The notes under the pieces were generated by a model. It saw nothing but the letters and a program-made list of their open reading frames with translations. It was not told the origin of the DNA and ran no database searches. A stretch of 39,656 nt of DNA. Source: Rufibacter ruber. GTDB lineage: Bacteria > Bacteroidota > Bacteroidia > Cytophagales > Hymenobacteraceae. Position 1 is the stretch's first letter, and each line of letters begins with the position of its first letter. Location of the stretch: contig NZ_LRMM01000051.1 in the NCBI RefSeq assembly GCF_001647275.1, positions 1 to 39,656 on the forward strand, in the 5' to 3' direction. The translations under genes and the position numbers were made by a program. This document shows, piece after piece, positions 1-39,656 of this stretch.

Positions 1-29
1 CTGTTTTCGCGAAAACAGCCCGGAAACAG
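1..29. repeat. Nested palindrome copy 1 (cut by window edge)
   Basis: Inner CTGTTTT arm, then AAAACAG-CCCGG-AAACAG. The outer left arm lies before position 1. Confidence 0.6.
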
Positions 30-103
30 AAAAAGTTTGTGTAGGGGTTGTCTCTTCTTTTGAAGGGATGGGTTTGGCTGTTGCTTCTGCTTTGGCAATG
101 TGC

Positions 104-177
104 GGTCTGCTGTTCCCTTTGCTGGGCAGTTTGCTGCAGTGCCTTTATTTTAGGAATGCGTGGTCTGCTGTTCCCTT
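104..177. repeat. Direct repeat, 16-bp unit, 58-bp spacing
   Basis: GGTCTGCTGTTCCCTT occurs exactly at 104-119 and 162-177. The preceding bases (AATGTGC / AATGCGT) are also similar, so this is a slightly longer degenerate direct duplication. No function is evident. Confidence 0.6.
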
Positions 178-230
178 GGCTTTGGCGGTTGACGCAATGC
201 CTTACTCACTGCGTTGTTTCATCTTTACCG

Positions 231-347
231 GTGAGCGCTCACGGCCGCGGGGCCACGTCCTGGCGGTGAGCACTGCTGTTAAAACTAGGCCCTCCGGCCT
301 TGCCGCTGGAGCGGCACCGTATTAACAGAGGCGCTCACCCCCAGGAC
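231..347. other. Multibranched palindromic structure, possible ncRNA
   Basis: Arms that can pair: GTCCTGG 257-263 with CCAGGAC 341-347; GGTGAGC 265-271 with GCTCACC 333-339; CTGTTAA 275-281 with TTAACAG 322-328. Inside these are two compact hairpins, AGGCC-CTCC-GGCCT (287-300) and TGCCGC-TGGA-GCGGCA (301-316). The perfect palindrome GTGAGCGCTCAC at 231-242 could compete for the GTGAGC/GCTCAC pairing. Further stem potential continues to about 450. No known RNA family was recognised, and either strand could be the functional one. Confidence 0.45.
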
Positions 348-555
348 TGGTTCAGGTTCCTCTCCTGATCAGCTTCCCTTGTTTTGTCTGCCTCTGCAGG
401 TAACCGCTGCTGTTCCGCTAGCCTGTGGCGAGCCCGTGCTGCGCACATCAGCCAGGGGCAGAAGTGCTAATTAACCCAGGTGCCACCAGCAGAAGCGTTG
501 ATTGTTCATTGTTGTTTGCTTGCTTACTTATTGCTGCTTGTTTGCCGCTTTCTCT

Positions 556-738
556 GGTTCAAGTTTCCAACTTGGACCTATAATGACGGAAGCTTCCAGC
601 TTCCATGAGGCGGCAGCCTCACATTACCTCTGCCCTCTATAGCTCCCTCTTCTGCCCCTCTATGGCGCGGAAGTTACTTCCGTGCCTTCTAACGCTACCT
701 GATACTCACGCGCTGGCGCGGGCCTCCAGACTCGTGCC
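556..738. repeat. Chain of short hairpins (GGAAGT / CGAGTCT type)
   Basis: Successive palindromes: 556-578 (GGTTCAAGT/ACTTGGACC), 588-604 (GGAAGCT/AGCTTCC), 664-686 (GGCGCGGAAGT/ACTTCCGTGCC) and a degenerate one at 715-738 (GGCGCG..CGTGCC ends). The same family recurs at 39311-39505. They look like REP-type or MITE-type intergenic palindromes. Confidence 0.6.
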
Positions 739-1003
739 TACTGATGACGGGCGGTCTCTGGCTGCCCTCGCGGCGCGGCTGCGAGACCAGGCATTGCTGT
801 TTCATTCCTGCTGAATTGCCTAAGATGAAAAGAAAGGACTCTGAACTCAGGACTCAGAACTCACTTCGATATTCCCCCTTGGAAGGGGGCGAAGGGGGAT
901 GTTGACACGTGCAGATCCACGCATGCCAGATGTACTGCCCCCCTCATTTGCTCCCATGCATGCCAGATCACTCCCCTCCCGGGAGGGGAAGGTGTGGGTC
1001 CCA

Positions 1004-1275
1004 TACGCCTGCCCCCGCTGTATCGCCTGCTCAAAAGACCTCGTAGCGTCTTTCAGACCTGCGAGCGTCTGTGCCAGTAGCTTCTGCCATAACAACATGA
1101 ACCATTTCCCCTCCTCCTGACCTTCTCCCGCAGGGAGCAGGTACACCGCTATGCTGTTTCTGGCCTGTTTTCCTGAAAACAGCCCAAAAACAGAACCTAC
1201 GCCTGCCCCGCTGTGCCGCCTGCTCCAAAGAGCTGATAGTGCGCGCAGCTCCTGCGGGCGTCTGCGCCAATAGCC
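1004..1275. repeat. Degenerate tandem duplication (~80-bp units)
   Basis: 1004-1082 and 1199-1275 share a common course (TACGCCTGCC..CCGCTGT..CGCCTGCTC..AAAGA..GCGTCTG..GCCA.TAGC). They are separated by a CTCCC/GGGAG palindrome and one nested palindrome. Non-coding. Confidence 0.5.
1154..1193. repeat. Nested palindrome copy 2
   Basis: CTGTTTCTGGCCTGTTTT - cct - GAAAACAGCCCAAAAACAG pattern, both arms with two CTGTTT units 11 bp apart. Confidence 0.75.
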
Positions 1276-1330
1276 TCAGCGAACATAATGCCACGGGAGG
1301 GGGGCTGCTTCAGGAGGCAAGCATAGAAAA

Positions 1331-1367
1331 AGCGTCGCTGTTTTTTGAAAAACAGCCCGAAAACGCT
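1331..1367. repeat. Nested palindrome copy 3, just after antiporter stop
   Basis: AGCG..CTGTTTTT and AAAAACAGCCCGAAAACGCT pair. It lies 24 nt past the stop of the minus-strand antiporter gene, and on that strand it is followed by a T-run, so it can act as its terminator. Confidence 0.65.
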
Positions 1368-1391
1368 TTTAACTTTTTAAAAGATCAGTTG

Positions 1392-2768
1392 CTACAGAAT
1401 CACCAGCACCCAGATCAGCGCGAGCACGGGCAGCAGGTAGACGAGGGAATATTTGAACATATATTGGAAGAACGGCGGCATTTTGACGCCAGCCTGCTCG
1501 GCAATGGCTTTCACCATAAAGTTGGGTCCGTTGCCAATGTAGGTCATGGCCCCAAATAAAACGGCCCCAATAGAAATAGCCTCCAGAACCAGCAACGTCT
1601 CAGGCGACTGCGCCAAGCCGTAGGCGAAATCATGAACCTGCGCGGTATTGGCGTAGTTCATGTGGTATTTGGCCATGCCCAATGATAGGAAATTGGCGTA
1701 GGTGGGAGCATTGTCCAGCACTCCGGAAAGGGAACCGGTGACCCAGTAAAACACCGAGGGGGTAAGTTTGGCGGCAAACTCAGGGGAAGAGGCCAGTTCG
1801 GCAGAAAGCTGCAAAGCCGGCATCATGGTGAAGAAAATCCCGAAGAACAGGAACACCACCTCCATGATGGGGTCAAAGGAAAAGTGGTTACCGTTCAAGG
1901 CGGTTCTGCTGGCGAACTTGAAGCAAAGAATGGCTGCGGTCAACTGAACAATCTCTCGTACAAAAGATACTTTGATGCCGCCTTCTAACGGAATGTACGG
2001 CAACCATTCATAGGAGGAGGGGTTCAGGAACGTGGCCCCTATGATGACCGCCAGCCATAGAATATTGCGCTTGCCGGTGAAGAAGAATTCGGTTTTGGCT
2101 TCATTGCGGGCCTTCACTTCCGCCTTGGGTATAAAGCCCTCCTTGTTGCGGCTGTCCAGGATAAAGAAGATAAGGCACAGCGCACTTACGGCAATGGCCC
2201 AAGGGGAGAGCAGGTGCTGCAGGGTCCAAAAGAAGGGAACCCCTTTCAGGAAACCAATGAACAGCGGCGGGTCACCCAATGGGGTCAGCATGCCGCCCGC
2301 GTTGCTCACAATAAAGATAAAGAAGACAATCTGGTACGGCTTTATGCGGTGGTTGTTTAACCGGATAAACGGCCTGATGAGCAGGAGGGAAGCGCCGGTG
2401 GTGCCTATCACATTGGCAATCACCGCGCCCACCACCAAAATACCCACGTTGATAATAGGTGTAGCATTGGCGTTGGCGTTGATATAAATTCCGCCAGCGG
2501 CGATGTACAAAGAGGAGAGCAGAATGGCAAACGAAGCGTACTCAGCCAAGGTCTCAGCCGGCATGTGGTGGTCATGCAGCACAAAAAGGTAGTAGGCCAG
2601 CACCAGCAGCCCCAGGCCAACGGCAATCACTTTGAAATTCTTATGCCAGAAGTGCGGGAAAAAAATGGGGCCGGTGGCAATCAAACCAATCAACAGCACA
2701 AATGGGGCAATCAGGTAACCAGGAACGTCTGGCGGGGTGGCAGACAGTAACACGGTGTAGTTAAGCAT
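1392..2768 (-). CDS. Na+/H+ antiporter-like CitMHS/NhaD-type membrane protein
   Basis: A polytopic inner-membrane transporter of the ion transporter superfamily, probably exchanging Na+ (or an organic anion) for protons. The 458-residue protein is almost entirely hydrophobic helices. The family-typical pore segment SNAGGMLTPLGDPPLF lies near residues 155-170. Later motifs include SGVLDNAPTYANF and YIGNGPNFMVKAIAEQ; such paired Asn/Asp/Gly motifs occur in NhaD and citrate-type carriers. I place the start at the ATG at 2768, where MLNYTVLL begins; an upstream in-frame ATG at 2822 would add 18 polar residues with no signal character. The gene stands alone, diverging from the Nfu gene. Substrate is inferred from family only. 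Confidence 0.85.
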   Translation of the reverse strand: MLNYTVLLSATPPDVPGYLIAPFVLLIGLIATGPIFFPHFWHKNFKVIAVGLGLLVLAYYLFVLHDHHMPAETLAEYASFAILLSSLYIAAGGIYINANANATPIINVGILVVGAVIANVIGTTGASLLLIRPFIRLNNHRIKPYQIVFFIFIVSNAGGMLTPLGDPPLFIGFLKGVPFFWTLQHLLSPWAIAVSALCLIFFILDSRNKEGFIPKAEVKARNEAKTEFFFTGKRNILWLAVIIGATFLNPSSYEWLPYIPLEGGIKVSFVREIVQLTAAILCFKFASRTALNGNHFSFDPIMEVVFLFFGIFFTMMPALQLSAELASSPEFAAKLTPSVFYWVTGSLSGVLDNAPTYANFLSLGMAKYHMNYANTAQVHDFAYGLAQSPETLLVLEAISIGAVLFGAMTYIGNGPNFMVKAIAEQAGVKMPPFFQYMFKYSLVYLLPVLALIWVLVIL

Positions 2769-2914
2769 GAGGCGCGGGTTTAATGAACAATCAACGGGGG
2801 TAAAGTTACGGTTTCTGATCAAAAACCTGCCCCCTTTCTGCCGCGTTTTGTGAGGAGGGGCTCCCCGTGGGGCGTGGTACCCAAGAGGGAACTGCGCGGT
2901 AAGGTATTTTTACC

Positions 2915-2922
2915 TAATTTTG
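2915..2922 (+). promoter_or_regulatory. Possible Bacteroidota -7 element of nfu gene
   Basis: TAATTTTG matches TAnnTTTG and lies 50 nt before the ATG at 2973. No clear TTTG -33 box is seen at the right distance. Confidence 0.35.
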
Positions 2923-2972
2923 GAAACTTAAAGAGCAGGTAGTTAGTTTTTACTATATTAAAGAGACCAGCC

Positions 2973-3590
2973 ATGACTGAAAATACAACCAAACCGGTAT
3001 CTGTGTACGCAGAGGCGAACCCAAATCCGGAATCAATGAAATTTGTGTTGAACTCCGTTCTGCTGGGTGACGGCGGAAGCGTGGACTACCCTACCGTGGA
3101 AAGCGCGGTAGAGTCGCCGTTTGCGCAGGAGCTGTTCAACTTTGACTACGTGAGCCGGGTGTTCATTGCCAGCAATTTTGTGACCATCACCAAGAACTCA
3201 CCGGTGCAGTGGGCGCAGCTCATCCCTGAGCTGAGAACCTTTATCAAATCATACGTAGAGGCCGGCGGTCCTATCTTCATAGGCACCCCCACCACCTCTA
3301 CCGCTGCCAGTGCGGCCGCTGACGTTTCTGGTGATTTGTCTGCCGAGGACACCGAGATCTCCCAGAAGGTGATTGATCTGCTGGAAAATTACGTGCGCCC
3401 GGCGGTAGAGCAAGACGGCGGTAACATCACCTTCAAGTCTTATAAGGAGGGAATTGTGACGGTGAACCTGCAAGGCTCCTGCAGCGGCTGCCCGTCTGCC
3501 ACGGTCACCTTGAAAGCCGGTATTGAGAACCTGCTCAAGCGCATGGTGCCCGAGGTGCAGGAAGTAGTGGCCGAAGGCGTGGTACTGTAA
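2973..3590 (+). CDS. Nfu-type iron-sulfur cluster scaffold protein
   Basis: A 205-residue Fe-S carrier that would hold a cluster between two subunits and hand it to apo-proteins. The N-terminal Nfu_N domain (about 12-105) begins with NPNPESMKFVL and contains the ESPFAQELF stretch. A short Ala/Thr/Ser linker follows (105-122). The C-terminal NifU domain (about 127-203) carries the cluster-ligating CxxC at Cys170 and Cys173 (GSCSGCPSATVTL). Both domains are intact and the length is normal for eukaryote-like/Bacteroidota Nfu proteins. It is monocistronic, closed by a strong terminator 20 nt downstream. Confidence 0.93.
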   Translation: MTENTTKPVSVYAEANPNPESMKFVLNSVLLGDGGSVDYPTVESAVESPFAQELFNFDYVSRVFIASNFVTITKNSPVQWAQLIPELRTFIKSYVEAGGPIFIGTPTTSTAASAAADVSGDLSAEDTEISQKVIDLLENYVRPAVEQDGGNITFKSYKEGIVTVNLQGSCSGCPSATVTLKAGIENLLKRMVPEVQEVVAEGVVL

Positions 3591-3610
3591 TTGCCACTAA
3601 AAATTTTTGG

Positions 3611-3642
3611 AAAGCCCTGTCAGGAATGACAGGGCTTTTTTT
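3611..3642 (+). terminator. Rho-independent terminator of nfu gene
   Basis: A perfect 12-bp stem (3611-3622 with 3627-3638), GGAA tetraloop, then a T-run. Confidence 0.92.
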
Positions 3643-3745
3643 ATGCGTAGGAAATATCTGGGGAGCGCCTGAGTTCGCCAAAGACCCTACTCGTGCGAGC
3701 ACAGCAACAGAAACGACCCATACATGAAGTGGTTAAAAATCTGTT

Positions 3746-3785
3746 CTGTTTTTGACCTGTTTTCCTGAAAACAGGCCAAAAACAG
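3746..3785. repeat. Nested palindrome copy 4
   Basis: CTGTTTTTGACCTGTTTT - cct - GAAAACAGGCCAAAAACAG; a near-perfect example of the consensus. Confidence 0.8.
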
Positions 3786-4108
3786 AGGCAACCCCTCCCC
3801 GGGCAGAGCCCTTGCACCTTGGTCAGGCACTTAGGAGATTGCTTCTAGGCTCTTACAGACGCTTTGGCGTTAAGAGGTTCATAATTTAAATACATTTTGT
3901 AAACTCCTTTCACTTACCTCTTGCAGGCATCTTCCATTTCTTAGATGTTGATTTTACAGCATGTTGAGTAGCGTACTTTCCTTTGTGGGTTTTTTAGAAT
4001 TCCTGACGCTTTCATACTACACCTGATTAGAGTTTTTCCCTTTTTCTTTGGGTGATGTGTTCTGGGTTTTGGCTGCCTTGGCAGGGCACAAGCCTGGGCA
4101 TATGCCTA

Positions 4109-4147
4109 CGTTTTGGGGCTACTTTCCAAAAAACAGCCCGGAAACAG
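4109..4147. repeat. Nested palindrome copy 5 (GGCTACTTT variant)
   Basis: CGTTTTGGGGCTACTTTCC / AAAAACAGCCCGGAAACAG. It belongs to the sub-type whose left arm reads GGCTACTTT instead of GGCCTGTTT, shared with the 17610, 17939 and 18115 copies. Confidence 0.7.
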
Positions 4148-5106
4148 ATGCTTACTTATCGTAAGGCCACATGCGGACGCTTGCGCCATAACTATATATA
4201 GAATCTCTAAAACAGCCTCAATTTATTCGCTTTAAAATTATATAATCTCTTTAAAGTTCTGTTTTTGAAAAATATTGCTCCTGCTTCTATTGTTAATCAA
4301 GTAACAAATTTGGTGCCTTGCTGTCTTGTGAAATAATTCCTTTTAAAATTTGACCTTTTGGCTTATTGTTAGAGGGAAGGTGTTGTAAATGGCTGCTTTA
4401 TTTCAGAGATGCTTTATTATTAAAATAATTTTTACAAAATTTGGACAACTATCATCCTTCCCCCTCTATTGATAGTCAGTCTCTTTTAGGTAATCCTTTT
4501 GGAGCAATAGCTTTCCTGTTTGGTTTTATTTGTCATGGATGAAAAAGGAATGCCGTTGGTGTGCTGTTTTGTAATTTTTAGATATTGATTTTGTTCTGCA
4601 TGCTTGCGCTAAGGCATGTTTTGTAAGTTTAATGTTCTATAAGTGCAATTAATTTTATCTCATTAGTCTGCTTGTAAAGCTCTTAAAGTAGAATCTATGG
4701 ATATGGCATTTAGTTCGCCGCCATAGATAGAGAAGAATAACTATGAACTTACGCGAAAACTTGCTGGTGTTGATTCTAAGTTGATATAAGTGAACAAGTC
4801 TGCTTGATGGTGACAAAGGAGGGGATGCTTCATTGTTGTTGCTATTGCTGCAATGTATAGTGTGCAATCTAAATAGGTTTTATTACAGCCGGGCAGGTTT
4901 TTATTGTAAACCTGTAATTGCTTTCACCGCAAGTTATTTTTAAGTGGAATAGAATAACAGTCACAATCATGGGCTTGCAGATACTACTGGATGTTTGGTA
5001 TTAGTGGCAATGAGTGGTCAGTTCAACAGCAGGGGCTTATTGAGTTATTGGTTAGGAATAATATTCCACCTTTCAATTGCATAGATATTTTAAATTTAGT
5101 TTTAGT

Positions 5107-8100
5107 ATGATAAACACAGCTACTAAAGTCATTTTGCTTTTATTAGTGTTGTTCTCTCACGAAGTCTTCGCTCAAAAAATTGAAGACTTCGAAAATGAGG
5201 CCACTTGGCCATGGTCGCCCTGGGTTGGTGGTGCTGGAACCATATCAGCGAGTGCTGCTTTTTCAGGTTCAAAGGGAATTACAAACCCTGCATGGGTGCA
5301 CAGGACAGATGTAAGCTTGGGAGATCCTGGCCATAAGCTTTCTGCCTGGGGTAAATTTACTGCAACTGGGAGGATCTATCTCGGCTTTGGGGCTAGTGCC
5401 GCTGGTGCTCACTCCTTTATCATGGCGCCAAACACTAATCAACTTTTATTTCAGGCTAATGCCAACTACGGGTTTGTTGATCTTGTCTCAAAGCCCTTCA
5501 CTTACCAGTTGAATAAGTGGTATAGAATGGAAGTGCTTTGGGTAAATAGTACCACCATTGAAGGCAGAGTGTATGATTCAGATGGTGTTACAGAGTTGAT
5601 CATGCTTTCACTGACAGCCACAGTGCCGCGCGGAGGGGTTGCTTTGAGAGGGATTGGAGGTGCTGATGTAGATGATATCTTTTCAGGTCCTTTTACAAAT
5701 AAAACTGCTCCTGTTATTACCTCAAACGGTGGTGGGGCAACTGCAGATATCTCTTTAAGTGAGAATATAAAAGTGGCCACCTCAGTAGTGGCTACTGATA
5801 ATGAAAGGGATGCCGTTACGTACAGCATCTCTGGCGGTGAAGATCAGGCTATGTTTGAGATAGACCCTACAACGGGTTCTTTATCTTTTAAAACTGCTCC
5901 TGACTTCGAGAATCCAGCAGATGTTGGTCTAAACAATACGTATGAGGTGATTGTACGGGCCACAGAAAATACTGCGGAAAAACTGTATGATGAGCAGACC
6001 ATAACGGTTACAATAACTGATGTGGATGAAATTGCCCCGTTCATAGTCTCCATTAAACGGCAAAATCCAATCCAAGAGTATGTCAACGATACTTTCGTTA
6101 CCTTCAGGGTTACCTTCAGTGAAGAAGTGACGGGCGTGAATAATACAGATTTCAACGCCACAGAGGGGGGCACAATTGGTAGCCTGATCCAGCCCGTGAC
6201 CAAACTGTCAGGTACAGAGTACGACGTGCCGGTGCAGATTTTGTCTGGTGAAGGCTCCCTCCGCTTAGACTTGTATAGAAATGCTTCCCAAACGGGCATC
6301 ATGGACCTTGCGGGAAATGGGCTGAACACCCTCTACAATACCGGTGAATCTTATACTATAGATCGAACCGCCCCAGCCGCCCCATCCCAGCCTGATCTGC
6401 TTGCCTCCAGTGACTCCGGTGCCAGTGATTCTGATAACCTAACCAACCAATCGAAGCCCACCTTTACAGGTACCGCGGAAAAAGGGGCTAAGGTGAAAGT
6501 ATTTGCGGGTGGGGTAGAGATTGGTTCGGCCGTGGCAGATGCAACCTCTGGTATTTGGCAAGTTTCCTCCAGTTCTGCTCTTGCGGATGGCCCACATGCC
6601 ATTTCTGCCACGGCTACTGATGCGGCGGGCAATGTGAGCCCTGGAAGCACCACCCTGGCTATTACAATAGATGCCACGGCCCCTGCCAAGCCTGTTAAGC
6701 CAGACTTGATGGCCTCCAGTGATACAGGGTCCAGTGACTCAGATAAATTGACCAATGATACCACCCCAACACTTACAGGAACTGCCGAGGTGGGTACCAC
6801 TGTGCATGTATACGCTGGGGCGGTAGAAGTGGGATCTGCCACGGCTGGGGCAGATGGCTCCTGGCAAATCACTGCCACTGCTTTGACTGCTGGGGTATAC
6901 AGCTTTACCGCTACCGCCACAGATATAGCCGGAAACACAAGCGTTGCCAGTGACGCGCTTTCTGTGACAATTGATACAGATAAACCCACGGCTCCGGTCA
7001 TTGCCCGTATTGCTGATGATTCTGGTGTCAGCAACAATGACGGCCTCACCAATGACCAAACCCTAACCCTGAGCGGTACTGCAGAGGCGAGCCTGTGGGT
7101 AAAGATATATAATCTAGCTTCAGGCTCCTTGGTAGGCAACGCTACCGCTACGGCCAGTGGTAACTGGTCTGCAGCACTTCCAACCCTAACAGAAGGGGAG
7201 CATACGTTTTATGCAATGGTGACTGACTTAGCGGGCAACGAAAGTATCGCCAGCAACACCTTTACGGTTACAGTAGATCTGACCAAACCTACTATCACTG
7301 AAGTAGTTCTCCCTGCCGCCAAAACATACGGTGTTGGAGAACAACTGGACTTTAAGGTAAAGTTCTCAGAAATGTTGAGTGCCACCGGGTTCCCAAGACT
7401 TACCATTACCGTTGGCTCTACCTCCAGAACCGCTACCTGGCAGAACCAGGTGGAGTCTAATGAATGGGTATTCCGCTACACCGTGCAGGCAGGAGATCTT
7501 GATGTTAACGGAATCGCTTTTGCCCTGAATGAACTAGTGGTGCCTACCGGCGATGTGTTTGACCGGGCAGGCAACAGCCTGGTGCGGACGTTTACCCCAG
7601 GTGCCATGACAGATATTCTGATAGATGGTGTGGCACCTGCAATTACCTCTGTGTCAGTTCCTGCCAACGCTACCTACGTGAATGGGCAGACTATGAATTT
7701 CACCGTGAACTTCACTGAGCCGGTGACTGTGGGGGGAAGCGGTTCCCTGGGGCTTGATTTTACCCCAGATGAGGGAGGGACTCAAACGGCGGCTTACGTG
7801 TCTGGCAGCGGTTCTTCTGCGCTGGTATTTCGCTACACTGTGGCCGAGGGAGTGAAAGATGGGAACGGTATTCAGCTAGCCTCTAGCCTAACCCTTTCTG
7901 GCGGCATGACCCTAATTGACGCCCCGGGTAACAATGCCAATACGCAGTTGAACAACGTTGCCTCTACCACCGGGGTGCTGATAGACGGCACTGCCCCAAG
8001 CGTACTCTCTGTGACGGTGCCTGCCAATGGAACTTATGTGGCGGGAGATAACCTGGACTTCTCAGTCACCTTCTCCAAACCAGTGGAGGTCTCGGGCGGA

Positions 8101-11100
8101 ACACCTGGTTTGCCTATCTCCATTGGTACTGAAACCGTTCAGGCAACCCTGACGGGAGGAAGTGGCACTAGCACCCTTTCGTTCCGCTACACCGTGCAGA
8201 ACAATGACTTTGACTCGAATGGGATCTCACTGGCTGCCTCTATTGCATCCAGCGGCGCAACCTTGAAAGACGCTTCGGGTAACGCGGCCAATCTGACTCT
8301 GAAAAATGTTCCGGCAACCAGCGGTGTTTTGGTAGATGCCGTGGCCCCTCAATTGACAGTGGTGAACATCGCTTCCAGCAATGCCAACCCGGCCAGAGCC
8401 AAAGTAGGCGATGTGGTGACCGTCACTATCACCGCCAATGAGCCTATCCAGGCACCAGTGGTGACCATTGCCGGGAAAACCGCAACTGTCTCCGCAGTAG
8501 GTACTTCCACCAGCCAATACACGGCCAGCTACACCATGACTTCCGCTGAGGCGGAGGGGGCTGTGCCTTTCAGCGTCGCTTTTAAAGATGCCATTGGCAA
8601 CACAGGTGCCGCAGTAACGGCTACCACTGATAACAGCAGCGTGGTGTTTGACAGAACGGCACCGGTTCTCAACTCAGTAACCATTGCCTCTAATAACGCA
8701 GACGCCGCCAAAGCCAAGGTGGGTGACGTGGTGACCGTCAGCTTTACCGCAAATGAAGCGATCAGAACGCCTAACGTTACTATTGCAGGGAACGCCGCCA
8801 CGGTGACAGCTATTTCAGGCAACAGCTACAGTGCCGCCTATACCATGGCAGCTAATGATGTAGAGGGAGCCGTGGCTTTCCAGATTGATTTCAGTGATGT
8901 CACAGGGAATGCGGCCACTGCGGTCTCAGCTACCACAGACAATAGCCTGGTATTGTTTGACAAAACCAAACCTGCCTTATCCTTCGTGGCTATTGCCTCC
9001 AGCAATGCAGACGCCACTAAGGCCAAGGTAGGAGACGTGGTAACGGTAAGTTTCACGGCAGATGAAGCGATCAAAACACCCACCGTGAAAATCGCAAACC
9101 AAGCTGCCGCTGTGGTAGCAGGCACCGCAGCAAACAGTTACACCGCTACCTACACCATGGCTGCCTCAGACCCCGAGGGGAATGTCGCCATCAGCATTGC
9201 CTTTCAGGATGTGACAGGAAATGCCGGAACCACGGTAACAAGCACTACCAACAACAGCCGCGTGGTGTTTGACAGAACTTCTCCGGTGCTGGCTTCGGTG
9301 ACCATTGCCTCTAACAATGCAGATGCGGCCAAAGCCAAAGTAGGGGACGTGGTGACCATAAGCTTTACAGCTTCTGAGCCTATCATGACGCCTACCGTGT
9401 CTATAGCAGGTCATGCCGCCACGGTGACCTCTGGTGCCGTTGCCAATAGCTATACGGCTGCATATACCATGGCTGCCAGTGACCCTGAAGGTCCGGTAAC
9501 TTTTGAAATCAAATTTACTGATGTAACCGGGAATGCGGCAGTTGCCGTAACGGCTACCACCAACAACAGCCGGGTGGTATTTGACAGAACTGCTCCTTCC
9601 CTGACTTCGGTGGCCATTGCCTCCAGCAACGCAGACGCCGCCAGGGCGAAAGTAGGTGATGTAGTGACGGTGACGTTAACGGCCAATGAGGCAATCATGA
9701 CGCCAATAGTCACCATTGCGGGTCAAACTGCCACTGTTACAGCCGGCACAGGGAATACCTATACGGCCAGCTACACCATGGCCGCCACAGATGCAGAGGG
9801 CACAGTAGCTTTCAACATCAGCTTTAAAGACGTGACAGGCAATGAGGGGGCAGACGTGAACCGCACCACAGACAACAGCCTGGTAGTGTTTGACATTACA
9901 GCCCCTGTGTTAACCTCTGTAGCTATTGCCTCCAGCAACGCAGATGCCGCCAAAGCCAAAGTGGGCGATGTGGTAACGGTGAGCTTCACTGCAAATGAGG
10001 CAATCAAGACGCCAGCAGTGACCATTGCCGGAAATGCCGCCACGGTAACCGCCGGTACAGGCAATGCCTACAGCGCCGCCTACACCATGAAAGCAAATGA
10101 TACCGAGGGCACCGTAGCCTTCAGGATCAACTTCGCAGACGTAACGGGCAATGCGGCTACTGCTGTAACGGCTACCACCAACAGTAGTAGTGTTGTATTT
10201 GATAGAACCGCTCCAGTATTAACAGCTGTGACTATTGTGTCTAACAACGCCAGTGCCACAAGGGCAAAAGTAGGGGATGTTATAACGGTAAGTTTCACTT
10301 CCAATGAGCCTGTCATGACCCCGGTAGTGACCATAGCCGGAAACGCGGCCACCGTTACTGCTGGTACTGCCGCTAATAGCTATACTGCCACCTACACCAT
10401 GGCCAGCAGTGACCCTGAGGGACTGGTAGCTTTTAATATTAGTTTCACAGATGTGACAGGTAACCCGGGGGCAGCGGTAAACACCACCACCAACGGCAGC
10501 AGCGTACTCTTTGACAGAACGGCTCCGGCCGGCTATGGGGTGGCCTTTGTGCAGAATATGGTAACGGTGAACAACAGCAGTGCCATCACACTACGGGTAA
10601 CCAATGCTGAACCAAACATCCCTTACAGCTACACGGTCACCAGCGCTGCGGGCGGTACTCCGGTGACGGGCTCGGCTACTGCCATAACTGGTAACTTTGA
10701 CATTGCTAATGTAAACCTGAGTGGCCTCAATGACGGCATGCTCACGGTCACATTCTTCCAGACCGACCTGGCGGGCAACCGCGGAGCAAACGTCACGGCT
10801 CAAGTAATGAAGTACCGGAACATGGTTTCTGTTGCAAGACCGGCTGCTTTACAGGTTCCTTACCGCACCACGTTCGCGCAACTAACCAAGCCTGCTACGG
10901 TTGAAGTGAGCTTCTCTAACGGCAGCAAGCAGCAGGTGGCCGTTACCTGGCTGCCAGGTAATTATAGCACAGACGGGAAGGGAGCCGGTGAGTATGTGTT
11001 GACAGGAACCCTTGCCGTACCATCAGACGCTACCAACCTCTCTAACCTGACGGCGGAGTGGACGGTGCGCATCATGCCAAACAAAGCGCCTACTGATATC

Positions 11101-11688
11101 ACCTTAAGCAAATCTTCTTTCCAACCAGACATCAAAGAAGACCAGGCCATAGGTGCTTTCACAACGGTAGATGAAGACGATCCATATCCTGGAGACGCAG
11201 CACACAATTACGTTTTGGTGGATGGAGTAGGAAGCACAGATAATTCAATGTTCACGATTGTTGGGAATCAACTGTTCCTCAAGCGTGGTGTGAATCTCTA
11301 CGGCAGGACGCAGTTCTCCATTAGGGTGGAGAGCAGAGACTCCTATTACAGCGTTAATCCAAATAATAAATTCTCAAAAGTCTTCACTATCACCAAAGAG
11401 GGATATGATACAGCTGCCCCTGACCTGAAAATTGTGAATGCCTTCACCCCAAATGGCGACGGCAAAAACGATACCTGGAGAATTCCAGAGCTGGAGTACT
11501 ACAATAACGTGGAGATTCAAGTGTTTGACCGCTCCGGGGTGTTGATCTTCCAGACCAATGATCCTACCATGAAGTGGGACGGACGGAACAAGAACGGCCA
11601 GGTGCTGGCTGGTCCTTACCTGTACGTCATCCATATCAAGGACATCAACTACGTGAAGAGAGGTACTGTGACCATCCTTAAAAATTAA
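5107..11688 (+). CDS. Giant T9SS-exported repeat adhesin (cadherin/Ig-like, CHU_C)
   Basis: A 2193-residue surface protein. Residues 1-22 form a Sec signal peptide ending VFA. Residues ~25-200 look like a jelly-roll/LamG-type carbohydrate-binding fold. ~200-310 is cadherin-like (ISGGEDQAMFEIDPTTG). ~310-420 is an Ig-like domain, and ~422-728 holds three Big-type repeats (LTN..PT.TGTAE). ~729-1078 holds three repeats with the VPA..TY motif. ~1079-1806 holds seven near-identical ~103-residue repeats (KVGDVVTVSFTANE...TIAG.AATV). A Big_4-like segment and a second cadherin-like segment (~1992-2098) follow. Residues ~2104-2193 are a CHU_C type B sorting domain (NAFTPNGDGKNDTW). I chose ATG 5107 over the upstream TTG 5077 because it gives a clean signal peptide. 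The stop overlaps the next start (TAATG). The likely role is adhesion or gliding. Confidence 0.9.
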   Translation: MINTATKVILLLLVLFSHEVFAQKIEDFENEATWPWSPWVGGAGTISASAAFSGSKGITNPAWVHRTDVSLGDPGHKLSAWGKFTATGRIYLGFGASAAGAHSFIMAPNTNQLLFQANANYGFVDLVSKPFTYQLNKWYRMEVLWVNSTTIEGRVYDSDGVTELIMLSLTATVPRGGVALRGIGGADVDDIFSGPFTNKTAPVITSNGGGATADISLSENIKVATSVVATDNERDAVTYSISGGEDQAMFEIDPTTGSLSFKTAPDFENPADVGLNNTYEVIVRATENTAEKLYDEQTITVTITDVDEIAPFIVSIKRQNPIQEYVNDTFVTFRVTFSEEVTGVNNTDFNATEGGTIGSLIQPVTKLSGTEYDVPVQILSGEGSLRLDLYRNASQTGIMDLAGNGLNTLYNTGESYTIDRTAPAAPSQPDLLASSDSGASDSDNLTNQSKPTFTGTAEKGAKVKVFAGGVEIGSAVADATSGIWQVSSSSALADGPHAISATATDAAGNVSPGSTTLAITIDATAPAKPVKPDLMASSDTGSSDSDKLTNDTTPTLTGTAEVGTTVHVYAGAVEVGSATAGADGSWQITATALTAGVYSFTATATDIAGNTSVASDALSVTIDTDKPTAPVIARIADDSGVSNNDGLTNDQTLTLSGTAEASLWVKIYNLASGSLVGNATATASGNWSAALPTLTEGEHTFYAMVTDLAGNESIASNTFTVTVDLTKPTITEVVLPAAKTYGVGEQLDFKVKFSEMLSATGFPRLTITVGSTSRTATWQNQVESNEWVFRYTVQAGDLDVNGIAFALNELVVPTGDVFDRAGNSLVRTFTPGAMTDILIDGVAPAITSVSVPANATYVNGQTMNFTVNFTEPVTVGGSGSLGLDFTPDEGGTQTAAYVSGSGSSALVFRYTVAEGVKDGNGIQLASSLTLSGGMTLIDAPGNNANTQLNNVASTTGVLIDGTAPSVLSVTVPANGTYVAGDNLDFSVTFSKPVEVSGGTPGLPISIGTETVQATLTGGSGTSTLSFRYTVQNNDFDSNGISLAASIASSGATLKDASGNAANLTLKNVPATSGVLVDAVAPQLTVVNIASSNANPARAKVGDVVTVTITANEPIQAPVVTIAGKTATVSAVGTSTSQYTASYTMTSAEAEGAVPFSVAFKDAIGNTGAAVTATTDNSSVVFDRTAPVLNSVTIASNNADAAKAKVGDVVTVSFTANEAIRTPNVTIAGNAATVTAISGNSYSAAYTMAANDVEGAVAFQIDFSDVTGNAATAVSATTDNSLVLFDKTKPALSFVAIASSNADATKAKVGDVVTVSFTADEAIKTPTVKIANQAAAVVAGTAANSYTATYTMAASDPEGNVAISIAFQDVTGNAGTTVTSTTNNSRVVFDRTSPVLASVTIASNNADAAKAKVGDVVTISFTASEPIMTPTVSIAGHAATVTSGAVANSYTAAYTMAASDPEGPVTFEIKFTDVTGNAAVAVTATTNNSRVVFDRTAPSLTSVAIASSNADAARAKVGDVVTVTLTANEAIMTPIVTIAGQTATVTAGTGNTYTASYTMAATDAEGTVAFNISFKDVTGNEGADVNRTTDNSLVVFDITAPVLTSVAIASSNADAAKAKVGDVVTVSFTANEAIKTPAVTIAGNAATVTAGTGNAYSAAYTMKANDTEGTVAFRINFADVTGNAATAVTATTNSSSVVFDRTAPVLTAVTIVSNNASATRAKVGDVITVSFTSNEPVMTPVVTIAGNAATVTAGTAANSYTATYTMASSDPEGLVAFNISFTDVTGNPGAAVNTTTNGSSVLFDRTAPAGYGVAFVQNMVTVNNSSAITLRVTNAEPNIPYSYTVTSAAGGTPVTGSATAITGNFDIANVNLSGLNDGMLTVTFFQTDLAGNRGANVTAQVMKYRNMVSVARPAALQVPYRTTFAQLTKPATVEVSFSNGSKQQVAVTWLPGNYSTDGKGAGEYVLTGTLAVPSDATNLSNLTAEWTVRIMPNKAPTDITLSKSSFQPDIKEDQAIGAFTTVDEDDPYPGDAAHNYVLVDGVGSTDNSMFTIVGNQLFLKRGVNLYGRTQFSIRVESRDSYYSVNPNNKFSKVFTITKEGYDTAAPDLKIVNAFTPNGDGKNDTWRIPELEYYNNVEIQVFDRSGVLIFQTNDPTMKWDGRNKNGQVLAGPYLYVIHIKDINYVKRGTVTILKN
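8341..10524 (+). repeat. Seven tandem ~310-bp coding repeats in adhesin
   Basis: Units begin near 8341, 8659, 8968, 9280, 9589, 9901 and 10210. Each starts with [AS]P.L..V.IAS.NA followed by KVGDVV and ends in VVFD.T. Nucleotide similarity is high enough that slippage or recombination could change the copy number. Confidence 0.85.
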
Positions 11689-12686
11689 TGAAGATGAAAA
11701 AGCTGACCATATCCTTTTGTATACTGCTTTCCGCTCTGGGCGTCTCTGCCCAGAACCGGAAGCACATTGCCAACTTCTCCCTGTTTCAGCAGTACTTTAA
11801 TCCGGCACTCACCGGCTATGAGGGTTCCATGATCAAGACATTCTACCGTGATCAGTGGACGGGGTTTGAGGACGCACCGCGCACCATCTTTGCCTCGGTA
11901 GAACTGGATGCCGCTGACATTTCAGCCTGGCGGAAGACCGACGTTCTGAAAACCCGCGAGGATGACGCTTATAACAGACAGGCCGGGGCCAAGCACGCCT
12001 GGGGGCTTTCTGTGCTGCATGACAGCTTCGGGCCGTTTGCTGAGAGTCAGGTGTTCCTGAGTTACGGTTCCCGTATTCGTCTGTCAGAAAAACTGAGCCT
12101 CAGGGCGGGGGCTGCCGCCACCTATTCCCTGACGCGCCTGAACGGGAATAAGCTGATTTTAGATGAGTCTGGTGACACCGAGTTTGATGAATACATTGGC
12201 AAAGAAGGGCGGGTGAATAAACTGGATGTGAACGTAGGCGTGATGCTGACTGGTGAGAACTTCTACCTGGGCTATGCCTTGCAGGATGTTGGGCAAGGGG
12301 GACTAACCTCTGGGAAGGAGTTCCTCAATGACACCTACGCCCTGCAGCACGTGGCGCAGGCCGGCTACCGGGTGGCGGTGTCAGAGCAGGTGGGGCTGGT
12401 AGCCAACAGTATTTTCCGGTATGACAGCAATCTGAAGGAAACGGTAGAAGTGCAGGGCAAAGCTGTCTTTCAGAATATGTTCTGGGTGGGGGGCGGCTAC
12501 CGCCATGACCTGGCCTATACCCTCAACGCGGGGCTCAGGGTGAGCCAGTTCAGAATAGGGTATGTGCTGGAGAGGCCAACCGGCGACGCCTCTATCATTG
12601 GCAAGAACACCAGCGAGTTTATGGTGACGTACAACCTGTTCCAAGTGAAGTACCCTAAGCTGGGTAAAAAAGTAACCATGTGGTAA
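11688..12686 (+). CDS. PorP/SprF family type IX secretion outer-membrane protein
   Basis: A 332-residue member of the PorP/SprF family, outer-membrane beta-barrels that accompany individual T9SS cargo proteins and help hold or deliver them at the surface. Residues 1-21 form a signal peptide (..LSALGVSAQ). The conserved N-terminal FSLFQQYFNPALTGYEG follows, then alternating amphipathic strands (WGLSVLHDSFG, LSLRAGAAATYSLTRL, FYLGYALQDVGQGG, MFWVGGGYRHDLAYTLNAG) and a final strand EFMVTYNLF. The start overlaps the adhesin stop by one base, which implies translational coupling and makes that adhesin its probable partner. The next gene follows 19 nt on. Confidence 0.93.
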   Translation: MKMKKLTISFCILLSALGVSAQNRKHIANFSLFQQYFNPALTGYEGSMIKTFYRDQWTGFEDAPRTIFASVELDAADISAWRKTDVLKTREDDAYNRQAGAKHAWGLSVLHDSFGPFAESQVFLSYGSRIRLSEKLSLRAGAAATYSLTRLNGNKLILDESGDTEFDEYIGKEGRVNKLDVNVGVMLTGENFYLGYALQDVGQGGLTSGKEFLNDTYALQHVAQAGYRVAVSEQVGLVANSIFRYDSNLKETVEVQGKAVFQNMFWVGGGYRHDLAYTLNAGLRVSQFRIGYVLERPTGDASIIGKNTSEFMVTYNLFQVKYPKLGKKVTMW

Positions 12687-12705
12687 CCTGCGCTACCTAG
12701 AGTCT

Positions 12706-13869
12706 ATGAAAAAAACCATCTACACCATTGCCATATTACTGTCATCTGCGGTTTATGCACACGCCCAGACGGCTATCAAAGAAACCAGAGAGAACATTGC
12801 TGACTTGTTTATTGTGGGGGAGAACCTTGTGCTCTACACCATCAAAGAGAAAGACGGCCAGTACCTCTACTCAGAGAGAAAAGGAGACCAGAGCACCTTT
12901 AAAAAGGAGACTTCTTTAAACGGAGGGGCCGTAAATGCCCTGATAGGCTCCAGTGCCGGGGGAAACGAGGTCTATGTCTATCAGAAGACCGGGCGCAAAG
13001 ACCATAAGATTGTTATCTACCGCTGGGACGGTGCCAGTTTTCAGAAAGCAGGGGAAAAGCCGTTCCCAAAAATCAAGAACAACTCCTATAACTTGGGTGC
13101 CTACCTATCACCAGACCAAAACACGTTATTCATGGCCGCTGACTTGGGCAGGACCAAGGGGTATGATGATATTTATCTGAGCAAGTGGGAGGGGGGCAAG
13201 TGGTCTAAGCCAACCGGTCTGGGCACCCCACCCAATACCAGGGAAGCGGAGTTTTCCCCGTATGTGATGAATGACTCCCTGTTCTTCTCCCGCAAGAGCG
13301 GTGACCAGGCCTCTGTGTATTCTATGCCTATTGGGGGTGGCTCCAAACCTACTGGAGAGGCGGTAAAGTTCAGTACACGGGTAAACAGGGAGAATGCCTT
13401 TAATTCTGCTTATAAAAGGGTGGGGGAGAATGAGATGTGGATCACCCGCACCGCAGACGGCAACTATACTGCCTATGTTAATGGCCCCGATCCAGTAGTG
13501 TCAAAGGTTGAGTTAGAACCCGCACCGGAGCCGGTTGCCATTGAGCCTGCTGCTGTTCCTGTTCCTACTACCCTTACCGTTTCCTACGGCTTTAACGAGG
13601 TCTACATGACTGATGCTGCGGCGGCTGAACTTGACGGTTTCCTGGCCCAATTGCCTGACGGGGCTTCACTCTGGGTGAAAGGTTACTCAGACAACATTGG
13701 GCCGGCCAAAGGGAAAGTCAGGGTAGCCCAGCAGCGGGCCAGGTTGTTGCAGAAGTACATAGAGATGAAGCACCGCCAACGCAGCTTTAAGTTTGAGACA
13801 CAATCTGAGGTTCTGGGAAGTAGAGGTCCTGAAGCCCGGAAGGTAGAGATTCACCTGCACGCCAGATAA
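12706..13869 (+). CDS. PD40 beta-propeller plus OmpA-like protein (PorE-like)
   Basis: A 387-residue exported protein (signal peptide 1-20, ending AHAQ). Residues ~25-265 carry PD40-type propeller repeats (LGAYLSPDQNTLFMAAD, YDDIYLSKWEGGKWSKP, EAEFSPYVMNDSLFFSRKSG). A Pro/Glu/Ala-rich linker (~268-286) leads to an OmpA-like peptidoglycan-binding domain (~288-387). This domain keeps the key Asp and Arg in GYSDNIG and QQRARLLQKY. The PD40-OmpA combination is that of PorE-type T9SS components, which tie the machinery to the cell wall. It is third in the adhesin operon and is closed by a strong terminator. Cargo-specific function is inference. Confidence 0.82.
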   Translation: MKKTIYTIAILLSSAVYAHAQTAIKETRENIADLFIVGENLVLYTIKEKDGQYLYSERKGDQSTFKKETSLNGGAVNALIGSSAGGNEVYVYQKTGRKDHKIVIYRWDGASFQKAGEKPFPKIKNNSYNLGAYLSPDQNTLFMAADLGRTKGYDDIYLSKWEGGKWSKPTGLGTPPNTREAEFSPYVMNDSLFFSRKSGDQASVYSMPIGGGSKPTGEAVKFSTRVNRENAFNSAYKRVGENEMWITRTADGNYTAYVNGPDPVVSKVELEPAPEPVAIEPAAVPVPTTLTVSYGFNEVYMTDAAAAELDGFLAQLPDGASLWVKGYSDNIGPAKGKVRVAQQRARLLQKYIEMKHRQRSFKFETQSEVLGSRGPEARKVEIHLHAR

Positions 13870-13887
13870 TGCATAGCCCACTATTGC

Positions 13888-13929
13888 AAGAAGAGAAGGC
13901 TTCCTGATAGGGAAGCCTTCTCTTCTTTA
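13888..13929 (+). terminator. Terminator of the adhesin operon
   Basis: A perfect 17-bp stem (13888-13904 with 13911-13927) and 6-base loop, followed by a short TTT-AA. It sits 18 nt after the third gene's stop. Confidence 0.85.
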
Positions 13930-14065
13930 AGACCCTCCCGGCAGGGGGCAACTGTCTTAAAAAGTAGCATTGAAACATGTTCATTGCCCAGGCATGGGCT
14001 CTTCTTCTATTTGGCAGGAAGTAGTAAGAAAGAAGCAGATGCTGTTACCGGAAAGGGACAGGCGG

Positions 14066-14097
14066 TTTGCCCTTTAGGGCTAAAAACCGTATTATTG
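14066..14097 (+). promoter_or_regulatory. Bacteroidota promoter of small PNAP gene 1
   Basis: TTTG at 14066-14069, 20-nt spacer, TATTATTG at 14090-14097 (one mismatch to TAnnTTTG). It ends 5 nt before the ATG at 14103, so the mRNA would be almost or fully leaderless. It also argues against the upstream ATG at 14067. Confidence 0.5.
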
Positions 14098-14102
14098 CAA
14101 TA

Positions 14103-14507
14103 ATGCTAAACTTGGTTTTCAGGAAAATAAAACAGCCTCTCAAACTTCCGCTCATGGCGGTGATGCTGCTTTGGGCACTGACGCTGCCGGGGCAGGAAAC
14201 AGAGGTTTACAAATTTCTGCTAAGCTGTTCTACCGGGAAACCGGCTCCGGAAGCCAATACTCTGAAGGCACGGGAAAAAGACCCAGAAACAGCGCAGGTG
14301 CAGCAAGAGGCTGTACATGTCTTCGCTGATGCCAAAGTGTCACAAGCACCCTCTCTGCAGGTTGCCCCTGCCTTTTTACCTGCAAGCATTGATTTGTCTG
14401 CCCTGTGGGCTTCTTCTTGTTTTTCCCCGGAGCAAATATGTCTTTTTCTGACTAAGGTTCCCGCGTTAAAATTCCTTCTCTTTTCCCTTCAGCCCAACGC
14501 CCCGTAG
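14103..14507 (+). CDS. Small secreted or membrane-targeted protein ending PNAP
   Basis: Predicted 134 residues; no known domain recognised. The N-terminus is basic (MLNLVFRKIKQPLKL), followed by a hydrophobic stretch PLMAVMLLWALTLPG typical of a signal peptide or anchor. A polar, Glu/Lys/Ala-rich middle follows, then a hydrophobic Pro-rich tail ending LFSLQPNAP-stop. The last codons, CCC AAC GCC CCG TAG, match the end of the small gene at 21685-22047 almost base for base, though the rest of the two proteins has little in common. The start at 14103 is supported by the adjoining promoter. It lies 273 bp upstream of the Kef-type antiporter on the same strand. It may be a leader or monitoring peptide; this is inference. 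Confidence 0.6.
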   Translation: MLNLVFRKIKQPLKLPLMAVMLLWALTLPGQETEVYKFLLSCSTGKPAPEANTLKAREKDPETAQVQQEAVHVFADAKVSQAPSLQVAPAFLPASIDLSALWASSCFSPEQICLFLTKVPALKFLLFSLQPNAP

Positions 14508-14780
14508 CGTTTCACCCTGCTGCCGCCAGAAGATGCCCTGTCATTACTTGCTGTGGTCCCCGTTCCTGCTTTTTACGTATCTATTAGTAATCTATTTTCC
14601 GCTTTAGTGCGGAGAAGGGAATCCTGTATTCTGTAGAAAGTGGTCTGCCCTCTTCTTTAAATAGAATTCTTACACACCAGTCCCAGATTTGCCAGCTCCA
14701 GTGTAGTTGGTACTTTTTGGCAAACAGCTGTTGCCCTCTTCTTTTATACGGGCAGTTGAATCTTCATTACACTTCTTACC

Positions 14781-15653
14781 ATGACGCATTTACCGCATTT
14801 GATAACTGATCTGGGATTGATACTGGGGGCTGCCGGTATCACTACCCTTCTATTTAAAAAACTGAAGCAGCCTTTGGTGTTGGGTTATATTATTGCCGGG
14901 CTCTTGGTGGGGCCGCACGTTGCCCTATTCCCCACCATCATTGAACTGGAGAATATCAACATCTGGGCAGAGATTGGGGTGATCTTCTTATTGTTCAGCC
15001 TGGGGCTGGAGTTCAGCTTTAAGAAGTTAGTGAAAGTGGGTGGGGCCTCTTCGGTGATGGCCTTGATAGAAGTAGTAGTCATGCTGCTGCTGGGCTACCT
15101 TACCGGTAAGATTCTGGGCTGGTCTACCATGGACAGCATTTTCCTGGGCGGGATTCTATCTATATCTTCTACCACCATTATCATTAGGGCATTTGACGAG
15201 CTGGGCGTAAAAACACAGCGTTTCGCCGGGCTGGTATTTGGGGTCTTGATTGTAGAAGATCTGGTGGCCATTTTGCTCATGGTGTTGCTCTCTACCCTGG
15301 CGGTAAGCCAGCAGTTTGCCGGCTCAGAAATGCTGGCGGCGGTTTTAAAGCTGGCCTTCTTTCTGTTGCTCTGGTTCCTGGGAGGGATTTTCCTGATTCC
15401 TACGTTCCTGCGCAAGGCCAGCAAGCTCATGAATGATGAGACCTTGCTTATTGTGTCATTGGCCCTATGCCTGCTCATGGTTATTCTGGCGGCGCAGGCG
15501 GGCTTTTCTCCCGCATTAGGCGCTTTCATCATGGGCTCTATCCTGGCTGAGACCACCAAGGCTGAAAAGATTGAGCATCTTGTTGCCTCGGTGAAAGACT
15601 TGTTTGGGGCAATCTTCTTTGTGTCAGTAGGTATCTTGATTGACCGGCAATGA
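14781..15653 (+). CDS. Kef-type antiporter, N-terminal part
   Basis: 290 residues covering roughly the first nine membrane helices of a CPA2 exchanger. Family motifs: LGYIIAGLLVGP, IGVIFLLFSLGLEFS, GGILSISSTTIIIRAFDELG, FSPALGAFIMGSILAE and GAIFFVSVGILID. It ends abruptly with two frameshifted residues (Arg-Gln). Alone it lacks the last core helices and the regulatory domains. Confidence 0.75.
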   Translation: MTHLPHLITDLGLILGAAGITTLLFKKLKQPLVLGYIIAGLLVGPHVALFPTIIELENINIWAEIGVIFLLFSLGLEFSFKKLVKVGGASSVMALIEVVVMLLLGYLTGKILGWSTMDSIFLGGILSISSTTIIIRAFDELGVKTQRFAGLVFGVLIVEDLVAILLMVLLSTLAVSQQFAGSEMLAAVLKLAFFLLLWFLGGIFLIPTFLRKASKLMNDETLLIVSLALCLLMVILAAQAGFSPALGAFIMGSILAETTKAEKIEHLVASVKDLFGAIFFVSVGILIDRQ

Positions 15654-17041
15654 TGGTGACCTATGCCGGGCCTATTGCATTGATAACGCTTGTCACACTG
15701 GTGGGGAAAGCCATTAGTATTACCGGGGGCGGGCTTATTTCTGGTCAAGGGCTTAAAACGTCTATTCAGAGTGGCATGAGCGTGTCTCAGATTGGGGAAT
15801 TCTCCTTTATCATTGCCACGCTGGGGCTCACGCTCAAAGTTACCAGCGATTTCCTGTATCCGGTGGCGGTAGCGGTCTCAGCCGTTACTACGTTTACAAC
15901 TCCGTACATGATCAAGTTCTCTGAGCCTCTTTATCGGTTGGTAGAAAGATTACTTCCGGCCAAGTGGCAAAAGTCCCTGAATGAGTACAGCTCAGGTACC
16001 CAGATCATTTCCACCACCAGTGACTGGAAGCTTGTGTTGCGGTCATACGTGTTGCATATGGTGGTGTACTGCGTCATCATCATCAGTATCATACTCTTGT
16101 CTGCGCAGTATCTTAACCCGTTTATTGTAGAGAATGTGGTGAACGGAAATTGGGGAGATGTGGTCACTACAGCCATCACGTTTTTGGTGATGGCACCGTT
16201 CCTGTGGGCCTTGGCCGTTTACCATCCGCAGAAAGAGGCGCAGGGCCGTATTTGGGCTAACCGTAATTACCGGAGCCTGGTCATTGTGCTGGAGTTTGGG
16301 CGGGTGGCGGTGGCCATTCTGTTTATAGGGGTGTTGCTGAACCAGTTCTTCTCAGTGCAATTGGCCATTGTGGTAGGGCTGGTGATGGTGGCGTTCCTTA
16401 TGATGTTCTCCCAGAAAATTCAGCAGTTCTATATCAGGATTGAAAACCGGTTTGTGAAGAATTTAAATGCGAGGGAGCTGCAGGAGGCGGTCAGAATGCA
16501 CCATACTCTCACCCCTTGGGATGTTCACCTTACCAGTTTTGAGATTGACCCTGGATCTGCGGTGGTAGGTAAAAGCCTGCTTGACCTGCAGGTACGGGAG
16601 AAATACGGAGTGAATGTAGCCGTCATTGAACGTGGCGACCGCACCATTACCGCCCCCACCAGAAACGAGCTGATCTTCCCCAATGATAAGGTCTTTGTGG
16701 TGGGGGAGGAAAGCCAGACAGAAGCGTTCAGGCAATTCATCCAGACGCGGTCTGTCCTGACCTCCTCACAGGAGGAAGAGCGTGAAAGCGTGCGGCTCCA
16801 AAAGCTCCAGATCCGTGCTGGTTCTGTGCTATTGCATAAATCCATTAGAAATTCTGGCGTGCGTGAAAAAACCAAAGGCCTCATAGTTGGGGTGGAGCGC
16901 AAAGGGCGGCGCATGCTCAACCCAGACTCAGAGCTGGTTTTTGAAGAAGGGGATATTGTCTGGATTGTAGGCCTGCCCCGCAGAATAAAGCAGCTGGAAG
17001 TAGCCTCCCCTGAACCAGGCATACCTGAAGCCTTGGCTTAG
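15650..17041 (+). CDS. Kef-type antiporter, C-terminal part with two RCK_C domains
   Basis: 463 residues that continue the exchanger in a shifted frame. The final core helices (MSVSQIGEFSFIIATLGLTL) are followed by extra membrane helices (~130-260). A first TrkA_C domain (~285-365; EIDPGSAVVGKSLLDLQV) and a second (~375-450; QIRAGSVLLHKSIRNSGV) follow. Its ATG overlaps the stop of the upstream part (ATGA), so coupled re-initiation is conceivable. Whether two separate halves would assemble is unknown. Confidence 0.75.
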   Translation: MMVTYAGPIALITLVTLVGKAISITGGGLISGQGLKTSIQSGMSVSQIGEFSFIIATLGLTLKVTSDFLYPVAVAVSAVTTFTTPYMIKFSEPLYRLVERLLPAKWQKSLNEYSSGTQIISTTSDWKLVLRSYVLHMVVYCVIIISIILLSAQYLNPFIVENVVNGNWGDVVTTAITFLVMAPFLWALAVYHPQKEAQGRIWANRNYRSLVIVLEFGRVAVAILFIGVLLNQFFSVQLAIVVGLVMVAFLMMFSQKIQQFYIRIENRFVKNLNARELQEAVRMHHTLTPWDVHLTSFEIDPGSAVVGKSLLDLQVREKYGVNVAVIERGDRTITAPTRNELIFPNDKVFVVGEESQTEAFRQFIQTRSVLTSSQEEERESVRLQKLQIRAGSVLLHKSIRNSGVREKTKGLIVGVERKGRRMLNPDSELVFEEGDIVWIVGLPRRIKQLEVASPEPGIPEALA

Positions 17042-17243
17042 CATATAATAGGGAACCGTCACTTTAATCTTTAGCAGTCTTCAGTTAAATAGTAACACAG
17101 TTTGCTACCGGTTTTAAACCCACCCCTGCCTCTCCAGAGAGGGGATTCCCCCTGATGATTCAGAATTGCGTTCCCTGGAGGGGTGAAAAATTCTTTGCCA
17201 CATTTTGATTCACCAGTTCATAAAGCGCAACTTGAAATACCCT

Positions 17244-17293
17244 AAGCCCTGTTTTCGGGCTGGTTTTACAAAATCAGCCCGAAAACAGGGCTT
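17244..17293. repeat. Nested palindrome copy 6, extended arms
   Basis: A 24-bp arm (17244-17267 with 17270-17293) with one mismatch. The extra AAGCC/GGCTT outside the usual CTGTTTT/AAAACAG ends is also palindromic. Confidence 0.85.
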
Positions 17294-17609
17294 GGGTTTC
17301 TGAAAGGGAAATAGGCAGAAGCATCACAAGAGTTTAACACACCAGCAGATCTGGGCAGGGTGAAGTGCTGGCCAAGCAGTATTAGAGTTGCATGGCAGCG
17401 TTACGGAGAAAAGATGCGAATCCTGTTTTTAGAGTGCGCAGCGTCAAGTATCAGCTGAACAGGTTCATTAATAAATGGTGAGCAGAAAATAATCCCTTCA
17501 TTATGGAGATAGAGCCGGTATAGAGCCTGTAGCTGGTTACAGTTTTCCTTTTTCTATCGTTAGGGCCGTGACTGACCCTGGCATGGGCGTAAGCATCCGC
17601 TTGTGCCGG

Positions 17610-17648
17610 CGTTTTGAGGCTACTTTCCCAAAAACAGCCCGGAAACAG
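17610..17648. repeat. Nested palindrome copy 7 (GGCTACTTT variant)
   Basis: CGTTTTGAGGCTACTTTCC / AAAAACAGCCCGGAAACAG, preceded by an arm GGCGTAAGCATCCGCTTGTG. Confidence 0.7.
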
Positions 17649-17938
17649 AAATTTTACCCTCTTCAATACAGAAGCGGATGCTAGCGCCGTCACTTATACT
17701 AAAAAACTTTAAACAGTTTCCTTGTTTCTATTTTGATTGTGCAGGGAAAACGGGGCGCGAAAGGTTCTTCTGTACCGTTTTTGAGCAGCATTGCAGCGTT
17801 ATGTTGTGAGGGAAAGGCAATGTCTGGCACATCAGATGTCGGTTTGCAGCGCAAAAAATCAGATTTCAACATGCTTTAAAAGTATTTTCCCTTGCCATGA
17901 AAGAGCCTTTTGTGGTGCAAACGTCTGCTTACGCCCAC

Positions 17939-17977
17939 GTTTTTGGGCTACTTTTAGAAAAATAGCCCGAAAACAGA
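17939..17977. repeat. Nested palindrome copy 8 (GGCTACTTT variant)
   Basis: CGTTTTTGGGCTACTTTT / GAAAAATAGCCCGAAAACAG. Confidence 0.7.
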
Positions 17978-18114
17978 AATCCCCTTCCCTTGCGGCTGAT
18001 TGAGAGAAAGGGAATTTAAAACAGGTACTCTGCGCAAGCTCTAATCTGGAACCCGTGTAGAGTTTCTGCTTTCCTTTCTGAAGGGGGGGCTGCAAGCGTC
18101 TTCTTGTGCGCTGC

Positions 18115-18153
18115 CGTTTTAGAGCTACTTTTCAGAAAACAGCCCTAAAACAG
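18115..18153. repeat. Nested palindrome copy 9 (GGCTACTTT variant)
   Basis: CGTTTTAGAGCTACTTTTC / GAAAACAGCCCTAAAACAG. Confidence 0.7.
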
Positions 18154-18411
18154 GGCGCAGGTCAATTCTTACTGCACTAGTTCACCCTGCGCCCTGGATA
18201 AAACGAAAGATTCAAACCAGCCTTTTCAATTCACGCTGCAATCAGCCTCCGCGAGAACTAACCTCGGGCCTTTGTCTGACTTCATTGCACCAAGCGGTCC
18301 AAAATTCCTTTGCCAGAAACTTTCACCGGCCGTGTGCGCCTATCTGTCCAAAATGGTGAAAATGCTCTGTACTTATGCAAGTTGGGGGGAAAGGCTATGG
18401 TTGCTGCTTCG

Positions 18412-18450
18412 CGTTTCTGGCTTGTTTTTCAGAAACTAAGCCAAAACTGG
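18412..18450. repeat. Nested palindrome copy 10 (degenerate)
   Basis: CGTTTCTGGCTTGTTTTTC / GAAACTAAGCCAAAACTGG; the most decayed recognisable copy. Confidence 0.5.
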
Positions 18451-18500
18451 AAAAACTGTTTTGAAATGCGGTCTTGGCTTACTGTCTTAGGTTCCGTACA

Positions 18501-18537
18501 AAAAAATAGCCGGACCATTTGGTCCGGCTATTTTTTT
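18501..18537 (-). terminator. Terminator downstream of secDF (works on both strands)
   Basis: A perfect 16-bp stem (18501-18516 with 18521-18536), ATTT/AAAT loop, with A-run on one side and T-run on the other. It sits 20 nt past the secDF stop. Confidence 0.9.
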
Positions 18538-18556
18538 GTGGGGTTACAGCGGGTTA

Positions 18557-21547
18557 TTAGGATACAACCACAGGCTTGGCAGCTACCAGTCTCTCCTTGT
18601 CAACGTTTGTGGTGTCTACCACAATTGGCGAGGCAATGAACAGGGTAGAGTAGGTACCGGTTAAGGAACCCACCAGCATGGCAAAAGAGAAGCCTCTCAA
18701 GGTTTCACCACCAAAGATGAACAATACCACTACCACCAGTAACACGGTTAAGTTGGTGATGATGGTACGGCTGAAGGTACTGTTCAAGGCCGGGTTCACA
18801 ATGTCTTTGAACTTAACGCGCGGGTTATCTTTGGTGTACTCCCTGATCCGGTCAAATACTACCACGGTATCATTGATAGAGTAACCAATAATGGTCAGGA
18901 TAGAGGCAATGAACACCTGGTCCATCTCATAAGAAACCCCAAACAGGTTGGCAATGGTAAAGGCAGAGAACACTACCAATACGTCATGAATCAAGGCGGC
19001 CACCCCGCCCAGGCTGTACTGCCAGCGGCTGAAACGGAAGGCTACGTACACAAAGATTCCGGCAAAAGCCAGTAACACGGCAATTAACGCCTGTTTCTGA
19101 ATGTCATCTGCCATAGTGGCGCCTACCTTAGAAGAACTTACAATAGTGGGCTTTTGAGCGCTGTACTGCTGTAATCCTTGCTCCAGGGCGGCCTGCACTG
19201 TCTCATCTGCCTGGGTAGACTCATCGGCGGCAAGGTAGCTGGTGGTGATCTTCAAGCGGTTAGAAGCGCCAAAGGTCTTTACTTCAGTACCTTTTCCCTG
19301 GAACTCATCATCTAGGGAAGAACGAACCTCAGAAGCCGGAACAGCCTGGGTGAAGTCTACCACATAAGAGCGGCCTCCTCTAAAGTCAACCCCTAACGGC
19401 AACTCACCTTTGATGAACACTGCTATAATCCCAAACAGAATAAAGGCAATGGAGAAGATATATGCTTTTTTACGGTTGCCAAGAATGTCAAACTTGATGT
19501 TCTTGAACCAGTTTCTAGACAGCGGCGTCTGCAGTGACAGCGTATTGGCGTTTTTCCCTTTGGCCATCCACTCAACCAACAGACGGGATACATAGACCGC
19601 CGTGAAGAAAGAGGTGGCAATACCAATCATCAGGGTAACGGCAAAACCTCTCACTGGGCCTGACCCGAAGAAGTAGAGGATAATACCAGCCAATAACGTG
19701 GTAACGTTGGAGTCAAAGATGGAGCTGAACGCTTTGCTATAGCCTTTTTTGATGGCTTCCTGAATATTCAGGCCAGCAGCCATCTCTTCTTTGATACGCT
19801 CAAAGATCAGTACGTTGGCATCAACAGACATACCCATGGTCAGCACCATACCGGCAATACCAGGCAAGGTAAGGGCAGCGCCAAACTGGGCCATGATCCC
19901 AATAATGAAGAAGATGTTGAAGAACAGGGCAATGTTGGCAATGAAACCACCTTTGTTGTAGTAGGCAATCATAAAGAGCACCACCAGCACCAGACCGGCC
20001 AATGAGGAAAGCAAACCTTGGTTAATGGCTTCCTGACCCAGAGAAGGACCTACAATGGCTTCTTCCACAATACGGGTAGGGGCTGGCATTTTACCGGCTT
20101 TCAAGATGTTGGCTAAATCCTGGGCTTCTTCAATGGTGAAAGAACCGGAGATAGAAGAGTTGCCACCGCCAATCTCACTCTGCACCACCGGGGCCGAGTA
20201 CACATAGTCATCCAGAACAATGGCTACCTGGCGGCCAATGTTGTCACCGGTCAAACGCTGCCATTTCTTAGCACCGGCGGCGTTCATACCCATGGTTACC
20301 TCTGGGCGGCCAGACTGGTCATAGTCCTGACGGGCATCAGAGATATATTCACCAGACAAAGGAGCTTTTCCTTCGCGGCCTTTCTTAATGGCATACAGTT
20401 CAACAAACTCAGCCCCGTCATTGGCCACAATAGGTTTCACACTCCATAAAAACTTCAGGTTCTGCGGAAAAATGGCTCTTACTTCAGCTCTGGCCAACAG
20501 TTCATTTACCTTGGCGGTATCACGTACGTTTGAACCCAAGCCACCAGGGAGCGGCGTGAACAGACGCGCCAGCAGAGAGCTCTGGTTTGCGTTAAGCGAG
20601 TCTTTTTTTGCAGCGGTAGTGTCTTTTTTGCTCAGCTGGGCGGCCAGGGCAGTGGTGTCTGTGCCAGCGGCAGTCACAGCAGCGGTTGCGGTGTCAGTGG
20701 CAGAGGCAGAGGCAAGGGCGGCAGAACCGGCGGCTGAAGAACCCTTCAGCTTGGTGGCAGCCTCCTGTTTCACCAGATAGTCATTCAACTGGCCAAAGTA
20801 CGGGCTGTACTCCTGCACGTTCCACACTTCCCAGAACTCCAGGTTGGCCGTTCCCTGTAACAGTTTGCGCACCCGCTCAGGGTTGTCAACACCCGGTAAC
20901 TCAATCTGGATGCGGTTGGTGCCCTGCAGACGCTGTATGTTAGGCTGCGTTACCCCAAACTTGTCAATACGGGTGCTCAGGATGTTGAAAGAACGGGCCA
21001 CGGCATCATCTACCTCGCGGTTGATCTCAGCCAGAACCTCTTTATCAGTAGAGTTGTAGTTCAGATTACGGGTGGTGCTGCTGGCGAAAAGCGAGGCCAG
21101 TTTGGCGTTGGGCTGCAACTCACGGTAGGTGCGGTAGAACAGGTCTACAAAGTTCTCCTGGCTGTTGGTTTGCAGTTGCTGCGCCTTTTTAAGGGCTTGC
21201 TCAAACGCCGGGTCTTTCTTGTTCACGGCCATGGCCCGGATAATCTCTACCGGAGAAACCTCCAGGGTCACGTGCATGCCGCCTTTCAGGTCAAGGCCCA
21301 GGCTCAGCTCTCTTTCTTTGATCTCCTGATACGTGTATTCGGCACCCAGGAAGTTGAAAACAGGCGCTCTCCAGACAGAGTCAAGATACGTTTGCTTCTT
21401 GTAAGCGTCTACTCCGCCAGTGGGGCTGGTGGCATACGCCACTGCTTTCTCCTCCACATTGCGGGAAACAAGCGAAAGGGATAGATAGTACACACAAAGC
21501 ACGGTGACTATTACCGTAAGAAATACAATAAAACCTTTGTTACGCAT
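18557..21547 (-). CDS. secDF: Protein translocase subunit SecDF (fused)
   Basis: A 996-residue fusion of SecD and SecF, the RND-family proton-driven partner of SecYEG that pulls exported proteins across the inner membrane. The N-terminal helix (MRNKGFIVFLTVIVTVLCVY) is followed by the SecD motif GLDLKGGMHVTLEV and a periplasmic domain with a low-complexity Ala/Thr/Ser/Lys insert (~240-320). Then come the SecD membrane helices (GMSVDANVLIFERIKEE). SecF begins near 680, with GVDFRGGRSYVVDF and GYSINDTVVVFDRIREY. I use ATG 21547 rather than the in-frame ATG at 21640, because SecD starts with this helix and the extra 31 residues are not conserved-looking. It follows a small PNAP gene by 137 bp on the same strand. 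Confidence 0.96.
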   Translation of the reverse strand: MRNKGFIVFLTVIVTVLCVYYLSLSLVSRNVEEKAVAYATSPTGGVDAYKKQTYLDSVWRAPVFNFLGAEYTYQEIKERELSLGLDLKGGMHVTLEVSPVEIIRAMAVNKKDPAFEQALKKAQQLQTNSQENFVDLFYRTYRELQPNAKLASLFASSTTRNLNYNSTDKEVLAEINREVDDAVARSFNILSTRIDKFGVTQPNIQRLQGTNRIQIELPGVDNPERVRKLLQGTANLEFWEVWNVQEYSPYFGQLNDYLVKQEAATKLKGSSAAGSAALASASATDTATAAVTAAGTDTTALAAQLSKKDTTAAKKDSLNANQSSLLARLFTPLPGGLGSNVRDTAKVNELLARAEVRAIFPQNLKFLWSVKPIVANDGAEFVELYAIKKGREGKAPLSGEYISDARQDYDQSGRPEVTMGMNAAGAKKWQRLTGDNIGRQVAIVLDDYVYSAPVVQSEIGGGNSSISGSFTIEEAQDLANILKAGKMPAPTRIVEEAIVGPSLGQEAINQGLLSSLAGLVLVVLFMIAYYNKGGFIANIALFFNIFFIIGIMAQFGAALTLPGIAGMVLTMGMSVDANVLIFERIKEEMAAGLNIQEAIKKGYSKAFSSIFDSNVTTLLAGIILYFFGSGPVRGFAVTLMIGIATSFFTAVYVSRLLVEWMAKGKNANTLSLQTPLSRNWFKNIKFDILGNRKKAYIFSIAFILFGIIAVFIKGELPLGVDFRGGRSYVVDFTQAVPASEVRSSLDDEFQGKGTEVKTFGASNRLKITTSYLAADESTQADETVQAALEQGLQQYSAQKPTIVSSSKVGATMADDIQKQALIAVLLAFAGIFVYVAFRFSRWQYSLGGVAALIHDVLVVFSAFTIANLFGVSYEMDQVFIASILTIIGYSINDTVVVFDRIREYTKDNPRVKFKDIVNPALNSTFSRTIITNLTVLLVVVVLFIFGGETLRGFSFAMLVGSLTGTYSTLFIASPIVVDTTNVDKERLVAAKPVVVS

Positions 21548-21684
21548 AGGTTGGTTAAAATGAAAATAGAAATAATATGATAAGAAAATGTGGCTGGTAC
21601 GCTGGCGGCCCATAGAATGGGCGCGGCTGTATGTAGCCAAACAGAATACCCCGGCAACCTGGGGCCGCAGAAAAGAATGAATGC

Positions 21685-22047
21685 CTAAGGGGCGTTGGGC
21701 GAGATAGGCAGCGTAGCCAGCTGCTGTAGATAATAGGCCCAGTATGGGATTCCGGCTTTGAAAGGCACCTGCTGCTGCACCGGGGCGGCAAATGTGAGGC
21801 GCTCAAACGCGACGGGTTCTACCAGGTTGAAGTCAACAAACGACGTGGTCGCCTCAAAAGAGACCTTTTGCTTGACAACCGTGGCGTCTTTGTCCTGGGC
21901 CGCTTTTCTCACCGCCGTCTGCTCAGCCGGAGTAGCCGCATGGGCATAGGCGGGCAAGGCTCGGTGGTTGACCGTAAGCACCAACAGCAGGGCTATGCTT
22001 GTGCAAAGCAGCCGCCAGTTGCGTTGTATGTAGTGCCCAGGTTTCAT
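21685..22047 (-). CDS. Small exported protein ending PNAP, upstream of secDF
   Basis: Predicted 120 residues, no known domain. It starts MKPGHYIQRNWRLL (basic), then CTSIALLLVLTVNHRALPA (hydrophobic), with a probable signal-peptide cut near AYAHA. The mature part is polar, then carries an aromatic stretch (GIPYWAYYLQQL) and ends ATLPISPNAP-stop. The start at 22047 (not the upstream in-frame ATG at 22086) is fixed by a textbook promoter whose -7 box ends 9 nt before it. The gene directly precedes secDF. A signal-bearing small gene before secDF recalls arrest peptides such as VemP, but that role is a hypothesis. Confidence 0.7.
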   Translation of the reverse strand: MKPGHYIQRNWRLLCTSIALLLVLTVNHRALPAYAHAATPAEQTAVRKAAQDKDATVVKQKVSFEATTSFVDFNLVEPVAFERLTFAAPVQQQVPFKAGIPYWAYYLQQLATLPISPNAP

Positions 22048-22056
22048 CTTAGTAAG

Positions 22057-22087
22057 CAAAGATAGGTGATTCTTAAAATAAAACAAA
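22057..22087 (-). promoter_or_regulatory. Bacteroidota promoter of small PNAP gene 2 / secDF
   Basis: On the minus strand: TTTG (22087-22084), 19-nt spacer, TATCTTTG (22064-22057). This is an exact match to TTTG-N19-TAnnTTTG, 9 nt before the ATG. Its -33 box lies inside the T-run of the udk terminator. Confidence 0.8.
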
Positions 22088-22119
22088 AGCCTCTGCTGTG
22101 GTCTGAACAGCAGAGGCTT
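22077..22119 (-). terminator. Terminator of udk
   Basis: A 12-bp stem (22108-22119 with 22087-22098) followed on the minus strand by TTTTGTTTTATTTT. It is 32 nt past the udk stop. Confidence 0.85.
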
Positions 22120-22151
22120 CTATTTGGTTTGATATTTCCGGCAGGGCCAGC

Positions 22152-22775
22152 TTATTTTTTGATTTTGGAGTTCAGATACGTCACCAGCACCTCCAGGCCG
22201 CGGTCAAAGTGGCGGTTGTTGGGAATGATCACATCTGCGTCATTCTTGAACGGCTTAATGTATTTCTCATACGTGGGGGCCACGTGGTTGGTGTAGCGGT
22301 ACAGCACATCATCCAGGTCATAGCCGCGCTCCACTTTGTCTCTGATGATGCGGCGCTGCAGTTTGATGTATTCTTTGGCGTCAATGTACACCTTCAGGTC
22401 CAGCAGGCGGGCCACTTCTTCAAAGTAAAACACAAAAATACCCTCTACCACCACAATAGGTGCTGGTTTAAACTCCAGAATGCGCGGAATGACACTGGCG
22501 TTGTTGAAGGTGTACTCCTTGCGCTGCACGGTATCGCCCAGGCTCAGCCTGAGAATATCATGGGCATAGGCGGCACTGTCAATAGAACCCGGCAAGTCAA
22601 AGTTATGAATGCCGTTGTCGTCTACCAGCTGCTTGTCGCGGTCAAGGTAATAGTTGTCCTGGGAGATGAGGCAGATGTCCTCTGGTGCAAACGAAGCCAT
22701 TAATCTGCTCAGGAAGGTGGTTTTCCCTGATGCGCTTCCGCCCGTAATACCTACAATAAATGGCTTTTGATGCAT
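22152..22775 (-). CDS. udk: Uridine kinase
   Basis: Phosphorylates uridine and cytidine to UMP/CMP in the pyrimidine salvage pathway; cytosolic. It is 207 residues, the usual length. The P-loop GGSASGKT lies at 12-19. The substrate-binding segments LISQDNYYLDRDK and NFDLPGSIDSAAYAHD, the VVVEGIFVFYFEE segment (Walker B-like) and the lid RRIIRDKVERGYDLD are all present. A TAATTTTG -7 box lies 23 nt upstream. It is first in transcription order on this strand but separated from secDF by its own terminator. Confidence 0.95.
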   Translation of the reverse strand: MHQKPFIVGITGGSASGKTTFLSRLMASFAPEDICLISQDNYYLDRDKQLVDDNGIHNFDLPGSIDSAAYAHDILRLSLGDTVQRKEYTFNNASVIPRILEFKPAPIVVVEGIFVFYFEEVARLLDLKVYIDAKEYIKLQRRIIRDKVERGYDLDDVLYRYTNHVAPTYEKYIKPFKNDADVIIPNNRHFDRGLEVLVTYLNSKIKK

Positions 22776-22798
22776 AAATACCTGTTGCTTACGGGGTG

Positions 22799-22806
22799 CA
22801 AAATTA
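22799..22806 (-). promoter_or_regulatory. -7 promoter element of udk
   Basis: TAATTTTG on the minus strand, 23 nt before the udk ATG. No good TTTG -33 box is seen. Confidence 0.45.
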
Positions 22807-22889
22807 ACTTTTTGTAAGCTTGCAGCCTAATGCAGGCTTAAAGAAATTCTGCATTACCCGCCCAGCGGAAGAAAAGGCAGCCAGATTTT

Positions 22890-22938
22890 CTGTTTTGGGG
22901 CTGTTTTGGGGCTGTTTTGGCCAAAACAGCCCCAAAAC
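22890..22938. repeat. Nested palindrome copy 11 with three 11-bp units
   Basis: CTGTTTTGGGG occurs twice, then CTGTTTTGG/CCAAAACAG closes the palindrome. The left side therefore has three CTGTTTT units spaced exactly 11 bp. It begins 13 nt past the rdgB stop. Confidence 0.85.
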
Positions 22939-22951
22939 CAAGAAAAATAGC

Positions 22952-23548
22952 TCACGTGCCCGTCTGTACGTACCGGTGCCGCAGAAACGAGACCAGCTGC
23001 TGCACGGCCCGCCCGCGGTGGCTGATTTCGTTCTTCTCCTGGCTGTCCATCTCTGCGAAGGTGCGCTCATGGCCCTCAGGCACAAAGATAGGGTCATAGC
23101 CAAAGCCTTTTTCGCCGCGTGGGCTTTCTAAGATGTGGCCTTCCACAATGCCGTTAAAGAGGTGCTGCTCGCCTTCCTCTAAAATAAGGGCTATGGAGGT
23201 TCTGAAGCGGGCCTTCCGGTTTTCCTTGCCCTCCAGCCCCTGCAACACTTTCTGCATGTTGGCCTGGTTGTCACGGGCCGGGCCGGCGTAACGGGCCGAG
23301 TACACGCCGGGCTCCTGGTTCAGTGCCTCCACCTCCAGCCCGGTATCATCAGCGAAGCATAAAATTTTATACCTTTCCCAGATGTAGCTGGCTTTCTGCA
23401 GGGCGTTGCCTTCTAAGGTGTCCTGTTCTTCGGGAATTTCATCGGCGCAGCCAAGGTCCTGCAGGCTCACCAGCTCAAACGGTTCCCCCAGCAGGGCCCG
23501 GATTTCCTGCAGCTTGTGGGCATTGTTAGAGGCGAAGCAAATTTTCAT
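22952..23548 (-). CDS. rdgB: Non-canonical purine NTP pyrophosphatase (RdgB/HAM1)
   Basis: Hydrolyses ITP, dITP and XTP to the monophosphates, keeping deaminated purines out of DNA and RNA. The protein is 198 residues, normal for the family. Family motifs: [12 protein letters not shown] at the N-terminus, [12 protein letters not shown], the YSARYAGP segment, [11 protein letters not shown] and the C-terminal ISHRGRAV. I chose the ATG at 23548, where the family's MKICFASNN begins; the in-frame ATG at 23605 adds 19 residues unlike the family. Confidence 0.95.
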
Positions 23549-23790
23549 AGTCTTGATCAGAGATGCTGTGTGGTTGAAAGCTTGTTTACGTTTAGGTATT
23601 GCCACCTATATATATGAGTGTAAAGTTCTGGCAAAGCCATTCTGGAGCAGTCTAGCAGCGCCCTGGCGCCAGACCAGGACCAAGTTAAGTCCATTGAAGC
23701 CGGTTTATGCGCAAAAAACAAAGGTAAACATACTCTTATTGGTAAGTATACGCGCTTGCCGCCAGACTGCCATAAACTTTTAACTTAAAG

Positions 23791-23856
23791 CAGCGGTGCC
23801 TGTCTGTTTTGGGGCTGTTTTTCAGAAAACAGCCCCAAAACAGACAGGCACCGCTG
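23791..23856. repeat. Nested palindrome copy 12, perfect 31-bp arms
   Basis: Left arm 23791-23821 is the exact reverse complement of 23826-23856, with a TCAG loop. The core CTGTTTTGGGGCTGTTTT is extended outward by a perfectly paired 13-base flank. Confidence 0.95.
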
Positions 23857-23978
23857 CAGGAGCGCTTTAACCGTGGTGCCAGGCGGGCGGGTGGTAAAAA
23901 GTATACTGGTTCTGCGCGCGGGGGAGTGGGATTTGGGCAGGTAAAAAGTATTTTTACCTTTCCTTAGCTGGTTCATCT

Positions 23979-23986
23979 TATCTTTG
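23979..23986 (+). promoter_or_regulatory. -7 promoter element of mla operon
   Basis: TATCTTTG matches TAnnTTTG exactly. A weak -33 candidate lies in TACCTTTCC. The expected start of transcription is near 23993, giving a ~155-nt leader to mlaE. Confidence 0.5.
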
Positions 23987-23993
23987 TGCCGTG

Positions 23994-24035
23994 ATGGCCA
24001 GCAGATTCTGGGCAGATGTAACCCTATTCAGGTAA
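23994..24035 (+). CDS. Possible 13-codon leader peptide before mlaE
   Basis: ATG at 23994 opens a short frame MASRFWADVTLFR-stop, 8 nt after the -7 box, so it would be read from the very 5' end of the message. A small hairpin follows at about 24043-24075. No homology can be judged at this length, and it may be chance. Confidence 0.25.
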   Translation: MASRFWADVTLFR

Positions 24036-24148
24036 ATCAGGTAAGGAGGAGAGCCCTCAGGCTTTCCTTTCCGTAGCCCCAAGACCGTACCCAAAAGGAG
24101 TCAACGCGCAGTGCCTGCCAGAGGCCATAAAGAAATCAGAAGTAACGG

Positions 24149-24958
24149 ATGCAATCCAAAGACCAGGACAGTAACTCCCCTAAACAGCGAGACCATGTGA
24201 TCTCCCCCAAACTGGACAGGGTATTTGCTGAGTTGTATAGAATTTACCAGTTCATAGCCCGCTTCTTTAAGGAGGTGTTTCTGCCCCCCTATGAGATGCG
24301 CGAGGTGATCAGGCAGTGCTATGAGGTGGGGGTGAAGTCGCTTCCGCTGATCTCATTGACCGGTTTCATCATAGGCATTGTGTTCACTAACCAATCGCGC
24401 CCGTCGCTGGCCGAGTTTGGCGCCACCTCCTGGCTGCCTTCCCTGATTTCCATTGCCATTGTGCGGGCCCTGGCCCCGCTGGTGACCGCGTTAATTGCCG
24501 CCGGCCGCGTGGGCTCTAACATGGGCGCCGAGCTGGGCTCTATGCGCGTAACCGAGCAGATTGACGCCATGGAAGTCTCTGCTACCAACCCGTTCAAGTT
24601 TCTGGTGGTGACCCGGGTGCTGGCCACTACGTTCATGATTCCGGCGTTGATGATGTACGTGATGCTGGTGGCGTTGCTGGGCGGTTTCCTAAATATTAAC
24701 GCCAACGAGCAGACCAGCTTCACTACGTATTTTACGCAGGTATTTGAGGCCATTTCTTTCCTTGATATTTTCTCGTCTTTGATTAAATCAGTGCTGTTTG
24801 GGTTTACCATTGGCGTGGTGGGCTGCTACAAAGGGTATTTCTCATCTAAGGGAACCGAAGGTGTGGGCAAGGCGGCCAACTCCTCTGTGGTGACGGCCAT
24901 GTTTTTGGTGTTCATTGAAGAACTGCTGGCCATGCAGGTGATTAATCTTTTCCGGTAG
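24149..24958 (+). CDS. mlaE: MlaE-family lipid transport ABC permease
   Basis: A 269-residue inner-membrane permease of the MlaE/YrbE/TTG2B family, which with an ATPase and an MCE protein moves phospholipids between inner and outer membranes. A charged N-terminal tail and an amphipathic helix (FFKEVFLPPYEMREV) precede the family core: SLTGFIIGIVFTNQS, IVRALAPLVTALIAAGRVG, GAELGSMRVTEQIDAMEV and PFKFLVVTRVLATTFMIPAL. The C-terminal GVVGCYKGYFSSKGTEGVG is also typical. It starts a three-gene operon; mlaF begins 5 nt after its stop. Confidence 0.93.
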   Translation: MQSKDQDSNSPKQRDHVISPKLDRVFAELYRIYQFIARFFKEVFLPPYEMREVIRQCYEVGVKSLPLISLTGFIIGIVFTNQSRPSLAEFGATSWLPSLISIAIVRALAPLVTALIAAGRVGSNMGAELGSMRVTEQIDAMEVSATNPFKFLVVTRVLATTFMIPALMMYVMLVALLGGFLNINANEQTSFTTYFTQVFEAISFLDIFSSLIKSVLFGFTIGVVGCYKGYFSSKGTEGVGKAANSSVVTAMFLVFIEELLAMQVINLFR

Positions 24959-24963
24959 AAGAC

Positions 24964-25737
24964 ATGAAGAAACCCCCGCACCAAATAGATAAAAGCCAAA
25001 AGGTGATAGAGATAGAGGGCCTGCGCAAATCCTTCGGTGATTTGCACGTGCTTAGGGGCGTGGACCTGGACCTCTACAAAGGCGAAAACCTGGTGATTCT
25101 GGGCAAATCGGGTACGGGTAAATCAGTGTTGATTAAGATTATCTCCGGCCTGCTGCAGCAGGACGAAGGCCGGGTAAACGTGCTGGGCCAGGACGTAAAC
25201 CAGCTCAAGCCCCGTGATTTAGACCAACTCCGGCTCAAGATTGGGTTTTCGTTCCAGAACAGCGCCTTGTATGACAGCATGACCATACGCGAGAACCTGG
25301 AGTTCCCGCTGGTGCGGAATCTGCGCAATTTGACCCGCAAGGAAATAAACGAACGGGTGGAGCGCGTGCTGGACGCCGTGGGGCTGCTGCAAAGCATTAA
25401 CCAGATGCCGTCTGAGCTGTCTGGAGGACAGCGCAAGCGCATTGGGATTGCCCGCACCTTGATTCTCACGCCCGAGATTATGCTCTATGATGAGCCCACC
25501 GCCGGGCTGGACCCCATTACCTGTATTGACATCAACAACCTGATCAATGAGGTGCAGGAGCGGTTCCATACCTCGTCTATCATCATCACCCATGACCTCA
25601 CCTGCGCCAAAACCGTGGGCGACCGCGTGGTGATGCTCTTAGATGGGCAGTTTCAGCGGCAGGGCACGTTTGAAGAGGTGTTCAACACCCAGGATGAGCG
25701 GGTGAAACTATTTCATGATTACAACTTTATAGATTAA
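24964..25737 (+). CDS. mlaF: MlaF-family ABC transporter ATP-binding protein
   Basis: A 257-residue cytosolic ATPase that powers the MlaE permease. Walker A is GKSGTGKS (47-54). A Q-loop segment SFQNSALYDSMT, signature LSGGQRKRIGIA, Walker B MLYDEPTAGLDP and switch histidine in IIITHDL are all intact. The C-terminal GTFEEVFNTQDERVK fits the MlaF subfamily. Its TAA directly abuts the ATG of mlaD, which implies coupled translation. Confidence 0.95.
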   Translation: MKKPPHQIDKSQKVIEIEGLRKSFGDLHVLRGVDLDLYKGENLVILGKSGTGKSVLIKIISGLLQQDEGRVNVLGQDVNQLKPRDLDQLRLKIGFSFQNSALYDSMTIRENLEFPLVRNLRNLTRKEINERVERVLDAVGLLQSINQMPSELSGGQRKRIGIARTLILTPEIMLYDEPTAGLDPITCIDINNLINEVQERFHTSSIIITHDLTCAKTVGDRVVMLLDGQFQRQGTFEEVFNTQDERVKLFHDYNFID

Positions 25738-26829
25738 ATGGGAGCAGGAGATAATAAACGGTCCGTTATAGTTGGCATTTTTGTGTTTCTGGCCATTGTC
25801 ATTCTGGTGGCCGGTATTTTCATTCTGGGCGGAAAGCAGAAACGCTTCGGGGATTCTATTGAGGTGACCGCCCTGTTTGATGACGTGACCGGCCTCAAGA
25901 AAGGCAACAACGTGATCTTCTCAGGGGTGAAAGTGGGCGTGGTGAAAAGCATTGCCATCAGCGGTGAAAAACAGGTGGCCGTCAGTTTCTCCATTGAGGA
26001 AAGCGCGGTACCTTATATCCATAAAAACGCGTTCGCGAAGATTGGGTCAGAGAGCATCATAGGCAACCGCACCATTGTGGTGTACGGCGGCAGCGAGGCC
26101 TCCCCCGCCATTGAGACCGGCGATATACTTAAAACCGAAGCCCAGCTCAGCACCGAGCAGATGATGAAAACCCTGCAGGAAAGCAACCAGAACCTGCTGG
26201 CCATCACCAATGACGTGAAAGGCCTGAGCGCCAACCTCGCCAAAGGCGAAGGCATGGCCGGTGCGTTGCTCACAGACGAGAAGCTGGCCAACAACTTCAG
26301 AACCATTGTCGCCAACCTGGAGCGCACCACCGCCAGCAGCTCCCGCGCCGCGCAAGCCCTCACCCAGTTCTCAAATAAACTGAATACAGAAGGCGGCCTG
26401 GCAGATGAGCTGTTAACAGATACCACCGTCTACAACCGCCTCAAAAGCACCATGGCGCAGCTGCAGCAGACCATGACCACCGCCTCTGCCATCACCGGCA
26501 AGCTCAACGCCACCACAGACAAGCTCAACAGCCCTAACAACGCCCTGGGCGTGCTGCTCAATGACGAGGACTTCGCCCTTGACCTGCAGCTCACCATGCA
26601 GAACCTGGAGGCCGGCACAGACAAGCTGGACGCCAACATGGAAAGCCTGCAGCACAGTATTCTGCTGAACGGCTTCTTCCGGCGTAAAGCCAAACGCGAA
26701 GCCAAGCAGAAGGAGCGGGAGCAGCAGAAGCAGGAGCGCCTGCAGAAGCTGGAGGAAAAAAGGAGCCAGAAGAAGCAGCAGAACCAGAATAAGTCTGCCG
26801 CCCAGCCTGCCCAGACCCCAATTAAGTAA
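25738..26829 (+). CDS. mlaD: MlaD/MCE-domain lipid-binding protein
   Basis: A 363-residue substrate-binding component of the Mla-type system. A membrane anchor lies at ~10-32 (VIVGIFVFLAIVILVAGIFI), then the MCE domain at ~37-118 (TALFDDVTGLKKGNNVIFSG, KVGVVKSI, IGSESIIGNRTIVVYGG). Residues ~130-300 are predicted helical/coiled-coil, with repeated GMAGALLTDEKLANN, GGLADELLTDTTVYN and NNALGVLLNDEDFALD motifs of the type seen in MCE proteins that form tubes. The last ~55 residues are a highly basic Lys/Gln/Glu coiled tail. Codon order mlaE-mlaF-mlaD fits a complete transporter core. Confidence 0.92.
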   Translation: MGAGDNKRSVIVGIFVFLAIVILVAGIFILGGKQKRFGDSIEVTALFDDVTGLKKGNNVIFSGVKVGVVKSIAISGEKQVAVSFSIEESAVPYIHKNAFAKIGSESIIGNRTIVVYGGSEASPAIETGDILKTEAQLSTEQMMKTLQESNQNLLAITNDVKGLSANLAKGEGMAGALLTDEKLANNFRTIVANLERTTASSSRAAQALTQFSNKLNTEGGLADELLTDTTVYNRLKSTMAQLQQTMTTASAITGKLNATTDKLNSPNNALGVLLNDEDFALDLQLTMQNLEAGTDKLDANMESLQHSILLNGFFRRKAKREAKQKEREQQKQERLQKLEEKRSQKKQQNQNKSAAQPAQTPIK

Positions 26830-26837
26830 CTTGATTT

Positions 26838-26877
26838 CTGTTTTAGCGCTGTTTTTAAGAAAACAGGCCAAAAACAG
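26838..26877. repeat. Nested palindrome copy 13, 8 nt after mlaD stop
   Basis: CTGTTTTAGCGCTGTTTTT - AAGA - AAACAGGCCAAAAACAG pattern between two converging genes. Confidence 0.8.
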
Positions 26878-26880
26878 AAA

Positions 26881-26926
26881 CCCAATAAAAAGAGCCTACC
26901 TGCAGGTAGGGCTCTTTTTTATTGGG
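26881..26926. terminator. Bidirectional terminator between mlaD and mdh
   Basis: A 46-bp near-symmetric hairpin: CCCAATAAAAAGAGCCTACC pairs with GGTAGGGCTCTTTTTTATTGGG. A-run and T-run lie within the arms, so either strand can be stopped. Confidence 0.88.
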
Positions 26927-26940
26927 TAGAAATCAGGGGG

Positions 26941-27879
26941 TTAGGCGTTGGCAGGCATGTTGTCCAGCACGTCCATCACTTCCCGCACCGCTTTCTCAGA
27001 GGCTTTCAAGAGGGCCATCTCGTCTTCGTTCAGCTGCAGCTCTATTACTTTCTCAATACCGTTCTTGCCTAGTACCACCGGTACACCCAGGTAGGTGCCG
27101 TTGATGCCGTACTCGCCTTCCAGCTTAATGCAAACCGGAAACACCCGCTTCTGGTCACGTACAATGGCTTCTACCATCTGGGCGGCTGCGGAACCCGGCG
27201 CGTACCAGGCAGAGGTGCCCATCAGTTTCACCAGCTCGCCACCGCCGTTTTTGGTGCGGTCTACAATGGCGTCTAGTTTAGCAGAGTCAATCAACTCGGT
27301 TACCGGAATCCCGCCCACGGTGGTGTATCTTGGGAGCGGCACCATGGTATCACCGTGCCCACCCATCAATACCGCCTGAATATCTTTAGGCGACACGTTC
27401 AGTTCCTCAGCCAGGAACGCGCGGTAGCGGGCGGTGTCCAGGATACCGGCCATCCCCATCACCTTGGTGCGGGGAAGCTTAGACGTTAAATGCGCAGCGT
27501 AGGTCATGACATCCAGGGGGTTAGACACCACAATGATGATGGCCTCCGGGGAGTGTTTGATTACGTTCTCAGTCACCGAGCGCACAATGCCGGCGTTGGT
27601 GCTGATCAGGTCATCACGGGTCATGCCGGGTTTGCGGGGCAGGCCCGAGGTGATCACTACCACGTCTGAATTGGCGGTGCGGCTATAGTCATTGGTGACG
27701 CCCACGGTGCGGGTGTCATACAGGTTGATAGGAGATTTCTGCCAGATATCCAATGCCTTGCCTTCGGCGAAGCCTTCTTTGATATCTACTAACACTACTT
27801 CATTGGCAATTTCGCGGTACGCCAGCACGTCGGCACAGGTGGCCCCTACGTTACCGGCTCCTACTACGGTTACTTTCAT
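26941..27879 (-). CDS. mdh: Malate dehydrogenase (LDH-like, NAD)
   Basis: Oxidises malate to oxaloacetate with NAD+ in the citric acid cycle. The protein is 312 residues. NAD-binding GAGNVGATCA lies at 7-16, with Asp32 at the end of strand 2 favouring NAD over NADP. Substrate arginines lie in the PRKPGMTRDD loop (Arg82, Arg88) and at Arg151. The catalytic pair is Asp148 and His175 (GGHGDTMVP). The 300-320 length and sequence style fit the lactate dehydrogenase-like bacterial malate dehydrogenases of Bacteroidota. It stands alone, converging on the mla operon. Confidence 0.96.
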   Translation of the reverse strand: MKVTVVGAGNVGATCADVLAYREIANEVVLVDIKEGFAEGKALDIWQKSPINLYDTRTVGVTNDYSRTANSDVVVITSGLPRKPGMTRDDLISTNAGIVRSVTENVIKHSPEAIIIVVSNPLDVMTYAAHLTSKLPRTKVMGMAGILDTARYRAFLAEELNVSPKDIQAVLMGGHGDTMVPLPRYTTVGGIPVTELIDSAKLDAIVDRTKNGGGELVKLMGTSAWYAPGSAAAQMVEAIVRDQKRVFPVCIKLEGEYGINGTYLGVPVVLGKNGIEKVIELQLNEDEMALLKASEKAVREVMDVLDNMPANA

Positions 27880-27957
27880 TATGCTTAAATTTGGTTAGAT
27901 GATATACTACGCGGTGAAGATAGGAAAAAGGGCGTCACCTGAAAATTATTTAATGGC

Positions 27958-28107
27958 TGATTGTTAATTGCTTTTTAATTGTTGATTGTCAATTGTTGTT
28001 TTAGGCCTGTTTCTTAGAAACAGTCTCTAAACGGCTTTCTCTTGGGTTCCTTCACAAATCGGTCAGCTTAAGCTGCTGCCTTTCTAACAATCAACAATTA
28101 ACAATCA
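27958..28107. repeat. AT-rich inverted repeat between mdh and tilS
   Basis: TGATTGTTAATTG (27958-27970) is the exact reverse complement of 28095-28107. GTTGATTG (27981-27988) pairs with 28088-28095. The nested palindrome copy 14 sits between the arms. Confidence 0.75.
27996..28034. repeat. Nested palindrome copy 14 (degenerate)
   Basis: TTGTTTTAGGCCTGTTTC - TTA - GAAACAGTCTCTAAACGG; the inner arms are perfect, the outer arms decayed. Confidence 0.6.
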
Positions 28108-28118
28108 GCAATGAACAA

Positions 28119-29447
28119 TCAAATTCGGGTCACGGTAATCTCCAGCACCTGCTGGGTATTCTCACTGATCTTGAACCGGTTGTCTGGCTGGTGACCAATG
28201 ATCCAGGCCAGTGAGGCGTCTGAGACCAGCACCCACACGTCTGGCTTGAGGTTGGCGGGCACCTTCTTGTCAATGAGCAGGTCGCTCACCTTCTTCTTGC
28301 CGTTCATGCCCAGCGGGATAAACCAGTCGCCCTGTTTCCAGGGGCGCAGTTTGAGGGGGAACCTTACCAGTTCGGCGTCAAGGGCCACCGTGTCTTTGGA
28401 ACGGGGTATCTTGTAGCCTTCGGCCGATTTGCGGGTTATTTTTGCCAGATAAGGTCCAAAAGTGAGTTGGGTGGCTTGTTCTGGCAGCGCCACGCTGCCA
28501 AACACCTCCAGGTTTTTGGCGGTGATCACCAGTTCCTCCCGGTCTTTCACCAGCACATGGGTGGGGGAGGCGAAGGACTTGCCTGAGAGGCCGGCAAAGG
28601 CGGCTGCTACCTCCTGCGCCTGCACGTAGGAGAACTGGAACGGTTTTAGCAGCTCATGCAGCAGCACTACCGGCGCGGGGCTTTGCTGCAGCGGCGCAAT
28701 AGAAAGGTAGGTGGTGCCGTTCTCTGTGCGTTGCGTTTTTGCCCTGATTTCCTGAAAAGAGGCCAGAAACACGGCTTCTGCGCCCTGCAGGCGCTCCAGG
28801 GTCTGGGTAAACGTTTCCTCCAGGTTGGGGTTGAGCTGCTTGAGCACGGGAACCACCTCGTGGCGCACCAGGTTGCGGGCGTACTTTCTGCTTTCGTTGC
28901 TGGAATCTTCCCGCCACGCCAGGCGTTTAGAGGTGAGCCAGTCGTACAGGTCGTCTTTGGTGAGGGCCAGCAGCGGCCGGATCAGGTGCCCGTTCTGGGG
29001 CAGAATGCCGTGCAGGCCCGCCAGGCCCGTGCCGCGCACCAGGTTGAGCAGCACGGTCTCCAGCGCGTCTGACTTGTGGTGTGCCGTGGCAATGGCGTCA
29101 TACCCCAGCTGGGTGCGCATCTGCTCAAACCAGGCGTAGCGCAGGGAGCGGGCCGCCATCTGGATGGAAATGCCTTCCTGCTGGGCAAAGGCCTCGGTCT
29201 GGAACTGCTCGCTGTAGAACGGCACGCCGTACTGTTTGGCCAGTTTGCGCACAAAGAGCTCATCTGCGTCAGACTCCTCGCCCCGCAGACCAAAGTTGCA
29301 GTGCAGCACGGCAAAGGGAACCTTTAAGCGGTGCAGCACATCGGCCAGTACCACAGAGTCCAGGCCCCCGCTCACGGCGGCCAGAATTTTAGTGGTAGGG
29401 GAAAGCAGCTGATGGCTGTCTATATAGTGTTGAACTTTCTGGAGCAT
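28119..29447 (-). CDS. tilS: tRNA(Ile)-lysidine synthase
   Basis: Attaches lysine to C34 of the AUA-reading tRNA-Ile, using ATP; essential in most bacteria. The protein is 442 residues, full length for TilS. The PP-loop SGGLDSVVL is near residue 25. The HCNFGLRGEESDADELFV motif and GYDAIATAHHKSDALETVLLNLVRGTGL follow in the catalytic domain. A C-terminal TilS-C domain (~360-435) contains KLRPWKQGDWFIPLGMNGKKKVSDLLID. The stop codon lies inside an ATGAACAATCAA repeat word on the + strand. Confidence 0.95.
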   Translation of the reverse strand: MLQKVQHYIDSHQLLSPTTKILAAVSGGLDSVVLADVLHRLKVPFAVLHCNFGLRGEESDADELFVRKLAKQYGVPFYSEQFQTEAFAQQEGISIQMAARSLRYAWFEQMRTQLGYDAIATAHHKSDALETVLLNLVRGTGLAGLHGILPQNGHLIRPLLALTKDDLYDWLTSKRLAWREDSSNESRKYARNLVRHEVVPVLKQLNPNLEETFTQTLERLQGAEAVFLASFQEIRAKTQRTENGTTYLSIAPLQQSPAPVVLLHELLKPFQFSYVQAQEVAAAFAGLSGKSFASPTHVLVKDREELVITAKNLEVFGSVALPEQATQLTFGPYLAKITRKSAEGYKIPRSKDTVALDAELVRFPLKLRPWKQGDWFIPLGMNGKKKVSDLLIDKKVPANLKPDVWVLVSDASLAWIIGHQPDNRFKISENTQQVLEITVTRI

Positions 29448-29612
29448 ATGTCAAAGAAGGTAAAGCAGAACGTGCCTTTTTTTGCCCATGAAGGCGGGAA
29501 ACTCATTCTGCCGGGCGTCAGAGAACTGGTAGCCTCAGCAGGAAATGCGTTTCGGCTTTGCCGAAATCTCCGCTTTTTTAGGTGCAAAATCTATTTATAA
29601 GCAGGTTCTTAG

Positions 29613-29620
29613 TAATTTTG
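29613..29620 (+). promoter_or_regulatory. -7 promoter element of OstA-like gene
   Basis: TAATTTTG matches TAnnTTTG, 19 nt before the ATG at 29640. No TTTG at the expected -33 position. Confidence 0.45.
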
Positions 29621-29639
29621 TTTCTATTGAATTGATTGA

Positions 29640-31388
29640 ATGAAGTTCACAAAGATAGTTTTAGTTGCGCTTATCTCCGTATGGTCTATGGTTTCGGCCT
29701 GGGCCCAGCAGGGGCAGCGGGTAGAAGTTTCGTCCAGTACCCTGCAGGCGGGTACTTACAAGGGGGAGGAAGTGCGCAGGCTGATTGGCAACGTGGTCAT
29801 GCGGCAGGGGGCTACCACCGTTACCTCAGACTCGGCCTACCAGTATGTGAAAGACCGTAACCGGCTGGAGGTGTTCGGGAACGTGCATATTACCCAGGAG
29901 ACCATGGAAGCCACCAGTGCCACCGGTACCTATGACGGTACCAGGCGCATGGCCAACCTGCGCGGAAACGTGGTGCTGCGGGACCAGGAGATGACGCTGA
30001 ACACCCCCACGCTGGAGTATGACCTGGACGCCAAGCGCGCCTATTACACCCAAACCGGTCATATTGTAGGGCCAGATTACACCATTAAAAGCCATTTAGG
30101 GACCTACACCACTACAGATAAAGTGCTAACTTTTAAAAAGGATGTAGTTTACACCAACACCCAGAATACCAAAGTGGTGAGTGATACCATGGCCTACAAC
30201 ACCATCAGCAAGGTGGTGGAGTTCTTTGGGCCCACCACCATCACCTCGCCAGACGGAACGCTGTTTGCTAACCGCGGCACCTATAACACCGTGACCCGGG
30301 AGGCCAATTTCAGGGGCAACGCCAGCATCAAGACCCCAGACTACCTTATTAAGGGCAATTCCCTCACCTATGACAAGCTGAAGGAGTATTACACTGCCGC
30401 CGGTAACGTCTCCCTCACCCATATTAAAGAAAATACGGTCATAACCGGACAGACAGCGCTGCATTGGCGGGGCCTGGGGCGGTCAAAGGTGTTTGGAAGC
30501 CCGGTCATGCGCACGGTGGCGGCCAACAGCAAGAACAACGTGAATGACACCATGTTCCTGTCTGCTGACACGCTGCTGGCGGTAGAGAACCGGGTAGATA
30601 AAACTAAGAAAGGGTTTGTGTACGCGTACCCAGACGTGCGCATTTACAAATCTGACCTGCAGGGAATCTGCGACTCCCTTACCTACAACCTGCAGGACTC
30701 CATGATTTACATGAACCGCAGCCCCAAACTCTGGGCCAACAAGAGCCAGATGACCGCAGACAGCGTGATCATGCAGCTGCGGGACAAGACACTGGACCAG
30801 ATGCGCATGTTTGGCAACTCGTTTGCTATTTCACAGGATACGCTGGAGAATTTTAACCAGGTGAAGGGCCGTAACATGACAGCCCATTTTGCCGAGGGCA
30901 AAATCAGGCGCATAGACGTGAACGGAAACGGGGAAAGCCTCTACTTCGCCCTGCAGGGAGACAGTACCGTGATGGGGATGAACAAGGCGTTCTGCAGTGA
31001 CATGCGCATGAAGTTTAATGATGGGCAGGTGCAGTCTATCACCTTTCTCACCGAGCCAGACGCCAAACTGATTCCGCCGCACGAGCTGGAGGAGCCTGAG
31101 AAACGGCTGAAGGGCTTTGTCTGGCGGGCAGATGAAAAGCCCACCCGGGCGTTTGTGCTGGAGAAAAGGGGCGTAGCCCGGAAAAAAAGTGACCCTGCCG
31201 CTGCTTCTTCCCCGGCTAGGGGGGCTAAGCCAGCGGCTGTTCCTCCCAAAAAGAACGGCGTGGCTGCTCCGCCGGCTTCTGCCTCCCCGGCTAAAGTAGC
31301 CCCGGTAACGCCCGCTAACAGAAAAGCAGTGCCAGCCACTACAACACCCCAGAGAAAAGGGGCTGCTGAAAAACTGAGGGTAGAGTAA
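29640..31388 (+). CDS. OstA/LptA-like LPS transport protein
   Basis: A 582-residue exported protein (signal peptide 1-21, ending AWAQ). It has repeated short beta-strand modules of the OstA/LptA/LptD-N type (for example RLIGNVVMRQGATTVTSDSA, RMANLRGNVVLRDQEMTLNT, TREANFRGNASIKTPDYLIK). Such modules form a groove that carries lipopolysaccharide through the periplasm. Bacteroidota commonly have this long OstA-like form before bamD. The last ~90 residues are a Pro/Ala/Lys-rich low-complexity tail, probably disordered. Full LptD barrel strands are absent, so it is not LptD itself. Confidence 0.85.
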   Translation: MKFTKIVLVALISVWSMVSAWAQQGQRVEVSSSTLQAGTYKGEEVRRLIGNVVMRQGATTVTSDSAYQYVKDRNRLEVFGNVHITQETMEATSATGTYDGTRRMANLRGNVVLRDQEMTLNTPTLEYDLDAKRAYYTQTGHIVGPDYTIKSHLGTYTTTDKVLTFKKDVVYTNTQNTKVVSDTMAYNTISKVVEFFGPTTITSPDGTLFANRGTYNTVTREANFRGNASIKTPDYLIKGNSLTYDKLKEYYTAAGNVSLTHIKENTVITGQTALHWRGLGRSKVFGSPVMRTVAANSKNNVNDTMFLSADTLLAVENRVDKTKKGFVYAYPDVRIYKSDLQGICDSLTYNLQDSMIYMNRSPKLWANKSQMTADSVIMQLRDKTLDQMRMFGNSFAISQDTLENFNQVKGRNMTAHFAEGKIRRIDVNGNGESLYFALQGDSTVMGMNKAFCSDMRMKFNDGQVQSITFLTEPDAKLIPPHELEEPEKRLKGFVWRADEKPTRAFVLEKRGVARKKSDPAAASSPARGAKPAAVPPKKNGVAAPPASASPAKVAPVTPANRKAVPATTTPQRKGAAEKLRVE

Positions 31389-31421
31389 ACTATTTGTATA
31401 CTGTAGGTTCTGGTAATTCGT

Positions 31422-31454
31422 TCTGGCAGTTGTAAAAGATTTTGTTTATTTTTG
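31422..31454 (+). promoter_or_regulatory. Promoter of bamD-rpoZ-coaBC operon
   Basis: TATTTTTG at 31447-31454 (exact TAnnTTTG), with TCTG 21 nt upstream as a poor -33 box. It ends 7 nt before the bamD ATG, so the message is near-leaderless. Confidence 0.55.
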
Positions 31455-31461
31455 CGCGCTT

Positions 31462-32304
31462 ATGACCAAACGCATTTTCTCCTTTTTGCCTTTTTTGCTC
31501 GCGCTGGTGCTGTTGGGCGCCTGCAGCAAATACAATAAGCTCCTCAAGAGCGATGACGTAGATAAAAAATACGCAGCTGCGCTGGAGTATTATGAGAACG
31601 GCAAGTATGAGCGGGCCGGTGCCCTCTTAGAGGACCTGATGCCCCTGCTGAAGGGCCGGAGTGAGTATGAGCGCGCCAACTTCCTGTACGCGTACACCAA
31701 GTACCACCAGCAGCTTTACCTGGAGAGTTCTTTCCATTTTATCACCTTTGGGCAGACGTTCCCCAGAAGCCAATACGCAGAGGAGGCGGCGTTTATGAAC
31801 GCCAAATCCCTGACCAATGAGTCGCCGTCATACAACCTGGACCAGCAGAGCACCGTGCAGGCCATGAGTGCCTTGCAGGAGTTCATGCGCCGGTACCCGC
31901 AGAGCAAGTACATGCAGGAGGCCAACACCATCTATGAAGACCTGTCTAAGAAGATTGAGCTGAAAACATTTGATAATGCCAAGATGTATTACCAGCTGCG
32001 CTACTTTCTGTCTGCGGTAATAGCGCTGGATAACTTCAGAAAGAACTTCCCGTCTTCCACCTTAAATGAAGAGGCGGCTTTCCTGCGCATTGACGCCCAG
32101 TACCATTACGCCCAACAAAGTATTGAAAGCAAGCAGGCAGAGCGGTACCAGCAGGTGATAGAGATCTACCAGAACTTTGTAGATGCTTACCCAAACAGCA
32201 AGTTTCTGCGTTCCGCTGAAAACTTTTATGATTCCAGCCGTAAGGCGTTGGAGCAGCTAAACAAAACAGGGCAGCCAGCAGCGGCCACCGCCACCACTAA
32301 CTAA
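31462..32304 (+). CDS. bamD: Outer membrane protein assembly factor BamD
   Basis: A 280-residue lipoprotein of the BAM complex, which folds beta-barrel proteins into the outer membrane. The lipobox is LLGAC, with the lipidated Cys at 21. TPR-like helical repeats follow: YYENGKYERAGALLEDLMPL, FLYAYTKYHQQLYLESSFHF, MQEANTIYEDLSKKIE, FPSSTLNEEAAFLRIDAQYH and YQNFVDAYPNSKFLRSAE. The length is typical for Bacteroidota BamD. It is first of a run (bamD, rpoZ, coaB/coaC, DUF4835) with short gaps. Confidence 0.93.
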   Translation: MTKRIFSFLPFLLALVLLGACSKYNKLLKSDDVDKKYAAALEYYENGKYERAGALLEDLMPLLKGRSEYERANFLYAYTKYHQQLYLESSFHFITFGQTFPRSQYAEEAAFMNAKSLTNESPSYNLDQQSTVQAMSALQEFMRRYPQSKYMQEANTIYEDLSKKIELKTFDNAKMYYQLRYFLSAVIALDNFRKNFPSSTLNEEAAFLRIDAQYHYAQQSIESKQAERYQQVIEIYQNFVDAYPNSKFLRSAENFYDSSRKALEQLNKTGQPAAATATTN

Positions 32305-32333
32305 TTTTTGTAATCACTCAATTCAACAGATAT

Positions 32334-32663
32334 ATGGCACAAGTTCCAGCATCCATCGTTACCCGTAATATCTCTGACCTGGCCAAAGACACTGGCAACG
32401 TCTATGAGTCAATCTCTATCATCTCTAAGCGGGCGAACCAGATTGCAGTGAAAGTGAAGGAGGAGTTGAACTCTAAACTGGCTGAGTTTGCCACCACGGT
32501 TGACAACCTGGAGGAGGTGTTTGAAAACCGTGAGCAGATTGAAATCTCTAAATACTATGAGCGTCTCCCTAAGCCTACCAACATGGCCATTGAGGAGTTC
32601 GTTGAAGGAAAGGTGTATTTCCGCCAGGCAGATGAGGAGGCGCAGACTTCATCAGCGCTTTAA
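32334..32663 (+). CDS. rpoZ: RNA polymerase omega subunit (Rpb6/RpoZ family)
   Basis: A 109-residue small RNA polymerase subunit that helps assemble and stabilise the beta-prime subunit. It is recognised from the Rpb6/omega core (TGNVYESISIISKRANQIA) and from its place between bamD and coaBC, the usual Bacteroidota order. The C-terminal part (LPKPTNMAIEEFVEGKVYFR) is the Bacteroidota-type extension. It is 29 bp after bamD and 12 bp before coaC. Confidence 0.88.
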   Translation: MAQVPASIVTRNISDLAKDTGNVYESISIISKRANQIAVKVKEELNSKLAEFATTVDNLEEVFENREQIEISKYYERLPKPTNMAIEEFVEGKVYFRQADEEAQTSSAL

Positions 32664-32675
32664 GCCTTTGGCCTA

Positions 32676-33236
32676 ATGCTTAGGCATAAAAAAATCATAC
32701 TGGGAGTCTGCGGTAGCATTGCCGCCTACAAAGCGGCGCATCTGGTGCGGCTCCTGATCAAAGCAGAAGCAGAAGTGCAGGTAATCCTGACCACTTCTGC
32801 TTCTGCCTTTATTACCCCTGTCACCTTGGCCACACTCTCCAAACGGCCGGTCCTGACCCATTTTGTGCGGGAAGACCAGTCTGGCCTGTGGCACAACCAC
32901 GTGGAACTGGGGCTGTGGGCAGATGCCGTGGTGGTGGCTCCCGCCAGCGCCAACACCGTGGCCAAATTTGCCCGGGGCCTGTGTGACAACCTGCTCACAG
33001 CTACCTACCTTTCGGCCCGGTGCCCCGTGTTTGTGGCCCCCGCCATGGATCTGGACATGTACCAGCACCCGGCGGTGCAGGAGAATTTCAGGCTGTTGCG
33101 CTCTTACGGGAACCAGCTCATTGAAGCCGGTTACGGTGAGTTGGCCAGCGGTCTGGTAGGGCAGGGGCGACTGGCTGAACCAGAGGAGATTGTTCAAGTT
33201 TTAGAAAAACATTTCAGTGCAGAACGCCTTGTTTAG
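32676..33236 (+). CDS. coaC: Phosphopantothenoylcysteine decarboxylase (CoaC part)
   Basis: A 186-residue flavoprotein domain that decarboxylates phosphopantothenoylcysteine in coenzyme A synthesis. The start ILGVCGSIAAYKAAHLVRLL, the catalytic His in WHNHVELGLWADAVVVAPAS, TVAKFARGLCDNLL and the PAMDLDMYQHP motif (family PAMN/PAMD loop) are present. The domain is complete; only the fusion to the CoaB half is missing. It overlaps the next frame by 20 nt. Confidence 0.85.
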   Translation: MLRHKKIILGVCGSIAAYKAAHLVRLLIKAEAEVQVILTTSASAFITPVTLATLSKRPVLTHFVREDQSGLWHNHVELGLWADAVVVAPASANTVAKFARGLCDNLLTATYLSARCPVFVAPAMDLDMYQHPAVQENFRLLRSYGNQLIEAGYGELASGLVGQGRLAEPEEIVQVLEKHFSAERLV

Positions 33237-33888
33237 CGGAAAGAAAGTTCTCATAACAGCCGGGCCCACGTATGAACCCATAGACCCCGTCCGGTTTATT
33301 GGCAACCACTCTACCGGCAAAATGGGCTATGCCCTGGCCCGCAGGTTTGCTGAGCAGGGCGCGCAGGTGCAGTTAGTCTCAGGGCCTACATCCATGAAAC
33401 TGGAGCACCCGCAGGTAGAAGTAATCTCGGTGATGACCGCAGATGAAATGTATGCCGCCTGCCAACAAAGGGCCGCTGCCGCTGATATATGGGTGTTCGC
33501 CGCCGCAGTAGCAGATTACAAGCCCAGCCGGGTAGCCCCTTCCAAAATAAAAAAAAGTGAGGCCTCTTTCACCATTGAGCTGGTAAAGAACGTTGATATT
33601 GCAGCGGCCTTGGGCAAAGAGAAGAAGACGGGCCAGTTTGCCGTGGGCTTTGCGCTGGAAACCGATCAGGAGCTGGAAAACGCCCAGGCTAAACTCCGTA
33701 AGAAGAACTTAGACATGGTGGTGTTGAACTCCCTGCGAGACCCGGGGGCCGGTTTCAGGCATGACACCAACAAAATCACCATTGTGAAGCAACACACCGT
33801 AGAGGAATACGCGCTTAAGTCAAAAGACGAAGTGGCTGAAGATATTCTGGAATCTATCAAAAAGGAATGGGCATGCGTGCAAAAATAG
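33217..33888 (+). CDS. coaB: Phosphopantothenate-cysteine ligase (CoaB part)
   Basis: A 223-residue domain that joins cysteine to phosphopantothenate with CTP. Motifs: KVLITAGPTYEPIDPVRFIG, NHSTGKMGYALA, FAAAVADYKPS, KNVDIAAALG and GFALETDQ. If translated on its own it would start at GTG 33217 (MQNALFSGKKV), inside the end of the CoaC frame, so coupled initiation is possible. The two activities are separate genes in some Firmicutes, but that is unusual for this phylum. Confidence 0.85.
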   Translation: MQNALFSGKKVLITAGPTYEPIDPVRFIGNHSTGKMGYALARRFAEQGAQVQLVSGPTSMKLEHPQVEVISVMTADEMYAACQQRAAAADIWVFAAAVADYKPSRVAPSKIKKSEASFTIELVKNVDIAAALGKEKKTGQFAVGFALETDQELENAQAKLRKKNLDMVVLNSLRDPGAGFRHDTNKITIVKQHTVEEYALKSKDEVAEDILESIKKEWACVQK

Positions 33889-34781
33889 GGATAATAGCAG
33901 TCTTGAGCCTTTGTTTGCCCTTGCTGACCTGGGCCCAGGAACTGCGGTGCGAGGTGGTGGTGAACAGTGAACAGGTGCAGGTGACTGACCGCCAGATCTT
34001 TCAGGACATGCAGAACGCCATTTCTGAGATCATGAACAACACCCGCTGGACCAATGACCTGTACCAGAACGAAGAACGTATCAGGTGCAAGCTGTTTATC
34101 ACGGTGAAGGGCATGCCGCGCATTGGCTTTTTTGAGGCCAATACCCAGATAGTCTCCAGTAGGCCCACCTACGGCACCGGCTATGAGACCACCGTGCTCT
34201 CTTTTGTAGACACCCGTTTTACCTTTGACTACACGCAGGCACAGCCATTGCAGTACGCGCCCAACACCTATACCTCTAACCTCACCGCACTTTTGTCTTT
34301 CTATGCCTACACTATTATAGGCATGGACAATGACAGTTTTTCCCGCATGGGGGGAGCCGCCGCACTGTCTGAGGCCAACAACATCCTGAACCTGGTAAAC
34401 TCGGCCGGGGCGGCCTCAGAAGGGTGGACCTCAAACACAGACACCCGTAACCGCTACTGGCTGGTGAACAACCTGCTGGACCCGCAGTTTGAGCAGTTGA
34501 GGGCCGCTAATTACCTCTACCACCGGCAAGGGTTGGACTTGATGATTCAGGATCCTGAGAAGGCACGACAGAACATGTTGGAGGCGCTGCGCAACATTCA
34601 GCAGGTGGCCCAGCGGCGGCCGGGTACGGTAGCCGTGCGTTCGTTCTTTGAGGCCAAGTCCACTGAGCTGGCCAACGCCTTCGCCACGGCCACACCCGCC
34701 CAGAAGCAGCAGGCCTATGAACTGCTCACCCAGGTAGATCCCACCAACCGGGCCAAGTACGAGCCCCTGCTCAAGCGGTAG
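33867..34781 (+). CDS. DUF4835 family exported protein (PorD-like)
   Basis: A 304-residue secreted protein with signal peptide (MRAKIGIIAVLSLCLPLLTWAQ). The family start ELRCEVVVNSEQVQVTDRQI, the FQDMQNAISEIMNNTRWTND segment, a central NLTALLSFYAYTIIGMDNDS stretch and C-terminal helices are as in DUF4835 proteins. These sit between coaBC and recN across Bacteroidota. I recall the family being labelled PorD, a type IX secretion component, in some collections, but I hold that name loosely. ATG 33867 and 33873 are both possible starts; both overlap the coaB end. Confidence 0.88.
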   Translation: MGMRAKIGIIAVLSLCLPLLTWAQELRCEVVVNSEQVQVTDRQIFQDMQNAISEIMNNTRWTNDLYQNEERIRCKLFITVKGMPRIGFFEANTQIVSSRPTYGTGYETTVLSFVDTRFTFDYTQAQPLQYAPNTYTSNLTALLSFYAYTIIGMDNDSFSRMGGAAALSEANNILNLVNSAGAASEGWTSNTDTRNRYWLVNNLLDPQFEQLRAANYLYHRQGLDLMIQDPEKARQNMLEALRNIQQVAQRRPGTVAVRSFFEAKSTELANAFATATPAQKQQAYELLTQVDPTNRAKYEPLLKR

Positions 34782-34784
34782 TTT

Positions 34785-34824
34785 CTGTTTTCGGCCTCTT
34801 TTCCCAAAAACAGGCCGAAAACAG
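34785..34824. repeat. Nested palindrome copy 15, 3 nt after DUF4835 stop
   Basis: CTGTTTTCGGCCTCTTTTC - cc - AAAAACAGGCCGAAAACAG. The only terminator-like hairpin in the DUF4835-recN gap. Confidence 0.8.
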
Positions 34825-35030
34825 AACGCTTAAAAAGAAGGGCTGGGAGCCGTTGAACAAATGTCAGAGGTTGGCCTGTGCTGTTGAAGTTGGCAACCAG
34901 CGAGCGGGAGTTGAGTAAAATAACTGCTGATTTCGCTATGTTTTTTAGTGTATAGACTAAATTAATTAGCATATTTGTTTGTTGAACATTCAGTTCAAAC
35001 TTTCATCCTTGACACGGGTACATCTACTGT

Positions 35031-36689
35031 ATGCTTGTAGATCTTAAGATAAAAAACTACGCCCTTATTGAGCAGCTGGAGCTGCAGCCGTCGCCTCTCC
35101 TGAATATTATTACAGGTGAAACAGGGGCGGGTAAGTCCATCATGCTGGGCGCCATTGGCCTTCTGCTGGGAAACAGGGCAGACTCAAAGCTGCTCTTCAA
35201 CCAGGGGGAGAAGTGCGTCATTGAGGGAGCCTTCAATATTTCAGAATACCAGCTGGAGCCGTTTTTTGCGGAGGAGGACCTGGATTTTGAGCCGGTGAGT
35301 CTGCTGCGCCGGGAAATCACCCCGGCCGGAAAATCCCGCGCGTTTGTGAATGACACCCCCGTGACCCTGGACCAGCTCCGCCGCATAGGAGAACACCTCA
35401 TGGACATTCACTCCCAGCATGACACCCTGCTGCTGGGGGACCCCGCCTACCAGTTGAACATCTTGGACCTGTATGCCCAGAATGATGCCCTGAGAACCCA
35501 ATACGGCTCCGCCTACCGCGCTTTCAAGAAACTGGAGCGGGAGTACCGGGATCTGGAGAACCAGCTGGCCCAGAGCCAGAAGGAGCTTGATTACAACACG
35601 TACCTCCTCCATGAGCTGGCAGAGGCCAACCTGCAGGCTGGGGAGCAGGAAAGCCATGAGGCAGAACTGAAGCAACTGGAGCACGCTGAGGAAATCAAAC
35701 TCAAGTTGACCCACGCGCTGCAGTACCTGTCTGAGAGTGAGTACAATGCCGCCACCGCCTTAAAAGACGCCGCACTTCTGCTGGGCCAGCTCACTGAGTA
35801 CGGCGCTGATTACCAAAACCTGAAGGACCGCTTAGACAGCTGCCTGATTGAGCTCAATGACATTGCCGGCGAGGTAGAGGACGCGGAACGGCGCACAGAG
35901 GCAGATCCGCAGCGGGCAGAACAGCTGCAGGAGCGGTTAGACCTGATCTATACGCTGCAGCGCAAGCACCAGGTGCGCACCAATGAGGAACTCCTGGCCC
36001 TGCAGGCCGAATTGGAAACCAAGGTGGGCAGCGTCCATAATCTGGACGTGGCGCTGGAGAAGACTAAAAAAGCCTTAGACGCGGCCAGTGCCGAGGTGGA
36101 GACCGTGGCCGAACAGCTGTCCCAGAGCCGCACTGCTGTGTTCGCCACCTTCCAGGAAGAGCTGCACAGCCTGCTGACGGAACTGGGAATGCCCAACGCC
36201 CGCGTGGTGGTGGAGCATAAAACGGCCGCCCCCGGCCCCACCGGTATTGATGTGGTGAACATCCTGTTCAGTGCGAACAAAGGTGCCGCGCCCCAAACCT
36301 TGAGCAAAGCCGCCTCTGGTGGTGAATTCTCCCGTTTAATGCTTTGCGTGAAGTATTTGCTGGCAGACAAGACGGCGTTACCAACCATTATTTTTGACGA
36401 GATTGACACCGGTATCTCCGGGGAGATTGCCGTAAAAGTGGGCAAGATGATGCAGCAGATGGCGCAGAAGCACCAGTTGATCTGTATCTCCCACCTTCCG
36501 CAGATGGCCGCCCAAGGTGATACCCACTATTTTGTTTACAAGGAAGACCGCACAGACCGCACCATAAGCCGCATCAGGCAGTTGAGCCATGAGGAGCGGG
36601 TGCAGGAAATTGCCCAGATGATTGCCGGGGCCAACCCTTCAGAGAATGCCTTCCAGAGTGCCAAAGAGCTGCTGGCGCTGAATGCCTGA
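35031..36689 (+). CDS. recN: DNA repair protein RecN
   Basis: A 552-residue SMC-like ATPase that holds broken DNA ends during double-strand break repair. Full length (E. coli RecN is 553). Walker A GETGAGKS lies at 29-36, a long coiled-coil at ~155-375 (rich in Glu/Gln/Leu), the ABC signature ASGGEFSRLMLCVKYLL near 425 and Walker B TIIFDEIDTGISG near 453. The H-loop is CISHLPQMAAQGDTHY. It is separated from DUF4835 by a 249-bp gap that contains a palindrome and probably its own promoter. Confidence 0.97.
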   Translation: MLVDLKIKNYALIEQLELQPSPLLNIITGETGAGKSIMLGAIGLLLGNRADSKLLFNQGEKCVIEGAFNISEYQLEPFFAEEDLDFEPVSLLRREITPAGKSRAFVNDTPVTLDQLRRIGEHLMDIHSQHDTLLLGDPAYQLNILDLYAQNDALRTQYGSAYRAFKKLEREYRDLENQLAQSQKELDYNTYLLHELAEANLQAGEQESHEAELKQLEHAEEIKLKLTHALQYLSESEYNAATALKDAALLLGQLTEYGADYQNLKDRLDSCLIELNDIAGEVEDAERRTEADPQRAEQLQERLDLIYTLQRKHQVRTNEELLALQAELETKVGSVHNLDVALEKTKKALDAASAEVETVAEQLSQSRTAVFATFQEELHSLLTELGMPNARVVVEHKTAAPGPTGIDVVNILFSANKGAAPQTLSKAASGGEFSRLMLCVKYLLADKTALPTIIFDEIDTGISGEIAVKVGKMMQQMAQKHQLICISHLPQMAAQGDTHYFVYKEDRTDRTISRIRQLSHEERVQEIAQMIAGANPSENAFQSAKELLALNA

Positions 36690-36694
36690 TCTTT

Positions 36695-36734
36695 CTGTTT
36701 TGAGCCTGTTTTTCAGAAAACAGGCCCAAAACAG
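36695..36734. repeat. Nested palindrome copy 16, 5 nt after recN stop
   Basis: CTGTTTTGAGCCTGTTTTTC / GAAAACAGGCCCAAAACAG. Confidence 0.85.
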
Positions 36735-36985
36735 AAATGTTTCGTTCTCCCTCGCCCTGCCAAGTGGGACACAGGTACACCAGAAGGCGGGGTTCTATAG
36801 AGCTGATTACCTGATGAGCGCTGTCTTATAAGGCACAGAGGCCGGTTGCCACATCTGGATGGGTACTTCCCGTTGTGCGCGCAGGCGGGGGAAAAAACAG
36901 GTTATTGAAATTTGTATGAAGACTAAGGGGCCAGCCCCCTGAAATAGGTGATGTGCACTTATTCATCAAGAGCAGTACACCCATT

Positions 36986-37029
36986 AAACAGAAGCGCCGC
37001 CGGAGCAATTGGGCGGCGCTTCTGTTTTT
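36986..37029. terminator. Strong GC-rich terminator between recN and cupin
   Basis: A 16-bp stem (36986-37001 with 37012-37027) followed by TTTTT. Its 3' arm contains the first CTGTTTT of nested palindrome copy 17, so the two hairpins cannot form together. Confidence 0.88.
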
Positions 37030-37061
37030 AAGCTGTTTTTCAGAAAACAGGCCCAAAACAG
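37022..37061. repeat. Nested palindrome copy 17, overlaps a terminator
   Basis: CTGTTTTTAAGCTGTTTTTC / GAAAACAGGCCCAAAACAG, 30 nt past the cupin gene stop. Confidence 0.8.
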
Positions 37062-37091
37062 CCAAGTAGAGACCTTGCTGCCATGGCTGGC

Positions 37092-37466
37092 CTATTCCTC
37101 CTCCTCCCGGTGTACGGTGTTGATGTCAAAGGCCGGTATGCAGACAGACCAGTATTCCACCTCCTGGTCAAAAGGGTTTGAATATCTGATTCTGGCGCCC
37201 GCCTTGATGAGCAGGGTCTGCCCCGCCGAAAGTTCTATGGACTCGCCGTCTATCTCTACCAGCTTCTTGCCCCGGAGCACAATGGTCACCTCATCAAACT
37301 CAGGGGTTTGGTGCGGTTCGCCCCAGTGCGGCGGGGCCACCATATGCGCTATACTGAAAGCCTGGGTACGGGTGCTGGCCAGCCCAAAATGCTCCTCAAT
37401 CAGTTTTCCGTCATGGGTGGGTACCTTGAACGGCGCGTTCTGGAGAATGTATTTTTTCTCGCCCAT
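37092..37466 (-). CDS. Cupin domain protein
   Basis: A 124-residue single-domain cupin: a small beta-barrel that usually binds a metal and a small ligand, or acts as an isomerase/dioxygenase/sensor. Visible features are PPHWGEPHQTPEFDEVTIVLRG (metal-ligand His/Glu region) and the second cupin motif around LSAGQTLLIKAGARIRYSNP. The C-terminus is acidic (HREEEE). No substrate can be inferred. It starts 3 nt after the Kazal lipoprotein stop, so the two are co-transcribed. Confidence 0.82.
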   Translation of the reverse strand: MGEKKYILQNAPFKVPTHDGKLIEEHFGLASTRTQAFSIAHMVAPPHWGEPHQTPEFDEVTIVLRGKKLVEIDGESIELSAGQTLLIKAGARIRYSNPFDQEVEYWSVCIPAFDINTVHREEEE

Positions 37467-37469
37467 GGG

Positions 37470-37715
37470 TTAGTTGGCAGTGCCTTTGGAGGTGGCGCAT
37501 TCTCCTTTGGTGTACGAGGTGACACCGGCTTTTTCGGCCATGCAGTGGTTGCCGTAGGTTTGGTTGTCACAGCCGCACACGGGGTCATACTGCATGGTGC
37601 AGGCCCTTTCGGGGTCAATCTTGGTGGGGTCAATGCAGGCTTTCTCTTGCGTGCTTTTGCAGCCGGTTGAGAACAGGACTACCATCACGGGTAGCAGTAG
37701 GTGTAGTTTTTTCAT
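37470..37715 (-). CDS. Kazal-type protease inhibitor lipoprotein
   Basis: An 81-residue lipoprotein. The signal peptide ends in the lipobox FSTGC (Cys19 lipidated). The mature part is one Kazal-like domain with six cysteines and the family pattern [25 protein letters not shown]. Kazal domains block serine proteases by inserting a loop into the active site. Bacterial forms may guard the envelope against self or host/competitor proteases; the target here is unknown. It is first in a two-gene unit with the cupin. Confidence 0.88.
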
Positions 37716-37963
37716 AGCAGTGGGTATTGGTAGTTATACGGTCTGCTCCGGCGAAAGATAAGCCGCTTAGGGGGCAGGCTAAAGTAAAAAATTATGGCGC
37801 TGCCGCTTAAAACAGCTAACCTGGGACCGAGTAAATCCGTAAGTAATTTTATATATATGCAAATATATATTTATTGTGAAGCAAAACGGCGGCAGAGCCT
37901 TCTGGTTTACCCGCCCAGCTACTTACAACCTACAATAGAACCTTAACCCTTATTCATTTTCGT

Positions 37964-38254
37964 ATGAAAGACAATTCAAAAATCTTGATCGCGGCCGCCG
38001 CTGGTGCCGCTGCAGGTGTTGTTGCCGGTATTTTGATGGCCCCCAGCACGGGCAAAGACTCCCGTGACGGCATTATGAAGTTTGCAAGCCAGCTGGCTGA
38101 GAACTTTGGCGGCCAGTTAACCCCTTACCTGGAGAAACTGGGTGGCTTGAGTGCCATGTTGAACGGTGCCGGTGGCGCTAACGGTTCTAGCGCGTCTGTT
38201 GGTGCTGATGCCACTACCGGAACCACGGCAGATGGTGCTGGTGCTCAAGGCTAA
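37964..38254 (+). CDS. YtxH-family small envelope protein
   Basis: 96 residues. The N-terminus MKDNSKILIAAAAGAAAGVVAGILMAPSTGKDSR is the YtxH signature: a glycine-zipper membrane segment followed by LMAP.tGk.sR. A short helical part and a Gly/Ala/Ser/Thr-rich tail follow. YtxH proteins are general-stress, membrane-associated proteins of unclear role. The next gene is a paralogue sharing the first 35 residues. Confidence 0.85.
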   Translation: MKDNSKILIAAAAGAAAGVVAGILMAPSTGKDSRDGIMKFASQLAENFGGQLTPYLEKLGGLSAMLNGAGGANGSSASVGADATTGTTADGAGAQG

Positions 38255-38290
38255 GCGCCGGCAGCCCGGGTGGGTTAGCCCAAAATAACC

Positions 38291-38368
38291 AAATGAGTTC
38301 TTTCCCGTTAAAATAGAACTGACGCTATATAGGGTTGGTATTTCTAACGGAAAGAACTCATTTTTTTT
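38291..38368 (+). terminator. Long-stem terminator between the two ytxH genes
   Basis: AAATGAGTTCTTTCC-C-GTTA (38291-38310) pairs with TAACGGAAAGAACTCATTT (38345-38363) with one bulged base and a 34-nt loop. A T-run ends at 38368. The first gene's start motif follows 11 nt later in the second gene. Confidence 0.75.
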
Positions 38369-38379
38369 AAAGTACTACT

Positions 38380-38901
38380 ATGAAAGACAACGGAAAAATC
38401 ATTCTGGCTTTGCTGGCAGGCGCTAGCGCCGGTGTGGTGGCTGGTATCTTAATGGCACCTGAAGCCGGTGAGAGCACCCGCGGCAACCTGAAAAAGTCCG
38501 CCTCAAAACTGAGCCAGGGACTCAATGAAAAATTGCAGGGCAGCATGGACCAGTTGCAGGCCCTTACCGCCAGTGCTGGCGCCCTGGTAGGCCGCAAAGG
38601 CGGTTCAAAGGGAGCCGCGGCAGATGTGGTGAACACGGGTTCTAACACTACTGCTACCTCTCACCTGGACAATAACCCCACCGGCGGCAACGTAGATGCC
38701 GCTGGCGCTACCAGCTCCAGCCTGGGCAACACCGGCGGAACCAATGATGCCCCTGCCAGCAGCGGCAAAAAATCAAAAGGTGGCACCGGCGCATCAGGCA
38801 AGAAAGCCACTGATACCACCACCACAAAGGCCAAGTCTTCTGCAAGCAGCGGGCAGGGCTCTTCTAAGGGATCTGGCGGCGGTTCAAACGCCTCTGCCTA
38901 A
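38380..38901 (+). CDS. YtxH-family protein with long Gly/Ser/Thr tail
   Basis: 173 residues. MKDNGKIILALLAGASAGVV and GILMAPEAGESTRGNLKKSA carry the YtxH signature. A helical Ser/Lys/Leu part (to ~70) is followed by ~100 residues of Gly/Ser/Thr/Ala/Lys-rich sequence, likely disordered. It is a paralogue of the preceding gene; the pair probably arose by tandem duplication and diverged in the tail. Each has its own transcription unit, judging by the terminator between them. Confidence 0.85.
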   Translation: MKDNGKIILALLAGASAGVVAGILMAPEAGESTRGNLKKSASKLSQGLNEKLQGSMDQLQALTASAGALVGRKGGSKGAAADVVNTGSNTTATSHLDNNPTGGNVDAAGATSSSLGNTGGTNDAPASSGKKSKGGTGASGKKATDTTTTKAKSSASSGQGSSKGSGGGSNASA

Positions 38902-39125
38902 CTTTTTCTGCGGGCTTTGCAACTTTGTACGGGCAAGGCCGTTAAAGCAAGTAGATATGATTGGTTAAATAGTGAAAGCGAAACCGATGAAGGGATGCAA
39001 AGCAGAAGCTTGGCGTTGAAACTTAATATGAGAGATCGATTTAGATTTAGTTTTTAAGGGATACGTTGAGTGCGAGGTAGAACAACATCAAGTAAGTAGC
39101 AAAAGACGTTATTTAACCAATATAA

Positions 39126-39155
39126 GAAAGCCTTCCCAGACGGGGAAGGCTTTCT
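39126..39155 (+). terminator. Terminator downstream of second ytxH gene
   Basis: A 12-bp perfect stem (39126-39137 with 39143-39154), 5-base loop. The T-run is short. Confidence 0.75.
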
Positions 39156-39170
39156 GCATTTACAGCCTTT

Positions 39171-39210
39171 CTGATTTTGGCCTTATTTTCAGAAAACAGG
39201 TTAAAAACAG
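39171..39210. repeat. Nested palindrome copy 18
   Basis: CTGATTTTGGCCTTATTTTC / GAAAACAGGTTAAAAACAG; partly decayed. Confidence 0.65.
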
Positions 39211-39310
39211 GAAAGAAGTGATTGAGTAAGTGAGTGGCGCAGGAACGTTTAGAAGCAGGATTTACGGGATTTAGTGGATCTTCGGGGTTTAGTAACTTTC
39301 AAGTTTCGCT

Positions 39311-39505
39311 GGCGCGAGACTTCCGTCTCGTGACTGACCGTGCGGCGAGTCTCCAGACTCGCCGGGAACCACAAGATGGGAATTGGTGAAACAGGAGTCT
39401 GAAGACTCCACACACCCATCGGCACGAGTCTGGAGACTCGCGCCAGATATAATTGCCAGATAAAATCTCTTGTCTTTTCTACCAAACAGAAGGAAGTTAC
39501 TTCCG
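39311..39505. repeat. Hairpin chain, CGAGTCT/AGACTCG family
   Basis: Palindromes at 39311-39334 (GGCGCGAGAC..GTCTCGTG), 39344-39363 (GGCGAGTCT..AGACTCGCC), 39394-39409 (GGAGTCT..AGACTCC), 39421-39444 (GGCACGAGTCT..AGACTCGCGCC) and about 39491-39505 (GGAAGT..ACTTCCGTGG). It is related to the chain at 556-738. Confidence 0.8.
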
Positions 39506-39596
39506 TGGTTTTCTTCTGCTTGGTAGATGGCTGTTCTACCTTGAGCCGTTTCCCCTCATCCTACCCTTCTCCCAGAGGGAGAAGAACCCGCTTTTG

Positions 39597-39634
39597 CGTT
39601 TTCGGCCTGTTTTGGCCAAAACAGGCGAAAACAG
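39597..39634. repeat. Nested palindrome copy 19
   Basis: CGTTTTCGGCCTGTTTTGG / CCAAAACAGGCGAAAACAG; centre is a perfect GGCC-type join with no loop. Confidence 0.8.
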
Positions 39635-39656
39635 AAATGCCGTCCCAATTAAAAGA

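What the first reader, a model, noticed from the sequence alone, without database searches (positions are those of the whole stretch)
1..39634. Dispersed nested palindrome with 11-bp internal period
Seen: about 19 copies of a ~40-bp element, consensus CTGTTTT-NGGC-CTGTTTT / AAAACAG-GCCN-AAAACAG. Each arm is itself a direct repeat of CTGTTTT spaced 11 bp, about one helical turn. All copies are intergenic. Six lie 3-30 nt after a stop codon (antiporter, rdgB, mlaD, DUF4835, recN, cupin). Others sit in gene-free tracts. Known: REP/BIME elements act as mRNA stabilisers, terminators or gyrase/IHF sites and are spread by RAYT transposases. Inferred: a lineage-specific REP-like family, with the 11-bp phasing hinting at side-by-side protein binding on one DNA face. 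Density is about one per 2 kb.
Basis: partly seen in the sequence, partly recalled or inferred. Interest (0 to 1): 0.75.

Follow-up and report, generated by a model that had tools for sequence, protein, structure and literature searches.

The report
Genus-wide selected DNA dyad between genes
The repeated palindrome is real and does not behave like an ordinary jumping repeat: it belongs to a set of hundreds to thousands of DNA sites per genome, found only in Rufibacter bacteria among the genomes searched, that mostly stay at the same places in different species while their sequence shifts species by species, which suggests that an unknown protein reads them.

Summary
Observation confirmed: 19 scored copies of a 40-bp dyad in the window (plus one cut by the left edge), about one per 2 kb. 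One strong copy lies inside tilS.

Spread by RAYT is not supported: the three RAYTs are flanked by other palindromes; one congener has no Y1 transposase yet keeps the dyads; many dyads recur in the same gaps of congeners although four-fold sites are only 50-62% identical; the tilS dyad arose without indel; synonymous change is lowest at two intragenic dyads. Seven species compared show different consensuses ("dialects") on one skeleton, mostly also at orthologous sites. Density is convergent > tandem > divergent. G-U and A-C mismatches do not differ in the transcript sense, which points to double-stranded DNA rather than RNA, though arms pair slightly above chance.

Best reading: a selected recognition site for an unidentified, co-evolving DNA-binding protein at gene boundaries. 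Main rival: a self-DNA (uptake-like) signal. Protein and function are not shown.

The parts
1..29 (.). dyad copy cut by the left edge of the window
1154..1193 (.). 40-bp dyad
   Evidence: score 57.9
1327..1366 (.). weak dyad, 25 nt after the stop of the CitMHS-type antiporter (complement 1392-2822)
   Evidence: score 16.9; Pfam CitMHS_2
3746..3785 (.). 40-bp dyad behind the NifU-like gene (2973-3590)
   Evidence: score 57.9; Pfam NifU
4108..4147 (.). dyad inside a composite with a RAYT-type REP (REP-A copy at 4166)
   Evidence: score 47.1
17249..17288 (.). 40-bp dyad
   Evidence: score 51.5
17609..17648 (.). dyad inside a composite with REP-A (17584)
   Evidence: score 46.4
17937..17976 (.). 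dyad, same CTACTTT variant as the REP-A composite
   Evidence: score 48.8; family D9
18114..18153 (.). dyad, same variant
   Evidence: score 48.9; family D9
18411..18450 (.). weaker dyad behind the secDF-like gene (complement 18557-21640; name from its translation, not from a family search)
   Evidence: score 34.5
22901..22940 (.). dyad, 11 nt after the rdgB stop
   Evidence: score 43.7
23804..23843 (.). dyad in the divergent rdgB / mlaE gap
   Evidence: score 58.2
26838..26877 (.). dyad, 8 nt after the mlaD stop, beside a separate terminator-like hairpin
   Evidence: score 54.9; score 16 or more in the same gap in 9 of 14 congeners
27996..28035 (.). degenerate dyad in the tilS-mdh gap
   Evidence: score 18.9; score 16 or more in 11 of 15 congeners
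28733..28772 (.). dyad inside the tilS coding sequence
   Evidence: score 44.4; same codons in 15 of 15 congeners; no indel against 11 sister-genus genomes; lowest synonymous change of all windows of the gene
34785..34824 (.). dyad, 3 nt after the DUF4835 stop
   Evidence: score 55.8; 1-7 nt after the stop in 12 of 15 congeners
36695..36734 (.). dyad, 5 nt after the recN stop
   Evidence: score 55.4; score 16 or more in 10 of 15 congeners
37022..37061 (.). dyad, 30 nt after the cupin stop
   Evidence: score 54.5; score 16 or more in 11 of 14 congeners
39171..39210 (.). dyad
   Evidence: score 43.1
39596..39635 (.). dyad near the right edge
   Evidence: score 36.5

Best explanation
The element is a dyad-symmetric recognition site in double-stranded DNA: two mirrored arms, each with two T blocks 11-12 bp apart around a GG-C core, and a 4-bp centre. 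It is kept by selection at hundreds to thousands of mostly conserved places per Rufibacter genome, usually at most one or two per intergenic gap and preferentially behind genes. The most likely mechanism is that an abundant, fast-evolving, genus-specific DNA-binding protein, perhaps two dimers side by side on the four T blocks, occupies these sites and marks or insulates gene boundaries: a transcription roadblock, supercoil insulator or local architecture. When its specificity drifts, the sites follow and a dialect results. Shown: abundance, genus restriction among the genomes searched, positional conservation in two regions, DNA-level constraint inside two genes, origin without indel in two genes, dialects, gap-wise distribution, lack of strand asymmetry. 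Inferred: that a protein reads the site, which protein it is, and the boundary role.
For: 16 of 16 Rufibacter genomes carry it (182-1902 skeleton matches). Outside: 3 of 394 other Bacteroidia have a single match; 11 sister-genus regions (220 kb) have none at score 10 or more. Same gaps, often the same offsets, in congeners although four-fold sites are 50-62% identical. No indel at the tilS dyad against 11 sister-genus genomes or at a glycosyltransferase dyad against 11 congeners that lack it. Synonymous differences lowest of all windows at tilS 28733 (0.158 against gene mean 0.381) and at C2 79268 (0.296 against 0.520). In six of seven species the sites of one region score best with the species' own matrix trained elsewhere (one, G005, by a hair: 36.0 against 35.8), and 21 of 25 orthologous sites do. 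Density convergent > tandem > divergent in all seven species. G-U 289 against A-C 265 cells in 251 sense-oriented elements (p 0.33), consensus symmetric to transcription within 0.07.
Against: No protein was identified and no function was tested. Mirror positions pair slightly more than independent arms would: complementary double changes 665 of 1074 against 594 expected; folding energy of real against arm-shuffled dyads z -1.2 to -8.3 in seven species. A cruciform or hairpin component is therefore possible. Sister genera with the same genes do without the site. Position is not perfectly kept: misses at recN (5 of 15), mdh (5 of 14), tilS 3' (4 of 15), cupin (3 of 14), and offsets at recN and cupin vary. 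A total of 42-49 bits in the five sharp dialects is more than finding a few thousand sites requires, which a self-recognition signal would explain more naturally. G003 (30 bits) and G008 (25.8 bits) have weak consensuses, and G008 sites do not prefer their own matrix. The positive control of the G-U / A-C test is small (14 against 5 of 24, p 0.064).
Confidence: 0.5

Rival explanations
1. A self-DNA recognition signal like the DNA uptake sequences of Neisseriaceae and Pasteurellaceae: biased uptake and recombination of dyad-bearing DNA from the same species makes and spreads the sites, and species differ by dialect.
For: Copy number, genus restriction, dialects, gain in a coding sequence without indel and with raised local divergence (0.487 against gene mean 0.309, 92nd percentile), information beyond need. 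The Neisseria papers describe dialects with about 1900 to 4549 copies per genome (PMC3630211, passages) and DUS that arise by recombination and are conserved (PMC2397512, passages).
Against: The uptake words described there are 10-12 nt; this is a 40-bp dyad. Spacing is no more even than gap occupancy predicts. The strong bias to gaps behind genes is not needed for uptake. None of the three papers listed for uptake sequences with Bacteroidetes and natural transformation is about this, judged by title and start of abstract. Competence genes were not examined.
Confidence: 0.25
2. An RNA hairpin at transcript 3' ends: terminator, stabiliser or processing site.
For: Preference for the region behind stop codons; modest excess of pairing; convergent gaps with a dyad hold fewer terminator-like hairpins (52 of 205 against 40 of 103 gene ends, p 0.018).
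Against: No strand asymmetry: G-U 289, A-C 265. U-rich 5' arm and A-rich 3' arm with no following U run, and a separate terminator-like hairpin in the mlaD-mdh gap. Dyads also in divergent gaps and inside genes. No difference in tandem gaps (41 of 274 against 42 of 243). No Rfam match in the window.
Confidence: 0.1
3. A REP-type mobile family spread by a RAYT or a lost transposase in the genus ancestor and now decaying.
For: Palindromic, mostly extragenic, many copies, genus-specific. A RAYT-linked REP (REP-A) sits beside a dyad in 6 of 6 copies, so some dyads probably travelled in composites; the REP-A RAYT locus holds 8 dyads in 3.5 kb; dyads lie within 180 nt of 12 of 30 RAYT genes.
Against: The RAYTs have their own different flanking palindromes. 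A congener without any PF01797 match has 1171 skeleton matches. No indel at the tilS and glycosyltransferase dyads. Synonymous constraint at two intragenic dyads. Shared positions across the genus.
Confidence: 0.1

Closest known systems
DNA uptake sequences (DUS) of Neisseriaceae and their dialects
   Same: Thousands of copies per genome, clade-restricted, species dialects on a conserved core, intragenic and intergenic, conserved, appearing without being transposons (PMC3630211 and PMC2397512, passages seen)
   Different: DUS are 10-12 nt words, and inverted pairs of them serve as terminators. Here the site is a 40-bp nested dyad, mostly in gaps behind genes, in Bacteroidota. Uptake not tested.
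REP / BIME elements and RAYT (TnpA-REP) systems
   Same: Short palindromes between genes, often behind stop codons, in many copies; RAYTs are present in 15 of 16 of these genomes
   Different: No cognate RAYT found, no insertion signature at the intragenic sites examined, positions shared across a genus under near-saturated divergence, dialects
Flanking palindromes of TnpA-Y1 subclass 2.6 (Bacteroidetes RAYTs, PMC6006769: start of abstract and passages seen)
   Same: The three RAYTs of this genome resemble the published motifs (L029 NHLH / WQ / YIHQNP, L030 NHLH / WQ / YLHQNP, L028 SHVH / WQ / YVHTNP) and have palindromes on both sides with copies elsewhere, as that paper describes
   Different: Those palindromes (GGCGC...GTGCC frame) are other sequences than the dyad
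HIP1 of cyanobacteria (PMC4390886, search listing and start of abstract only)
   Same: Highly iterated palindrome in a bacterial lineage
   Different: 8 bp GCGATCGC, linked there to DNA methyltransferases; here 40 bp, degenerate centre, dialects

Membership tests
REP/RAYT (REPtron) | RAYT gene flanked by the element as its cognate repeat | tested here: not met
   each of three RAYTs has its own different palindrome on both sides; flanking inverted palindromes of at least 16 nt in 18 of 30 loci (7 of 600 shuffles); the match is a dyad pair in one locus (L057). Against: L030 also has dyad-like sequence about 30 nt before and 160 nt after the RAYT gene, and L028 / L083 lies in a dyad cluster.
REP/RAYT (REPtron) | Element depends on a Y1 transposase in the genome | tested here: not met
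   G006 has 0 PF01797 matches at E 0.001; it carries 1171 skeleton matches.
REP/RAYT (REPtron) | GTAG or CGTC tetranucleotide at the foot of the hairpin | tested here: not met
   flanks of the 192 copies, both sides pooled, show no conserved tetranucleotide; the only flank signal is T-rich at -1 to -3. Tags as in PMC3733652 (passages).
REP/RAYT (REPtron) | Spread by insertion | tested here: inconclusive
   Not met at the tilS dyad (11 sister-genus genomes) and at the glycosyltransferase dyad (11 congeners). The C2 78304 gene is too diverged in sister genera to judge. The weak HisRS site has length differences in 3 of 5 sister genera. Intergenic sites could not be judged, and REP-A composites suggest some movement.
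DNA uptake sequence | Very high copy number with genome-wide dialects in a clade | tested here: met
   G008 did not prefer its own matrix
DNA uptake sequence | Enhances uptake or transformation of DNA | not testable with these tools
   Needs an assay
DNA uptake sequence | Competence machinery with a specific receptor | not tested
   No competence gene was searched
DNA uptake sequence | Short asymmetric word | tested here: not met
   a 40-bp dyad symmetric to transcription
Intrinsic terminator / RNA hairpin | Strand-specific RNA pairing (G-U tolerated over A-C) | tested here: not met
   289 against 265, p 0.33; small positive control 14 against 5, p 0.064. Some pairing excess without strand sense remains.
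Intrinsic terminator / RNA hairpin | GC-rich stem followed by a U run | tested here: not met
   the 3' arm ends AAAACAG with A-rich flank; no T run
Known RNA family (Rfam) | Match above gathering score in the window | tested here: not met
   0 matches in 39656 bases

The most novel reading that the evidence does not exclude
Rufibacter has evolved a CTCF-like layer of chromosome punctuation: a 40-bp dyad in most convergent (118 of 157) and about half of the other (372 of 683) intergenic gaps of the seven species sampled (summed), read by one fast-evolving DNA-binding protein. The whole set of sites is rewritten together whenever that protein's specificity changes, so that each species speaks its own dialect and can tell its own DNA from that of relatives.
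Probability: 0.35. Interest if true: 0.93.

Novelty: new variant of a known kind. Interest (0 to 1): 0.8.

Why it matters
Genome-wide signals with dialects are known to me only as uptake sequences in two proteobacterial families (recalled, and PMC3630211, passages). A dyad of this size, kept at gene boundaries across a genus, under synonymous constraint inside genes and rewritten in concert per species, would give a natural experiment on how a DNA-binding protein and a thousand or more of its sites co-evolve. It would also show either a gene-boundary system or a self-DNA recognition system in Bacteroidota. Each option can be tested directly with a pull-down, a deletion and a transformation assay.

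Tried and rejected
REP with a cognate RAYT: rejected as the main account. Expansion in this genome alone: first suggested by exact counts (1322 here against 9-270 in congeners), rejected because a skeleton pattern finds 182-1770 in the congeners and species matrices find 0.32-0.46 per kb in the six sampled. RNA hairpin as the selected form: weakened, though pairing is slightly above chance. Terminator replacement: mixed result. Even spacing as for uptake signals: not beyond gap occupancy. Second tilS site at 28425: not constrained (48th percentile of synonymous change), dropped. HisRS internal site (C2 76243): weak (score 16-30 in 10 of 15 congeners; length differences in 3 of 5 sister genera), not used as evidence. 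Several of the 16 hits first called intragenic lie upstream of likely true starts (my reading); better start calls left 12 of 200 inside genes. Phage or plasmid carriage: no exact match in IMG/VR, no plasmid match. Covariance-model counts are capped at 150 scored places per genome and were not used. Stop-proximal against distal arm: 23.4 against 22.8, p 0.05, n 201, treated as no clear difference. Papers: uptake sequences in Bacteroidetes, Rufibacter with repeats and palindromes, Rufibacter with natural transformation (ten listed, none containing Rufibacter), REP in Bacteroidetes, REP with concerted evolution: judged by titles and starts of abstracts, none listed describes this element. These are all the searches behind any statement that it is not in print. 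One search stopped with an error after printing the window hits and its second half was run again.

Dropped rows: four of 60 sampled dyads were left out of alignment A2 because they were off register. Copies under score 25 were left out, under 15 out, under 20 out, under 18 out. In one search two congeners lacked one gene each in the stretch (mdh in G009, cupin in G011), hence 14. For G013 and G006 the tilS-mdh gap is longer than the 330 nt examined there. recN was found in 12 sister-genus genomes and 11 of these stretches were fetched (G040 left out). HisRS was found in 21 genomes and 20 stretches were fetched (G023 left out because its match was in two pieces). Of the 15 congeners only six were sampled with 200-kb stretches. 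Of the RAYT loci of the genus, 30 were fetched and tested; two of them are fragments.
Full report
WHAT WAS CLAIMED AND WHAT IS THERE. The half site occurs 39 times in the window with up to 3 mismatches against 5.55 in shuffles. A matrix learned from 382 kb of the genome scores 19 places at 10 or more, 17 at 25 or more, and one more copy is cut by the left edge. The six stop-codon distances are correct. One strong copy (28733-28772, score 44) is inside tilS, so 'all intergenic' is wrong.

GENOME AND GENUS. The window lies in a 5.50-Mb, 166-contig genome. The species of the window itself was not identified. Exact half sites number 1322 here and 9-270 in 15 congeners; none of 23 genomes outside the genus has one. 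Exact inner cores number 1063 here, 3-316 in 15 congeners and 0-2 in each of 104 other family members, 13 of which have any. A tolerant skeleton (up to 3 mismatches) gives 182-1902 in all 16 Rufibacter. Among 394 other Bacteroidia, 3 genomes have one match each and 391 have none.

NOT THE RAYT REPEAT. The genome has four Y1 transposases. Three are REP-associated tyrosine transposases above NCBI's cut-off and resemble subclass 2.6 of PMC6006769 (passages). Each has its own palindrome on both sides, in a GGCGC...GTGCC frame, in two cases inverted and in one (L028) in the same direction. L030 also has dyad-like sequence about 30 nt before the gene and 160 nt after it, and L028 lies in a cluster of dyads. 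Over 30 RAYT loci of the genus, 18 have flanking inverted palindromes (shuffles: 7 of 600) and 12 have a dyad within 180 nt, which is not remarkable at 0.62 dyads per kb with many gaps occupied. G006 has no PF01797 match yet 1171 skeleton matches. One RAYT-linked REP does sit beside a dyad: 6 of 6 REP-A copies abut one, against 3 of 20 and 1 of 15 for the other two REPs.

POSITION IS LARGELY CONSERVED. In 20-kb stretches around recN from 15 congeners I found 151 dyads (5-16 each) and none in block-shuffled sequence. Four-fold degenerate sites of shared genes are only 50-62% identical to this genome, so unconstrained DNA is near saturation. Nevertheless the best hit sits 1-7 nt after the DUF4835 stop in 12 of 15 congeners and scores 16 or more there in 14 of 15; it scores 16 or more behind mdh in 9 of 14, behind tilS in 11 of 15, behind recN in 10 of 15 and behind cupin in 11 of 14, and at the same tilS codons in 15 of 15 (scores 23-42; best of 600 shuffled intervals 1.1). 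Offsets are tight at DUF4835, mdh (49-62 nt in 8 of 9) and tilS (73-96 nt in 10 of 11) but vary at recN (9-12 or 52-68 nt) and cupin (6-67 nt). A second anchor, HisRS, gave a further intragenic dyad at the same place in 15 of 15 congeners and one behind that gene in 12 of 15, which this genome itself lacks. Eleven recN stretches (score 10 or more) and five HisRS stretches (score 15 or more) from sister genera have none.

ARISEN IN PLACE AND UNDER DNA-LEVEL CONSTRAINT. The tilS protein has the same length at the dyad in 16 Rufibacter and in 11 sister-genus genomes; the residues were replaced, not inserted. A glycosyltransferase dyad exists in this genome and not in the 11 congeners that carry the gene there, again without indel, with local divergence 0.487 against a gene mean of 0.309 (92nd percentile). 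Where the intragenic dyad is shared, synonymous codon differences are the lowest of all windows of the gene: 0.158 against 0.381 in tilS, 0.296 against 0.520 in the CHU_C-domain gene of contig 2; overall nucleotide divergence there is low but not the lowest when all species pairs are compared (21st and 12th percentile). In the weak HisRS site, 3 of 5 sister genera differ in length.

DIALECTS. Matrices re-estimated from 200-kb samples of six congeners and 382 kb of this genome give 0.32-0.54 sites per kb (by extrapolation some 1500-3000 per genome) and different half consensuses on one skeleton, for example ctGTTTTnGGSCTGTTTT here, gCGTTTaGgGGCtSTTTT in G004, YCGTTTTTgGccTgTTTT in G013, ccGTTTTcGGgCTCaTTT in G012. 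G005 is close to this genome, and G003 and G008 are weak (30 and 25.8 bits). In six of seven species the recN-region sites score best with their own matrix trained elsewhere, G005 only narrowly; G008 does not. At four orthologous sites 21 of 25 sequences prefer their own matrix.

DISTRIBUTION. In this genome 30 of 33 convergent, 86 of 131 tandem and 16 of 32 divergent gaps of at least 60 bp hold a dyad. Per kb the order is convergent > tandem > divergent in all seven species. The variance of counts per gap is below the mean in 13 of 15 type-by-length classes (in short gaps this is trivial; it is not so in convergent and divergent gaps over 1 kb), and the mean grows far less than in proportion to gap length. 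Gene calls are my own simple ones. Spacing is no more regular than gap occupancy predicts.

DNA OR RNA. Mirror positions mostly vary independently: position 10 is C or G almost freely in each arm. There is nevertheless a real excess of complementarity, clearest at positions 0, 6, 7 and 13 (z -1.2 to -8.3; 665 of 1074 double changes complementary against 594 expected, absent in three of seven species). In 251 dyads read in the sense of the upstream gene, G-U cells (289) do not exceed A-C cells (265), p 0.33, and the consensus is symmetric. Canonical terminators lean to G-U (14 against 5 of 24, p 0.064), but that control is small. I conclude that double-stranded DNA is the likelier selected form, possibly with a cruciform component. 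Terminator-like hairpins are less frequent in convergent gaps with a dyad (52 of 205 against 40 of 103) but not in tandem gaps, so some influence on transcript ends cannot be excluded.

CONCLUSION. A selected, genus-specific recognition dyad at gene boundaries, rewritten in concert by species, most likely read by an unidentified co-evolving DNA-binding protein. It works like genome-wide signals with dialects (DUS), or like a boundary site. It is a member of no family tested here: REP membership fails on tested features, and uptake-sequence membership cannot be decided without an assay.

Noticed in passing
L028 (C100), L029 (C97), L030 (C112): Three different REP-associated tyrosine transposases, each with its own palindrome family in a GGCGC...GTGCC frame on both sides; copies of these REPs are dispersed in the genome (6, 20 and 15 in 382 kb with up to 5 mismatches).
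   Followed up: partly
window 4084-4190 and 17584-17690; L028: Composite units in which a RAYT-linked REP abuts a dyad, in the window of a CTACTTT variant; a mobile repeat may have captured the host signal.
   Followed up: partly
L027:1489-1926 (C35): A 146-aa Y1 transposase with a YIKRQEEHH motif like that given for subclass 1.2 in PMC6006769, with two GAATGGGTTTTAACCCATTC-like palindromes upstream.
   Followed up: no
window 14781-17041: A cation/proton antiporter reading frame appears split into two overlapping frames near 15650, perhaps a frameshift or a sequencing error.
   Followed up: no
window 5077-11688: A 2203-aa protein with at least seven tandem repeats of about 309 nt.
   Followed up: no
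tilS-mdh gap, window 27879-28119 and congeners: The gap carries runs of CAATCAACAATCAGCAATCA-like simple repeats in most of the congeners shown.
   Followed up: no
L057 (G013): The only RAYT locus of 30 whose longest flanking inverted match is a pair of dyads.
   Followed up: no
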